Part shown: piece by piece, positions 1-64,000 of the stretch | How positions within the stretch are numbered: position 1 is the stretch's first letter | Layout: every line of letters starts with the position of its first letter | From: Alphaproteobacteria bacterium | Lineage (GTDB): Bacteria; Pseudomonadota; Alphaproteobacteria; Rhizobiales; JAJFHR01 | Assembly: GCA_024278055.1 (NCBI GenBank) | Contig: JAJRTY010000024.1 | Span: forward strand, 17,744-81,743 | Direction: 5' to 3' | Length of the DNA: 64,000 nucleotides | Position numbers and translations under genes: made by a program | The notes under the pieces: model-generated | What the model was told of the DNA's origin: nothing | Databases searched by the model: none | Seen by the model: the letters and a program-made list of their open reading frames with translations, nothing else

Positions 1-291
1 TGAGGCCGTGCTGCACGGACCTGATTTTTGCTGTGGGACACCATTGAGCGCAAATGGCGCATTGTAGGTTCTTTGCGCACTGACAACAATGATATCGAAT
101 TGATCAGCCGTTTGAGCCTGTATGGCACCAACAAAGGCGCTGCCGCCTGAGCCGCCGCCGATAACCACAAGCCTGGGTCTGGCACCCTGGGCAATCCCCG
201 GTGCCGACAACATCAATAGGCTGCCTGTTGCCGTTAACCCCTGTAAAAAGCGCCGTCGGTTTGCTCCGGAATTCTTCCGGGCAGGCGCCAT
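1..291 (-). CDS. FAD-dependent flavoprotein, SoxF/flavocytochrome c sulfide dehydrogenase-like, N-terminal part (runs off window)
   Basis: Reverse translation from ATG at 291: MAPARKNSGANRRRFLQG...RPRLVVIGGGSGGSAF; Tat-like RRRF motif and GGGSGG dinucleotide-binding motif; directly downstream of soxD. Confidence 0.55.
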   Translation of the reverse strand, partial: MAPARKNSGANRRRFLQGLTATGSLLMLSAPGIAQGARPRLVVIGGGSGGSAFVGAIQAQTADQFDIIVVSAQRTYNAPFALNGVPQQKSGPCSTAS

Positions 292-292
292 T

Positions 293-940
293 TTAATTGG
301 CGGGTTCAGCTCCCTCGGGTGTGACATCAACAATCCTCGCCCGGTTGGTTATCTTGACGTTTACCTTGCAATTTTCCATGCACGGTTTTTTCTGGCTCAA
401 GGTTGGCGTATCCGGCCGGGGGTCGTCAATGAAATTTTTCTCGTTGGGCAGGCGTACGGACAGGAAGTTTGATTTTGACAATTCAAAATCCTCATCAACC
501 AGATCATTCATATTAAGGATATAGGCCAGCAGCGCATAGACCTCATCAGAGCTTAAAGATTGCGCGTCGCCAAAAGGCATGGTGCGAAAAATATAATCGT
601 AAGCAGTTGAAAGATAAGGCCAATAAGAGCCCACAGTTTTTACCGGGCGGTCTGAATCAAGCGTGTCCGCGCCCCCGGCCAATACCGGCCAGCGGTCAAC
701 ACCCTCAGCGAATTCACCATGGCACGCAGCACACTTTTCCTGAAACAGTTCTTCACCTTGTGTAACTGTACCTTTTCCTTCCGGCAATCCCTGTCCGTCC
801 GGGCGCACATCAATATCCCAGCCCTTGATTTCCACTGGTGTCGCTTCACGACCGATGCCAAGTTTTCCGGCAACGGCAGGCGCACTGACAAGGCCCACAA
901 GGCCGAGAACGATGAGCGCTGGTTTAAGAAACTTCAACAT
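293..940 (-). CDS. soxD: SoxD, sulfane dehydrogenase cytochrome c subunit
   Basis: MLKFLKPALIVLG signal peptide, CAACH heme motif, overlaps soxC; start taken at MLKF rather than the ORF-track 1111. Confidence 0.88.
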   Translation of the reverse strand: MLKFLKPALIVLGLVGLVSAPAVAGKLGIGREATPVEIKGWDIDVRPDGQGLPEGKGTVTQGEELFQEKCAACHGEFAEGVDRWPVLAGGADTLDSDRPVKTVGSYWPYLSTAYDYIFRTMPFGDAQSLSSDEVYALLAYILNMNDLVDEDFELSKSNFLSVRLPNEKNFIDDPRPDTPTLSQKKPCMENCKVNVKITNRARIVDVTPEGAEPAN

Positions 941-2199
941 TTTCCACCTGCCCGTTTTCCTGAACATGCCAGGTCTGAATTCCGTTATTGTGATAAATGG
1001 AGTTTGTTCCGCGAACCTTGCGCAACTCATCTTTGGTAGGCTGCACATATCCGGTTTCATCAACAGCGCGCGACTGCAACAACAAGGGCGAACCATCCCA
1101 GTCAAATTCATAGTAAAACCGGTGCAGAGCCTTTGGCAGCCTCAGGCCATCAATGCGGGCACGACGCCAGTTTTTGCCGCCATCAAGTGTAATATCAACA
1201 TAATCAATCAAGCCACGGCCTGACCACGCCAGACCGGAAATCACCGTATGGCCGCGTTTGTGAGTGATCGGTGCCTGGGGAGAAGGACTGGTAATGACGG
1301 ATTTGGCATCCATTACCCAGGTAAACCGGCGCGATGTCCCGTCTTCCATCAAATCCGTATATTTTGAAGTTTCCTCGCGCGTCTGCCACGGCATATCGCC
1401 AACTTCTATTCGGCGCAGCCATTTGATCCACAGGTTACCTTCCCACCCCGGAACAACCAGGCGCATAGGGTATCCCTGTTCCGGGCGCAGCGCTTCGCCG
1501 TTCATCTTGAAAGCGACAAGACAATCATCGAGCGCTTTTTCAAGCGGCAGTGAACGGTTCATGGCAGAGGCATCGGCACCTTCCGGCATCAACCATTTCG
1601 CATTGGTTTTAACACCGGCTTCTTCAAGAATATATTTGAGCGGCACACCGGTATATTCAACACAATGAACCATACCTTGCGTGAACTGGCAGCCGTTTAA
1701 CTGTGCCCCGCGCCACTCCATGCCGGAGTTCGCCGCACATTCCAGGAAAACACCCTGTTGACCCGGGGAAACCGCTTGAGGTCTTCCATGGTGAACATCA
1801 TCGGCTTGTCAACCAGACCATTGATCATCAAACGATGATCAGACGGATCGATTATGGCAACACCGGCGTGGTGGCGTTCGAAGCAAACCCCATTGGGCGT
1901 AATGATACCATCAAGTTCGTGTATCGGCGTAAAGCTGACTGAACTCTCAGTCGATGCGGTGAGCCACGGAACATTACGGCGGATAACATGGGCTTCAAAT
2001 TCAGATGGCATGCCATAAGGCTGGTCAGCAACGCCCGCGCCCAGATATCTGGACCAGTCCGGTACATTCGGTGCTATGTTTTCAGGGTTTGCAGCCTGGA
2101 GCGGACTTGAGCCAGCGGCCAGTGCCGCACTACCCGCAACAGCGCTGGATAGAAATCCGCGCCGGGAAATATTGGATTTTTTTGCGTGCCCGCCATCAT
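924..2199 (-). CDS. soxC: SoxC sulfane dehydrogenase molybdopterin subunit, reading frame broken (two apparent single-base homopolymer losses)
   Basis: ORFs 924..1721 and 1697..2011 are adjacent SoxC fragments; N-terminal RRGFLSSAVAGSAALAAGSS continues in the 2011 frame but has no ATG unless the A7 run (T7 at 2177-2183) is A8. Confidence 0.85.
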
Positions 2200-2230
2200 G
2201 TTCCTCCCACAGTTATCTTATTATATTCAT

Positions 2231-2242
2231 ATATTCGAATAT
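2231..2242. promoter_or_regulatory. Palindrome ATATTCGAATAT, candidate SoxR site upstream of soxC
   Basis: Perfect 12-bp palindrome; near-copies at 6407 and 10967. Confidence 0.55.
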
Positions 2243-2264
2243 CTCAAGATAAAAAAATCTAGCC

Positions 2265-3953
2265 CTAAATTCCAATCACTTTAACGGCATCATTTGGTGA
2301 TACCCGGACAGGTGAATTTTGTTTTAGATGCGCTTCGATTACATCCCATATAGCCGGCCCCTTGGTGGCTTCATTTATACTTGCCCAGCCGGCGACTACA
2401 TACTCTCGATCGGGGTCGATGGCGGAGCCGTCTTTCAGGAAAGTCATGTTTGAAATACGCTGGCCAATTGGTTTTTTCGGATCAATCGTATAGCCCATAC
2501 CGCCAACACGAACCATATCACCACCTTGTTGATAATAAGGATCGGGATTGAATAGATTGTCGGCAACATCTTCGAGAATTTCCTTGAGAAAAGTACCGGT
2601 CATTTTATTACGATAGACTGCCGGATATGTCATGGCACAGACATTGTGCATATCTTCAACCGTAATCTCCTGACCGGGCAGAAGGCTTGGGCCCCATCTG
2701 AAACCTGGCGACAGGGAGATTTCAGCATCTCGTTGTTCAATCAGCGCCTGACAGATCAGATCATCAATAGTGCCGTTGAAATTCCCTCGGCGATAAAGCA
2801 GGCTGTCGGTACGCCCGACCACACGGGCAAGCTCTTTTTCATATGGTGCCCGCACCTTGTCAACCGTTGCAGCCATTTCTGCATCGGCCTCAATGACATC
2901 GGAGAATATAGGGATCAACCTGTAAGAATACCCCTGCACAGCGCCATTACGCACATCGAGATCAAGGCGGGAGACAAACTTGCCATTGGATCCGGTGGCA
3001 ACAATCAGCGTCTTGCCAACTTTCAATGGCTTTGGCAGCGCATCATGCGTGTGACCGGACAAAATAACGTCAATTCCCTTGACCTGGCTTGCCATTTTAC
3101 GGTCCACATCAAAGCCATTGTGAGACAGAAGAATGACAAGTTCGGCCCCTGCTTCGCGCACAATCTGAACTTGTTTTTTGATTTGATCTTCACGGATGCC
3201 AAACGACCAGTTAGGAATCATCCAGCGAGGATTGGCAATAGGCGTATAGGGAAACGCCTGACCGATAACAGCTATCTGCACACCGCCACGTTCAAACATT
3301 TTATAAGGCTCAAAGGCGGGTTCTTCCCACTCATTGTCAAAAATATTTGCACCAAGAAAGGCGAAGGGCAATTCATCAACCAGCTCTTTGACGCGGGCCT
3401 CCCCCAACGTGAACTCCCAATGTCCGGTCATCGCATCAGGCTTCAGCAGGTTCATGACCTCAACCATGTCAGCACCCTTGGTCTGCAGTGCCGTGTAACT
3501 GCCATGCCAGGTGTCGCCACCGTCAAGGAACAACGTATTTCCAGGGCGTTCACTGCGTATTTGCTTCAACACAGTAGCGATGCGATCTATGCCCCCCATG
3601 CGGCCATACTGATTTGCCAGGGCAACAAATGCCGGAGAAGAAAGCGCGTAGGCTTCGGGCGACCCGGCTTTGAGGTCGTATAGTTTGAGAAAATCTTCGC
3701 CGGTCACATGCGGCGGCTTTCCTTCCGCCTCACCAACACCGAGATTGATTGACGGCTCACGAAACCAGATCGGTTTGATCTGGGCATGGATGTCGGTGAG
3801 ATGCGCAATTGTCACATTTCCGTACGGCTTGAATGACAACAGGTCTGATTGTGACATTTTCTGCTGGGCCGCCAGCTGTGTCCAGGCAGCATCTCCACCA
3901 TAGATCACCGAAGCAGCCGTCACAGCTTGCATAAATTCTCTACGAGAAATCAT
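2265..3953 (-). CDS. soxB: SoxB thiosulfohydrolase
   Basis: 562 aa, Tat motif SRREF, metallophosphatase motifs LTDIHAQ, GGDTWHGS, GHTHD. Confidence 0.95.
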   Translation of the reverse strand: MISRREFMQAVTAASVIYGGDAAWTQLAAQQKMSQSDLLSFKPYGNVTIAHLTDIHAQIKPIWFREPSINLGVGEAEGKPPHVTGEDFLKLYDLKAGSPEAYALSSPAFVALANQYGRMGGIDRIATVLKQIRSERPGNTLFLDGGDTWHGSYTALQTKGADMVEVMNLLKPDAMTGHWEFTLGEARVKELVDELPFAFLGANIFDNEWEEPAFEPYKMFERGGVQIAVIGQAFPYTPIANPRWMIPNWSFGIREDQIKKQVQIVREAGAELVILLSHNGFDVDRKMASQVKGIDVILSGHTHDALPKPLKVGKTLIVATGSNGKFVSRLDLDVRNGAVQGYSYRLIPIFSDVIEADAEMAATVDKVRAPYEKELARVVGRTDSLLYRRGNFNGTIDDLICQALIEQRDAEISLSPGFRWGPSLLPGQEITVEDMHNVCAMTYPAVYRNKMTGTFLKEILEDVADNLFNPDPYYQQGGDMVRVGGMGYTIDPKKPIGQRISNMTFLKDGSAIDPDREYVVAGWASINEATKGPAIWDVIEAHLKQNSPVRVSPNDAVKVIGI

Positions 3954-4079
3954 CGTTCGCTATTCCTGCTATTAAATTATTGAACAAATTCAATACGTGT
4001 ACGGACATTATATAGTTACGGCCAGAATGTCGCCATCCTGACCGTATTTAATGTACTCAGGCATCGCCAGTCGCAAAAA

Positions 4080-4922
4080 CTAGTTGCGAACTGAAGGACT
4101 TTCAATCTGCAGCCCCTTGCCGCGTTGTGCCAGATAGATTTCCATAGCAACAAACTCATCAGAGCCGCGCTTGTATGGTTTGGCACGAATATTTTTCATG
4201 CATCCTTTAAAACGACGATGCAAAGAACCAACCTTTTGCCACTTCAATCTGTAGGTTGGAAAACCGTTGGATTGTCCCTGACTTAGAAAATCTGCGCGGA
4301 TATACTTGCCATAGTTAGCTTCATGGCAATTGGCGCACGACATATTGAGCTGGCCAACCCGGGTATAGTACAGCTCTTTTCCGCGTTTCACCCATGGTTC
4401 CATCGGTCCGTCGGCTTGCACATTAACCGGCATGCCTCGCGACTGATTTTTCACATAAGTGGTCATGGAAAGCATTTGATCAGATTCCCATTTCCACGGC
4501 TTGGCTTCCATATTATCTGTGCGGCAAACGTTTACGCGTTGCTCCAGGGTCAAAGGCTTGCCCAGCTTTGCATCCCATTTAGGCATGGCAGCACCGACAC
4601 CCTTCATGGAAACAGAAGCGTCATCATGGCAGGTAGCACATGATTTGCCCGCCTTACCATCAACCTTGCTCCAGAGTTCCTCGCCCTTATCGACCCAGAG
4701 ATAGCCAGGATTTTCAAAATCATCCTGCTGCAACGCCCGGGTGGATTTCGATCTCGAGCCCCAGCCGGAAAGAATCTCCTCCAACGCGCTGCCCTTTGGC
4801 GCTGGCGCTTTCACTACCGTTACTCCTGCAGGCAAATCTTCGTCGGCATTTACCGGACTAAAATCTGCAAACCCACCTGCAGCCAGTGCAAAAACTACTG
4901 CCGCCTTGATTAAACCCCTCAT
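4080..4922 (-). CDS. soxA: SoxA, diheme c-type cytochrome L-cysteine S-thiosulfotransferase subunit
   Basis: CATCH and CANCH heme motifs; RRFKGCMKNIRAKPYKRGSDEF active-site region. Confidence 0.93.
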   Translation of the reverse strand: MRGLIKAAVVFALAAGGFADFSPVNADEDLPAGVTVVKAPAPKGSALEEILSGWGSRSKSTRALQQDDFENPGYLWVDKGEELWSKVDGKAGKSCATCHDDASVSMKGVGAAMPKWDAKLGKPLTLEQRVNVCRTDNMEAKPWKWESDQMLSMTTYVKNQSRGMPVNVQADGPMEPWVKRGKELYYTRVGQLNMSCANCHEANYGKYIRADFLSQGQSNGFPTYRLKWQKVGSLHRRFKGCMKNIRAKPYKRGSDEFVAMEIYLAQRGKGLQIESPSVRN

Positions 4923-4973
4923 CGAATTTCCTCCCTTAACGTTGAGTGTCACGCCCCAGCTTCAACTAACTAA

Positions 4974-5303
4974 TCAGCTGACTTTCAACTTTGATTTTTT
5001 TGTATGGGTTTCCCCGTTGTCATCAGTCCAGATAAAAGCAAATTCACCACTTTCTTCCGCTCTCATTTTGAACTGAAAATAGGGGTTTGCCGATATCGAT
5101 GGATCGATATCGACGGAAAAAATGTCTTCGCCGTTAAACTGAGCCACAAATTTATTGATGATGCGCCGGGGAATAAGTTCGCCGGTCTTCTTGTCCTTAC
5201 GCAGACCCGTTTCCATCTTATGGGAAATCAGGGTCTTAATAGTGACGATATCACCTTTAGCTGCTTTCTTTGGCGCTTTCACGCGAGGCTTGGATTTAGC
5301 CAT
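4974..5303 (-). CDS. soxZ: SoxZ thiosulfate carrier subunit
   Basis: 109 aa, PRRIINKFVAQFNGEDIFSVDIDPSISANPYFQFKMRAEESG. Confidence 0.93.
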   Translation of the reverse strand: MAKSKPRVKAPKKAAKGDIVTIKTLISHKMETGLRKDKKTGELIPRRIINKFVAQFNGEDIFSVDIDPSISANPYFQFKMRAEESGEFAFIWTDDNGETHTKKSKLKVS

Positions 5304-5325
5304 TTATCAATCTCCTCAATTTTAA

Positions 5326-5799
5326 TCAGCCGCCGCAACCGCCGATGGTCACTTTTACCTGGCGTTTTGCCATATGCAATGAGCCATCTGACAACTCTGC
5401 AATGGCAATAACATTCTGCGTCTTGGCCAGCCGCATCCGCGTCGATGCCTCAGCCACACCACTGAGTGGTGAGAAATTAAACGTGGCTACTTCCGGACGG
5501 GGATTGCCCTCAGAAATGATGATCACACGCTTGACATAGCTATCAGCCGTCATGGGGCTTTCGACACTGATCGACAATGGTACAGTATTACCGTTTTCAG
5601 CAATCTCGGGCATCTCGAGAGTAACCATTTTACCCCCCTCCATGACCGACTTGCCACCAGTGAATTTCTCCATTGCCTTCATGGCATCGTCAGCATTGGC
5701 GAACGCGCCTGAGGATGTCATCAACAACAGTCCGCCTGTCGCCGCACCAAAAACCAGCGCCTCTCTTCTATTCAATGTTTTCATATTAAACTTCCTCAC
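5326..5799 (-). CDS. soxY: SoxY thiosulfate carrier subunit
   Basis: C-terminal KVTIGGCGG swinging-arm motif; signal peptide; between soxZ and soxX. Confidence 0.95.
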   Translation of the reverse strand: MRKFNMKTLNRREALVFGAATGGLLLMTSSGAFANADDAMKAMEKFTGGKSVMEGGKMVTLEMPEIAENGNTVPLSISVESPMTADSYVKRVIIISEGNPRPEVATFNFSPLSGVAEASTRMRLAKTQNVIAIAELSDGSLHMAKRQVKVTIGGCGG

Positions 5800-6266
5800 T
5801 CTTTGAGGGTTTGCAGGTAGGCAAGAATATCTTCAATCTGCTGAGCAGAAAGAATTGTCTTACCCTTGAATTTTTTGGCAGTACGCGCACCAACATCCAC
5901 CTTGTAAAAACCCGGCATAATCGTCTCGTCGTTCAAGGCAGCCTTGGCATCTACCATTATGCCGCGCATTTCAGAAACTGAATACCGGCTGGCAACACCA
6001 TCAAGCGGTGGCCCGATTTCGCCATGAAAAGGCTTATCAGCCAAATCTTTATTAACATGACAGGCAAGGCAGTTTCCCTTCTTGCGATTGGAAAACAACA
6101 ACTTCCCTTTCGCCGCATCCCCGGCCTCATCCGTCAGAGGTGCCGTTACTTTAGTTTCGTCGAATTTGACATCTCCGGGTTTGGTGATGCCAGCAATCGC
6201 AACACCGGCCGACCAGGCCATCGCTACCGCACCGCAGACCGTAACAATTTTTTTGGCATGTTTCAT
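5796..6266 (-). CDS. soxX: SoxX cytochrome c
   Basis: CLACH heme motif, GPPLDGVASRYSV; start taken at MKHAKK. Confidence 0.92.
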   Translation of the reverse strand: MKHAKKIVTVCGAVAMAWSAGVAIAGITKPGDVKFDETKVTAPLTDEAGDAAKGKLLFSNRKKGNCLACHVNKDLADKPFHGEIGPPLDGVASRYSVSEMRGIMVDAKAALNDETIMPGFYKVDVGARTAKKFKGKTILSAQQIEDILAYLQTLKE

Positions 6267-6406
6267 TGCGATACCCTCCCCTATTATTCTCACGTGCCTG
6301 AAATATTCTATAGCTAAACAAATGTTCCCTTATTTGGCAGGCTTGGTCCAAATAACCCCATTCAGCACGGGCACCATGCCAGATGGAAAAGATAAAATCA
6401 ATAGTC

Positions 6407-6418
6407 ATATACGAATAT
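6407..6418. promoter_or_regulatory. ATATACGAATAT, candidate SoxR site upstream of soxX
   Basis: 11/12 match to the palindrome at 2231, overlapping a second degenerate copy ATATTTGAATAA. Confidence 0.5.
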
Positions 6419-6561
6419 TTGAATAAATAGGGTTAAACCACCTGCGGTTTTGGGAGTTTAGCGGCCATAAACAACCCCGGCATCAACGTAAAACCTTCCA
6501 TCTCACCCGGGCCATTCATTCAGAATTCAAAATTCACCTGTTCATTGCCGGCAGTCTGGAC

Positions 6562-6607
6562 TATACATTCATGATAGCTGATATGATTAGAAACCTATGA
6601 ATGTATA
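6562..6607. promoter_or_regulatory. 11-bp inverted repeat flanking the soxS start
   Basis: TATACATTCAT ... ATGAATGTATA, 24-bp spacer. Confidence 0.5.
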
Positions 6608-7056
6608 TTATGCAACGGCTCTTCTTTATACTGCTTGTTATTTTCAGTGTTGATTCACTGAACAAAGCTGACGCTGCCAGCCTGATAATGGTGGAGCAGC
6701 AATTTTGCGAATATTGTGAAGCCTGGAACGCCGACATCGGCGTCATCTACAACAAAACACCGGAGGGGAAAAAAGCTCCTTTGCGGCGTATCGATATTCA
6801 CGAACCTCTGCCCGATGATTTGAGCTTTCTCACCGGTCTGGTCTTTTCCCCTACATTTATTTTAGTCAATGAGGGTAAAGAAGTAGGACGCATCCTGGGA
6901 TATGCCGGTGAAGCCTTCTTCTGGGGCCTGCTACAGAAATTGCTGGAAAAACTGCCTGCCGACAAAGAAACAAGCGCGCTTGAAACAAAAAACATTTACC
7001 TGGCACGTAGCCAAAGCGACAAACGCATAATTGGAGAAGAGTTGGTTTATGACTGA
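6601..7056 (+). CDS. soxS: SoxS-like thioredoxin-fold protein
   Basis: Signal peptide, CEYC redox motif, next to soxR and divergent from soxX. Confidence 0.8.
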   Translation: MYIMQRLFFILLVIFSVDSLNKADAASLIMVEQQFCEYCEAWNADIGVIYNKTPEGKKAPLRRIDIHEPLPDDLSFLTGLVFSPTFILVNEGKEVGRILGYAGEAFFWGLLQKLLEKLPADKETSALETKNIYLARSQSDKRIIGEELVYD

Positions 7057-7393
7057 AATTGCCCTCAAACTGGATGCCGATGAATATGCCACAATGGCCA
7101 AAAGTGCTCAGCAGGCATGTGATCTCCTGCGCGGGCTTGCCCATGAGGCCCGACTGATCATCCTGTGTATGCTTTCTGAAGGTGAGAAATCCGTTGGAGA
7201 ACTTGAGGCATTTTTGGAGTTGCGACAACCTACAGTTTCACAACAGCTTGCCCGGCTGCGCGCGGATCGCCTTGTGGTAGCCCGGCGCGATGGTAAAACA
7301 ATTTATTATTCCCTGGCCAGCGATGAAGCCCGTCAGGTCATTGGTGTACTTTACGACCTCTATTGTAAAGATACTGCACTATGTTCCGAGTGA
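7049..7393 (+). CDS. soxR: ArsR-family regulator, SoxR-like
   Basis: HTH EARLIILCMLSEGEKSVGELEAFLELRQPTVSQQLARLRADRLV; sox-locus context. Confidence 0.85.
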   Translation: MTEIALKLDADEYATMAKSAQQACDLLRGLAHEARLIILCMLSEGEKSVGELEAFLELRQPTVSQQLARLRADRLVVARRDGKTIYYSLASDEARQVIGVLYDLYCKDTALCSE

Positions 7394-7402
7394 TCAGGTA
7401 CC

Positions 7403-8500
7403 ATGGATGCCCTGTCTACAACCAACCTGTTGATCCTCATAGGGATGGGGCTCGGGCTGGTTATGGGAGCGACGGCTCGAGCGGCCCGTTTTTGTACCTT
7501 CGGAGCGGTGGAAGATTATGTTCTGGCAGGCAAAACCCTTAGGATAAAAGCCTGGGCACTGGCCATAGCCGTTGCCATGATAAGTGTTCAGCTAATGCAG
7601 CAGTTTGGCGTGGCGCGCATTGATGAAGCTTTCTATCTCAACACTCAATTTGGTCTCGCCGGTGCCATTGTCGGCGGATTGTTATTCGGGCTGGGCATGT
7701 CCATGGTCGGGACCTGTGGCTATGGCGTTTTGGTGCGCATGGCGGGAGGCGACCTCAGGGCTTTTTGCAGCTTTTTAGTCCTCGCGCTTTCAGCCTATAT
7801 GACAGCGCGCGGCATCACCTCCATAATCAAGGTCAATACCGTCGATGCATTGGCAATCGATGTTTCAGAACTGGGTGGCCAGGGCTTGCCCCATCTTCTG
7901 TCTTATATCACCAAAATACCGGTGAGCAGTCTGTGGCTCCCCATTGGCGTTATCGTTGCCGGGGTGATTTTTTACTATTGTTTTAAAGACAGGGATTTTC
8001 GCAACAGCCGCCGCGATATTAGCGCAGGTATTTTAATTGGCGGCGCTGTGGCAACCGCGTTTTATGCCACCGGCACCATCGGCGCTGACCCGTTTGATCC
8101 GATACGGGTGCAATCCCTCACCTATGTATTGCCCCTGGGTGACACTATAGTGTGGATGGCAACATTCACCGGTGCCACTATCACGTTCAGCATATCAGTG
8201 GTATTGGGAACCATTGCCGGGGCAGCAATTGTGGCGGTGGTACGCGATGAATGGCGCTGGGAAGGTTTTGACGACATGCGCGAAATGCGCCGTCAGTTGC
8301 TCGGCTCGGCTGCCATGGGAGCGGGCGGCATCACCGCACTTGGCTGCACTGTCGGGCAGGGTATTTCCGGCATCTCAACCTTGTCGATATCACCCCCTAT
8401 TGCGCTTGCCGCAATTTTTGTTGGTGCAAGTTTTGGCCTGCGCTGGCTTTTGACCGGCAGCATGCATGAGGCCTGGCTGATGTTCAGGGGCAATCATTGA
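7403..8500 (+). CDS. soxT: YeeE/YedE-family membrane transporter (SoxT-like)
   Basis: 365 aa polytopic protein with GTCGYG and LGCTVGQGISG motifs; follows soxR. Confidence 0.82.
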   Translation: MDALSTTNLLILIGMGLGLVMGATARAARFCTFGAVEDYVLAGKTLRIKAWALAIAVAMISVQLMQQFGVARIDEAFYLNTQFGLAGAIVGGLLFGLGMSMVGTCGYGVLVRMAGGDLRAFCSFLVLALSAYMTARGITSIIKVNTVDALAIDVSELGGQGLPHLLSYITKIPVSSLWLPIGVIVAGVIFYYCFKDRDFRNSRRDISAGILIGGAVATAFYATGTIGADPFDPIRVQSLTYVLPLGDTIVWMATFTGATITFSISVVLGTIAGAAIVAVVRDEWRWEGFDDMREMRRQLLGSAAMGAGGITALGCTVGQGISGISTLSISPPIALAAIFVGASFGLRWLLTGSMHEAWLMFRGNH

Positions 8501-9804
8501 TCGCGTCCAACGCCTAAAAAGCGCAATCGAACCGTTGCAAATGCTCCAATATCAAGGAAGGGACGCGGCGGCATCCACTTTGCCGGCGCTGAAGCCAGAC
8601 AATCACCAATCATTGAAGAGTTTTCACCGCTGGCGTATTCAGCCAGACAGGCACCAAAAGTTGTTCCCCGGCTTAAGCCTGATCCATTATAGACACCGGC
8701 CAGGTATATATTTTCGGCCTGCCGACCGAAAAAATTGGTGCCGTTGCGACTGATTCCCTCAACGCCCGACCAGGCATATTCGAAATTCACATGAGCCAGC
8801 TGTGGAAAACGCCGGTCAAAACTCACCCGATGCAACGCCTGACGCAGCTCCAGTTGCCGCCGGGACAATAACACCGCCCCGTTATATTCAGCCGTATTGC
8901 GGATACACAATCGATGATCCGTGGTCAGCCGCACCGTTGCCCCACCGCCATGAAGAGATAACACCCCCCAGTCGCTTAAATCACCGAGGCAGGCCAATTC
9001 ATCCGGACTCAAAACCCGCGTCAGGCTGCCTGACAATGTGCTGCCGATTATATAGCGCCGCAAAACCTCCAGTCTGCCAGCTTCATAGTTGGTTGCCAAA
9101 ATGAGCCTGTCGGTTTTCACTTCGGCTTTCTCAAGTTGCAGACCAAGAGGTGAGCCTTTGTCAATCCTGAGTACCGCACTGTTTTCATGCAGGGCCACGT
9201 TAGCAGGCAGGTTATCGGCAAGCCCGCGCACCAGAGCCGCCGGTTGCAGCAACACCCCATTGGGCACATGAACACCACGCTGGTAAACCTGCGTGCCCAG
9301 GCGTTGTTTCAACGCTGCGCCATCCAGTGGTGAATGTGCAATTTCCATTGCTTCGAGATAGCGAATGAATTCGGTGCATTCCTGCAAAGAGCGCTTATCG
9401 GCAGCTGTGTGGTAAAAACCTTCAGCCCGCCACTGGCACGCAATATCATGCGCATCCACCTGAGCTTGCAACAGCTCAAGACCATTTTGATTAATGCGGT
9501 TTACCCGCGAATAATTTTTGATCTGTGTTTGTTTGAAGCCATCGGTGAAATGACTGACGGCAACAGCAAAACCTGAGTTGCGTCCCGATGCACCCTGCCC
9601 GACCACCCGCGCTTCCAGCAACAATATTTCATCGTTGGGATGAAGCTCCGCCAGCCTGCGCGCACATGCCAACCCGGTAACTCCGGCACCGACAACAACC
9701 CAGGGGACGCGGTGGTTTGCGCGCAAGGGCGGCTGGCCCTCACGCCTGTCCATGAGTTCCGCCCAACCGTGATTATCCGTTTTAAAATCGCCGGGAATTG
9801 CCAT
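8494..9804 (-). CDS. FAD-dependent oxidoreductase (DAO family, PuuB-like)
   Basis: VVVGAGVTGLACARRLAELHPNDEILLLEA; C-terminal GVYNGSGLSRGTTFG; start taken at MAIPGDF because the longer ORF runs into a hairpin. Confidence 0.75.
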   Translation of the reverse strand: MAIPGDFKTDNHGWAELMDRREGQPPLRANHRVPWVVVGAGVTGLACARRLAELHPNDEILLLEARVVGQGASGRNSGFAVAVSHFTDGFKQTQIKNYSRVNRINQNGLELLQAQVDAHDIACQWRAEGFYHTAADKRSLQECTEFIRYLEAMEIAHSPLDGAALKQRLGTQVYQRGVHVPNGVLLQPAALVRGLADNLPANVALHENSAVLRIDKGSPLGLQLEKAEVKTDRLILATNYEAGRLEVLRRYIIGSTLSGSLTRVLSPDELACLGDLSDWGVLSLHGGGATVRLTTDHRLCIRNTAEYNGAVLLSRRQLELRQALHRVSFDRRFPQLAHVNFEYAWSGVEGISRNGTNFFGRQAENIYLAGVYNGSGLSRGTTFGACLAEYASGENSSMIGDCLASAPAKWMPPRPFLDIGAFATVRLRFLGVGRDQ

Positions 9805-9856
9805 GGGACCGATACTCACTTTAAATGCCGGGCAGAAGAATTTCCAGGCCACTTCT

Positions 9857-9917
9857 CTCTCCCCCGACCCAACCACCCATTAACGGTACCCTGAGGGATG
9901 GTTGGGTCGGGGGAGAG
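9857..9917. repeat. Long inverted repeat (about 20 bp arms) with roughly 20 nt loop
   Basis: CTCTCCCCCGACCCAACCA ... TGGTTGGGTCGGGGGAGAG. Confidence 0.85.
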
Positions 9918-9969
9918 GGGTGGCATGGGAAGCCGTCAAATTAAAGAAACAGTATCGCCTATGTCGTGA

Positions 9970-10923
9970 TTATTCAAACTCCATCTGCTCGAACACTCGT
10001 CCGGCATTACGTTTTGCCAGTTCTTTAAAAGTATCAAGACGGGCATAGGGAGACTGATCAATTTCATAGGCGTCCTGAAGTGTGCCGCCATCTTCAATCA
10101 GCTTACCAATTTTCTTTCGCAGATATAGCAGGTAATCGAGTGTATAGCGCCGCACCTGGGCCATGTTCGTTGGATGGCCATGGCCGGGAATAACGTAAAG
10201 TGCGCCCAGCGCTTCAAAATTCTTCCAGCTTTCAATCCAGTCCACCACAATCGTATCTTCAAAAATCGGCAGCATACGTTCATGAAAGGACATATCACCG
10301 GAAATCACCAACCTTTGTTTGGGCAACCACACCGAAATATCACCGGGAGAATGAGCAGGCCCGAGCCATCTGACTTCGATGGTAAAATCACCCATGGTGA
10401 TGACCTCGATGTCTGTCATGGTCTCTGTCGGACCCTGAACGAACGTGCCTTCGGCTTTTTCCTTATTGAGTTTTTTCATGCGATCAAGACTGTCGTAGCC
10501 AGATTTTTCAAATTCTGCCGCAGCGTCTTCGTGGGCGAGAATGGGTACGCCAAGCTTGAACCAGTATGAATTGCCCAGCATTGCATGGCCCTGGCCATTT
10601 TCATTGATGACCAATTTAACCGGTTGGTCCGTGATCTTTTTAATTTCGTCATGCAGGGCTTTTGCCAGCAGGAAACTGGCACTGCCATTAATAACAATGA
10701 CACCATCACCGGTAACGATAAACGACAGGTTATTGTTGTGGCCGGAATTATCATAGCCTGGAGGAGCAGTAGCACCGATAGCTGAAAACACGCCGGGAAT
10801 AACCTCAACCGGTTTGGAGTACAGCAGGGATTGCGGGTATTGATCGCGAATTGACTGACTGGCTGTGGCATCCGGCAAAGCTGCAACCATCATCAAACCA
10901 AATAAAAGATAAAAATACTTCAT
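9970..10923 (-). CDS. MBL-fold metallohydrolase, SoxH / quinoprotein-relay type
   Basis: Signal peptide, GDISVWLPKQRLVISGDMSF, VIPGHGHPT. Confidence 0.78.
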   Translation of the reverse strand: MKYFYLLFGLMMVAALPDATASQSIRDQYPQSLLYSKPVEVIPGVFSAIGATAPPGYDNSGHNNNLSFIVTGDGVIVINGSASFLLAKALHDEIKKITDQPVKLVINENGQGHAMLGNSYWFKLGVPILAHEDAAAEFEKSGYDSLDRMKKLNKEKAEGTFVQGPTETMTDIEVITMGDFTIEVRWLGPAHSPGDISVWLPKQRLVISGDMSFHERMLPIFEDTIVVDWIESWKNFEALGALYVIPGHGHPTNMAQVRRYTLDYLLYLRKKIGKLIEDGGTLQDAYEIDQSPYARLDTFKELAKRNAGRVFEQMEFE

Positions 10924-10966
10924 TTATAAAATCCCCTTTCGCCTATTGAGAAAATATCATATAATA

Positions 10967-10978
10967 AAATTCGAATAT
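10967..10978. promoter_or_regulatory. AAATTCGAATAT, candidate SoxR site between two divergent MBL genes
   Basis: 11/12 match to the palindrome at 2231. Confidence 0.5.
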
Positions 10979-11014
10979 GTTAAAGTGATATGTTTCCTGG
11001 GAGGGATTTAGACG

Positions 11015-12010
11015 ATGAGTGCATCCGCTTTTCAAATTAATCGCCGTCGTTTTCTGGCCGGCTCGGCGGCCGCAACTGCTGGCACTTTCATGGTGGCGGG
11101 CATCGATACCGGCCCGGCGCTGGCCAAATCCGGCCTCACCGAACAGGCATCAGGTTATTATCGTTTCAATATCGGTAATTTTAAGTGCGCTTCCCTGAGC
11201 GATGGTACACTCAGCCTGCCGGCGCAGTTTCTGGCCCGCGATTTGCCGAAAGAAAAACTCGAGGCCTTTTTAAAGCAATATTATCTGCCGACAGATACCA
11301 ACACCTCCCAAACCAATCTCACTTTGATTGATACCGGCGAAAAACTTGTGCTGTTTGATGTTGGCTCAGGGCCAAACTTTCAGGACAGTGCCGGTAAATT
11401 GTCGGACCTTCTGGAAACAGTCGGCATCTCACCTGAAGATATTGATGCGGTGGTTATTACCCATGCCCATCCCGATCATGTATGGGGGTTGATTGACGAG
11501 TTTGAAGAAGCACCACGTTTTCCAAACGCACATTATTACATCAATGCGGTGGAGTATGATTTCTGGAATTCTGAAGACATTCTGACCAAATTGCCCCAGC
11601 AACTTCATTCCTTTGCCCTTGGTGCCCAGCGCAACCTCAAGCCGGTCACCGAGCGCATGACCTTCATTAAACCGGGCGAGGAATTCATCGCCGGTTTTCA
11701 GGCTGTGGACAGCTCTGGCCACACGCCCGGACATATGTCGTATCTGGTAACCTCCAACAATGAAACCCTGCTGGTGACCGGTGACGCCCTTACTCATTTC
11801 GTCGTATCGCTCCAGCACCCGCAATGGCAGCCGGCAACCGATATGGATGGGGACATGGCTGTTACCAATCGCCGGAAGCTCACAGACATGGCCGCAACAG
11901 AACGCTTGAGAGTTATCGGCTATCATTTTCCCTTCCCCGGCGTGGGGAATATTAGCCGCGAACATGACACCTATCGCTGGATACCGGACGCCTGGAACTG
12001 GGGCCTATAG
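11015..12010 (+). CDS. Tat-exported MBL-fold metallohydrolase
   Basis: NRRRFLAGSAAATAG Tat signal; THAHPDHVWGL metal-binding motif; DSSGHTPGH. Confidence 0.85.
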   Translation: MSASAFQINRRRFLAGSAAATAGTFMVAGIDTGPALAKSGLTEQASGYYRFNIGNFKCASLSDGTLSLPAQFLARDLPKEKLEAFLKQYYLPTDTNTSQTNLTLIDTGEKLVLFDVGSGPNFQDSAGKLSDLLETVGISPEDIDAVVITHAHPDHVWGLIDEFEEAPRFPNAHYYINAVEYDFWNSEDILTKLPQQLHSFALGAQRNLKPVTERMTFIKPGEEFIAGFQAVDSSGHTPGHMSYLVTSNNETLLVTGDALTHFVVSLQHPQWQPATDMDGDMAVTNRRKLTDMAATERLRVIGYHFPFPGVGNISREHDTYRWIPDAWNWGL

Positions 12011-12733
12011 GGCCGGGTGTTTTTCCAATGCTTTTGAATTTCCGGGCCTGAGAATTTTATCCAGAGCATCATTGTCGAGCCAGCCGACACCGTCGTGAAT
12101 ATCAGCGTGAATAGCCTGTAGCAGACCATCAGAATCGCGATCACGCAAAGCAGCAATAATCTCCTTGTGGCGGTCAACACCATAAAAGCTCCCCACATGG
12201 CGCAGGGCTATGCGCATGAACGGGCCCAGTTGCAGCCAGATGCTCTCAATCACCGGCATCGAAAGCTGGTCACAGTTCGAGCGGTAGATGTGGCCATGAA
12301 ACAGCTGGTTCTGGATAATCAGGGTGATTGCATCCTGCGCTTCAACCGCCTCATCCATAATTGTATCAATCTCCACAAGCCGGTCGATGATATTATCGGA
12401 AATATACGGCAGGGCGCGTTCAGCCGCATGGATTTCTATCGCGCACCTTAGAGAGACAAGTTCATGGAAACGCCTCGCCGTCATGGGCGGCACAACAATC
12501 CGGCGGTTTTCCAGAACACACAGCGCATTTTGCGAACTTAGTCGACGTAATGCCTCGCGAACCGGTGTCGGGCTGATTGCCATCGCTGCGGCCAGCCCGC
12601 GAATGGTCACCGGCACACCGGGCGCAATACTGCCCACCATCAGCGCATGGCGCAGCCGCACATAAGCATATTCCTGTATGGTCATTTTTCCCGATTTTTT
12701 TATCTCGGGTAAATTAAGAGGAGGGTTAGCCAT
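12005..12733 (-). CDS. GntR-family regulator with FCD domain
   Basis: IRGLAAAMAISPTPVREALRRLSSQNAL winged HTH and FCD-like C-terminus. Confidence 0.88.
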   Translation of the reverse strand: MANPPLNLPEIKKSGKMTIQEYAYVRLRHALMVGSIAPGVPVTIRGLAAAMAISPTPVREALRRLSSQNALCVLENRRIVVPPMTARRFHELVSLRCAIEIHAAERALPYISDNIIDRLVEIDTIMDEAVEAQDAITLIIQNQLFHGHIYRSNCDQLSMPVIESIWLQLGPFMRIALRHVGSFYGVDRHKEIIAALRDRDSDGLLQAIHADIHDGVGWLDNDALDKILRPGNSKALEKHPAL

Positions 12734-12811
12734 TTCAAAGTTCCAGTCAGACTTCTTTCCCGGTAACAATAACCGGTTGACATCAAGATGAATAGTGATA
12801 ACTTTTATAGT

Positions 12812-12825
12812 AATGTGATCACATT
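12812..12825. promoter_or_regulatory. Perfect 14-bp palindrome, candidate GntR/FCD operator
   Basis: AATGTGATCACATT in the divergent gntR / glutamine-synthetase-like intergenic region. Confidence 0.6.
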
Positions 12826-12843
12826 TTTTCTGGCGGACACATA

Positions 12844-14205
12844 ATGTTGCAAGCTTCACCAACCGAACAGATGCTGGATTGGCTGTCTGCACGACCCGCC
12901 ATTGAAAATCTGCGTGCCGGTGTCTGCGACTTTAACGGCATTATGCGTGGCAAGCTCATACCGGCAAATCAGGCCAAAAAAGCCTTAAACGGCGGCTTGC
13001 GCATTCCGTTATCGACCACAAGCGTCGACATCTGGGGCAATGACATCGCCGGTTCATCGCTGGTCTACGAAAGCGGCGATGGTGATGGTATTCTGCAATG
13101 GACAGGCCGCAACATCCTGGCCATGGAATGGCTGGCGCAGCCAACCGGGCTCATACCCTTGTGGCTAACTGACGAAAATGGCGCACCTTTCCTGGCCGAC
13201 CCGCGTCAGGCGCTTGCGCATGTACTGGCAAAATACAGCGCATTTGGTTTAAGGCCTGTGGTTGCCACCGAGTTGGAATTTTATCTGCTGGCCCCTGATG
13301 AGACCCGGCCAACCCCGCCTAAATCACCTGCAACCGGCAAAGTGTGCAATGCCAATGCTGTGCTTTCAATTGATGAGATTGACCACTTTGACGGTTTTTT
13401 CAATGATGTTTACGCCTTGTGTGCGCAACAGGGGATCCCCGCCGATACGGCAATCGCTGAAGGTGGTGCCGGTCAATTCGAGATAAATTTCGCCCATTGC
13501 GATGAGGCCTTGCGTGCGGCTGACGATGCTGTGTTGTTCAAGCGCATTGTCAAAGGCGTTGCCCGCAAACATGGTATTGTTGCATCCTTCATGGCCAAGC
13601 CCTATGCCGAGCGCTCCGGCAATGGCTTTCACGTTCACTTTTCCCTGCTGGATAAAGCTGGCGAAAACGTCTTTGATGATGGCAGCGATGCAGGCTCAAA
13701 AACCATGCAATACGCAGTGGCTGGCCTGCTAGCGGCAATGGATGAATCAACACTTCTTTTCGCCCCGCACCTCAATTCCTATCGCCGCCTGCAACCCAAT
13801 ACCCATGCCCCAAGCGCTATTAGCTGGGGTTATGAAAACCGCAATGCCGCCATTAGAATTCCCGGTGGACCGACCGCTGCACGACGCATTGAACACCGGG
13901 TTTCAGGTGCCGATGCCAACCCTTATCTGGTGTTGGCAGCCATTTTAGGCGCAGCCCTAGCCGGCATGGAAGCAGCACAAATGCCTGTCGATCCTATCGT
14001 TGGGGAGGCATCTTCACCCGGCCTCACACATTTGCCCGATAACTGGCGTAACGCAATTGACAGTTTCGAATGCGCAAAAATTCTGCCGTCATTCTTGTCT
14101 CCAATGTTTCGAGACCTTTTTGCATCCTGCAAACGCCAGGAGGAAAGAACATTTGCCAGCCGGATAACCGACTTTGAATACAGCACCTATCTTGAGACCA
14201 CATAA
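12844..14205 (+). CDS. Glutamine synthetase family, gamma-glutamylpolyamine synthetase-like
   Basis: GAGQFEINFAHCDEAL, SGNGFHVHFSL, NRNAAIRIPGGPTAARRIEHRVSGADANPYL. Confidence 0.88.
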   Translation: MLQASPTEQMLDWLSARPAIENLRAGVCDFNGIMRGKLIPANQAKKALNGGLRIPLSTTSVDIWGNDIAGSSLVYESGDGDGILQWTGRNILAMEWLAQPTGLIPLWLTDENGAPFLADPRQALAHVLAKYSAFGLRPVVATELEFYLLAPDETRPTPPKSPATGKVCNANAVLSIDEIDHFDGFFNDVYALCAQQGIPADTAIAEGGAGQFEINFAHCDEALRAADDAVLFKRIVKGVARKHGIVASFMAKPYAERSGNGFHVHFSLLDKAGENVFDDGSDAGSKTMQYAVAGLLAAMDESTLLFAPHLNSYRRLQPNTHAPSAISWGYENRNAAIRIPGGPTAARRIEHRVSGADANPYLVLAAILGAALAGMEAAQMPVDPIVGEASSPGLTHLPDNWRNAIDSFECAKILPSFLSPMFRDLFASCKRQEERTFASRITDFEYSTYLETT

Positions 14206-14229
14206 GTTTATTAAAAGGGAGGAAACCAA

Positions 14230-15318
14230 ATGAAGAAAATACTATCGCTTGCGGTCCTTGCCGCATTGAGTATAACACCGGCACTTGCCGGTGGAAAAAC
14301 ACTCAATATCTATAACTGGTCAGATTATATTGCCGAAGACACCATCAAGAAATTTGAAGAAAAAACCGGCATTAAAGTCACCTATGACGTTTATGACTCA
14401 AACGAAGTACTCGAAGCCAAAATGCTGGCGGGCAGTTCCGGTTATGATGTTGTGGTTCCCACATCCGATTTTTTACAGCGCCAGATTGCCGCTGGTGTTT
14501 ATGCCAAGCTCGATAAATCGAAACTGCCAAACCTGAAAAACATGGATCCCGACCTGATGAAGGCTTTGGGAAATTTTGACCCCGGCAATGAATACGCCGT
14601 CATCTATATGTGGGGCACCACAGGAATTGGTTACAATACCAAAGCAGTTGCCAAACGTCTTGGCGACAATGCGCCAACAGATTCATGGGCGTTAGTGTTT
14701 GACCCTGCCAACGCCGCCAAGCTACAGGACTGCGGCATATCTTTGCTTGATGCACCCACCGAAATTATTCCCGCCGCGATGAATTATCTCGGACTTGATA
14801 CGCGCTCGACCAAAAAAGAGGACTTTGAAAAGGGTGCCGCGCTGCTGGCAAAAATTCGTCCCTTTGTGCGCTATTTTCATTCCTCACAATATATTTCCGA
14901 CCTCGCCAATGGTGACATCTGTGTATCGGTTGGCTGGTCCGGCGATGTGTTCCAGGCCCGCGATCGCGCGGATGAAGCCAAAAAAGGCGTTGAGATCGGC
15001 TACTCCATTCCCAAGGAAGGCGCATTGCAATGGTTTGACACTCTCGCCATTCCGGTTGATTCCAAGCACAAGGATGAAGCTCTGGCTTTCATCAACTTTG
15101 TCATGGATGCCCAGATCACCGCCGATATCACCAATTATGTCTGGTATGCAAATGGCAATTCTGCCTCCATGCCCATGGTCGAACAAGATATCAAGGATGA
15201 TCCCGGCATCTTCCCGCCTGATGATGTCAAGGCAAAACTATGGGGTGCCAAAGTCTATAAAAAGCGCACTGACCGTGTCATCACCCGGCTTTGGACCAAA
15301 GTAAAAACCGGCAAGTAA
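14230..15318 (+). CDS. Polyamine ABC transporter substrate-binding protein (PotF-like)
   Basis: LNIYNWSDYIAEDTIKKFEEKTGIKVTYDVYDSNE. Confidence 0.92.
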   Translation: MKKILSLAVLAALSITPALAGGKTLNIYNWSDYIAEDTIKKFEEKTGIKVTYDVYDSNEVLEAKMLAGSSGYDVVVPTSDFLQRQIAAGVYAKLDKSKLPNLKNMDPDLMKALGNFDPGNEYAVIYMWGTTGIGYNTKAVAKRLGDNAPTDSWALVFDPANAAKLQDCGISLLDAPTEIIPAAMNYLGLDTRSTKKEDFEKGAALLAKIRPFVRYFHSSQYISDLANGDICVSVGWSGDVFQARDRADEAKKGVEIGYSIPKEGALQWFDTLAIPVDSKHKDEALAFINFVMDAQITADITNYVWYANGNSASMPMVEQDIKDDPGIFPPDDVKAKLWGAKVYKKRTDRVITRLWTKVKTGK

Positions 15319-15338
15319 ACCTGTTCACAATCAGCTGA

Positions 15339-15368
15339 CCGCCATATCTGCCTGTGCAGATGTGGCGG
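15339..15368 (+). terminator. Stem-loop between SBP gene and ATPase gene (attenuator or mRNA-stability element)
   Basis: CCGCCATATCTGC-CTGT-GCAGATGTGGCGG, 13-bp stem with one G-U. Confidence 0.6.
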
Positions 15369-15396
15369 CAACGGCTGGCTTGATGAGGGCGTCCAC

Positions 15397-16539
15397 ATGC
15401 AAAATCAACAACAAGGTGCAATCACCCCCAAACCCTGGCTGGATCCGAATCAGCAGCCTTTCATTCGGATTTCCAATCTGACTAAAAAATTTGGTGATTT
15501 CACTGCCGTCGACAATGTTTCGCTCGATATTTATCGTCAGGAATTATTCTGCCTGCTTGGCGGATCCGGCTGTGGCAAATCAACCCTGCTGCGCATGCTG
15601 GCTGGATTTGAAACGCCCACCGGCGGACGGATTGAAATTGACGGCCAGGATGTCGCCGATGTGCCTCCCTATGACCGCCCGACCAACATGATGTTTCAAT
15701 CCTACGCCCTGTTTCCGCATATGACGGTGGAAAAAAATGTAGCCTATGGATTGATGCGCGATGGCGTGGCGAAATCAGAAGCTAATGATCGCGTCAATGA
15801 AATGCTCAAACTGGTGCAACTGGATGGTTTTGCCACCCGCAAACCCGACCAGCTTTCCGGCGGCCAACGCCAGCGTGTCGCACTTGCACGCTCATTAATC
15901 AAACAACCAAAACTGCTGCTGCTGGATGAGCCTTTGGGTGCGCTGGACAAAAAGCTGCGCGAGGAAACACAATTTGAGCTGGTCAATATTCAGTAAAGCC
16001 TGGGGGTCACCTTCATAGTCGTTACCCACGACCAGGAAGAAGCCATGACCCTGTCAACGCGCATCGGCGTTATGGATGCAGGGGAAATCGTTCAGGTCGG
16101 CGAACCCCATGACATATACGAGTTTCCGCAGTCGCGCTTTGTCGCCGATTTTATCGGCTCGGTAAATATGTTTGAAGGCCGCGTGGTCGATGATGCCGAG
16201 AATTATGTGCGCATTCACTGCCAACAGGCTGATTGCGATATTCACGTTGCCCATGGTGTCAGTTGCACCGAAAACCAGAGATTATGGTTTGCCATTCGCC
16301 CGGAAAAAATGACCCTGTCGCGTGAAAAACCAGAAGGCATTTACAATTTTGTCGAAGGCAGGGTCGACGAAATTGCCTACATGGGCAACCTCTCGGTATT
16401 TCGTATCAAACTTGACAGCGGCATTATAGTCCGTGTGACAAAATCAAATCTATCACGCCGCGATGAAGACAATATCAGCTGGGACGAAACTGTCTTTGTC
16501 TCCTGGGAAGATACCGCCGGCGTGGTGTTGATGCAATGA
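15397..16539 (+). CDS. Polyamine ABC transporter ATP-binding protein (PotA/PotG-like), interrupted by in-frame TAA at 15994-15996
   Basis: GGSGCGKST Walker [13 protein letters not shown] signature; [24 protein letters not shown] continues in frame. Confidence 0.9.
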
Positions 16540-17471
16540 ACGCAACAACCCTCATAACCGGCGCAGCACGCCTTTTGGGCCGAATGGGTTTTCGCGCCCG
16601 CTCTTTGGTTATAGCCGTGCCGTTCTGGTGGTTGTTCGTGTTTTTTCTCATCCCCTTTGCGGTTGTCGCCAAAATCTCGTTTTCCGAAGCAATCATCGCC
16701 CGACCGCCTTATTCGCCGTTATACACCTGGACCGAGGACGGCGTGCTGCAACTCAAACTGTTTTTTTCAAACTATGGATATCTGCTTGAAGACACGCTTT
16801 ATGTTTCCGCCTACTGGTCATCGATCAAAGTTGCGTTTTTCTCAACCGTCATTGCTTTGCTTGTCGCCTACCCCATGGCATACTACATCGCCCGCACCTC
16901 CGAGCGTCGGCGCAATGTGTTGTTGATGCTGATAATCCTGCCGTTCTGGACATCGTTCCTGTTGCGGGTCTATGCCTGGATCGGCATTTTAAAAACCAAC
17001 GGCATTATCAATAATATTCTGATGTCACTCGGCATCACGTCTGAGCCGATTATTATGATGCAGACAAATTTCGCCGTCTATGTCGGCATTGTCTACACCT
17101 ACCTGCCGTTTATGATATTGCCGCTTTTTACCAATCTGGTGAAGCTCGACCCCTCGCTACTCGAAGCCTCCGCCGATCTTGGTGCGCGCCCGATAACGAC
17201 TTTTTTCAAGATCACCCTGCCATTGTCAGTTCCAGGCATTATCGCCGGCTCAATGCTGGTGTTTATCCCGGTGATCGGTGAATTCGTCATCCCGGCACTT
17301 TTGGGCGGCCCCGACACGTTGATGATCGGCAAAGTCCTGTGGAATGAGTTTTTCTCCAACCGCGACTGGCCGGTAGCCTCAGCCGTTGCCGTCGTCATGC
17401 TGGTGTTGCTGGTAATTCCGATCATGTTGTTGCGCAATGCCCAGAACGCCAGCGCGGGAGCAGCATCATGA
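16536..17471 (+). CDS. Polyamine ABC transporter permease (PotH-like)
   Basis: Polytopic; [29 protein letters not shown] permease loop. Confidence 0.9.
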
Positions 17472-18268
17472 AAAAAACCTCATGGTTCTTAACCATTACC
17501 ACTGTGCTCGGCTTTGCCTTTCTTTACATTCCGATTATCTCACTGATAATTTTCAGCTTCAATGAATCCAAGCTGGTAACCGTCTGGTCGGGGTTTTCAA
17601 CCAAATGGTATGGTGAGCTTTTGCGCGACCCGCAGATACTGGGAGCTGCCTGGATCAGTCTCAAGATAGCCTTCATCAGCGCCACATTGGCAATGGGGCT
17701 GGGGACTTTGGCGGCATTTGTTCTGGTTCGCTTTCGTAAATTTTACGGTAAAAACCTGTTGAGCGGCATGATAACAGCACCTCTGGTGATGCCTGATGTT
17801 ATCATCGGCCTGTCGTTACTGCTGTTGTTCATTGCCATGGAAGCAACATTTGGCTGGCCCGCCGGACGCGGCCTTACCACCATCATTATCGCCCACACAA
17901 CCTTCGCCATGGCCTATGTGGCCATTGTGGTGCAGTCACGCCTGGTTGTTATGGATACAAGTCTGGAAGAAGCAGCCCTTGATCTCGGCGCCAGACCGGT
18001 ACGGGTATTTTTTGATATCACCCTGCCGGTGATCTCGCCTGCTCTGGTTTCCGGCTGGCTGTTGGCCTTTACGCTGTCTCTGGATGATCTGGTCATTGCC
18101 AGCTTTGTTTCCGGTCCCGGTGCCTCCACCCTGCCGATGGTGATTTTCTCAAAAGTACGTCTTGGCGTCAGCCCCGACATCAATGCCCTGGCTACCATCA
18201 TCATTGTGATTGTTGCCATTGGTGTGGTAATCGCCTCCACACAGATGAAACCCGGAAAGACTTCGTAA
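17468..18268 (+). CDS. Polyamine ABC transporter permease (PotI-like)
   Basis: EEAALDLGARPVRVFFDITLPVISPALVSG loop; 4-bp overlap with previous gene. Confidence 0.9.
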   Translation: MKKTSWFLTITTVLGFAFLYIPIISLIIFSFNESKLVTVWSGFSTKWYGELLRDPQILGAAWISLKIAFISATLAMGLGTLAAFVLVRFRKFYGKNLLSGMITAPLVMPDVIIGLSLLLLFIAMEATFGWPAGRGLTTIIIAHTTFAMAYVAIVVQSRLVVMDTSLEEAALDLGARPVRVFFDITLPVISPALVSGWLLAFTLSLDDLVIASFVSGPGASTLPMVIFSKVRLGVSPDINALATIIIVIVAIGVVIASTQMKPGKTS

Positions 18269-19240
18269 ATGAGTAAAACAGATTGCGACCAGGCTTTCAG
18301 AGCCGATGATCTCAACCAGCGCTGGCCGGAAATGACCTATGGTGGTGCCTTGAGTTTTATGCGGCGAAAATACAGCCGCGAGCTTGACGGCGTTGATGTA
18401 GTTGTCAGCGGCATCCCGTATGATTGCGCCGTAACCTTTCGCCCCGGTTGCAGGCTCGGCCCTCGCGCCATTCGCGCAGGCTACGTCCAACTGGCAGAAC
18501 TGAAATCCTTTCCCTTCGGCATTGATCCCTTTGAGACACTTAAAGTCACTGATTACGGCGATTGCTTTCTCGACCCCCATCACCCTGAAACCATCCCCGC
18601 TGCCATCGAAGCCCATGCCGATCACATTCTGGCCAGCGGTGCCAAAATGCTGAGCTTTGGCGGCGATCATTTTGTAGCCTATCCACTGTTGAAGGCACAC
18701 GCAAAAAAATATGGACCTGTCGCCCTGATACAGTTTGATGCCCATTGTGACACCTGGGATGATGACGGCACGGCACTTGATCATGGCTCGATGTTTGCGC
18801 GCGCGCTCAATGATGGTATTGTTGATGTGGCCAGATCAACCCAGATAGGTCTGCGCACCTTTAACGACAGTGACATGGGTTTTGAAATCCTCACCGCCCC
18901 GTGGGTGCATCGCAACGGTATGGATGCAGCCCTCGATATTATCACGCAGCGCGCAGGCGATGCCCCTGTTTACATCTCATTTGATATTGATGGCCTTGAT
19001 CCAGCCTTTGCTCCGGGCACCGGCACACCGGTAGCAGGAGGCCTGGCAAGCTGGCAGGCGCTGGAATTTATTCGCGGCCTTGGCAGCCTCAACCTCATTG
19101 GCATGGATGTTGTGGAAGTTGCACCGGCCTATGACCATGCCGAAATAACCGCTATTGCCGCAGCCACTATCGCCCACGACTGGTTGTGCCTGATGGCCAT
19201 TAAAAAGGGTGCAAAAACCAACGTGGTGGGGCGCTTGTGA
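18269..19240 (+). CDS. Agmatinase/ureohydrolase family
   Basis: FGGDHFVAYP, QFDAHCDTWDD, SFDIDGLDPAFAPGTGTP. Confidence 0.92.
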   Translation: MSKTDCDQAFRADDLNQRWPEMTYGGALSFMRRKYSRELDGVDVVVSGIPYDCAVTFRPGCRLGPRAIRAGYVQLAELKSFPFGIDPFETLKVTDYGDCFLDPHHPETIPAAIEAHADHILASGAKMLSFGGDHFVAYPLLKAHAKKYGPVALIQFDAHCDTWDDDGTALDHGSMFARALNDGIVDVARSTQIGLRTFNDSDMGFEILTAPWVHRNGMDAALDIITQRAGDAPVYISFDIDGLDPAFAPGTGTPVAGGLASWQALEFIRGLGSLNLIGMDVVEVAPAYDHAEITAIAAATIAHDWLCLMAIKKGAKTNVVGRL

Positions 19241-19920
19241 AGATTGGCATTTTACAGGCCGGCCTGTGCCCGGAGGAACTGGTTGAAGAGTACGGTGAAT
19301 ATGATGCTGTGTTTGCACGTTTCCTCGACGGCTTCGGCTTTGAGTTTGAAGGCTTTCGTGTTGTCGAGGGCATATTTCCCTCATCCGTCACTTCGGCTGA
19401 TGGCTGGCTCATTACCGGATCAAAATATGGCGCTTACGAAGACCATGACTGGATAGCACCGCTGGAAGACTTTATTCGCCACGCCTACGGTCAAAATGTT
19501 CCAATTATCGGCGTCTGTTTTGGCCATCAGATTCTGGCCCAGGCCCTTGGCGGCAAAGTAGAGAAATTTACCGGCGGCTGGGCCGTTGGTAAACAGCACT
19601 ATCAACTTGACGGGGTTGAAGCTGGCATCGACCTGATGGCCTGGCATCAGGATCAGGTGATTGTACTGCCGCAAGATGCCGAAGTTATCGGCTCTTCGCC
19701 TTTCTGCAAATATGCAGCCCTGGCCTATGGCAACAAGGCATTGTCGGTTCAGGCTCACCCTGAGTTTGATGCAGAATTTATCGCCGGTCTTTTCAATGCG
19801 CGCAAATACGTTTTACCGGCAGAAGTCATGGCGCACAGTAACGATGATCTTTCGGGAGAATTATCATCGCCTCTTATTGCCAAAATGATGGCGGAGTTTT
19901 TCAAGCAGGAGGCAGTATGA
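19237..19920 (+). CDS. Class I glutamine amidotransferase-like protein
   Basis: PIIGVCFGHQILAQALGGKV nucleophile elbow; QAHPEF. Confidence 0.88.
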   Translation: MKIGILQAGLCPEELVEEYGEYDAVFARFLDGFGFEFEGFRVVEGIFPSSVTSADGWLITGSKYGAYEDHDWIAPLEDFIRHAYGQNVPIIGVCFGHQILAQALGGKVEKFTGGWAVGKQHYQLDGVEAGIDLMAWHQDQVIVLPQDAEVIGSSPFCKYAALAYGNKALSVQAHPEFDAEFIAGLFNARKYVLPAEVMAHSNDDLSGELSSPLIAKMMAEFFKQEAV

Positions 19921-21284
19921 CCAACCTGCCCAAATGGCTGGAACCTGTACCTGCTCCCTTGCACCATTGGCTCAATGGGCGAAAAGTTGATCAGGTGGCT
20001 TGTGTTATCGCCGACGTTGCCGGTGGCACACGCGGCAAAACTGTAGCGGCTGAAAAGTTTTCTCCTTCCGAAAAAATGTTCATGGCGGACTCGATTTTTT
20101 ATCAAACCATCACCGGCAGCTACGCCGAGATGGAAGCTGAAGGTCAATGGACAGAGGCGGACATGGTTTTGACCCCGGATCTTGCAACAACGGTAGCATG
20201 CCCGTGGACAAAGGACGTGACCTTGCAGGTTATTCATGATGTCTCCACCCGGGACGGTGAGCCTGTGGGACTGGCCCCGCGCAATGTTCTCAAACGAGTC
20301 TTATCGTATTATGACCGCGAGGGCTGGCAACCGGTTGTTGCCCCGGAGCTTGAATTTTACCTGACAGAACCCCACACCGATCCCAATTTTCCGGTTCAAC
20401 CTAAATCCGGCCGTACCAATCGTAAAAACGTCAGGCGACAGGTCTACTCCTTAAGCGTCCTTGATGAATACGGCCCGGTGATTGAAGACATTCAGAATTT
20501 CGCCAAAGCTCAGGGCTTTGATATTGATGCCATCGTTCAGGAAGACGGCTCCGGGCAGATTGAGATTAATCTCAATCACGGGGATGCCGTAGCCCTTGCC
20601 GATCGGGTGTTTTGTTTCAAGCGCACCATTCATGAGGCAGCCCTGAAGCATGATTGCTTTGCCACCTTTATGGCCAAGCCGATGCAGGGTGAACCGGGCA
20701 GTGCCATGCACATTCACCAAAGCATTGTCGATAAAAAAACCGGTAAAAACATTTTCAGTCGCGAAGATGGCCAGCCTTCAGAAAAGTTTTACAGTTTCAT
20801 TGCCGGACAGCAACAGCATCTGCCCTCGATTTTTTGTCTCATCGCGCCATATGTCAATTCCTACCGACGTTTTATTGCCGCTCATTCGGCACCGGTAAAT
20901 CTTGAGTGGGGTGAAGACAACCGCACCACCGGCTTGCGCATCCCACTGTCACCGCCTCAGGCACGCCGAGTTGAAAACCGTATCATCGGCATGGATTGCA
21001 ATCCTTACCTGGCGCTGGCAGCCTGTCTGGCCAGCGGTTTCATCGGCATGAAAACGGGATTGAGCCCGCGAGATGCCATGATCGGTGAAGCCTATAAATC
21101 CAACCTCACAATGCCGCGCAGCTTGAGCCTGGCGCTGGAAATGTTTACCGGAAAAACCGAACTTACCGACATGCTCGGCAATGATTTTTGCCAGCTTTTT
21201 CGGGCCATCAAAAAATCTGAAATGGATGATTATTCAGCCATTATCACACCGTGGGAACGCGACCACCTGCTGTTGAACGTATAG
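19917..21284 (+). CDS. Glutamine synthetase family, gamma-glutamylpolyamine synthetase-like (second copy)
   Basis: GSGQIEINLNHGDAV, PGSAMHIHQSI, GLRIPLSPPQARRVENRIIGMDCNPYLALA. Confidence 0.9.
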   Translation: MTNLPKWLEPVPAPLHHWLNGRKVDQVACVIADVAGGTRGKTVAAEKFSPSEKMFMADSIFYQTITGSYAEMEAEGQWTEADMVLTPDLATTVACPWTKDVTLQVIHDVSTRDGEPVGLAPRNVLKRVLSYYDREGWQPVVAPELEFYLTEPHTDPNFPVQPKSGRTNRKNVRRQVYSLSVLDEYGPVIEDIQNFAKAQGFDIDAIVQEDGSGQIEINLNHGDAVALADRVFCFKRTIHEAALKHDCFATFMAKPMQGEPGSAMHIHQSIVDKKTGKNIFSREDGQPSEKFYSFIAGQQQHLPSIFCLIAPYVNSYRRFIAAHSAPVNLEWGEDNRTTGLRIPLSPPQARRVENRIIGMDCNPYLALAACLASGFIGMKTGLSPRDAMIGEAYKSNLTMPRSLSLALEMFTGKTELTDMLGNDFCQLFRAIKKSEMDDYSAIITPWERDHLLLNV

Positions 21285-21293
21285 GACATTGCC

Positions 21294-22694
21294 ATGGCAA
21301 CACTAGACAACCACCTGCCGACGAGTGAACTACAAGCTCTTGATGCAGCTCACCACATCCACCCCTTTAGCGACCGTGCCGCCATGAACGCCAAAGGCGC
21401 ACGCGTAATCACCCGCGCCAGTGGTGTTTACCTGTGGGACAGTGACGGTGAAAGGTTGCTTGATGGCATGGCCGGATTATGGTGCGTTAACCTCGGCTAT
21501 GGTCGCCACGAACTTGTTGATGCAGCTGCTCGTCAAATGTCCCAATTGCCCTATTACAACACGTTTTTCCAGACCACTCACCCGCCCGCCGTCATGCTGG
21601 CAAAACGCCTGGCTGAACTTGCGCCAGGAACTCTCAACCACGTGTTTTTTGCCGGCTCAGGCTCAGAGGCCAACGATACCAACGTGCGCATGGTACGTCA
21701 TTACTGGGCAAGTCTGGGCAAACCCGACAAAAAGACCATCATCGCCCGCAAAAACGGCTATCACGGCTCAACCGTGGCCGCAGCATCGCTTGGCGGCATG
21801 AGTGCCATGCACGAGCAAGGCGGCCTGCCCATCCCCAACATCACCCATATTGACCAGCCTTACTGGTATGGCGAAGGTGGGGACAGTTCTCCAGCTGAAT
21901 TTGGATTGGCGCGCGCCCGCGCACTCGAGACAGAAATTGAGCGCATCGGTGCCAACAAGATCGCAGCCTTTATAGCCGAACCCGTACAAGGTGCCGGTGG
22001 CGTAATTATCCCACCCGACACCTACTGGCCGGAAATACAGCGCATTTGCAGCGAGCATGACATTCTGCTGATTGTTGATGAAGTCATTACCGGTTTTGGC
22101 CGTACCGCCAACTGGTTTGCCGGTGAAACCTTTGCCATAGCCCCGGACATTATGACCATAGCCAAGGGATTGACGTCAGGATATCTACCGATTGGTGCCT
22201 CAATTGTCAGCGACAGAGTTGCCAATGTTCTCAGTGAAAAGGGTGGAGATTTTCAGCATGGCTACACATTTTCCGGCCATCCCGCAGCTTGCGCCGTTGC
22301 CCTGGAAAATCTTCGCATTATGGAAGATGAGCACTTGATCGAAATTGTCGCCGAACAAACAGCGCCTTACCTTGAAGAAAAATGGAAATCTCTCGGCAAT
22401 CACCCTCTGGTCGGTGAAGCGCGTGTTTGCGGTATGATGGCAGCCATCGAATTAACCCCTGATAAAGCCGCGCGCGCACGTTTCAGCGAAAACAGCAACG
22501 TTGGCATTACCTGCCGCAACCTTTGTTTTGACAATGGCCTGATCATGCGCTCAGTGGGTGATATTATGGTAATCTCTCCACCATTAAACATCTCCCCATC
22601 GCAGATTGATGAGTTGGTTGGACTTGCTTTCAAATCTCTCGATATGACTCTGGATGTGCTGACCAAAGACGGTTTGATGAAAACGGCAGCGTAA
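21294..22694 (+). CDS. Class III aminotransferase (polyamine:pyruvate type, SpuC-like)
   Basis: FFAGSGSEANDTNVRMVRHYW, IVDEVITGFGRTANWFA, TIAKGLTSGYLPIGA. Confidence 0.92.
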   Translation: MATLDNHLPTSELQALDAAHHIHPFSDRAAMNAKGARVITRASGVYLWDSDGERLLDGMAGLWCVNLGYGRHELVDAAARQMSQLPYYNTFFQTTHPPAVMLAKRLAELAPGTLNHVFFAGSGSEANDTNVRMVRHYWASLGKPDKKTIIARKNGYHGSTVAAASLGGMSAMHEQGGLPIPNITHIDQPYWYGEGGDSSPAEFGLARARALETEIERIGANKIAAFIAEPVQGAGGVIIPPDTYWPEIQRICSEHDILLIVDEVITGFGRTANWFAGETFAIAPDIMTIAKGLTSGYLPIGASIVSDRVANVLSEKGGDFQHGYTFSGHPAACAVALENLRIMEDEHLIEIVAEQTAPYLEEKWKSLGNHPLVGEARVCGMMAAIELTPDKAARARFSENSNVGITCRNLCFDNGLIMRSVGDIMVISPPLNISPSQIDELVGLAFKSLDMTLDVLTKDGLMKTAA

Positions 22695-22697
22695 TCT

Positions 22698-23999
22698 ATG
22701 AACGTATTATTCGCCAATGATCCACAGGGGAGCTATCCGCCCTCCTATTACCATGCCACCAGCACCGAATTGCCTGCCTTCCCCGCCCTTGCCGGTGATC
22801 TCAACTGTGACGTCTGCATCATAGGCGCAGGCTATACCGGCCTGTCCGCAGCGTTGCATCTGGCGCAGAAAAACTATGATGTGGTGGTGCTTGATGCCCA
22901 TCGCATTGGCTGGGGAGCATCGGGGCGCAATGGCGGCCAATTGGGCATTGGCCTGCGCGTCGAGCAATCAAAGATTGAAAAAATGGTCGGCATCGAGGCC
23001 GCCAAGGGGCTGTGGCAGCTTGGTCTTGAAGCCAATCAACTGGTGCATGATCTCGTCAAACAGCACAAAATCGATTGTGATTTGAAACCCGGGGTTCTGC
23101 ACGCCAATCATCGCGCCCGGTTCACCCGCCACTCACAACAGGAAGTAGAACATCTGCACTCGCAATACGGTCATGATAAAGTCCGCTTTGTCGATGAGAC
23201 TGAAATTCGCCAGATGCTTGGTACAAAAGCCTATTTCAGTGGCACTCTTGACACCAGTGCCGGTCATCTGCATCCGCTCAATTTTGCCTTCGGCCTGGCC
23301 CGGGTAGCTGTTAATGCCGGTGTTCGTTTTTTTGAAAAAACCGAAGTCACCGATATTTCCAAATCAGATCCGGCCATCGTTACAGGCGCATGCGGAAAAG
23401 TATCGGCCAAATTCGTCATCATCGCCTGCAATGGCTATCTCGGAAAACTGGAAAAAAAGATTGCCGCACGCGTCATGCCGGTCAACAATTTCATCATCGC
23501 CACCGAGCCGTTGCCGCAGGAAAAAGCCGACGAACTTATCCGCGATGATATCGCCGTTGCCGATTCAAAGTTCGTCATTAATTATTACCGTCTATCGGCT
23601 GACAAACGCCTGCTGTTTGGCGGTGGTGAAAATTACGGTTACAAGTTTCCTGCCGATATAAAATCCTTTGTCACCCGGCCCATGTTAGAAATTTATCCGC
23701 AACTGAAAGATGTGAACATCGACTACGGCTGGGGCGGCACTCTCGCCATTACCATGAACCGTCTGCCCTACCTCAACCGCCTTGCCCCCAATATCCTCAC
23801 CGCCGGTGGCTACAGTGGCTATGGCCTGGGCATGGGTACATTTTCCGGCCTCGTTTTAGCGCAAGCCATTGATGGTACCGCCAGCCGGTTTGACTGCATG
23901 GGGTCAATTCCAACAAAGAGGTTTCCCGGCGGCTCCCTAGCCAGAACACCATTGCTGGTTCTTGCCATGTTGTATTACACACTGCGTGACAGGTTTTAG
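22698..23999 (+). CDS. FAD-dependent gamma-glutamylputrescine oxidoreductase-like (PuuB-like)
   Basis: CDVCIIGAGYTGLSAALHLAQKNYDVVVLDAHRIGWGASGRNGGQ. Confidence 0.9.
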   Translation: MNVLFANDPQGSYPPSYYHATSTELPAFPALAGDLNCDVCIIGAGYTGLSAALHLAQKNYDVVVLDAHRIGWGASGRNGGQLGIGLRVEQSKIEKMVGIEAAKGLWQLGLEANQLVHDLVKQHKIDCDLKPGVLHANHRARFTRHSQQEVEHLHSQYGHDKVRFVDETEIRQMLGTKAYFSGTLDTSAGHLHPLNFAFGLARVAVNAGVRFFEKTEVTDISKSDPAIVTGACGKVSAKFVIIACNGYLGKLEKKIAARVMPVNNFIIATEPLPQEKADELIRDDIAVADSKFVINYYRLSADKRLLFGGGENYGYKFPADIKSFVTRPMLEIYPQLKDVNIDYGWGGTLAITMNRLPYLNRLAPNILTAGGYSGYGLGMGTFSGLVLAQAIDGTASRFDCMGSIPTKRFPGGSLARTPLLVLAMLYYTLRDRF

Positions 24000-24091
24000 C
24001 CCTCTTGAGTTTCAAGTGCGATTTCCCGACCATGGCATGAGACTTGCTGTTTATCTGGCTTAAGCCGGTTAAATCGCAAAAAAGGCCCAAA

Positions 24092-25444
24092 ATGGGACAC
24101 CACGCACAGAAAACCACATCACCCCAGGGTATGGCCGTTGATCTGCCCCAATGTGCTGATGGTTTCTTTGTGCAATTCAAGGGAAATAAAAATTGGCACG
24201 CTTTACCCGAGATAAAACTGGAAAATGGCAATAAACTGCACCTTTATGCAGTAACCCGGTTATCTCAGGTAAGACATATCTGGAAACAGTTTCAGCACAC
24301 CGCATGGCATACACCGTTTCAGAATTTTGACTGGATAAACGCGTGGTTTGAGAGCAGGAATCAAGACCACAAGGCAAAACCGCTCATCGTACTCGGCTTC
24401 AAAGAAGGGGAGCTTCAGTTTATCCTGCCATTTGCCAGTGAAACATATTTTGGCCTCAAGCGGTTATTATGGGCTGCAAATGAAGTCAATGACTACAATT
24501 GCCCGCTGATTAAAACCGAATTTCTGCCGCAAATGTCAGCTGCGACCGTAAGTAAAATTTACCGCCATATTGGTCACCATGTATCCGGCATTGATGTCTT
24601 TTATTTAACCAGACAGCCAAAATATCTGGCCGGGTCAGCCAATCCATTTATAGGCTCAGGCGTCCGCCGCAGTTCGTGCGGATCGCACTCCCTTAACCTC
24701 GACCCCAACTGGGCCAGCCTCTACGCCCAACAGCGCAGCACCAAATCACGCAGCCGCATAAGGCAAAAAACCAGGCGTCTAAAGCGGGCGGGAAACCTGC
24801 GTTTCATGGCTATTCGAGGGTCTCGGCAACTGTCCTGCATTGACACGATTTTACGATGGAAATCTGTTCAGCTGGAACAGAAAGGGGAGCGAAATCCTTT
24901 TAACAAGAAGTCGCAGGATCCATTGTCGGGCTCCGTGCTGACGCAAACAATCAGGCGGTTCGCCCAAGGCGACGCCAAAACCAGCCCCTTGCGGGTTTAC
25001 GGGCTTTTTCTTGATGGCGAAATGATTGCCGGTTTGATTGCATTTGTTGACAACAAAACATTTTCACTTTTCACCATGTCGTACGGCCCCGAGGTCTTCA
25101 CCAACTGCTCGGCGGGTTCAGTCCTGTTGGTAAAAACAATTGAACTGGCCTCACGCGCCAAATTTCACACCTACGACTTCCTTGCCGGTGACGAGCCTTA
25201 TAAACTTTCCTGGTGCGATAAAAAGCTTGATCTTTACGATAGTGTTTTCGCCACAACCGGCATCGGCCGACTTGGTGCGTTTTCCCTCTCCGCAAGGCTC
25301 AAGGTCAAAAAATCACTAAAAGCCAGCACTCCGGTAATGAATTTTTTGAAAAAAACAAACCGCTCCCGCCTTCAAATTCTGGGCGCTCTGGAAAAATTTA
25401 AAACCCCTTTAACAAAAAGGTTTCCCCATGCAGACAATCGCTGA
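24092..25444 (+). CDS. CelD/BcsL-like GNAT acetyltransferase
   Basis: RSRIRQKTRRLKRAG ... YGLFLDGEMIAGLIAF ... YDFLAGDEPYKLSW. Confidence 0.75.
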   Translation: MGHHAQKTTSPQGMAVDLPQCADGFFVQFKGNKNWHALPEIKLENGNKLHLYAVTRLSQVRHIWKQFQHTAWHTPFQNFDWINAWFESRNQDHKAKPLIVLGFKEGELQFILPFASETYFGLKRLLWAANEVNDYNCPLIKTEFLPQMSAATVSKIYRHIGHHVSGIDVFYLTRQPKYLAGSANPFIGSGVRRSSCGSHSLNLDPNWASLYAQQRSTKSRSRIRQKTRRLKRAGNLRFMAIRGSRQLSCIDTILRWKSVQLEQKGERNPFNKKSQDPLSGSVLTQTIRRFAQGDAKTSPLRVYGLFLDGEMIAGLIAFVDNKTFSLFTMSYGPEVFTNCSAGSVLLVKTIELASRAKFHTYDFLAGDEPYKLSWCDKKLDLYDSVFATTGIGRLGAFSLSARLKVKKSLKASTPVMNFLKKTNRSRLQILGALEKFKTPLTKRFPHADNR

Positions 25445-26132
25445 CACCAGACAGTTTTTCAAAGATGCGCGCAACCTTGTCCGTCAGAAAAATGACCGGC
25501 AGAATTTTGACACCTGGATCAGGACCATAACCTTCACAGTGCCCGTGATTTTCCTGACAATCGTATTGCTGCAACCGTGGGCGGAGCCAAAATGGATGTT
25601 CCTTGACACGGTAACAGCCGCACGGTTCTCGGAAAACTGTTGCAGCACCTCTTACGGGTTCATTTCTAATCTGGGCATCATGCTGTGGTCAGCCACCGCC
25701 GCTGTCTGCCTGTTTGCCGCCGGTGTTTTTGCCAGTATAAATGCGCGGCCCCTGATGTGGTTTGCCCTGTCTGCCGGTCTGCTCAATGGCTTGCTTGCTT
25801 TGGACGACGCTTTCCTTTTGCATGAAAATGTACTGCCCTATTTCGGCATCCCGCAAAACCTGGTGCTGGCGACATACGTCGCCTTGGCCCTTGCCTATGC
25901 GGCTGCCAGCTGGCGCATAATTCTGGCTTCCGATTACGTGATCCTGCTGGTGGCGGGCTTTGCCGTTTCGGTGTCTTTACTGGTCGACACTGTTTTTTCC
26001 AGCCTTGTTCCAGGCCTTGTTTACATTGAGGACAGCGCCAAGTTCTTTGGTATTTTCAGTTGGGCCTCGTTTCACATGACCGCGCTGTATTTTCTGGTGA
26101 CACAGACATTGGCCCCGGCATCAAAAAGATGA
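25428..26132 (+). CDS. Polytopic membrane protein of unknown function
   Basis: 234 aa with multiple hydrophobic segments; overlaps both neighbouring genes. Confidence 0.7.
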   Translation: MQTIADTRQFFKDARNLVRQKNDRQNFDTWIRTITFTVPVIFLTIVLLQPWAEPKWMFLDTVTAARFSENCCSTSYGFISNLGIMLWSATAAVCLFAAGVFASINARPLMWFALSAGLLNGLLALDDAFLLHENVLPYFGIPQNLVLATYVALALAYAAASWRIILASDYVILLVAGFAVSVSLLVDTVFSSLVPGLVYIEDSAKFFGIFSWASFHMTALYFLVTQTLAPASKR

Positions 26133-27376
26133 GCGTCACGGCTACCAAAGAAACCATTCTCCTGCTGGGAAATTACCGCCCGACATTAACCCTTGCCCGG
26201 GTTTTGTCCAAACAGGGTTTCCGTATTATTTCCGGGCTTGAAGGCTGTGATGGCGGAGCTGAATACAGCCGCTATGTGGACCAGATCTGGGATCATGAGC
26301 CAGTCAAAACCAACCCTGAAGGCTTTTTAAAAAGCCTTCCTGCCTTTGTGCGTGAAAATAACGTTGCAGTAATTTTTCCGGTGTCAGAAGAATCTGTCAG
26401 GTTTTTTGCCGAGCGCTCTGATTTGGACTACGGCAATGCCGTTATAGCCACCGTTCAGGCGGACCTGATTAAACGCTGCCTCGACAAAATGTTTATGATG
26501 AAACTGGCACAAGCGCACAACATCCCGACAGCCGCATTTGCCTATGCCGACGATCAGAGCCAACTGCAAAAAAAATCTCAGGCCATCGGGTTTCCCCTGG
26601 TGATCCGGCCTCAGGATTCAAATCAGCGCATTGATGGCAAAAAGGCTCTGTTCATTCAGGACATACAGGATTTGAACCGGCAATTGCCCAAATGGCCTGC
26701 CTTGCAAAAAGGCCTGGTCCTTAAGAAAAAAGCCAAAGGAAAACGCCACAACATATATTTTGCCGCACAGAAGGGAAAATTATACCGCTATCTGCACGCG
26801 GTCATCTTGCGCACAGATATGGCGGACGGCTCCGGGCTGGCGGTGGAAGGAATGACCATCAGGCCGGAGGCGCAATTGCAGCGTTTTACCGCAACACTTG
26901 TCAAAAATCTGGATTATTCAGGCATCGGTTGCGCTCAGTATCTTGTTGACGATGACACCGGCGACATCAGTTTTCTTGAGATCAATCCCCGTATTGCCGG
27001 AAATCATGCGGTACCGGAATTTGCCGGTCTCAAGTTAAGCTCAATTCTCGTAGACATGGCGAAAAACAAAGCGCTGGACACTCGGCCTGTGCAAGGCCGA
27101 ACGGGTATTCGCTACGTTTGGACCTATGGCGATTTGTTGAGTGCCAAGAGCGCCTGGCTACGCCGGGAAATCGGCAGCGTTGCGACAATAGCAAAATTTT
27201 TACGTGCCGCTCGGAAGGGCTTTCGCGCCGACCTTCACATGTCCTATGTCTGGCATGACCCCGGGCCGGGCATAATGTCCCTGCTCAGTCTGGCCCCGAA
27301 CTGGCGGCGCCTGTTTGTGCGCCTTACAAACAGTGAACGCGGCACCGTTCGTGCGCAGGCCCGGCCGCCACACTGA
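26129..27376 (+). CDS. ATP-grasp family ligase
   Basis: KCLDKMFMMKLAQAHNIPTAAF, GFPLVIRPQDSN, FLEINPRIAGNHAVPEFAGLKL; ATGA overlap start. Confidence 0.85.
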   Translation: MSVTATKETILLLGNYRPTLTLARVLSKQGFRIISGLEGCDGGAEYSRYVDQIWDHEPVKTNPEGFLKSLPAFVRENNVAVIFPVSEESVRFFAERSDLDYGNAVIATVQADLIKRCLDKMFMMKLAQAHNIPTAAFAYADDQSQLQKKSQAIGFPLVIRPQDSNQRIDGKKALFIQDIQDLNRQLPKWPALQKGLVLKKKAKGKRHNIYFAAQKGKLYRYLHAVILRTDMADGSGLAVEGMTIRPEAQLQRFTATLVKNLDYSGIGCAQYLVDDDTGDISFLEINPRIAGNHAVPEFAGLKLSSILVDMAKNKALDTRPVQGRTGIRYVWTYGDLLSAKSAWLRREIGSVATIAKFLRAARKGFRADLHMSYVWHDPGPGIMSLLSLAPNWRRLFVRLTNSERGTVRAQARPPH

Positions 27377-27426
27377 AAGTTAACTTAAAAACCCTATAGT
27401 CACCGCTCAAAATTCAAAGGCTTTTA

Positions 27427-28578
27427 ATGACTTTTATAACATCATTTCAAAACGGGTTTTTGACCGACGCAAAAACGGCTGTAGACGCTGCTGCTGAAAT
27501 CAATGATGCGCACTGCCGGTTGGAATATGTTGAGGCTAAGGCCTGGGACCGGATTGCGACTCAATTCGACGATGTCGTTCATGAGCAGACCCATTTTTTC
27601 AACACGCTGAGATGGGGTGAAAGCAAAGTTGAAAATGTAATTTTCCGATCGGGCAACCGGATCGTCGGCGGCGCCAGCATCATTATTCTTGCCATCCCTT
27701 TGAGCACCACTGGTCTGGCAATCGTCAAATGGGGCCCCTTATGGCGAAAGCAGGGACAACAACCGCAATTACCTCATTTGAAATCCATGCTGCATCTGTT
27801 GCAAAAAGAGTTCGCTGAAACTCGCGGGTTATATCTCACCATTATGCCTCACGCAGACAATGAATATTCAAAACACATCTGCGACCAGCTCAAAGCGCTT
27901 GGATTTAAAACCGGTGCCACATTGTCAGCACCTGAGCGCTATCTCGTCGACACCAATCAAAGCGTCGAAGATTTGCGAAAAAGTCTCGATCAAAAATGGC
28001 GCTACAATCTCAAAAAAGCCGGTAAAAACAGTTTCAAAATTGAATTCTCGACCAGTGACAAGGCCTTTGATACTTTTATCGATCTCTATGAAAAGATGCT
28101 TGATCGCAAGAGGTTCATGGACACCTCGGCAATCCATACGCTGAAAGGTCTGATGCAAAACGGCAATGAGGCTTTGAGACCCTCGATTGTCCTTGTCTCC
28201 CACAAGGACAAGGTAATAGCTGGTGGCGTGTTCGACCTCAGTGGCGAGCGCGCAACCTACCTTTATGGTGCCAGTAATAATCAGGCTGTGTCGTTGAAAG
28301 CCGGTTACGCCATGCATTGGTGGCTGGCCGCCCACCTGTGCAGCCTGCCGCACAATCGTGTGTATGATCTGGGCGGCAATGATCGCGATAGCGGATTGCA
28401 TCAGTTCAAAAAAGGGTTCGTTGGCAAAACCGGCTCAATTTGCCTCACTCCGCCCGCTTATCACTATGCCGGCAATCTGCGCGCCAGACTGTTGGGTCAC
28501 ACCATTTTTCAGGTCAGAAAACTTAAAGTCAGCCTGTTGCCAAAAATCCATGCGCTGAAAACACGGCTGATGAAATGA
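27427..28578 (+). CDS. FemAB-like GNAT acyl/aminoacyl transferase
   Basis: SLDQKWRYNLKKAGKNSFKIEFS ... GGVFDLSGERATYLYGASNN ... YDLGGNDRDSGLHQFKKGF. Confidence 0.8.
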   Translation: MTFITSFQNGFLTDAKTAVDAAAEINDAHCRLEYVEAKAWDRIATQFDDVVHEQTHFFNTLRWGESKVENVIFRSGNRIVGGASIIILAIPLSTTGLAIVKWGPLWRKQGQQPQLPHLKSMLHLLQKEFAETRGLYLTIMPHADNEYSKHICDQLKALGFKTGATLSAPERYLVDTNQSVEDLRKSLDQKWRYNLKKAGKNSFKIEFSTSDKAFDTFIDLYEKMLDRKRFMDTSAIHTLKGLMQNGNEALRPSIVLVSHKDKVIAGGVFDLSGERATYLYGASNNQAVSLKAGYAMHWWLAAHLCSLPHNRVYDLGGNDRDSGLHQFKKGFVGKTGSICLTPPAYHYAGNLRARLLGHTIFQVRKLKVSLLPKIHALKTRLMK

Positions 28579-29915
28579 CGTCCTCATCGCTGCGTAAACT
28601 GCTGACCCGTTTTTCCCTGCTTACCGGCGGGCGTCTGGCCGGGGCTGCCGCAACCCTGGTTGCCAGCCTGTTGATTGCCCGCCAAATGGGTGCGGATACG
28701 CTTGGTGAACTGTCGGCCATTCTTGCCATAATAAGTGTTCTGTCGGTATTCCTGTCGGCAGGTTTTCCGGCAGTGGCAACAATTTTCACCGTGGAATATA
28801 CCACCGACCCCCATCAGGGTCGCCTGAAGGGGTTTATACAGGCGGGCTGGAAACATGCATTTTTCGGACTGGCCATAAGCGTTATTCTTGCCGCATTATT
28901 TTTTGCCATGCCCGACCTGCCGGTTTCAACACCGGTGCTGGGAGGGGTGCTGTCAATCATCACCGCTTTTTTGCTGGCGGTAACAGTTTTCAATGGTGCG
29001 GTTCTGGTCGGCCTGGAAAAACAGGTTGCCGGACTGCTTTCCGATACATTGTTAAAACCAATGGTGTTTTTGCTGCTTATTGTTGCAGCCATTGTGGCGG
29101 GCATTGGTCTTGATGCCTCGAGACTTCTGGCCCTATTTGCCATCAGTGCAGCCGTCGCCTGTCTGTTATCATACGTGTTTATCCGCAAGACCGGCTTCAT
29201 TGCCGAAGATGTTGTCGAAGAAAAAGAATCCAGGCGCTGGAGAGCAGCATCTTACCCATGGATTATCACATCTCTGGTCTGGGATCTTTTTATTGAGCTG
29301 CACATTATTTTGACCAGCTTTCTCGCTGCCCCCGCCCAGGTGGCGATCCTGCATATCGCCTTTCGCTTCCGAGTATTGGCCGGTTTTGGCATGCGATCTT
29401 TATATGCGCTTTTTCTGCCGCGAATCATTGCCCTCAATGTACAAAAAAAAGCCCGCGAACTGAATTCACATCTTCAACTGGCCAACCTGCTGGCCTTTAT
29501 TTATGCCTGTGGTGTGATGGTATTTTTCGCTCTGTTCGGGCCGCTTTTGATGGGGCTTTTCGGCCAGGAATTCAAACAGGGCTGGTTGCTCCTGCTCATA
29601 GTTTCTTCAACCATCCCGGTCCGCGCCATTTTTGGCCCGGCGCCCGCAATCCTGTCCATGACCGGTCACCAAAGGCCCTCGGTCATCGTCATGCTGGCCA
29701 GCCTCGGGTTTTCCCTGGTGGCCTCTATTACTATGTATCCGCTGTGGGGAATTCACGGCATAGCGACGTCATATGCTGTGGCAAATTTTTTTGGCTCATT
29801 GCTGTTGTGGTTGTGGGCAAAGAATTTAACCGGCATAGACAGCTCCCTGTTTTCGCTGATTGGCACCCGAAATCCGGTCCGTCATTTTCGCAATCTGGTG
29901 GGCAGCCTGAAATAA
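28575..29915 (+). CDS. Oligosaccharide/lipid flippase (Wzx/MurJ-like, MOP superfamily)
   Basis: 446 aa polytopic; GRLAGAAATLVASLLIARQMGADTLGELSA. Confidence 0.8.
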   Translation: MTSSSLRKLLTRFSLLTGGRLAGAAATLVASLLIARQMGADTLGELSAILAIISVLSVFLSAGFPAVATIFTVEYTTDPHQGRLKGFIQAGWKHAFFGLAISVILAALFFAMPDLPVSTPVLGGVLSIITAFLLAVTVFNGAVLVGLEKQVAGLLSDTLLKPMVFLLLIVAAIVAGIGLDASRLLALFAISAAVACLLSYVFIRKTGFIAEDVVEEKESRRWRAASYPWIITSLVWDLFIELHIILTSFLAAPAQVAILHIAFRFRVLAGFGMRSLYALFLPRIIALNVQKKARELNSHLQLANLLAFIYACGVMVFFALFGPLLMGLFGQEFKQGWLLLLIVSSTIPVRAIFGPAPAILSMTGHQRPSVIVMLASLGFSLVASITMYPLWGIHGIATSYAVANFFGSLLLWLWAKNLTGIDSSLFSLIGTRNPVRHFRNLVGSLK

Positions 29916-29937
29916 TATTGCGACCCCCCTCATATGC

Positions 29938-30072
29938 TCAAGGTCTGATCCATTTGACCAGCAAGACAATCAGCGCAACAATCACAGCGATCCAGAACAG
30001 CATCATGAAACCACCAAAGAACATTCCACCCCAGCCCATATATCCGCCGTCCTCCATCATTCCATAACCCAT
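29938..30072 (-). CDS. Small Met/Gly-rich membrane protein (44 aa), below ORF-track threshold
   Basis: MGYGMMEDGGYMGWGGMFFGGFMMLFWIAVIVALIVLLVKWIRP; reverse translation from ATG at 30072. Confidence 0.65.
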   Translation of the reverse strand: MGYGMMEDGGYMGWGGMFFGGFMMLFWIAVIVALIVLLVKWIRP

Positions 30073-30153
30073 AATAAACCTCCATCAACAATTGCTTCAG
30101 CTTAAAGCCAGCTGCCCGCTTCAAAACGGACCGCTGAATTCACTGATCATGCC

Positions 30154-30525
30154 TTACTGGGATTTTTCCGATTTTTCGGCAGCATGATCTTTCATCATGG
30201 TCTTCATCATTTCAGTATGCTTCTGCATCATCTTCTGCATCATGGCCATCATATTACCTTGACCCATTGGCATATTGCCCTGGCCCATCTGGCCCTTTGG
30301 CATATTACCCTGACCCATCTGGCCCTTTGGCATATTACCTTGACCCATCTGGCCCATATGGTCCTTTGGCATATTACCTTCACCCATCTGGCTCATGGGC
30401 ATTTTATTCTTGCCCATCATGGGAGCAGCTGTTGTGCCGGAGCTTTGAGCGTAAATCGCAGGTGCTGCTGCGATACCAACAACCAGAGCGGTGGCGATAG
30501 TGAGTATTTTCAAGGAAGTGCGCAT
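30154..30525 (-). CDS. Exported Met-rich repeat protein
   Basis: Signal peptide MRTSLKILTIATALVVGIAAAPAIYAQ then repeats MGQGNMPKGQ and MMAMMQKMMQKHTEMMKTMMKDH. Confidence 0.8.
   Translation of the reverse strand: MRTSLKILTIATALVVGIAAAPAIYAQSSGTTAAPMMGKNKMPMSQMGEGNMPKDHMGQMGQGNMPKGQMGQGNMPKGQMGQGNMPMGQGNMMAMMQKMMQKHTEMMKTMMKDHAAEKSEKSQ
30262..30400. repeat. Imperfect 30-bp tandem repeats coding the (MGQGNMPKGQ)n segment
   Basis: Repeated TTGGCATATTACCCTGACCCATCTGGCCCT units. Confidence 0.8.
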
Positions 30526-30630
30526 TTTTAATTCTCCTGGTGTGTGTGGGAGGACCACTCAACATCGGCGGCCCTGACACTTCCAATCTGGGGGGCTTCT
30601 GTTACAGGTTGATGTCAAAAACAAAGAGAT

Positions 30631-30649
30631 TTGTAACTGAATGTTACAA
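30631..30649. promoter_or_regulatory. Inverted repeat, candidate response-regulator site
   Basis: TTGTAAC-TGAAT-GTTACAA. Confidence 0.6.
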
Positions 30650-30659
30650 TCAATACCTC

Positions 30660-30676
30660 GGTTACACTGTGTAACC
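30660..30676. promoter_or_regulatory. Inverted repeat, candidate response-regulator site
   Basis: GGTTACAC-T-GTGTAACC, same GTTACA half-site as the repeat at 30631. Confidence 0.6.
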
Positions 30677-30719
30677 ATTATTCTGGCACCTGAGGCCTCA
30701 CCACCTGTATAGTTGCGCC

Positions 30720-31448
30720 ATGTCAGAACAACCGCATATTCTAATTGTTGATGATGATCGCGAAATTCGCGATCTGGTGGCGCGATATCTTTCGCAACAC
30801 GGGTTGCGCGTGCGCTGTGCTGCTGATGGCCGCGAGATGTATCGCGCCCTTGAAGACTGGTCTATTGACCTGGTCATCCTGGATCTCATGTTACCGGGAG
30901 ACGACGGGCTCACTTTGTGCCGCACCTTGCGGGCAACATCCAAAATTCCCATCATCATGCTGACTGCCATGGGTGAGGAAACCGATCGTATTGTCGGCCT
31001 AGAAATGGGTGCTGATGATTATGTCGCCAAACCATTCAACCCGCGCGAACTCCTGGCCCGTATCAAGGCGGTATTGCGCCGGGCAGAAGATGCCCCCGCA
31101 GGTAAATCTCAAGATACTCATGAACCTGAACTTCATCTGTTCGATGGTTGGCAATTCAATCTCAACAATCGCGAGCTGACATCACCGCAGGGTATTCTGA
31201 TTTCCTTAAGTGCAGGCGAATACGAACTGCTTGCAGCTTTCGTCACCCATCCTCAACGCGTGCTCACCCGCGACCAGCTTCTTGATCTTGCCCGCGGGCG
31301 CCAGGCCCAGCCCTTTGACCGCGCCATTGATGTGCAGGTCAGCCGTTTGCGGCGCAAAATTGAACGTGACCCCGCCAATCCTAAATTCATAAAGACCGTA
31401 CGCAGCGGCGGCTACATGTTCACACCCGCAGTTGAGAAAAAATCATGA
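30720..31448 (+). CDS. OmpR-family response regulator
   Basis: ILIVDDDREIRDLV receiver; DVQVSRLRRKIERDPANPKFIKTVRSGGYMF winged helix. Confidence 0.93.
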   Translation: MSEQPHILIVDDDREIRDLVARYLSQHGLRVRCAADGREMYRALEDWSIDLVILDLMLPGDDGLTLCRTLRATSKIPIIMLTAMGEETDRIVGLEMGADDYVAKPFNPRELLARIKAVLRRAEDAPAGKSQDTHEPELHLFDGWQFNLNNRELTSPQGILISLSAGEYELLAAFVTHPQRVLTRDQLLDLARGRQAQPFDRAIDVQVSRLRRKIERDPANPKFIKTVRSGGYMFTPAVEKKS

Positions 31449-32914
31449 CGCTTGTGCCAACCACTCTTGCCGGCCGCACCATCCTGGTATTGCTGGCAGG
31501 CCTTGTCGCTTCCAACCTGATTGGGTTGTTGATCTACGCTGGCGAACGCGACAATGCTCTGACCAACATCACGGAAATTACCGGAGCTGAGCGCATTGCT
31601 GCTGTGGTTCAGGCAATGGAGCGTTTACCGGCCGCTGCCCGCAATCAGGCAGTCTGCGCGCAATCGGGGCCCGGGCTCACTGTAACACTGGCTGCTGAGC
31701 CCGCCGTCAAATCAAAAATTATCAGTTGGCGCGAACGCCCGCTAAGCACCGCCATCCGGGGCCTGTTGGGCAACCCTAAATCCAAACGCATACGAATTAG
31801 CATTAATCGAAACGGCCCTTCCTCGCGACAGGCGTTTTCTGCGGGCCTGGAACAATGCAGAAATTCAGACACTTCGATGACCGGCATGATGGAGATGATG
31901 TCGAAAAGCGGTGCCATGCAAAACATGACCATGGCCATGTCACCGCAGATGCGCGACCGGATGCAGGCATGGAGCGATGGCGATATTTTGAAAATTTCCT
32001 ATCGTCTTGCTGATGGCGAGTGGCTTAACTTTATGATGCTGTCCCCGCGGGTTTCACCGATCTGGCAGTCAAGATTTTTCCTGGCGTTTTTTGTTATGGC
32101 AATAGTCGTCACCCTGCTCTCCGTGTGGGCGGTCAGGCGCTCAACAGCCCCTCTGGCACTGTTTGCCTGGGCAGCTGAAAGACTGGGTCGCGATGTTAAC
32201 GCACCCGATTTGCCCGAAGATGGCCCACGCGAAGTACACCGGGCAGCGAAGGCTTTTAACGATATGCAACGACGTCTGCGCAGCCTGATTAACGACCGAA
32301 CCCAGATGCTGGCAGCTATTTCGCACGATCTGCGCACACCGATAACACGCCTGAGATTACGCGCTGAATTTGTGGAAGATAAAGAACAGCGCGACAAAAT
32401 GCTCAGCGACCTTGAACAGATGGAAGAAATGATTGCTGCCACATTGGCATTTGCCCGCGACGACAATGCCAATGAGCCGCGCAAAAATCTCGATCTGTCG
32501 AATCTGGTGCAAAGCGTCTGTGATGATGCCGCCGACGTGGGTGGTGATATAGCCTGTACCGGCAGCCAAAGCCTCCCTTTCAGCGGGCGGCCCCTAGCCC
32601 TTCGCCGCGCTCTGGCCAACCTTGTTGATAATGCGGTTAAGTATGGCGAACGAGCGCGGGTAAGTCTGGATGCAACATCTAAAGACTTTGTCATTACAGT
32701 TGATGATGACGGACCAGGCATCCCTGAGGGCGAAATTGAACGTGTGTTCGAGCCATTTTATCGCCTCGAGACCTCGCGCAGCCGCGACACCGGCGGCACC
32801 GGCCTCGGCCTGGCGGTGGTCCGTTCAATCATCCGCGCCCACGGGGGCGAAGTATCCCTGTCCAACCGCCCACAGGGGGGCTTGTGCGCAACCGTCACCC
32901 TACCGCAGAAATAA
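31445..32914 (+). CDS. Sensor histidine kinase with Met-rich periplasmic segment
   Basis: AAISHDLRTPITRLRLRAE H-box; GTGLGLAVV G-box; MTGMMEMMSKSGAMQNMTMAMSPQMRDRM at 31877..31963. Confidence 0.92.
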   Translation: MTLVPTTLAGRTILVLLAGLVASNLIGLLIYAGERDNALTNITEITGAERIAAVVQAMERLPAAARNQAVCAQSGPGLTVTLAAEPAVKSKIISWRERPLSTAIRGLLGNPKSKRIRISINRNGPSSRQAFSAGLEQCRNSDTSMTGMMEMMSKSGAMQNMTMAMSPQMRDRMQAWSDGDILKISYRLADGEWLNFMMLSPRVSPIWQSRFFLAFFVMAIVVTLLSVWAVRRSTAPLALFAWAAERLGRDVNAPDLPEDGPREVHRAAKAFNDMQRRLRSLINDRTQMLAAISHDLRTPITRLRLRAEFVEDKEQRDKMLSDLEQMEEMIAATLAFARDDNANEPRKNLDLSNLVQSVCDDAADVGGDIACTGSQSLPFSGRPLALRRALANLVDNAVKYGERARVSLDATSKDFVITVDDDGPGIPEGEIERVFEPFYRLETSRSRDTGGTGLGLAVVRSIIRAHGGEVSLSNRPQGGLCATVTLPQK

Positions 32915-32935
32915 AACTCAACTCTAAAAGTTCCA

Positions 32936-33619
32936 TTACCCTCTTTTGCGCACCACCTGATAGCCCGAGCGCAGGACATACTTAAGCGGTACACTGAACA
33001 TATGGACCAGTCGGGTGAACGGAAACAACAGGAATATCGTCAGCCCAAGAAAAATATGCAACTTGAAGATTATGGCCTGGTCAGCAATGAAATTAGCGGC
33101 TCCCGGCTGGAATGTAACGATAGACTGCGCCCATGAAGCCAGAGCTATCATTGACGAGCCATCAGGATGCTGGGCAGAAACCGGAATGGTTGCCAGTCCC
33201 AGTATCATCTGCACAAACAAGATCAACAATATCGCCATATCCATCGGCTTGGTGGTCGCCCGGATACGTTGATTGCCAACCCGGCGCCAAATCAAAATAA
33301 TCATGCCAACCAGCCTCATGGCACCAAAAATACCACCAGCCACCATTGCCACCATCTGCTTGTCACCAGCACTAATAAAGGGATCATAAGCCCAGTGAGG
33401 TGTCAGCAACCCGACAAGATGACCGAAGAACAGCAGCAGGATACCCACATGAAACAGATTGCTTCCCCATCTCAATCCTTTGCGGCTTAAAAGCTGGCTT
33501 GAATCAGCTTTCCACGAGTAAGGATTTTGATCATAGCGCAGAATGGAGCCAAGGATCATGGTTACAATGGCGATATAGGGATAAATTCCAAACAAAAGAG
33601 TATTGATATAGGTGCTCAT
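32936..33619 (-). CDS. narI: Respiratory nitrate reductase gamma subunit
   Basis: MSTYINTLLFGIYPYIA, membrane cytochrome b; nar order. Confidence 0.93.
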   Translation of the reverse strand: MSTYINTLLFGIYPYIAIVTMILGSILRYDQNPYSWKADSSQLLSRKGLRWGSNLFHVGILLLFFGHLVGLLTPHWAYDPFISAGDKQMVAMVAGGIFGAMRLVGMIILIWRRVGNQRIRATTKPMDMAILLILFVQMILGLATIPVSAQHPDGSSMIALASWAQSIVTFQPGAANFIADQAIIFKLHIFLGLTIFLLFPFTRLVHMFSVPLKYVLRSGYQVVRKRG

Positions 33620-34293
33620 CACATGCCTCCAGGATTTTGTGCGCCGGGCAATGCATCCGTACCGCAGATTCCACAATCAGGTGCGCCGTTAAACGCTTCT
33701 GGCTCGACCCAGTCCTGGTCAAGTTCTTCCAGTGTTTTAATGTCCGGCAAAGCAGCATCCGCTGCTTTTTGAATAGCAGCCTTGTCTATTTTCACACCCG
33801 ATAAAGCGACCACAGTTGCCATGACGGTATGATATCCGCTGCCCCGGCGTTTCAGTTTCTCACCAATGGTGGCTATAACCGGGACGGCCTGAGACAGGAG
33901 TTCCTGGGCTTCATCAACCTCGCAAATGGAGATAAATTCCAGAAACAGCGGCAGGTAGTCAGGCAATTCGCTTGCATCAACCTTCAGGCTCTTTTCACGA
34001 TAGCGCTCCGACAGATCAATCATTGCTTTGCCGCGAAACCGCGATTCGCCATGCACATGTTCAAACAGATGCAGACAATGGGCGCGACCGCGATCAAACA
34101 GATCCACATAGACCTCCTGTGCATCCATCAATTCGGTTGCCTGCAATTCATCCATGAACGCAAACAGGCCTTTCAATTTTCGGGGCTTTAACAAACCCTC
34201 CTCGGCAATAATACCTTTCATCTCATCCATATGATCAAGCAACTCGGCCTGCGGATAGGTCAACAATCGCGATAAAACTCTAAAACTTCTCAT
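33619..34293 (-). CDS. narJ: Nitrate reductase chaperone NarJ (delta)
   Basis: LSRLLTYPQAELLDHMDEM, YVDLFDRGRAHCLHLFEHVHGESRFRG. Confidence 0.93.
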   Translation of the reverse strand: MRSFRVLSRLLTYPQAELLDHMDEMKGIIAEEGLLKPRKLKGLFAFMDELQATELMDAQEVYVDLFDRGRAHCLHLFEHVHGESRFRGKAMIDLSERYREKSLKVDASELPDYLPLFLEFISICEVDEAQELLSQAVPVIATIGEKLKRRGSGYHTVMATVVALSGVKIDKAAIQKAADAALPDIKTLEELDQDWVEPEAFNGAPDCGICGTDALPGAQNPGGM

Positions 34294-35845
34294 GGGTATC
34301 CCTCGGCTTTCCGCTCATGGTATTTTTGTGGGTTGGTGTGCCAAACAGATTGGTGCTGTCAGGATCACCGCCATGACAACCATTGCCAAAGCTGAACCCG
34401 CACTCAGAGCGCGTTGCAAAAGCAATATCCTGATCAAACGGCGTTTCACCTGAATATTCCCGGTGATTGGTGGGAATAACAAACCGATCTTAATAATTGG
34501 CAATCGCCAGCAACTTGTACATGTCGGTTAATTCTTCTTCGGTCATGTTGATGGACTTGAGAATTTCAGGATCATCATAACCCTCAACCGACCTTGCCCG
34601 CATAAACGCCCGCATGCCCATCATCCGTTCCAGCGCTGAGACAACCGGTGCCTCATCACCGGCGGTGAGCAGATTGGCGAGATATTTCACCGGAATGCGC
34701 AAATCCTTGACGTTGGGCAATACACCGGGCTCCCCCAGCAGACCTGATTCCACCGCCGATTGAATGGGCGACAGTGGCGGCACGTACCAGACCATCGGCA
34801 AGGTGCGATATTCAGGATGCAGAGGAAAAGCGATTTTCCACTCAATCGCCATTTTGTAGATGGGCGAATTCTGCGCACCTTCAATCCAGCTGTCCGGCAC
34901 ACCATCTGCACGCGCCCGGGCGATGACTTGCGGGTCATTGGGATCAAGGAACAGGTCACATTGCGCCTGATAGAGATCCTTTTCATCTTCCTTCGAAGCC
35001 GCCTGTTTGATCTGGTCTGAATCGTAGAGCAGAACACCAAGATAGCGGATCCGCCCAACACAGGTTTCCGAACACACTGTAGGCTCACCGGCTTCCAGGC
35101 GGGGATAACACAGGGTGCATTTTTCCGATTTACCCGACTGCCAGTTGAAATAAATTTTCTTGTAGGGACAGCCTGAAACACACATGCGCCAGCCGCGGCA
35201 TTTGTCCTGATCAATCAGCACAACGCCATCTTCCTCGCGTTTGTATATGGCACCCGACGGGCATGACGCAACACACGAGGGATTGAGACAATGCTCGCAC
35301 AGGCGCGGCAGATACATCATGAAGGTGTTTTCAAATTCACCGTAGATAGATTTTTCAACATCTTCAAAATTGTAATCCTGTGAGCGCTTTTTAAACTCAC
35401 CGCCAAGGATTTCTTCCCAGTTGGGCGCCCAATTGGGTTTTTCCATCTTCTCCCCGGTCAGAGCTGAACGCATGCGCGCTGTGGGAACAGTTTCGCTTTC
35501 CTTGGCACTTTGCAGATGATCATATTCATAAGTGAACGGTTCATAATAATCATCAATTTCCGGCAAATCAGGATTGGCGAAAATCTTTGACAGAATATTG
35601 AGTTTGCCCCCGGCTTTGGGTTGCAGCTTGCCGGATTTGGTCAGCTCCCATCCGCCTTTCCATTCTTCCTGATCTTCCCAGTTGCGCGGATACCCAACTC
35701 CGGGTTTCGTCTCCACATTGTTAAACCAGGCATATTCAACCCCGCCCCGCGATGTCCAGACATTCTTGCAGGTCACCGAGCAGGTATGACAGCCGATGCA
35801 TTTGTCCAGATTAAGGACCATTGCTATTTGCGCGCGAATAGTCAT
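34280..35845 (-). CDS. narH: Respiratory nitrate reductase beta subunit, interrupted by in-frame TAA at 34490-34492
   Basis: Fe-S Cys clusters CIGCHTCSVTCKN etc.; LLAIANY-TAA-DRFVIPTNHREYSGETPFDQDIAFATRSECGFSFGNGCHGGD continues in frame to TAG at 34280. Confidence 0.93.
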
Positions 35846-38800
35846 TCGGCAGCCTCCACGTTGATTGATTGACCTTCGACATAAGGCTTGTCGAGCCAGT
35901 CGACTGAATTCATCTTGCGCACGAGAACAAACTCATCGCGGTTTGAACCCACCGTTCCGTAGTAATTGAAACCCCACGACAATTGGGCATACCCACCAAT
36001 CATGTGGGTTGGTTTGACGACGGCTTTAGTGACGGAATTATGGATACCGCCGCGTTTTCCCGTAACCGCACTGCCGGGCGTGTTCATGGTTTTTTCCTGA
36101 GCGTGATACATCATGCTCATGCCTTCAGGTACGCGTTGCGAGACAACCGCACGCGCCGCTATGGCACCATTGACGTTGTAGAGTTCGATCCAGTCATTAT
36201 CCTCAACGCCAATCTTTCTGGCATCAATTTCAGAGATCCACACCACCGGTCCACCGCGGTTAAGCGTCAGCATCAACAGATTGTCCGAATACGTCGAGTG
36301 AATGCCCCACTTTTGATGTGGTGTGATCCAGTTGAGCGCGATCTGTTTTGATCCATCGCCTCTGCTTTTCACCGCGTCAGTAATGGTACGTGTAGAGATT
36401 GGTGGGCGGTAAACACACAGCTGTTCACCGAAGTCCCGCATCCACTCATGATCCTGATAGAAATGCTGGCGGCCGGTAAGCGTGCGCCACGGTATAAGTT
36501 CATGCACATTGGTGTAACCCGCATTGTAACTCACATGTTCATCTTCGAGCCCCGACCATGTGGGGGACGAGATGATTTTGCGCGGTTGTGCCTGAATGTC
36601 GCGGAAGCGAATTTTTTCATCTTCCTTAGGTCGAGCCAGATGGGTGTGATCACGACCGGTCATCTCGCTCAAAGCGGCCCACGCCTTGACAGCAACTTCA
36701 CCACTTGTTTCCGGCGCCAAAGATAGCACCACTTCAGTTGCATCAATATCTGTTTCTATGCGCGGCTGGCCTTTGGATACACCTTCTTCGCGTACCACGC
36801 CATTCAGTTTGCCGAGAAACTCGACTTCCGATTGTGTATTCCAACCAATACCTTTGCCACCATTACCAAGCTTGGCCAGCAAGGGTCCAACGGAAGTGAA
36901 TTTCTTATAAAGAGCTGGATAATCACGCTCCACTTCCACCAGATTAGGCATGGTTTTACCGGGCACCGGTTCACATTCGCCTTTGCGCCAGTCCTTGACA
37001 CCCAAAGGCTGCCCAAGTTCTCCCGGCGTATCATGCAAAATAGGAACAGTGACCAGATCGGTTTCAACGCCGAGATGTCCTTCGCAAAGTTCAGAAAAGC
37101 GTTTCGCCAGTCCTTTGAAAATATCCCAGTCCGAGCGGCTTTCCCACGCCGGGTCCACAGCTTTTGACAGCGGATGAATGAACGGATGCATGTCCGAGGT
37201 ATTAAGATCGTTTTTCTCATACCAGGTGGCCGTCGGCAAAACGATGTCCGAATAAACCGCAGTGGTCGACATGCGAAAATCAAGCGTCACCACCAGATCA
37301 AGCTTTCCTTCAGGTGCGGCGGCATGCCATTTGACTTCTGAAGGTTTACCAAAGCCTGAGGCTTCAACATCCTCGCTCATCAATCCGTTCTGCGTACCCA
37401 AAAGATGCTTGAGCATATATTCATGGCCCTTGCCGGATGAGCCCAGCAGGTTTGAACGCCAGATAAACAGATTGCGCGGGAAATTATTGGGATGATCGGG
37501 GTCCTCGCAAGAAAAGTTCAGATCTCCGGCCTTGAGCTGATCAACCACATATTCTGGTGTGGATTTTTTAAGCTTTTTGGCCTTGGCTGCAAGTCGTAGA
37601 GGATTTTCCTGCAATTGCGGGGCCGATGGCAGCCAGCCCATACGTTCAGAACGTACATTGCAATCGATAAGTGAGTAATCTTCCCACTTTTTCTTGTCCG
37701 CCAGCGGTGAGAGCACTTCATCCACACCGAGTTTTTCATAGCGCCACTGATTTGAGTGATTATAGAAAAACGAAGTTGAATTCATCTGGCGTGGCGGCCT
37801 GTTCCAGTCGAGCCCGAACGCCAGCGGCAACCAGCCGGTTTGCGGGCGCAGCTTTTCCTGGCCGACATAATGCGCCCAGCCACCACCGGATTGGCCAATA
37901 CAGCCGCACATGATCAAAAGATTCATAATGCCGCGGTAGGTCATGTCCATGTGATACCAGTGATTAATGGCAGCACCCAAAATGACCATGGAACGACCAT
38001 GGGTCTTATCAGCATTATCAGCAAATTCACGCGCCACCTGAATAACCTTTGAGCGATCAACCCCGGTGATTTTCTCCTGCCAGGCTGGTGTATAAGGCAC
38101 ATCATCATCGAAATCAGTCGCGACATTGCCGCCGCCCAATCCGCGGTCGATGGCATAGTTTGCCGCCATCAGGTCATAGACAGTGGCAACATAGGCAGTC
38201 TTTTTGCCCTTGAGCTCGATTTTACGCACCGGCACATTGCGCACCTGAACACTGTCATGACTGGTGTGGGTGAACAATCCGGTTTCATGCGGCTGATTAC
38301 CAAAATAAGGAAAGGCAACCGCCAAAACATCGTCGCGGTCATCTATGCAGGAAAGTTGCGGCGAAATGTCAGCACCCGAAACACTGTCTTTTTCCTCCAG
38401 GTTCCATTTGCCTTTCTCGCCCCAGCGCGAACCGATAGTACCGTTAGGCACGCGCAGCTCCTTGCTGTTTTCATCATAGATAACCGACTTCCAGTCCGCA
38501 TTGTTCTTGACCTTCATATCGCCGGTCAAATCAGAGCTGCGCAACGTCCGGTCTGGCACAAAATGATCACCTTTTTTCTCCAGCATTACCAGCATCGGCA
38601 TGTCCGTATATTGCCGGCAGTAGTTGGTGAAATATTCTGATTTGCCGGTGAGATGAAATTCCTTGAACACCACATGGCCCATGGCCATGGCCATGGCGCT
38701 GTCGGTGCCCTGACGCGGATTAAGCCACAGGTCGGTGAGTTTGGCGACTTCGGAATAATCCGGTGTTACCGAAACCGTCTTGGTGCCTTTGTAGCGCACT

Positions 38801-39609
38801 TCGGTGAAGAAGTGAGCGTCAGGCGTGCGCGTTTGCGGCACGTTTGAGCCCCACGCTATAATGTAGGACGAATTAAACCAGTCAGCCGATTCCGGCACAT
38901 CGGTCTGTTCCCCCCAGGTCTGCGGCGAGGAGGGTGGCAGATCGCAATACCAGTCATAGAAACTCAAACATACGCCCCCCATCAACGACAGATATCTCGA
39001 CCCGGCAGCATAGGAGACCATCGACATTGCCGGGATTGGCGAAAACCCTAAAACCCGGTCAGGCCCATATGTTTTGGCGGTAAAGATATTGGCCGCAACG
39101 GTAATTTCATTGACCTCATCCCAGTCTGCGCGCACGAAGCCGCCCAGACCGCGAACCTTCTTGTAGTCATTGGCTCTGACCTGGTCTGAAACAATACTGT
39201 CCCAGGCGTCAACCGGATCGCTGTGTTTCTTTTTGGCTTCGCGCCAGAGTTTCAGCAGGCGTGAACGCACCAGCGGATATTTTAGCCGGGCAGCACTATA
39301 GAGATACCACGAATAACTCGCCCCGCGGGCACACCCGCGCGGTTCATGATTGGGCATGTCAGGGCGGGTGCGCGGATAATCCGTCTGCTGGGTTTCCCAC
39401 GTCACCAGTCCGTTTTTGACATAGATTTTCCAACTGCACGATCCGGTGCAATTAACCCCGTGGGTGGAGCGTACGATTTTATCGTGCGCCCAGCGCCCGC
39501 GATAGGCTTTCTCCCAGGTGCGGCTTTCCGAAGTGGTAATACCGTGGCCATCAGAGAATGTGTCTTCGACCTTGGAAAAGTAGGTCAGGCGATCAATGAA
39601 ATTGCTCAT
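35842..39609 (-). CDS. narG: Respiratory nitrate reductase alpha subunit
   Basis: 1255 aa; HGVNCTGSCSWKIYVKNGLVTWETQQTDYP. Confidence 0.96.
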   Translation of the reverse strand: MSNFIDRLTYFSKVEDTFSDGHGITTSESRTWEKAYRGRWAHDKIVRSTHGVNCTGSCSWKIYVKNGLVTWETQQTDYPRTRPDMPNHEPRGCARGASYSWYLYSAARLKYPLVRSRLLKLWREAKKKHSDPVDAWDSIVSDQVRANDYKKVRGLGGFVRADWDEVNEITVAANIFTAKTYGPDRVLGFSPIPAMSMVSYAAGSRYLSLMGGVCLSFYDWYCDLPPSSPQTWGEQTDVPESADWFNSSYIIAWGSNVPQTRTPDAHFFTEVRYKGTKTVSVTPDYSEVAKLTDLWLNPRQGTDSAMAMAMGHVVFKEFHLTGKSEYFTNYCRQYTDMPMLVMLEKKGDHFVPDRTLRSSDLTGDMKVKNNADWKSVIYDENSKELRVPNGTIGSRWGEKGKWNLEEKDSVSGADISPQLSCIDDRDDVLAVAFPYFGNQPHETGLFTHTSHDSVQVRNVPVRKIELKGKKTAYVATVYDLMAANYAIDRGLGGGNVATDFDDDVPYTPAWQEKITGVDRSKVIQVAREFADNADKTHGRSMVILGAAINHWYHMDMTYRGIMNLLIMCGCIGQSGGGWAHYVGQEKLRPQTGWLPLAFGLDWNRPPRQMNSTSFFYNHSNQWRYEKLGVDEVLSPLADKKKWEDYSLIDCNVRSERMGWLPSAPQLQENPLRLAAKAKKLKKSTPEYVVDQLKAGDLNFSCEDPDHPNNFPRNLFIWRSNLLGSSGKGHEYMLKHLLGTQNGLMSEDVEASGFGKPSEVKWHAAAPEGKLDLVVTLDFRMSTTAVYSDIVLPTATWYEKNDLNTSDMHPFIHPLSKAVDPAWESRSDWDIFKGLAKRFSELCEGHLGVETDLVTVPILHDTPGELGQPLGVKDWRKGECEPVPGKTMPNLVEVERDYPALYKKFTSVGPLLAKLGNGGKGIGWNTQSEVEFLGKLNGVVREEGVSKGQPRIETDIDATEVVLSLAPETSGEVAVKAWAALSEMTGRDHTHLARPKEDEKIRFRDIQAQPRKIISSPTWSGLEDEHVSYNAGYTNVHELIPWRTLTGRQHFYQDHEWMRDFGEQLCVYRPPISTRTITDAVKSRGDGSKQIALNWITPHQKWGIHSTYSDNLLMLTLNRGGPVVWISEIDARKIGVEDNDWIELYNVNGAIAARAVVSQRVPEGMSMMYHAQEKTMNTPGSAVTGKRGGIHNSVTKAVVKPTHMIGGYAQLSWGFNYYGTVGSNRDEFVLVRKMNSVDWLDKPYVEGQSINVEAAE

Positions 39610-42353
39610 GATTTGATTCCTTGCGTTTTGCCGCGCTCCACATCATGCAGAAGGCTGCCGCGTTTGGTGTAATAGTGCCAGGTGATGAGGACACAAGAGG
39701 CATAGAAGATCATGAAGGCTATCAGGGCAGCCGACGGACTGCCGGTTGCAGCAATCGATGTGCCGTATGACTTTGGAATGAAGAATGCGCCATACGCGGC
39801 CACCGCTGAAGTAAACCCAATGATGGCAGCAGCTTCTTTATCTGCCTGCTTCACCTGCTCGGCTTGGCTCAGGCCCGACATCAGTCGGCCAACTTCCAGC
39901 CGCATAATCACCGGGATCATCTGGAAGGTCGATGCATTACCGACACCTGTTGCAAAGAACAAGATCATGAACATGGCGAAGAAGCCCCAGAATGCCCCGG
40001 GCTGATCTTTGATGGCGAGGAAGTAAAGCACACCGGCAACGGCACCGATCATCACGACGAAAGTCCATAGTGTTACGCGACCACCGCCATATTTATCAGA
40101 CATCCAGCCGGTAGCAGCACGCGAAAGCGCACCCACCAAAGGACCAAGGAAAACATACTTGAGCGAGTTCGCATCCGGGAACATCAGTTTTGACAGCAGG
40201 GGGAAGCCTGCGGAATATCCGATGAACGAGCCAAAAGTACCCGTATAGAGCCAGCACATAATCCAGTTGTGCTTGCGCGAGAAGATGACCGATTGCTCCT
40301 TGAAAGAAGCCTTGGCATCGGCGATATCATTCATGCCGAACCAGGCTGCAATCGTTGCCAGAATAAGGAACGGCACCCAGATAAACCCGGCGTTCTGCAA
40401 CCATAATTGTGTGCCGTCGCTAGTTGTTTGGGGCTCACCACCGATCGCACCAAACACGCCCGCTGTAATCACCAGCGGCACGGTGAACTGCATAACGCTG
40501 ACACCGGCATTGCCGAAACCGGCATTGAATGCAAGCGCATTGCCTTTTTCCTTTTTCGGAAAGAAGAAGGAAATATTGGCCATGGAGGAGGCAAAGTTAC
40601 CGCCACCGAGCCCGCATAAAAGCGCCAGTACCAGGAACATGGCATAAGGCGTGCCGGGATCCTGTACCGCATAACCGATGCCGAATGCTGGAATAAGCAA
40701 CGACGCAGTTGTCAGGGTTGTCCACAGACGCCCGCCGAAAATCGGCACCATGAACGAATAGAATATTCTCAGCGTTGCCCCCGACAATCCCGGCAAAGCT
40801 GCCAGCCAGAACAATTGGTCAGAGGTATAATTGAAACCGATGGACGGCAGTTTGGCAACGACCACACTCCATACCAGCCACACTGAAAAAGCCAGCAACA
40901 GACACGGAATGGAAATCCACAAGTTGCGCCGGGCAATTTTCCGGCCCGTCTCTTCCCAGAACTTGTCATCATCAGGCCGCCAGTCTTCAATGGTTGGCCC
41001 CATGGCTTTGCCATGCTCGGCGGGCACGTGAATTTCCGCCATTTCCGGCAGTTGCGGCAACTCGCGCATACCTTCCGGCAGGGCTTCACGCTCCATCCGG
41101 CGAATGGAATTATGCATCCATAACAACGCGACACCAACGATGCCGAACAACAGCATGAAACTGCTTGTCCACACGCCGGTAAGGTCATTCATGACACCAA
41201 AGGCAATCGGCAGGACAAAACCACCCAAACCGCCAATCATACCAACCAGGCCACCGACAGAGCCAACATTGCCGGGATAATAGACCGGGATGTGCTTGTA
41301 GACCGCAGCCTTGCCCAGAGACATGAAAAAGCCGAGAATAAAAATCAGAACAACAAAGGGCACCAGTCCCATGCTGGTTGAAAATTCAATCGGGCCTTCA
41401 ATACCGTGAATGATGTAATCGGTATTGGGATAAGACAGCATGAAGGTAGTAGCAAGTGAGACCCCAAGCGTCCAGTACATAACCGCCCGCGCACCGTATT
41501 TATCGGAAAGATGGCCGCCATAGGCGCGAAACAGACTGGCCGGCACGGCAAAGAATGCTGCCAGCATACCAGCAGTTTTGATATCAACGCCATATACACC
41601 GATCAGATAGCGCGGCAACCACAGAGCCAGGGCGACAAAGGCACCAAAGACAAAGAAATAATACAGCGAAAAGCGCCATACCTGCAGATTTTTCAACGGT
41701 TCCATTTGTTCGGCAAATGACTGGCGACGCAGGTTTTTTGCTTTGCGTTCCGTAAGTGCTGGATCAGTCTTGGCGAAAACAAAGAACAATATGGCGGTAA
41801 TCGCCATGATAATACCATAGACGCGAACCACACCCTGCCACTCGTCACCCATCGCTACCAGTAAAAACGGTGCGCCGAAGTTGGTGATTGCAGCCCCGAC
41901 GTTGCCGACACCAAAAATCCCCAGAGCCGTACCCTGGCGATCCTTTTCATACCAGGTGGAGACATAAGCAATACCAACGGCAAAACTGCCGCCGGCCAGT
42001 CCAACACCCAGACCCGCCAGTAAAAACATCGGGAAAGTCGTTGCATAAGTCAGCAGATAAGCTGCAAAGGCAGTTGTCAGCATTTGAGCTGTGTAAATTA
42101 TTCGACCGCCAAACTGGTCGGTCCATATACCGAGAAAGACGCGGCTTAATGAGCCCGTCAAAATCGGTGTAGCAATCAAAATACCAAACTGCGTCTCGGA
42201 AAGCCCAAGATCAGCTTTTATTTTAATGCCGATGATTGAAAAAATGGTCCAGACAGCAAAACAGACAGTAAAGGCTAAGGTACTAAGTGTTAATGCACGT
42301 GTTTGCTGGCCGGAAGTAACTCCGTCTAGATGCCCCATGATAGCTCCGATCAC
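39606..42353 (-). CDS. narK: Nitrate/nitrite transporter, NarK1-NarK2 type fusion (two MFS domains)
   Basis: 915 aa with two MFS repeats; upstream of narG with 4-bp overlap. Confidence 0.92.
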   Translation of the reverse strand: MIGAIMGHLDGVTSGQQTRALTLSTLAFTVCFAVWTIFSIIGIKIKADLGLSETQFGILIATPILTGSLSRVFLGIWTDQFGGRIIYTAQMLTTAFAAYLLTYATTFPMFLLAGLGVGLAGGSFAVGIAYVSTWYEKDRQGTALGIFGVGNVGAAITNFGAPFLLVAMGDEWQGVVRVYGIIMAITAILFFVFAKTDPALTERKAKNLRRQSFAEQMEPLKNLQVWRFSLYYFFVFGAFVALALWLPRYLIGVYGVDIKTAGMLAAFFAVPASLFRAYGGHLSDKYGARAVMYWTLGVSLATTFMLSYPNTDYIIHGIEGPIEFSTSMGLVPFVVLIFILGFFMSLGKAAVYKHIPVYYPGNVGSVGGLVGMIGGLGGFVLPIAFGVMNDLTGVWTSSFMLLFGIVGVALLWMHNSIRRMEREALPEGMRELPQLPEMAEIHVPAEHGKAMGPTIEDWRPDDDKFWEETGRKIARRNLWISIPCLLLAFSVWLVWSVVVAKLPSIGFNYTSDQLFWLAALPGLSGATLRIFYSFMVPIFGGRLWTTLTTASLLIPAFGIGYAVQDPGTPYAMFLVLALLCGLGGGNFASSMANISFFFPKKEKGNALAFNAGFGNAGVSVMQFTVPLVITAGVFGAIGGEPQTTSDGTQLWLQNAGFIWVPFLILATIAAWFGMNDIADAKASFKEQSVIFSRKHNWIMCWLYTGTFGSFIGYSAGFPLLSKLMFPDANSLKYVFLGPLVGALSRAATGWMSDKYGGGRVTLWTFVVMIGAVAGVLYFLAIKDQPGAFWGFFAMFMILFFATGVGNASTFQMIPVIMRLEVGRLMSGLSQAEQVKQADKEAAAIIGFTSAVAAYGAFFIPKSYGTSIAATGSPSAALIAFMIFYASCVLITWHYYTKRGSLLHDVERGKTQGIKS

Positions 42354-42402
42354 TTGTTTGGTTTGTGATACGGCTTCCTAACCCGGTTTTAGGACATCGA
42401 AT

Positions 42403-42416
42403 TTGACTAGGATCAA
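42403..42416 (-). promoter_or_regulatory. FNR/NNR-type box upstream of narK
   Basis: TTGAC-TAGG-ATCAA (reverse TTGAT-CCTA-GTCAA), about 50 bp upstream of narK ATG. Confidence 0.75.
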
Positions 42417-42470
42417 ATTATGGAAAAAGTTTTTGCAACTGCGAAGAGAAAGGGAAATATGCGCGGAAAT

Positions 42471-43838
42471 CTACCGCCCGGCAAAAACAGATACGGAGAT
42501 ACCGACCTTGTGCCTAACAATACGGTTAAGCCAAACCGTCCAGAACAAGGTGGTAAGAATCACTGCGGCAGCGGCCCCAATAAACCCGAAAATTGGCACA
42601 AACAGAAGGTTACTGACGAAAAGCAACGCAATACTGGCAATATAAACAGGAATACTGGCCCGCTGATATCCCGATATCATCAAAATCTGAATGGCCGGCC
42701 CTGCAACTGCCCGGATTACCTGGGCTATCATCAGGCCAATCATACCCACATAGCCTTCAGCAAAACCTGTGCCAAAAAATCCGAGAACATAATTGCCAAA
42801 TAATACCAGAAACACAAAACCACTCAGTGTTATGGCCACGGCAAAACGGTTGGCCTTGCGCACGGTTGCCTGTAATACCTGATGGTTTTTCAATAAATGG
42901 GCGTCAGACGCATCGCGCAACATGACCTGATGAACAATCTGAATGGCAAAGGCCATCAAAAAAGTGATCTTGATGGCAACACCGAATATCCCGGTTTCAG
43001 TAGCCGTCATTAACGAGCCGACCATCAGTATATTGAGATCTGCAAACATGGTTACAAACAATGTCGCCAGCACCATTGGCAGGGCCAGAATGCGCCATTG
43101 TTGCAGCTGTTGGCGAGCAATCGGCTCTTTATTGGTTGCCTGCAATAAATCCGCACCCGTCTGGCGCGACATGACAACAGACATCCAGATGGCCAAAGCG
43201 GTTGCAATAACCAGATTGAGTGCCACAATAGTTGCAGCATTCACCGCTATCGACAGAACAACAGCAATGCCAACGAAGGACACCAGAAAAACCGGACGAA
43301 CCAGCAATTCAGGCGCATTGGCAATAATGAAACGCTTGCGGGCATTGGCAAGACCGCCATTCAACCGCATCACTGCATAGACCGGTGCTGTTGCCACCGC
43401 AAGCAGCAAGGCCCAGCGCAATTCACCAGCAAACCCGGGATAAAGCCAGATAAACACGCCTGCCGGAACCGCAATCAGGCAACTGAATGTGGCTAGTTGT
43501 TTATGAGCGCAGCGAAGAAAAGCCTGCAACAATCCGGGATGCGCCTCGGCTTCAGAGCGCGCCACAACCGGGGCAATAATCCATGGAAAACCTGCTGTAA
43601 GTATAGTGGATAAAACAGCAGCCAGACCAAGGGACAGAAAAAAGTTGCCAAGTATGTCTGCGCCAAGAGTGCGGGCAATCAGCAATTGCAGAACAATTCC
43701 TATCCCGGCACTGCCAATCCTTACCATCAACAAAAGCAGTGCTGTGCCGGAAATTGAGCCAAGCTTTTGGCGCAGGTTTAGAATACTGGGTTTACTATGC
43801 GTATCGGGAATACTGGCCATGGAAGAAACAGGCCTCAA
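42471..43838 (-). CDS. Polysaccharide/lipid flippase (MOP superfamily)
   Basis: 455 aa polytopic; LLIARTLGADILGNFFLSLGLAAVLSTILTAGFPWI. Confidence 0.78.
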   Translation of the reverse strand: MRPVSSMASIPDTHSKPSILNLRQKLGSISGTALLLLMVRIGSAGIGIVLQLLIARTLGADILGNFFLSLGLAAVLSTILTAGFPWIIAPVVARSEAEAHPGLLQAFLRCAHKQLATFSCLIAVPAGVFIWLYPGFAGELRWALLLAVATAPVYAVMRLNGGLANARKRFIIANAPELLVRPVFLVSFVGIAVVLSIAVNAATIVALNLVIATALAIWMSVVMSRQTGADLLQATNKEPIARQQLQQWRILALPMVLATLFVTMFADLNILMVGSLMTATETGIFGVAIKITFLMAFAIQIVHQVMLRDASDAHLLKNHQVLQATVRKANRFAVAITLSGFVFLVLFGNYVLGFFGTGFAEGYVGMIGLMIAQVIRAVAGPAIQILMISGYQRASIPVYIASIALLFVSNLLFVPIFGFIGAAAAVILTTLFWTVWLNRIVRHKVGISVSVFAGR

Positions 43839-44902
43839 CTACCGGTGGCCAGCAGGGGAATTTCCCACGGCGGCGAAATATTATACTTACCCGACAGTTC
43901 TTCAAGAGTTGTCATCATTGCTGGCGGGATTGAAATTCCAGCAACAAGGTTATCTTTATAATTTTGCCAGCGAACTTCGCCGGGCAGCAAGACTTGATCT
44001 GCATCGCCAGAAGCTTTCAACAAAGTGATGAGCGCTTCAAACCTTTGATAAAACTCAGCCATCGACATCCATTTTTCAACATCAATGGCGATCAGGCAAT
44101 GACCACTGTCGCTGTTTTCAACAAAATTGGAGTACGTCGATTTCACGGAATGAGAAAATCCCGAGCCAGTCAAAATTCCCGCCAGTATTTCCACCATCAG
44201 CGCAATACCATAACCTTTAGGCCCACCAAATGGCGTAAGTGAGCCTTCACCAATGCGGGCAGGATCACTCAACGGTTCTCCATTAGGTAAAATGGCCAGC
44301 CCTTCGGGCAAAGGTTCACCCTTGCCCAGATACTCGCGCACGGTTGACCCGGCAAGGGAACTGGTGGCGAAATCCACCATCAGATTTTCACCGTTTTGTC
44401 GCGGCGCCCCAAAGGCAAAGGGATTGGTGCCCAAAACTGCCTTCGTGCCGCCATAAGCCACCACCTTGGGAAAGGAGTTACTCATGGCCAAAGACACCAT
44501 GCCCTGTTTTGCCGCCAAATCAACAAAGTAGGCGCCGGTTCCGAAAAAATTACTGTTGTTGACACCAACAATACCAATGCCGGTTTCGCGTGCCAGTTCA
44601 ACCGCTTTTTCCATGCCGATTTCACCGGCAAAGTGACCAAAGCCATTATCCGCATCCAGCCGCGCACAGCTTGCGGATAAATTTTCAAATCGCGGCTGGC
44701 AGACAGGATTGAGCACGCCTTTTTCAAGACGCTCAATATGCACAGGGATACGCGACACACCAAAATTACAGCGCCCGACCAGTTCACTCCACACCATGTT
44801 TGAGGCTACAGCCTTGCACTGGTCTGCCTTCACACCACAGGCGCTGAAAAGCGCCATGATAAAATTTTTCAGGCTATCGGGGTGAACGATATGTGAGGTC
44901 AC
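43835..44902 (-). CDS. Malate/L-lactate dehydrogenase family (Ldh/YlbC type) oxidoreductase
   Basis: GNFGVSRIPVHIERLEKG-type region, NSNFFGTGAYFVDLAAKQGMVSLAMSNS, LGTNPFAFGAPR, FGGPKGYGIALMVEILAGILTGSGFS. Confidence 0.88.
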   Translation of the reverse strand: MTSHIVHPDSLKNFIMALFSACGVKADQCKAVASNMVWSELVGRCNFGVSRIPVHIERLEKGVLNPVCQPRFENLSASCARLDADNGFGHFAGEIGMEKAVELARETGIGIVGVNNSNFFGTGAYFVDLAAKQGMVSLAMSNSFPKVVAYGGTKAVLGTNPFAFGAPRQNGENLMVDFATSSLAGSTVREYLGKGEPLPEGLAILPNGEPLSDPARIGEGSLTPFGGPKGYGIALMVEILAGILTGSGFSHSVKSTYSNFVENSDSGHCLIAIDVEKWMSMAEFYQRFEALITLLKASGDADQVLLPGEVRWQNYKDNLVAGISIPPAMMTTLEELSGKYNISPPWEIPLLATGS

Positions 44903-46128
44903 AAAAACCTCCGTGTGGTTTTTTCAATCCGCGCAGCCAGTGCGCCCGCCGTCGGCATAGGATCACTAAGCCGGTGCAGGGGAGCCACATGGTTCATCGG
45001 CAACACGCTTTTAACCCACTCGCCAAATCCGATTTTGCCCTGCCGGTATAATTCAATAAAAGCCAATGTATCGCGCAAGCCATACCAGAAGGTCATATTC
45101 TGTTGGAAAGTGCTGAATTTCGGCATTGGTTGTTGGGTGACACTACAATAAAAAATCAGGTCAATAGGAGCTCCCGACTGGATGACCAGTTCCTGGGCAG
45201 CCGTAAAGCGGGCGTTACACTCGATGACTTTTAGCAGGTTATCACGCGGATCGCGCTTGAACTCGATATTGCCAAGGCCGGAAAAACCAATTCCGGTGAA
45301 AAACTTTTTGCCAGCCTCCGCAGTCTCCGGCAACCATTCGCTGGCGTGATAACAGGCCAGACCCTGGTTTTGCGGAAAGCGCCTGATGATGCGTTTGGTA
45401 TAATCAAACAGGACGTTGTCATCGCCGTCTATATACGTGTAATAGCTGCTCAACAGGCAATCCGGTCCCGGAATCATTTCTATCACCATGACGTCAAGAT
45501 TGTTTTGCCACGACAGGCGAACCTTTTCTGCAAGTTCATCAAAACTGTCTTCAATAATAAACAGTTTGCAGCCAAATATTTTTGAAAACCTGTGCGAGAT
45601 AATCGGTTTGACCATAACCGGAAACTGGATGGCCTCGCGAATGGCTTCAAGATCACGCTCCGAGTTTACATCCCAGAATTGCGGCGTTGCTACACCGGCC
45701 TTTCGCGCAAGTTCGAGTGTCTCTCTTTTGTCCAGAAGCGCATTTTGCAGCCCGGCATTGCCATCACCAAGCAGATAGTGGCGGCCAAGTTCTTCGCGAT
45801 TGGCGGCAACAAACTCTATAGCCACATCGCTGCAACATATAATCAGGCTGCCATGAAGGTCTTGCGATTTTCCCGATAATAAAAGCCCGGCCCAATAATC
45901 AGCCGCAGCCTCATCCCTTGGCACCGGCAGGCTTTGCGCACAATACCTCGAATACCGGCCCCAGCAATCTGCATCTCCGCTCACCCGCGTCTTGATGCCC
46001 AGTTTTCCAAACCGGCGCACCAGCGACAAGGCATTCTCTTTGCCGCCAAGCACCAGAACCGGCGTTGACGTATCTATATTCTTTTCATCAAATGCTGCAA
46101 TATCTACTACCGGCCTATGAATATTCAT
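44899..46128 (-). CDS. ATP-grasp family ligase
   Basis: VLVLGGKENALSLVRRFGKLGIKTRVSG, LLDKRETLELARKAGVATPQF, FSGLGNIEFKRDPRDNLLKVIECNARF; start taken near 46128-46134. Confidence 0.83.
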   Translation of the reverse strand: MNIHRPVVDIAAFDEKNIDTSTPVLVLGGKENALSLVRRFGKLGIKTRVSGDADCWGRYSRYCAQSLPVPRDEAAADYWAGLLLSGKSQDLHGSLIICCSDVAIEFVAANREELGRHYLLGDGNAGLQNALLDKRETLELARKAGVATPQFWDVNSERDLEAIREAIQFPVMVKPIISHRFSKIFGCKLFIIEDSFDELAEKVRLSWQNNLDVMVIEMIPGPDCLLSSYYTYIDGDDNVLFDYTKRIIRRFPQNQGLACYHASEWLPETAEAGKKFFTGIGFSGLGNIEFKRDPRDNLLKVIECNARFTAAQELVIQSGAPIDLIFYCSVTQQPMPKFSTFQQNMTFWYGLRDTLAFIELYRQGKIGFGEWVKSVLPMNHVAPLHRLSDPMPTAGALAARIEKTTRRFL

Positions 46129-47356
46129 GAACATCCTCTTGTTCTGACTTCTCCAAACCGCCGGATGGCCGGATGAGCCTGTTTCGATTTTTACCGTTTT
46201 TCTGATCATTGCCATTGACAGTGTTCGGCGCACGTTGCCTGGCTGCACCCACTTCCATGACGCCAATACGATTTGACAACATGTAGTCGATAACCATTTC
46301 CGCCACAGGGTTGGCCTCTTCAGGATTGGCGACCAGATAGTGGTGATGAAGTCCCGGTGTGGTATTAATTTCACTGATCCGGCAATTTTCCGGATCAAGC
46401 GGCTGACTGATATCCTTGCAGATAAGATCAACGCCCACAAACCTCGCACCGAGCTTTCGTACAAGTTCACCACATTGCTGCTCAATATCCGGGTGAACCC
46501 GGGCAGTAACATTGACGTTGCCGCTTCGGTCATTCTCATTGACGGCACGCTTGATTTGCACGATTTGTCCCGTTTCAGGAATGTCGGAAAGAGAAATACC
46601 CTGCTCCTGCATCCAGTTGCGGGCGTCTTTGTCGACAACCAGCGGACTTAACGCCCTGAACGGCATTTCATTCTTGCGCCGGGCATTTTCCCGGCCAACC
46701 AGTTTTTTAATCGTGGCAACACCATCACCGACAACCACCGGTGGATCGCGGCGGATGGCATCAATGAGTTTGCCATCGAGATAAAGCAGCCGGAAAGAGG
46801 CACCTTGCAGCTGTTCTTCTACAATCAGCGTATGATCAAACCGAGCCGCCAGCCGTGCAGCGGAAATCAATTGAGAGATTGTATCTATACCGGTGGTAAC
46901 ACCGCGACCGCCACCCGTACCGCTGGCGGGCTTCACCACCACTGTCTTTTCATTGGCCAGAAAAGCCTCAGCCACGTCAAGGTTTTGCATCGAAAACAGA
47001 CAATGACGGGCAAGCGGAACACCCATTTCACTTAAAAGCGAATAGGTCATCGCCTTGTCGCCCATGACTTTCAGCATCAAATGGTCTTCAAGCATCACCT
47101 GATATTGTTTGACGAATGTGACCAGACCGTTCCGGCTGATGCGCGAATAGCCGAATTGATCGTGGCGAATGTCAGCCACAAGCTTTTCCGCCACACCTTG
47201 CCACAGCTCATCATAGTAACTTTGCCGCAATTTTCTATATTGCAACAGGCGCGCAATTCCGGGTAAATCGGCAAAAAAGAACAGCCTGTACCAGGCCCGC
47301 CACAATGTGGTTGTTATCATTCTTAACGAAATTCCAGACATGCAGCTCGGTTCCAT
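46115..47356 (-). CDS. ATP-grasp protein with cyanophycin-synthetase-like ATP-grasp domain
   Basis: VVVKPASGTGGGRGVTTGI, VVVGDGVATIKKLVGRENARR, ISEINTTPGLHHHYLVANPE. Confidence 0.8.
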   Translation of the reverse strand: MEPSCMSGISLRMITTTLWRAWYRLFFFADLPGIARLLQYRKLRQSYYDELWQGVAEKLVADIRHDQFGYSRISRNGLVTFVKQYQVMLEDHLMLKVMGDKAMTYSLLSEMGVPLARHCLFSMQNLDVAEAFLANEKTVVVKPASGTGGGRGVTTGIDTISQLISAARLAARFDHTLIVEEQLQGASFRLLYLDGKLIDAIRRDPPVVVGDGVATIKKLVGRENARRKNEMPFRALSPLVVDKDARNWMQEQGISLSDIPETGQIVQIKRAVNENDRSGNVNVTARVHPDIEQQCGELVRKLGARFVGVDLICKDISQPLDPENCRISEINTTPGLHHHYLVANPEEANPVAEMVIDYMLSNRIGVMEVGAARQRAPNTVNGNDQKNGKNRNRLIRPSGGLEKSEQEDVHEYS

Positions 47357-47368
47357 TGCCCCGGATAA

Positions 47369-47402
47369 AACTGTTTTCAGGTGAATATACCTGAAAACAG
47401 TT
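47369..47402 (-). terminator. Perfect 14-bp stem hairpin between rraA-like and ATP-grasp genes
   Basis: AACTGTTTTCAGGT-GAATAT-ACCTGAAAACAGTT; minus-strand reading ends in TTTTATC. Confidence 0.7.
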
Positions 47403-47422
47403 AATATGATTGCCTACAGGTC

Positions 47423-48241
47423 CTATTCAAATTCGCAGCCATCCTGAGCCAGCTGGTTATCAACCCAGTCATTTGAAAACTTGCCTGCTTTAACGCTGTT
47501 AACATAATTGGCCATGCGCTCGGTCTGCTCATCAAGGTAATCACAGGTATCAGCTGCAAACTCCTTGCGAACAACAACGATACCGCTGTCATCGGCGCAG
47601 ATTACATCACCTGAGTTAACCACAATACCGCCACAACTGACGGTGTGGCCCAACTCGCCGGGACCTCTGTGCAATGGTCCAAAAGCTGTAATACCAGTTG
47701 AATAGATCGGCAGCCCGACGTCTTGCAATCCTGGCAGATCACGCACCAGCCCATCAACGATGAACCCGGCAATACCGAGGTGTTTTGCTTTATTTCCAAT
47801 AAGGTCGCCCACCAGAGCATTGCGTGAGCCGCCACTGGTATCGATAACAATAACATCGCCCGGCTTAGCCACATCGAGCGCCTTGTGAACCATCAGATTA
47901 TCACCGGGAAAAACCTTGACCGTCAGCGCAACACCGCACAGGGGCTTGTCGTTGACAACGTTTCGGATGGCCGGATCCATGGTAAACATGCGATTGAGTG
48001 CATCAGAAATGTCCGGTGTTTCAAACCGGGACAGTTTGGCGACAAGTTCAGCTGATACGCGTTCATATTTGCTGTTTACCCGAAACCCCGGTCCCGGGCG
48101 CATTTCAGAAGAAGCTGGCTTACTATGGGTTAATTCAACGATTTTCCGGCTATCGTCAGACCGAAATGCTGAACTTGTCTCGGCTTTGCGCATCTTTGTC
48201 CAATCAACAACGTTCTCACCGCATTTCTTCGCATTCTTCAT
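47423..48241 (-). CDS. RraA-family protein (HMG/CHA aldolase-like)
   Basis: GDVIVIDTSGGSRNALVGDLIGNKAKHLGIAGFIVDGLVRD, GDVICADDSGIVVV. Confidence 0.85.
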   Translation of the reverse strand: MKNAKKCGENVVDWTKMRKAETSSAFRSDDSRKIVELTHSKPASSEMRPGPGFRVNSKYERVSAELVAKLSRFETPDISDALNRMFTMDPAIRNVVNDKPLCGVALTVKVFPGDNLMVHKALDVAKPGDVIVIDTSGGSRNALVGDLIGNKAKHLGIAGFIVDGLVRDLPGLQDVGLPIYSTGITAFGPLHRGPGELGHTVSCGGIVVNSGDVICADDSGIVVVRKEFAADTCDYLDEQTERMANYVNSVKAGKFSNDWVDNQLAQDGCEFE

Positions 48242-48495
48242 GGCCGCACTCCTTTTTGAGAATTTCGATACTAGCTGCAAAGACCGCAGCAATTTTCATG
48301 CCACAGGCCTCAGCTTCAAATTGGCACAGTCAGCAATTTTCGGTTGAAAAGATTAAAAAATTTAATAGATTTTCCTGCCACTCTACATTATCGGCGCCGG
48401 TTCAAAGACTGTTGGCCTTCTATAACTATTCCATTGACATTCAATTTCTTTAAGATCATCGTTTGCGTGTAATAGTAAATTCGGGAGGTACATCT

Positions 48496-50232
48496 ATGAA
48501 GAAAGTAATGATATCTGCACTTACTCTAGTAGCAGCGCTGGCTGTTTCCGCACCTGCATGGGCGGGAATAGAAGAGGCCAAAAAATGGGTGGAAACAGAG
48601 TTCCAGCCCTCGACCCTGTCAAAAAGCGAACAGATGAAAGAAATGGAGTGGTTTATCAAGGCCGCTGAGCCCTTTAAAGGCATGGAAATCAACGTTCTGT
48701 CTGAGGGAATTCCCACCCATGATTACGAATCAAAAGTTCTCACAAAGGCTTTTGAGGAAATCACCGGAATAAAAGTCAATCACCAGATTCTGCGCGAAGG
48801 TGAAGTCGTCCAGGCGGTACAGACCCAGATGCAGACCCGGCGCAACCTTTATGATGCTTACATCAATGATTCTGATTTGATCGGCACCCATTCGCGTCTC
48901 CAGCTGGCCGTCAATCTTACTGACTGGATGGCGGGTGAAGGCAAGGACGTTACCTCACCAACACTGGATATCGATGATTTCATTGGCAAATCTTTCACCA
49001 CCGGTCCCGATGGCAAGCTGTATCAGCTTCCAGACCAGCAATTCGCCAATCTTTACTGGTTCCGTTATGACTGGTTCAAGCGCGCTGATCTTAAAAAGCG
49101 TTTTAAAGAAAAATATGGCTATGAGCTTGGTGTTCCGGTCAACTGGTCGGCCTATGAAGATATCGCCGAGTTTTTCTCTGAAGATGTCAAGGAAATTGAC
49201 GGCAAGCGCATCTACGGCCACATGGATTATGGCAAACGTGCGCCAGACCTTGGCTGGCGTATGACCGATGCCTGGCTGTCCATGGCCGGTGCCGGCTCAA
49301 AAGGCCTTCCCAATGGTATCCCGGTCGATGAATGGGGCATTCGCATGGAAAAAGGCTCTTGCAATCCGGTTGGTGCTTCTGTGTCACGTGGCGGTGCCAC
49401 TAACGGACCCGCAGCAGTCTATGCCATTCGCAAATGGGATGAGTGGCTAAGGAAGTACGCCCCTCCAGGTGCTGCTGATTTTGACTTCTATCAGTCCTTA
49501 CCAGCTCTGGCCTCAGGCAACGTTGCCCAGCAAATTTTCTGGTATACAGCCTTTACCGCAACAATGGTTGCGCCCAAAAGTGAAGGCAACAACACAGTAG
49601 ATGATGCCGGCAAGCCCTTGTGGCGGATGGCACCTTCACCGCATGGTCCTTATTGGGTTAACGGACAAAAACTTGGCTATCAGGATGCCGGTTCGTGGAC
49701 AATTTTCAAATCCACACCGGTAAAACGTCGCAAGGCAGCCTGGCTTTATGCCCAGTTTGTAACCTCCAAAACCCTTGATGTGAAAAAGAGCCATGTAGGT
49801 CTTACTTTCATCCGCGAATCCACGATCATGGATGAAAGCTTCACCAAACGCGCACCCAAGCTCGGTGGCTTGATTGAGTTTTACCGCTCACCAGACCGGG
49901 TCAACTGGACTCCGACCGGCGTCAACGTACCTGACTATCCTAAACTGGCGCAGCTTTGGTGGCAGAATATTGGTGATGTCAACTCGGGCACATTTACGCC
50001 ACAACAGGCGATGGACCGTCTTGCCGGAGAAATGGACAGCGTTATGGCCCGTATGCAGGCCGCTGACGAAAAAGCCAAAATCTATGGCGGTTGCGGCCCA
50101 CGGCTGAACCCGAAGGTAGACCCTGCGGTCTGGCTTAACAAGCCTGGTTCACCAAAGGCCAAACTGGCCAACGAAAAGCCAAAAGGTGAAACCATCGCTT
50201 ATGATGAACTCATCAAGCGCTGGGCTAAATAA
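48496..50232 (+). CDS. Glycerol-type ABC transporter substrate-binding protein (GlpV-like)
   Basis: Signal peptide; INVLSEGIPTHDYESKVLTKAFEEITGIKVNHQI; first gene of GlpVSTPQU-like operon. Confidence 0.85.
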   Translation: MKKVMISALTLVAALAVSAPAWAGIEEAKKWVETEFQPSTLSKSEQMKEMEWFIKAAEPFKGMEINVLSEGIPTHDYESKVLTKAFEEITGIKVNHQILREGEVVQAVQTQMQTRRNLYDAYINDSDLIGTHSRLQLAVNLTDWMAGEGKDVTSPTLDIDDFIGKSFTTGPDGKLYQLPDQQFANLYWFRYDWFKRADLKKRFKEKYGYELGVPVNWSAYEDIAEFFSEDVKEIDGKRIYGHMDYGKRAPDLGWRMTDAWLSMAGAGSKGLPNGIPVDEWGIRMEKGSCNPVGASVSRGGATNGPAAVYAIRKWDEWLRKYAPPGAADFDFYQSLPALASGNVAQQIFWYTAFTATMVAPKSEGNNTVDDAGKPLWRMAPSPHGPYWVNGQKLGYQDAGSWTIFKSTPVKRRKAAWLYAQFVTSKTLDVKKSHVGLTFIRESTIMDESFTKRAPKLGGLIEFYRSPDRVNWTPTGVNVPDYPKLAQLWWQNIGDVNSGTFTPQQAMDRLAGEMDSVMARMQAADEKAKIYGGCGPRLNPKVDPAVWLNKPGSPKAKLANEKPKGETIAYDELIKRWAK

Positions 50233-50321
50233 TAGTCCTGGAAGTGAATAACCGGAGGAGGATCCTGCAACCTCCTCCGGTGTTCTATAGCTGTAACTCT
50301 TTGCCTTGGTGTTAAGTGCCC

Positions 50322-51389
50322 ATGACGCTGGTTTTCAAAGACGTGTCGTTGAATGTGGGGGCGCAAACTCATATTTATCCCACCAACCTCGAGTTCGGGC
50401 AGACCGGCTTCAATATCCTGCTTGGCACCACGCTCGCCGGCAAAACCACATTGATGCAGATAATGGCTGGCCTGATCAAACCGACCGCAGGTGAGATCTG
50501 GTTTGACGGCAGAAATGTTACCGGCACCTCGGTACAAAAACGAAATGTGTCACTGGTTCACCAGCAGTTCATCAATTACCCCAACATGAATGTTTTTGAA
50601 AACATTGCCTCTCCTTTACGCGTTATCGGTATGGGTAAAGCTGAAATTACCCGGCAGGTGGAAACCATCGCCGAGATGCTGAAAATGACCCCCATGCTCG
50701 GGCGTAAACCGGCTGAACTTTCCGGCGGCCAGCAACAACGCACCGCCCTGGCCCGCGCGCTGGTCAAGCAGGCTGATCTGGTTTTGCTCGATGAGCCCCT
50801 GGCCAACCTTGATTTTAAACTGCGCGAAGAACTGCGTGAAGAACTGCCCAAAATGTTTGAAAATCGCGGCTGCTGCGTTGTCTATGCCACAACAGAGCCA
50901 ATGGAAGCCCTGTTGCTGGGAGGACATACCGCCTGTTTGCATGAAGGTGCCATTACCCAGTTTGGCAAAACAGACGAGATTTATCGTGTACCCGCAAATC
51001 TGAAATCCGCGCAGGTGTTCTCCGACCCACCCATAAATATTGCCGCTGTCACCAAGCAGGGCAATCGCATTATTCTTAACAGCAATGTCAGCTGGGTCCT
51101 GGATAAAAACCTGCACCAGATGGCCGATGGACCCTATACTCTTGGCATCAGGCCGCATCACATCCTGCCATTTGAGACAGAGGGCAACTCAGTCAAAATC
51201 AGTGGCAAAGTCCTGGTAACGGAACTCAGCGGCTCGGAAAGCACAATTCATTTCAACCTCGATGACCTGTCATGGGTGTCACAGGCCTCAGGCATCCATG
51301 CCTTTGATCGCGAGACCATCAACTCATTTTACCTTCAGACCGACAGATGCCTGTATTTCGACAATAATGAGCAACTGGTGCAGACATGA
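50322..51389 (+). CDS. ABC transporter ATP-binding protein (GlpS-like)
   Basis: LLGTTLAGKTTLMQIMAGL Walker A, LSGGQQQRTALA. Confidence 0.85.
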   Translation: MTLVFKDVSLNVGAQTHIYPTNLEFGQTGFNILLGTTLAGKTTLMQIMAGLIKPTAGEIWFDGRNVTGTSVQKRNVSLVHQQFINYPNMNVFENIASPLRVIGMGKAEITRQVETIAEMLKMTPMLGRKPAELSGGQQQRTALARALVKQADLVLLDEPLANLDFKLREELREELPKMFENRGCCVVYATTEPMEALLLGGHTACLHEGAITQFGKTDEIYRVPANLKSAQVFSDPPINIAAVTKQGNRIILNSNVSWVLDKNLHQMADGPYTLGIRPHHILPFETEGNSVKISGKVLVTELSGSESTIHFNLDDLSWVSQASGIHAFDRETINSFYLQTDRCLYFDNNEQLVQT

Positions 51390-51402
51390 GGTATTATTGA
51401 CG

Positions 51403-52470
51403 ATGGCCCATATTACCTTGCAGGATCTGAAACACTCCTATAACGAGCGCCCTGAAGATGACGACGACTGGGCCTTGAAACACCTGAACTTTGAATGTGA
51501 AGATGGCGGCGCCTATGCCCTGCTTGGGCCTTCGGGCTGTGGCAAAACCACTCTTCTCAACATCATTTCCGGCCTGTTGATACCGACTGAAGGCAGTGTG
51601 CTTTTTGATCAAAAAGATGTAACCGGCCTCATGCCGGATCAACGCAACATTGCCCAGGTGTTTCAGTTCCCCGTGGTCTATGACACCATGAGTGTCTATG
51701 ATAATCTGGCATTTCCGCTGCGCAACCGCGGACTTGAAGGTGAGGCGGTTGATCAGCGCGTACGCCAGATAGCCGCAATGATCGATCTCACCGACACCCT
51801 GCACCAGCGTGCCGCCGGTTTGAGCGCCGATGGCAAACAGAAAATCTCTTTAGGCCGGGGGCTGGTGCGTGCCGATGTCAATGTCATTATGTTCGATGAA
51901 CCTTTAACCGTGATCGACCCCCATCTCAAATGGCAGTTGCGCTCCAAGCTCAAAGAGCTGCACCAACAGGTCGGCACCACCATGATCTACGTCACCCATG
52001 ATCAGACCGAAGCGCTGACGTTTGCCGATAAAGTTGTCGTTATGTATGATGGTGCCGTGGTGCAGATCGGCACCCCGGTTGAATTATTTGAAAAGCCGCA
52101 ACACACTTTCGTCGGGCATTTTATCGGCTCACCCGGCATGAACATATTGCGCTGCGACCTTGATAACGGCAAGCCGGTTTTGGCCGGTGAGGTCATTCCC
52201 GCCAGCCCGGTCAAGCATGCCCCGCAAGCCGGTGCAAACCTCGAAATCGGCATTCGCCCCGAGTTCATACAATTCGCCAACACCGGTCTGGCGGTAAAAA
52301 TTATTCGCACCAGCGATGCCGGACGCTTCAGCATTGTAGAGGCTCTGCATAAAGACCAGTCAATAAAACTGCTGGTGCCTGAAGGGGAGGAAATTCCCTC
52401 AGAAAATGCCTTTATCGAATTTGATAAGGCTCACACGCAAATCTATGCCGATGGCCGGATAATTACCTGA
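51403..52470 (+). CDS. ABC transporter ATP-binding protein (GlpT-like)
   Basis: LLGPSGCGKTTLLNIISGL, LSADGKQKISLGRGLVRADVNVIMFDEPLTVIDPHLKW. Confidence 0.85.
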   Translation: MAHITLQDLKHSYNERPEDDDDWALKHLNFECEDGGAYALLGPSGCGKTTLLNIISGLLIPTEGSVLFDQKDVTGLMPDQRNIAQVFQFPVVYDTMSVYDNLAFPLRNRGLEGEAVDQRVRQIAAMIDLTDTLHQRAAGLSADGKQKISLGRGLVRADVNVIMFDEPLTVIDPHLKWQLRSKLKELHQQVGTTMIYVTHDQTEALTFADKVVVMYDGAVVQIGTPVELFEKPQHTFVGHFIGSPGMNILRCDLDNGKPVLAGEVIPASPVKHAPQAGANLEIGIRPEFIQFANTGLAVKIIRTSDAGRFSIVEALHKDQSIKLLVPEGEEIPSENAFIEFDKAHTQIYADGRIIT

Positions 52471-52476
52471 GGAAGG

Positions 52477-53346
52477 ATGATGGCAGCAAAAACCACAAAT
52501 CAAAAAGCATGGTTCTTCGTCATTCCGGTTGTGCTGCTGGTGGCCTTCAATGCGGTAATCCCGTTGATGACAGTTGTCAATTATTCGGTTCAGGAGACTT
52601 TTGGCGACAATGTCTTTTTCTGGGAAGGCATCAGATGGTTTGAACAGGTTCTTAATTCGGAACGTTTTCAGTCATCCCTTGGCCGCCAAGTCATCTTTAC
52701 CAGCATCATACTGGCAATTGAAATACCACTTGGTATTGCCATAGCGCTCACCATGCCGCGCAAGGGCCCCTGGGTTTCTGTGTGCCTGGTTTTGATGGCG
52801 CTGCCATTGCTGATACCGTGGAATGTGGTCGGCTCCATGTGGAATATTTTTGCCCTGCCTGAAATCGGTCTTATGGGCAAGGGATTGAATGCGCTCGGGT
52901 TTGATTTCAACTTCACCCGCCAGCCGCTTGATGCCTGGTTCACCGTGATTTTGATGGACGTATGGCACTGGACATCTTTGGTGGTGCTGCTGGCATATGC
53001 GGGCTTGTGTTCAATTCCCGATGCCTACTATCAGGCTGCAAGAATTGATGGTGCCAGCCGCTGGGCGATTTTCAGATTTATTCAACTGCCGAAAATGAAA
53101 CGGGTTTTGACCATTGCCATCCTGCTGCGCTTCATGGACAGTTTCATGATCTATACCGAACCCTTTGTACTCACCGGCGGTGGTCCCGGCAATTCAACCA
53201 CCTTCCTGTCAATTGATCTGGTCAAGACCGCCCTGGGGCAGTTTGATCTGGGGCCGGCAGCCGCCATGTCGCTGATTTACTTCCTGATAGTGCTGCTGGT
53301 GAGCTGGATTTTTTACACCCTCATGATGAAAGACGAGGTGGAATGA
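52477..53346 (+). CDS. ABC transporter permease (GlpP-like)
   Basis: Polytopic; YYQAARIDGASRWAIFRFIQLPKMKRV. Confidence 0.88.
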   Translation: MMAAKTTNQKAWFFVIPVVLLVAFNAVIPLMTVVNYSVQETFGDNVFFWEGIRWFEQVLNSERFQSSLGRQVIFTSIILAIEIPLGIAIALTMPRKGPWVSVCLVLMALPLLIPWNVVGSMWNIFALPEIGLMGKGLNALGFDFNFTRQPLDAWFTVILMDVWHWTSLVVLLAYAGLCSIPDAYYQAARIDGASRWAIFRFIQLPKMKRVLTIAILLRFMDSFMIYTEPFVLTGGGPGNSTTFLSIDLVKTALGQFDLGPAAAMSLIYFLIVLLVSWIFYTLMMKDEVE

Positions 53347-54146
53347 TGCGGCGGTTTACCTGGCTTGTACCGACACTCTACATCATATTCCTGATGCTGC
53401 CGATTTACTGGCTGTTGAATATGTCATTCAAGACCACCAATGAAATCCTGGGAACATTTTCACTATGGCCGCGCGAATTCACACTGGAGAACTACCGCAC
53501 CATCTTTACCGATTCAACCTGGTACAATGGCTATTTCAACTCACTCACCTATGTAATTCTCAACACGGTAATTTCGGTTTCCATTGCCCTGCCCGCAGCT
53601 TACGCTTTTTCCCGCTACCGGTTTTTGGGCGACAAACACCTGTTTTTCTGGCTGCTGACAAATCGCATGGCCCCGCCTGCGGTTTTTGCCCTGCCATTTT
53701 TCCAGCTTTATTCTGCCGTCGGCCTGTTTGACACTCCCCTTGCAGTGGCCCTCGCCCATGCCTTGTTCAATATTCCGCTGGCAGTGTGGATTTTGGAGGG
53801 CTTCATGTCGAGCATCCCGCGCGAACTTGACGATACCGCCTATGTGGATGGATATTCCTTCCCGCGCTTTTTTCTCAGGATTTTCATGCCGGCGATTGCA
53901 GCAGGCATCGGTGTTGCCGCCTTCTTCACATTCATGTTTTCCTGGGTGGAATTGCTGCTGGCCAAAACACTTACCTCCGTTGCCGCCAAACCCATCGCCG
54001 CCACAATGACCAAAACGGCCAGCACCTCAGGCTATGAATTGGGATTACTGGCAGCCGCCGGCGTTCTCACCATTATCCCCGGCGCCTTTGTGATTTATTT
54101 TGTGCGCAACTACATCGCCAAGGGCTTTGCCATGGGGCGGGTGTAG
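53343..54146 (+). CDS. ABC transporter permease (GlpQ-like)
   Basis: Polytopic; ELDDTAYVDGYSFPRFFLRIFMPAIAAG. Confidence 0.88.
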   Translation: MMRRFTWLVPTLYIIFLMLPIYWLLNMSFKTTNEILGTFSLWPREFTLENYRTIFTDSTWYNGYFNSLTYVILNTVISVSIALPAAYAFSRYRFLGDKHLFFWLLTNRMAPPAVFALPFFQLYSAVGLFDTPLAVALAHALFNIPLAVWILEGFMSSIPRELDDTAYVDGYSFPRFFLRIFMPAIAAGIGVAAFFTFMFSWVELLLAKTLTSVAAKPIAATMTKTASTSGYELGLLAAAGVLTIIPGAFVIYFVRNYIAKGFAMGRV

Positions 54147-54219
54147 AGCGTGTCAGCGATGAGTGGGGAGCGGTTATCGGATAAATGAGACGCTTAAACA
54201 AATACTAAGGAGTAAGAAA

Positions 54220-54501
54220 ATGGGCCTATCTTGGATGGCATGGACGTGGCAGACAGCACTTTTTTTCATTGGTATTTTCTGCTCCCTGCTGGCTATGGGG
54301 GTGTGGGAATACTACCATCCCGGCGGTGCGCCGCGCCGGGGTATTTTGACACTTGACACCACTCGTGGAGACCGCCTGTTTATCACCCTGCTTGGCAGCG
54401 CCTTCATCTTCCTCGGCTGGCTCGGCTTCTTTGGCCCCCCCCTGTGGGGAGCCGCTATTGTCTCACTGCTCTATGGATATAGTGTTTTTCGCTGGGTATA
54501 A
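54220..54501 (+). CDS. DUF2160-like small membrane protein (GlpU-like)
   Basis: MGLSWMAWTWQTALFFIGIF...YYHPGGAPRRGILTLDTTRGDRLFI; end of glycerol transporter operon. Confidence 0.8.
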   Translation: MGLSWMAWTWQTALFFIGIFCSLLAMGVWEYYHPGGAPRRGILTLDTTRGDRLFITLLGSAFIFLGWLGFFGPPLWGAAIVSLLYGYSVFRWV

Positions 54502-55284
54502 TTATTTTCCCTTCCACACAGGATCACGTTTTTCTGCAAATGCCTGAAAGCCTTCAAGGCCATCTTCACTGCCATAGAGAATATCGACGGTGGAGAACTG
54601 GCGTTTTGTAATCTTGTTGAGTGCGTCCTGAAACTTCATCGCTTCAGCTTCACGCGCCACTTGCTTGATGGCAGCAAACACCAGTGGTGGGCCCTGTTCC
54701 AGTTGCCGGGCTGTTTCCCATACCCGGTCGTATAATTTTTCCTGCGGCAAAACCTCGTTCACAAGCCCCCAGCGCAAAGCTTCTTCCGCATCCATCCAGC
54801 GCCCGGTAAACAACATCTCCATCGCCACATGATAAGGAATGCGCCGGGGCAGCTTCAGGGTTGCAGCATCTGCAAGTGTGCCAGCGCGGATTTCCGGCAG
54901 GGCAAAGGTTGAATGTTCAGCCGAATAGATCAGATCACAGGACAGCGCCAGCTCAAACCCGCCCCCCACCGCCATGCCACTCACCGCTGCCAGCACCGGC
55001 TTGTTGAGATCGCGTAATTCCTGCAAACCGGCCAACCCGCCAACCCCGTAATCACCGTCAACCGCATCACCACCTGCAGCAGCCTTCAAATCCCATCCGG
55101 CAGAAAAAAATCTGTCCCCGGCGGTTCTGACAATGGCCACCCGCATATCAACATCATCGCGAAACTCCTTGAATGTCTCCCCCATGATGCGGCTGGTTTC
55201 AAGGTCAATGGCATTGGCCTTGGGCCGGTCCAGCGTCACCTCGAAAACACCGCCGTCTTTGCGTATTGAAATTACCTTACTCAT
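54502..55284 (-). CDS. Enoyl-CoA hydratase family, crotonobetainyl-CoA hydratase (CaiD)-like
   Basis: VTLDRPKANAIDLETSRIMGETF, VSGMAVGGGFELALSCDLI. Confidence 0.85.
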   Translation of the reverse strand: MSKVISIRKDGGVFEVTLDRPKANAIDLETSRIMGETFKEFRDDVDMRVAIVRTAGDRFFSAGWDLKAAAGGDAVDGDYGVGGLAGLQELRDLNKPVLAAVSGMAVGGGFELALSCDLIYSAEHSTFALPEIRAGTLADAATLKLPRRIPYHVAMEMLFTGRWMDAEEALRWGLVNEVLPQEKLYDRVWETARQLEQGPPLVFAAIKQVAREAEAMKFQDALNKITKRQFSTVDILYGSEDGLEGFQAFAEKRDPVWKGK

Positions 55285-57346
55285 AATTTTCTCTCCCAAA
55301 TACCAGCAACGCATCAGCGGCCATAGCGCCATGCCCTTCAGCACACACAATCAGCGGATTGATTTCCAGTTCATCCAGGTTTTCACCATGTGCGACCGCA
55401 AACTTCTGTATAGCCTCAATTTCCACAACAGCCGCTGCCAGATCTGCCTTTTCGCGCCCGCGAAAACCGTCAAAGAAAACAGCCCCTTTTAATTTCCTCA
55501 AAGCCTGTTCAATCTCTTGCGCATTTGCCGGCAATAACAATGTCTGACCGTCTGCCCAGATTTCCACCAGCGTACCGCCCGTGGCAATCGTCATTACCAG
55601 CCCGAACTGCTCATCACGCACAATGCCGACCAGCACCTCAAACACACTATGGCCAATCATGGCCTCAATATACACCTCTTTACCCGATTTCATCAGGCTT
55701 GCAGCACCCGCCACCGCCCCGGCTTCATCGCATATATTCAAGCGCACCCCATTGTGCTCGGTTTTATGGCCAATGCCGGACATCTTGATGGCAACGGGAA
55801 AACCAATGGTCTTTGCAATCTCGCCAGCCCTGTCAGGATCGCTGCACTTTTGTCCGCACGGAACTGAAATATTATGACGCGCGAGTAACGCCTTTGCTTC
55901 GGCTTCGTCTGGGAAGGTGGTTATATTCGTGCTTGCCAGTGTCGCTGTTAAAACAGGTAGCGACTGTGGTCGGGCCCAGGCCTGCCCGATGGCAGCAGCA
56001 GCCTCAATGGCATCGAGTGCTTCATCAATTCCGCACAGGGGCGCGATTTTGCGACCCATTAAGCCAATCGCCTGTTGTTCGGATATATTCTCCGGCAAAG
56101 AGGCAATGACAGCACACCGCGCACCGGTCTCGTCTGCCGCATCTGCAAGCGCATCAATGGCAATCCACCAGTTGTCAGCCTTGCACCTGTCGTTGCGTGG
56201 AAATTCCAGAATCAGACAGTTGAGATCAAACCCGGCACTTAACATCCTCGTAAATACCGCCGTCATCGCTTCTGCATCCGCCCAGATATAGGTGTGGTAA
56301 TCAAGCGGATTTTCCACCGTCACCATCTCGCCCAAGACCTCGCGCAGTGGCTGTTTTTGCGCTTCAGTCAAAGACGGAAACAACACTTTACGCCCAAGGC
56401 AGGCATCGGCCATCAAACTGGCTTCACCACCTGAACAACTCATCGAGGAGATTTCAGCACCATTAAGGGGGCCTGCCACATGCAGCAGTTTTAATGTCTC
56501 CAGAAATGACGGGATTGACTTAATCCGGGCAATTCCAATTCGCGTCAAAAACGCATCGGCAGCCTTGTCTGATCCCGCCATTGAAGCCGTATGGGTATAT
56601 GTGGCCTGCCGCGCTTTTTCACTGCGGCCAACTTTCAGGGCGACAATCGGTTTGTTTAAAACCCTCGCCTTGACAGCAACGGCTTCAAACCCGGCAATAT
56701 TGTCAAAGCCTTCGATATGCAGTCCCAGCGCTGTTACGCTGGGGTCATCCAGCAAGGCACTGGCGATCTTAGACAGGCCAGTCTGGGCCTGATTGCCTGC
56801 GGTTAAAACGTAAGCCACCGGCAAACCTCTTTTCTGCATGGTCAGGTTGATGGCGATATTTGACGATTGCGTAATAATGGCGACGCCGGTTTCACCACTG
56901 GCCAGTTTTCTGCCGCCATGCTGATCCGGCCACAGCGCAACACCACCGGCATAATTCAAAAAGCCATAGCAATTGGGCCCGATAACCGGCATATCACCGG
57001 CAGCATCAACCAGCGCCTGTTGAAGCCCGGCACCTTCTCCATCGGTTTCCAAAAATCCTGAAGCATAACAAATAGCCCCGCCTGCATTGCGCTCACTGAG
57101 AGCTTCAACAATTTCGATGGTACGCGCGCGGTTAACACCAATGAATGCTGCATCAGGTGACCCTGGCAGGCTTTCGATTGTCGGGTAGGCTTTATAGCCA
57201 CAGACCTGCTTTTTTGTCGGATGCACCGGCCAGATTTCCCCTGGAAATCCCAATGCCATACATTGTTCAATAACAGCCCTGGCCTCCTTGCCGCCAATTA
57301 CGGCAATCGTTCCGGGTTCCAGCAGGCGTTTGAGGCAGCGCGCCAT
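55277..57346 (-). CDS. Acyl-CoA synthetase, ADP-forming type (CoA-binding + ATP-grasp)
   Basis: 689 aa; IAVIGGKEARAVIEQC N-terminal CoA-binding; GFPVAIKMSGIGHKTEHNGVRLNI ATP-grasp. Confidence 0.87.
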   Translation of the reverse strand: MARCLKRLLEPGTIAVIGGKEARAVIEQCMALGFPGEIWPVHPTKKQVCGYKAYPTIESLPGSPDAAFIGVNRARTIEIVEALSERNAGGAICYASGFLETDGEGAGLQQALVDAAGDMPVIGPNCYGFLNYAGGVALWPDQHGGRKLASGETGVAIITQSSNIAINLTMQKRGLPVAYVLTAGNQAQTGLSKIASALLDDPSVTALGLHIEGFDNIAGFEAVAVKARVLNKPIVALKVGRSEKARQATYTHTASMAGSDKAADAFLTRIGIARIKSIPSFLETLKLLHVAGPLNGAEISSMSCSGGEASLMADACLGRKVLFPSLTEAQKQPLREVLGEMVTVENPLDYHTYIWADAEAMTAVFTRMLSAGFDLNCLILEFPRNDRCKADNWWIAIDALADAADETGARCAVIASLPENISEQQAIGLMGRKIAPLCGIDEALDAIEAAAAIGQAWARPQSLPVLTATLASTNITTFPDEAEAKALLARHNISVPCGQKCSDPDRAGEIAKTIGFPVAIKMSGIGHKTEHNGVRLNICDEAGAVAGAASLMKSGKEVYIEAMIGHSVFEVLVGIVRDEQFGLVMTIATGGTLVEIWADGQTLLLPANAQEIEQALRKLKGAVFFDGFRGREKADLAAAVVEIEAIQKFAVAHGENLDELEINPLIVCAEGHGAMAADALLVFGRENYE

Positions 57347-57347
57347 T

Positions 57348-58508
57348 TCAGCAGCCTAGCGGGCGTAATAATTCACGCGAGATAATATGGCGCTGAATTT
57401 CCGAGGTACCGTCCCAAATCCTCTCAACGCGGGCATCGCGCCACAGGCGTTCGAGCGGCAGATCATCCATCAACCCCATACCGCCAAATATCTGGATAGC
57501 TTCATCGGTGACAAAACCCAGCATTTCGGTGGCAAACAGTTTGGCGCTGGCAATCTCTCTGTTGGCCGGCAAAGACTGGTCCAGCCGCCACGCTGCCGAA
57601 AGCGTCATTAAATCAGCTGCATCAATCCGGGTAATCATGTCGGCAAGCTTGAATGACACCCCCTGAAAACGCCCGATTTTCTGGCCGAACTGCTCACGCT
57701 CAGCAGCATATTCTACTGCCAGATCAAAGGCCCGGCGCGCCCGGCCGACACTGGCGGCGGCCACAGAAATTCTGGTGGCATAAAGCCATTCATTGGCAAT
57801 ATCGAAACCCTGGTGAACCTGCCCGAGTATCTGGCTTGCGGGCAAACGGCAATCTTCAAAATTTAGAATACAATTTTGATATCCCCGGTGACTGACAGAA
57901 TTATACCCCGGCGTGATATCAAATCCCGGCATGTCACGATCCACCAGGAAACAGGTGATCTTTTTCTTAACCCCTTGCGCGGTTTGTTCTTCACCGGTGG
58001 CAACAAAAACAATGGCAAAATCGGCAATATCACCATGGCTGATAAAATGTTTGCTGCCATTAACAATCCAGTCATCACCGCTTTGTCTCGCCGCACATTT
58101 CATACCGCGAACGTCAGAACCCGCGCCGGGTTCGGTCATCGCCAGACAGTCAATTTTTTCACCGCGCACCGCCGGTAATAAATAGCATTCACGCTGCTCT
58201 CCCTCGCACGCCAGCAGGATGCCCGAAGGACGGCCAAAAAACACCCCCAGCGCCATACTGGCCCGGCCCAATTCGCGTTCAAGCAAGGTAAAATCGAGAT
58301 GGCTCAACCCGCCGCCGCCAATATCTTAGGGCATGTTTGCGGCATAAAACCCCAACTCAAGGCATTTTTTCTGAATGTCGCGGCCAAGCTCGCGTGGCAC
58401 ATTCCCGCTGCGCTCAATTTCAGCTTCATGGGGATAAAGTTCGTGCTCAACAAAGCGCCGAACCGTATCAACAATCATCTGTTGTTCAGTGGAAAGGGCA
58501 AAATCCAT
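57348..58508 (-). CDS. Acyl-CoA dehydrogenase, interrupted by in-frame TAA at 58326-58328
   Basis: MDFALSTEQQMIVDTVRRFVEHELYPHEAEIERSGNVP...YAANMP-TAA-DIGGGGLSHLDFTLLEREL...AMTEPGAGSDVRGMK in one frame. Confidence 0.9.
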
Positions 58509-58509
58509 G

Positions 58510-59499
58510 TTAACTTTCCTCAATTTCAGCGTTCAATCTTGCCTCATAGTATTTGAGGGTCTTTCCAGCGCCCCAGTTGTTTTTTTCCAGCACCCGCAAA
58601 ATCCCCACCAGATTATCATCGCGAATGCGCTCAAGTTCGCCGATGGAATATTGTCCCGACTGCGCATCGGATTGTGAGGCAATTTTCTCAGTGAGTTCTT
58701 CATCAAGCTCGGGCACGTCCGTCAATCTGGTCCACGGCCATTGGAGGCAGGGGCCAAACTGGGCAATAAAATGCCGCATACCTTTTTCGCCACCGGCAAT
58801 TCTGTAAGTTTCAAACATACCCATTTGTGCCCAGCGCAGACCAAAGCCATAGCGGATGGCATCGTCAATTTCTTCCGTCGTTGCCACCCCGTCCTTGACC
58901 AGCCAAAGCGCTTCGCGCCACACCGCTTCAAGCAGTCGGTCGGCAATAAAGGCCTCAATTTCCTTGCGCACATGCAACGGGTGCATGCCGAGGTATTTGT
59001 AAATTTCTTTTGCCCGTTCGATTGTCTGCATGGAGGTTTGTTCACCGCCAACCAGTTCCACCAGCGGCAGCAAATAAACCGGATTGAAGGGATGGGCCAC
59101 CAGCAAACGTTCAGGATGCGCCATTTTTTCCTGAAGTCGGGTGGGTAAAATTCCCGAGGTGGAAGAGGCTATAAGAGCATCCTCACCGGCGGCTGCTTCA
59201 ACCTGCGAATATACTGATTGCTTAAGCTCAAGCTGTTCCGGCACAGCCTCAACAATAAGTTCAACATCCATGACAGCCTGTTCAAGCGTGTCGCAATAAC
59301 GCAACCTGCCGGGCGTGCGAGATCGCGTATCACTCAGTTTATTCGCAGCAAGAGCGGCATTGGCCACCACCGCATCTATCTTTTGTTGTGCATCTGCCGC
59401 TGGATCAAAAACCGCGACATTAACGCCATTTTGCAACAATCGCGCAATCCAGCCAGCGCCAATCACCCCGCCGCCAATTACCGCTGCTTTGTGCAACAT
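58510..59499 (-). CDS. 3-hydroxyacyl-CoA dehydrogenase family, L-carnitine dehydrogenase-like
   Basis: AAVIGGGVIGAGWIARLLQNGVNVAVFDP; HPFNPVYLLPLVELVGG; neighbours BKACE. Confidence 0.88.
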   Translation of the reverse strand: MLHKAAVIGGGVIGAGWIARLLQNGVNVAVFDPAADAQQKIDAVVANAALAANKLSDTRSRTPGRLRYCDTLEQAVMDVELIVEAVPEQLELKQSVYSQVEAAAGEDALIASSTSGILPTRLQEKMAHPERLLVAHPFNPVYLLPLVELVGGEQTSMQTIERAKEIYKYLGMHPLHVRKEIEAFIADRLLEAVWREALWLVKDGVATTEEIDDAIRYGFGLRWAQMGMFETYRIAGGEKGMRHFIAQFGPCLQWPWTRLTDVPELDEELTEKIASQSDAQSGQYSIGELERIRDDNLVGILRVLEKNNWGAGKTLKYYEARLNAEIEES

Positions 59500-59501
59500 C
59501 T

Positions 59502-60410
59502 TCACCCCCAACGTTTTTTCAGTTTGAGTTTTTTACGCACCTGCTCAGGGCTCATAATGCTGTACCCCATGGCGGTAGCGATGGTGAGCGCACGTTTCAC
59601 CAGATCGCCATTAGAGGCGAGTTCACCCTTTGCCAGCCACAGATTATCCTCCAGACCAACGCGAATATTGCCGCCACTCGCAATCGCCAGCGCCACATAA
59701 GGCAGTTGATTTCGACCAATGGAGAACGCCGAAAAAATCCAGTCATCCGGCAGGTTTTGCACCAGAGCATTGAACGTCGCAATATCGTCAGGCGCCCCCC
59801 AGGCAATTCCCATGCACAATTGCACCACCACGGGATCATCAATCAGCCCCTGATTTTTCAGCCACCTGGCCAATTCAAGATGACCACTGTCAAACACCTC
59901 TATTTCCGGGCGCACTCCGAGACTTTGAATCTGCTGCGCCATTTCTTTCAGCATCGACGGCGTATTGGTCATGATATAATCGCCTTCGCCAAAATTCATG
60001 GTGCCGCAATCCAGCGTACAGATTTCAGGCAAAAGGGCTGCAACATGTTCAAGACGCTCGGCCGCCCCAATCATATCGGTGCTGGCCGGGTTCAAGGGCA
60101 GCGGTTGTTGCGCCGAGCCAATCACCAGATCCCCGCCCATGCCCGCAGTCAGGTTCAAAACCACATCCACTTTTGCCTGCTTTATATAATCAACCACCTC
60201 GGCATAAAGGGCTAAATCGCGAGAAGGTTCGCCTGTGTCTGGATCGCGCACATGAATGTGAGCCACCGCAGCTCCGGCTTTTGCTGCTTCAATTGCCGCA
60301 TCAGCAATCTTGCGCGGTGTTACCGGCACCTTGTCCGAGCGGCCCGCTGTGTCACCGGAGCCGGTGACCGCACAGGTAATGAAAACATCCCGGTTGGCAG
60401 AAAGTCCCAT
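59502..60410 (-). CDS. BKACE family (beta-keto acid cleavage enzyme, DUF849), 3-dehydrocarnitine cleavage candidate
   Basis: VFITCAVTGSGDT, AGAAVAHIHVRDPDTGEPSRD, VRVGLEDN-type NIRVGLEDNLW. Confidence 0.9.
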   Translation of the reverse strand: MGLSANRDVFITCAVTGSGDTAGRSDKVPVTPRKIADAAIEAAKAGAAVAHIHVRDPDTGEPSRDLALYAEVVDYIKQAKVDVVLNLTAGMGGDLVIGSAQQPLPLNPASTDMIGAAERLEHVAALLPEICTLDCGTMNFGEGDYIMTNTPSMLKEMAQQIQSLGVRPEIEVFDSGHLELARWLKNQGLIDDPVVVQLCMGIAWGAPDDIATFNALVQNLPDDWIFSAFSIGRNQLPYVALAIASGGNIRVGLEDNLWLAKGELASNGDLVKRALTIATAMGYSIMSPEQVRKKLKLKKRWG

Positions 60411-60467
60411 ATCAATTCCTCCATTTCTTCCAACGATCTTCAGTTCAATTTGATATCTGTGTTTGAC

Positions 60468-60481
60468 AATTTACGTAAATT
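60468..60481. promoter_or_regulatory. Palindrome in divergent bkace / GlxA-family regulator promoter
   Basis: AATTTACGTAAATT followed by a TTTTACGCAA half-site. Confidence 0.5.
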
Positions 60482-60498
60482 TTTTGATATTTTACGCA

Positions 60499-61485
60499 AT
60501 GAACCTCTTTTCTCCTTCCACCGCCCCCCTGGCGGTCACCGTGCTGATTTTACCGGATTGTTCGATGATGTCGGTTGCCTGCACACTGGATCCCATGCGT
60601 GCAGCAAACCGGCTGGCACCAACACCCGTGTTCCAGTGGCATATTCAAACCCTTGATGGTCATGCGGTTGAAATGACCTGCGGGCTGCCGATAGTCGCGC
60701 AATCCGCCTTTGGCGAAAAAACCGATACAACGATTGCCGACAACCGGATCTTGATCATAATTGCCGGTTTTGACAGCGATCAGCACGCGCAAAAAAATAC
60801 AGTCGCCCGATTGGCCCGGCTCGCCTCAAACTTTGATTTTGTCGGTGGTATTGAAGCAGGTAGTTGGCTGATGGCCCGGGCCGGACTGCTCAATGGCCAC
60901 AAGGCGACCACCCACTGGGAAGACCTCGAGGATTTTGCTGCCGCCTATCCTCAAATAGAGGTAATTCCCGACAGGTTTGTTGTTGACCGTCGTTGTTTCA
61001 CCACCGGTGGGGCCTCTCCCACTTTTGATTTCATGTTGCATCTGATCCGCAAACGCCACGGTGCCGCCTTCGCCATGGAGGTAGCCAGTGTTTTTATCTA
61101 CGATCAAACATATCCTTCAACCCAGCCGCAACCCCTGGTCTCTCTTGGCCGCCTGCAGGTGATGGAGCCCCGGGTTGCCGCCGCCATCAGAATTATGGAA
61201 GACCATCTCGATGAGCCGGTATCCCCACAGGAGATTGCGCGATTGCTACAGATTTCGGTTCGCCTGCTGGAGGTTTTATTTAAGTCAGCCTTACAATTTT
61301 CACCCGGCCGCTATTATCGCCATTTGCGCCTGCAGGCAGCCAGGCGGTTAATCATTGATACCCGGCTTTCTGTCCTGGAAATTGCCCTCAGAACCGGCTT
61401 TGGATCAACTTCCGCCTTTTCCCGCGCCTTCAAAAAACAGTTTGGCCACAGCCCGGACAACTGGCGCAAACTCAATGCTGCTTGA
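60499..61485 (+). CDS. GlxA-family AraC transcriptional regulator (CdhR-like)
   Basis: DJ-1/PfpI-like N-terminus; AraC HTH LEIALRTGFGSTSAFSRAFKKQFGHSPDNWRK. Confidence 0.9.
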   Translation: MNLFSPSTAPLAVTVLILPDCSMMSVACTLDPMRAANRLAPTPVFQWHIQTLDGHAVEMTCGLPIVAQSAFGEKTDTTIADNRILIIIAGFDSDQHAQKNTVARLARLASNFDFVGGIEAGSWLMARAGLLNGHKATTHWEDLEDFAAAYPQIEVIPDRFVVDRRCFTTGGASPTFDFMLHLIRKRHGAAFAMEVASVFIYDQTYPSTQPQPLVSLGRLQVMEPRVAAAIRIMEDHLDEPVSPQEIARLLQISVRLLEVLFKSALQFSPGRYYRHLRLQAARRLIIDTRLSVLEIALRTGFGSTSAFSRAFKKQFGHSPDNWRKLNAA

Positions 61486-61561
61486 TCGAATCGAAGCCAT
61501 TTTTAAACTGGCCGTTAAATATTTGGCTATTTGACCACTTTAGCACTATATAACGGCTATT

Positions 61562-62437
61562 ATGGATGAAACCGGCGATCATATCCCCTTTCGCAAGATG
61601 AACGGACTTGGCAACGACTTTGTCGTGCTTGATGCACGCAACCGTACCATCCCTATGAATGACACTATCGCCGCAGCCATTTCCAACCGCCAGACCGGTA
61701 TTGGCTGCGATCAGTTGATCATCATTGAAACCGACACTCATGCCGATGCCTTCATGCGTATTCACAACTCCAGTGGCGGCGAAGTCGATGCCTGCGGCAA
61801 TGCCACACGGTGCATCGGTGACATTTTGATGAGTGAAAATGATGCATCGTCTGTCACCATCAGGACAAATGCCGGATTGTTGTTGTGCAGCCGTGCTGCT
61901 GAACCCGATATGATTACCGCCGACATGGGCTCACCGAAACTGCTCTGGGATCAAATCCCCATTGCCGAGGAAATGGACACCCGTCAGATTGAATTGCAGA
62001 TCGGACCGATAGATGATCCCATCCTGCACAGCCCCGGCGTCGTTAATGTCGGCAATCCCCATTGTATTTTCTGGGTTGATGATGTGGAAGCTTACGATCT
62101 TGCAAACATCGGCCCCATGCTCGAACATCACCCCATATTTCCCGAGCGCGCCAATATCTCTCTCGCCCATGTCACCTCGCCCGAAGACATAACACTCAAA
62201 GTCTGGGAGCGCGGCGTCGGCCTTACCAAAGCCTGTGGCTCGGCTGCCTGTGCTGTTGTGGTTGCAGCTGCACGCAAAGGTCTCACACAGCGCAAAGCCA
62301 TGGTTCATCTTCCCGGCGGGCCTTTATTGATTGAATGGCGCGAAGGCGACGACCATATTTTAATGTCCGGACCTTACGAATATGAATTTGAGGGTACTTT
62401 GCCGAACACGATTTTTAACGCCACGGTGAACTCATGA
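61562..62437 (+). CDS. dapF: Diaminopimelate epimerase
   Basis: FRKMNGLGNDFVVLDAR, VDACGNATRC, TKACGSAACAVVVAA. Confidence 0.95.
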   Translation: MDETGDHIPFRKMNGLGNDFVVLDARNRTIPMNDTIAAAISNRQTGIGCDQLIIIETDTHADAFMRIHNSSGGEVDACGNATRCIGDILMSENDASSVTIRTNAGLLLCSRAAEPDMITADMGSPKLLWDQIPIAEEMDTRQIELQIGPIDDPILHSPGVVNVGNPHCIFWVDDVEAYDLANIGPMLEHHPIFPERANISLAHVTSPEDITLKVWERGVGLTKACGSAACAVVVAAARKGLTQRKAMVHLPGGPLLIEWREGDDHILMSGPYEYEFEGTLPNTIFNATVNS

Positions 62438-63701
62438 ACGCACCTGTTAAAACACCGGAAATCATAACCTTTGGCTGCCGCCTCAATTCATACGAATCAG
62501 AGGTTATGCGCGAACACGCAGCCTCCAGCGGCCTTGATAATGCAATTATTTTCAATACTTGTGCCGTTACCGCTGAAGCCGAGCGCCAAGCACGCCAGGC
62601 GATCAGAAAAGCCCGGCGCAAAGATCCTGACGCCAGAATAATCGTCACCGGCTGTGCCGCCCAGATCAACCCGGAATCTTTTGCTGAAATGCCCGAGGTA
62701 GACAATGTGCTTGGCAATGAGGAAAAGCTCGATGCAAGTGCTTACCGGTTTCCTGATTTTGGCATATCGGCAAGTGAGAAAATCAAAGTCAACGACATTA
62801 TGTCGGTTACTGAGACCGCCGGTCATCTGATCAGCTCATTTGCCGCGCGCGCGCGCGCCTTTGTGCAAATCCAGAACGGCTGCGATCACAGATGTACTTT
62901 TTGCATCATCCCCTTTGGCCGCGGTAATTCGCGCTCCGTCCCCATAGGGGTGATCATAGAGCAGATCAAAAAGCTCATGGACAACGGCTACCGGGAAATC
63001 GTCTTGACCGGGGTTGACATCACTTCGTACGGCGCTGATCTCCCCGGAACCCCAAGTCTGGGAAAACTGATCCAGACCATACTCAACCAGATCCCGGATT
63101 TACCCAGATTGCGACTGTCATCAATTGATTCAGTCGAGATTGATCAGGCATTGCTGGATTGTTTTGCCGATACCCGCCTGATGCCGCACCTGCATCTGTC
63201 GTTGCAATCCGGTGATAATATGATTTTGAAGCGCATGAAACGACGCCACCTGCGCGATCATTCAATCCGTTTTTGCCAGGATATATTAAAGCTGCGACCG
63301 GACATGGTCTTTGGTGCCGATCTGATTGCCGGTTTTCCAACCGAAACCGACGAGATGTTTGCCAATACGCTTTTGCTGGTTGATGAGTGCGATCTGACCT
63401 TCCTGCACGTTTTTCCCTATTCTGCCCGCGCGGGAACACCGGCTGCCAGAATGCCTCAGGTTGATGGCGCAACCATCAAAAAGCGTGCCAAAACCTTGAG
63501 AGACAAGGGCGAAACAGCCCTCAACAGGCGGGCGCAAATGTTGGACGGCACCAAAGCCGACGTTCTGATTGAAACAGAATACAGCGGCCGCACCCAGCAT
63601 TTCATGGCCGTCAAACTGGCAGACAAAGCAACACCCGGTGAATTGATACGTGTCCTGCTTCACTGTAATGATAGCCAACAACTTCAAGGGCGGCTGGCTG
63701 A

Positions 63702-63705
<4 letters not shown>
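62434..63705 (+). CDS. mtaB: tRNA (t6A37) methylthiotransferase MtaB
   Basis: [36 protein letters not shown] radical SAM CxxxCxxC. Confidence 0.93.

Positions 63706-64000
<295 letters not shown>

Follow-up and report, generated by a model that had tools for sequence, protein, structure and literature searches.

In-frame TAA codons at glutamate positions of a draft alphaproteobacterial genome: probable unselected G:C-to-T:A substitutions that can mimic a new genetic code

Among described systems, the code of Blastocrithidia is the closest in which a stop codon stands for glutamate: UAR specifies Glu and UAA doubles as the stop (PMC12153298), and this eukaryote has Glu tRNAs with UUA and CUA anticodons, release-factor changes and UAA as its sole stop codon (PMC12153298). 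Internal stops may also originate in the sequencing of a genome; an excess of them has been tied to low sequencing coverage or to reads of poor quality, the latter increasing internal stops more than frameshifts (PMC11017572), and an oxidised-guanine sequencing artefact is characterised by G>T changes without matching C>A changes on the opposite strand (PMC12390751).

The DNA analysed here, hereafter the window, is a stretch of 64,000 nucleotides (positions 17744-81743 of contig C177) from G000, an alphaproteobacterial draft genome of environmental origin, 3.57 Mb in 217 contigs, 97.45% complete and 6.47% contaminated; the comparison set consists of two sister genomes of the same genus, G001 and G002. 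Three genes of the window are interrupted by an in-frame TAA:

15397..16539, + strand: potA-like ABC transporter ATPase gene; reading through the TAA gives a 380-residue protein
34250..35845, - strand: narH (nitrate reductase beta subunit); after the TAA the frame runs on to a TGA near 34250
57348..58508, - strand: acyl-CoA dehydrogenase gene; uninterrupted in nine other genomes

An earlier note on the window had claimed these three single TAAs; their coordinates are correct, and each read-through yields one intact family protein. The TAA of the potA-like gene (15994..15996, + strand) falls at residue 200, where G001 has GAA (Glu) in an ortholog of 93% identity that lacks internal stops up to its own end. 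The TAA of narH (34490..34492, - strand) falls at residue 452, between IANY and DRFVIPT; the codon is GAA in G001 and GAG in G002, both orthologs being uninterrupted, and the position is Glu in all 47 of 47 wider homologs (within the named collection, most relatives of narH come from Alphaproteobacteria). In the acyl-CoA dehydrogenase gene the TAA (58326..58328, - strand) falls at residue 61, between ANMP and DIGGGGLS, and the sisters have GCA (Ala; G001) and GAA (Glu; G002). The further claim that each TAA is one G-to-T step from GAA therefore stands for narH and potA, and is likely for the dehydrogenase. Two other differences in the window had been missed: a frameshift near 1748 breaks up a soxC-like gene (927..2143, - strand) that is a single frame in G001, and an agmatinase-like gene (18269..19240, + strand) has at 18482 the codon TAC (Tyr) against TCC (Ser) in G001, a C-to-A change, i.e., of the G:C-to-T:A class, at a position where G001 and the aligned solved agmatinases retain Ser.

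The survey covered 1.21 Mb of G000 (about a third of the genome) and 1.45 Mb of G001, with genes called by a codon-usage gene finder, an earlier six-frame comparison having been swamped by shadow frames; names of genes lacking a family search were assigned by reading the sequence. In G000, 31 interruptions were found (25 TAA, 4 TAG and 2 TGA), so that the earlier statement that TAG and TGA interruptions are absent holds within the window and fails genome-wide. Over ~142,000 codons in each genome, the ortholog comparison gave 17 interruptions in G000 (13 TAA, 3 TAG, 1 TGA; 18 rows before window position 11009, located upstream of a start, was dropped) against 3 in G001, one of which sits in a gene also having frameshift candidates; because of this contrast the pattern of three TAAs in the window exceeds chance. 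A second survey, of stops with coding sequence on both flanks checked for read-through in G001 or G002, added 12 TAA, 1 TAG and 1 TGA, all uninterrupted in G001 or G002. Several apparent cases were set aside, namely an ABC gene whose two TAAs both lie past the gene end, an nth-like gene whose TGA and TAA are terminal, and two further apparent interruptions (u4 and u7) at gene boundaries. In an NtrC-type gene of G001 (L188:338, on C37), a TAA stands in place of the Glu codon of the ELFGH motif.

The interrupted genes of G000 include the housekeeping genes ftsZ, smc, glmS, metF and tolB, the first three being essential, as well as kdsD and a PBP1a-like gene; they are otherwise well conserved, with one lesion each except metF, which has two. 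The TAAs of metF (L066) lie at two Glu positions 22 codons apart (G000:C117:64325 and 64391). TAA stands where G001 has Glu in potA, narH, metF (twice), smc, ftsZ, glpK and one unnamed gene; comparison with solved relatives places it at Glu in glmS and kdsD, at Lys in hutU, at Ser or Gln in sat and at Asp in rnj, and for some TAA sites the residue in G001 is Asn, Ser, Pro or Thr. The TAGs of the ortholog set occur at Ser and Asp and its TGA at Gly, a further TGA being found in tolB. Frameshift candidates amount to 7 rows in G000, two of which describe a single site, and to 3 in G001. In having single internal stops in many conserved genes, absent in close relatives, and far fewer frameshifts than internal stops, G000 resembles the assemblies of low coverage or low quality described previously, with their spurious pseudogenes (PMC11017572); unlike in those, nearly all of its cases fit one base-change class.

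Among the one-step stop-creating differences at well-conserved codons of the ortholog set, 13 are G:C-to-T:A and none is a transition; there are two A:T-to-T:A rows besides, one of them window position 11009. At per-site missense rates, transitions would be expected to form ~58% of both classes together, and the probability of seeing none is 0.42^13, or ~1e-5. At two of the TAG sites G001 has TCG (Ser). The TGA of tolB lies at a position which, from the family, we take to be Trp; that stop would then be a transition, for which reason nearly all, and not all, of the interruptions belong to the one class. The positions interrupted include Glu, Ser, Gly and Asp, and probably Trp. The earlier note would have taken interruptions of all stop types at random residues as its refutation; all three stop types are indeed found, at residues that are not random. 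T directly precedes TAA at more than half of 26 listed sites, a frequency above expectation that counts against the explanation preferred below. In a context table of all G:C-to-T:A differences between G000 and G001 a strong overall excess in G000 was absent.

If such substitutions were unselected, missense changes of the same class should accompany the stops, and here the picture is mixed. Wider homologs of 80 loci polarised too few sites, and the following counts come from the pairwise, unpolarised comparison of G000 with G001. Radical G:C-to-T:A missense changes at G then A number 14 into G000 against 6 into G001, close to the stop rate. With every class counted, radical G:C-to-T:A missense changes are 86 against 86, an excess of 0 where ~53 extra would be expected for 13 stops if changes were random, a shortfall of ~2 to 4 standard errors that disappears only when Ala-to-Asp is set aside. 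Radical classes of low background give 64 (G000) against 40 (G001), Ala-to-Asp having been excluded after the counts were known, and nine hand-picked classes in well-conserved stretches give 31 against 13, a list also chosen after the counts were known. Since the choice of classes followed sight of the counts, the missense test suggests unselected change without being decisive. An overall rise of synonymous G:C-to-T:A changes in G000 was not found.

The recoding reading, that UAA means Glu inside genes, and stop at gene ends, through an unseen suppressor tRNA or misreading, has its attractions. As in Blastocrithidia (PMC12153298), TAA occurs both at Glu positions and as a terminator; TAAs (25) prevail over TAG and TGA together (6), and same-class missense is not clearly in excess. 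TAA occupies at least nine Glu sites supported by orthologs, plus those of glmS and kdsD, no TAG having been found at a Glu site; for the well-identified Glu sites, 11 TAA and 0 TAG, the usage of GAG predicts ~4.6 TAG (probability ~0.02). Several observations weigh against it. Among the 33 of 36 tRNAs read in this incomplete genome, none has a UUA or CUA anticodon, the former being the tRNA suspected in the earlier note; the remaining three measure 84-87 nt, as do Leu or Ser tRNAs. As for the release factors, to which the same note had pointed, at the level of domains RF1, RF2 and ArfB are present without stops. Thus neither the cognate tRNAs (33/36 tRNAs) nor the release-factor changes (domain-level check) of Blastocrithidia were found in G000, nor is UAA the sole stop. 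TAA makes up 39.5% of terminators in G000 and 38.6% in G001, i.e., no shift. In-frame stops involve more than a single codon and more than a single residue, TAGs at Ser sites and the TGA at a Gly site lying in some cases only a few kilobases from TAA sites, and the TAA sites of G000 are not shared by G001 or G002, some aligning with residues other than Glu as noted above. Recoding or suppression is accordingly very improbable, and a new meaning for the stop codon is not supported. If true, UAA as Glu would be a stop-to-Glu change beyond the known bacterial cases, which to our knowledge involve UGA.

Two further explanations take the stops to be real. Ordinary pseudogenes, arising through everyday nonsense mutation (the parallel nonsense mutations of the earlier note), would account for the few frameshifts that are also present; such mutation should produce mostly transition-type stops (from CAA, CAG, CGA and TGG), and it is disfavoured because the ortholog set contains none. 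With several housekeeping genes interrupted, in genes that are well conserved apart from the single lesion (two in metF), this is the least probable of the readings. It is also unlikely, though less so, that the substitutions are recent G:C-to-T:A mutations caused by oxidative stress or weakened 8-oxoguanine repair, the assembly recording a deteriorating or hypermutated lineage. The base-change class matches the loss of MutY or MutM, whose mutator strains share the G:C-to-T:A bias, and MutM of G000 (L147, C42) carries a Ser-to-Arg change by which the stretch GGSSLNDY reads GGSRLNDY, at a position that is Ser in 3 of 3 aligned relatives (codon AGG, against AGC in G001). Nevertheless, mutY and mutM are both above the cut-off and stop-free, MutY looks normal, synonymous G:C-to-T:A changes are not elevated overall, and a growing cell could not lose ftsZ, smc and glmS.

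We consider it probable, therefore, that the TAAs are unselected G:C-to-T:A substitutions, likeliest errors of the consensus or of damaged DNA and less likely the work of a mutator. The systematic G-to-T sequence error that the earlier note had listed among its possibilities is favoured by the stop survey, with all three stop types and mostly one base-change class. As genes needed by a growing cell are interrupted, the cause likeliest lies in the sequence and not in the organism; a consensus error accounts for the essential genes affected, the single base-change class, the mix of stops and the contrast with the sister. Two observations sit uneasily with it: the missense excess that should accompany the stops appears only in part, and TAG in place of GAG at Glu positions is rarer than predicted. 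Miscalled or oxidatively damaged bases would enter a consensus for which reads were few or of poor quality, and G:C-to-T:A substitutions, mostly at G then A, would be scattered through the draft genome. GAA is the codon most commonly made a stop by G-to-T in the G-then-A context, so that most of the visible cases present as TAA in place of Glu. G-to-T changes usually originate from oxidised guanine. The interruptions with their base-change class, their rarity in the sister genome, the unshifted terminator use and the intact release factors are observed; we infer that the substitutions are errors and that their chemistry was oxidation. The G-to-T and C-to-A changes resemble those of the oxidised-guanine artefact (PMC12390751).

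One class of base error can thus mimic a new genetic code, since of the codons that a single G-to-T change turns into a stop, GAA is the most frequent. Before reassignment is claimed from a draft genome, a recoding screen should examine the class of base change, each of the three stops, the use of terminators and the missense changes belonging to that class.
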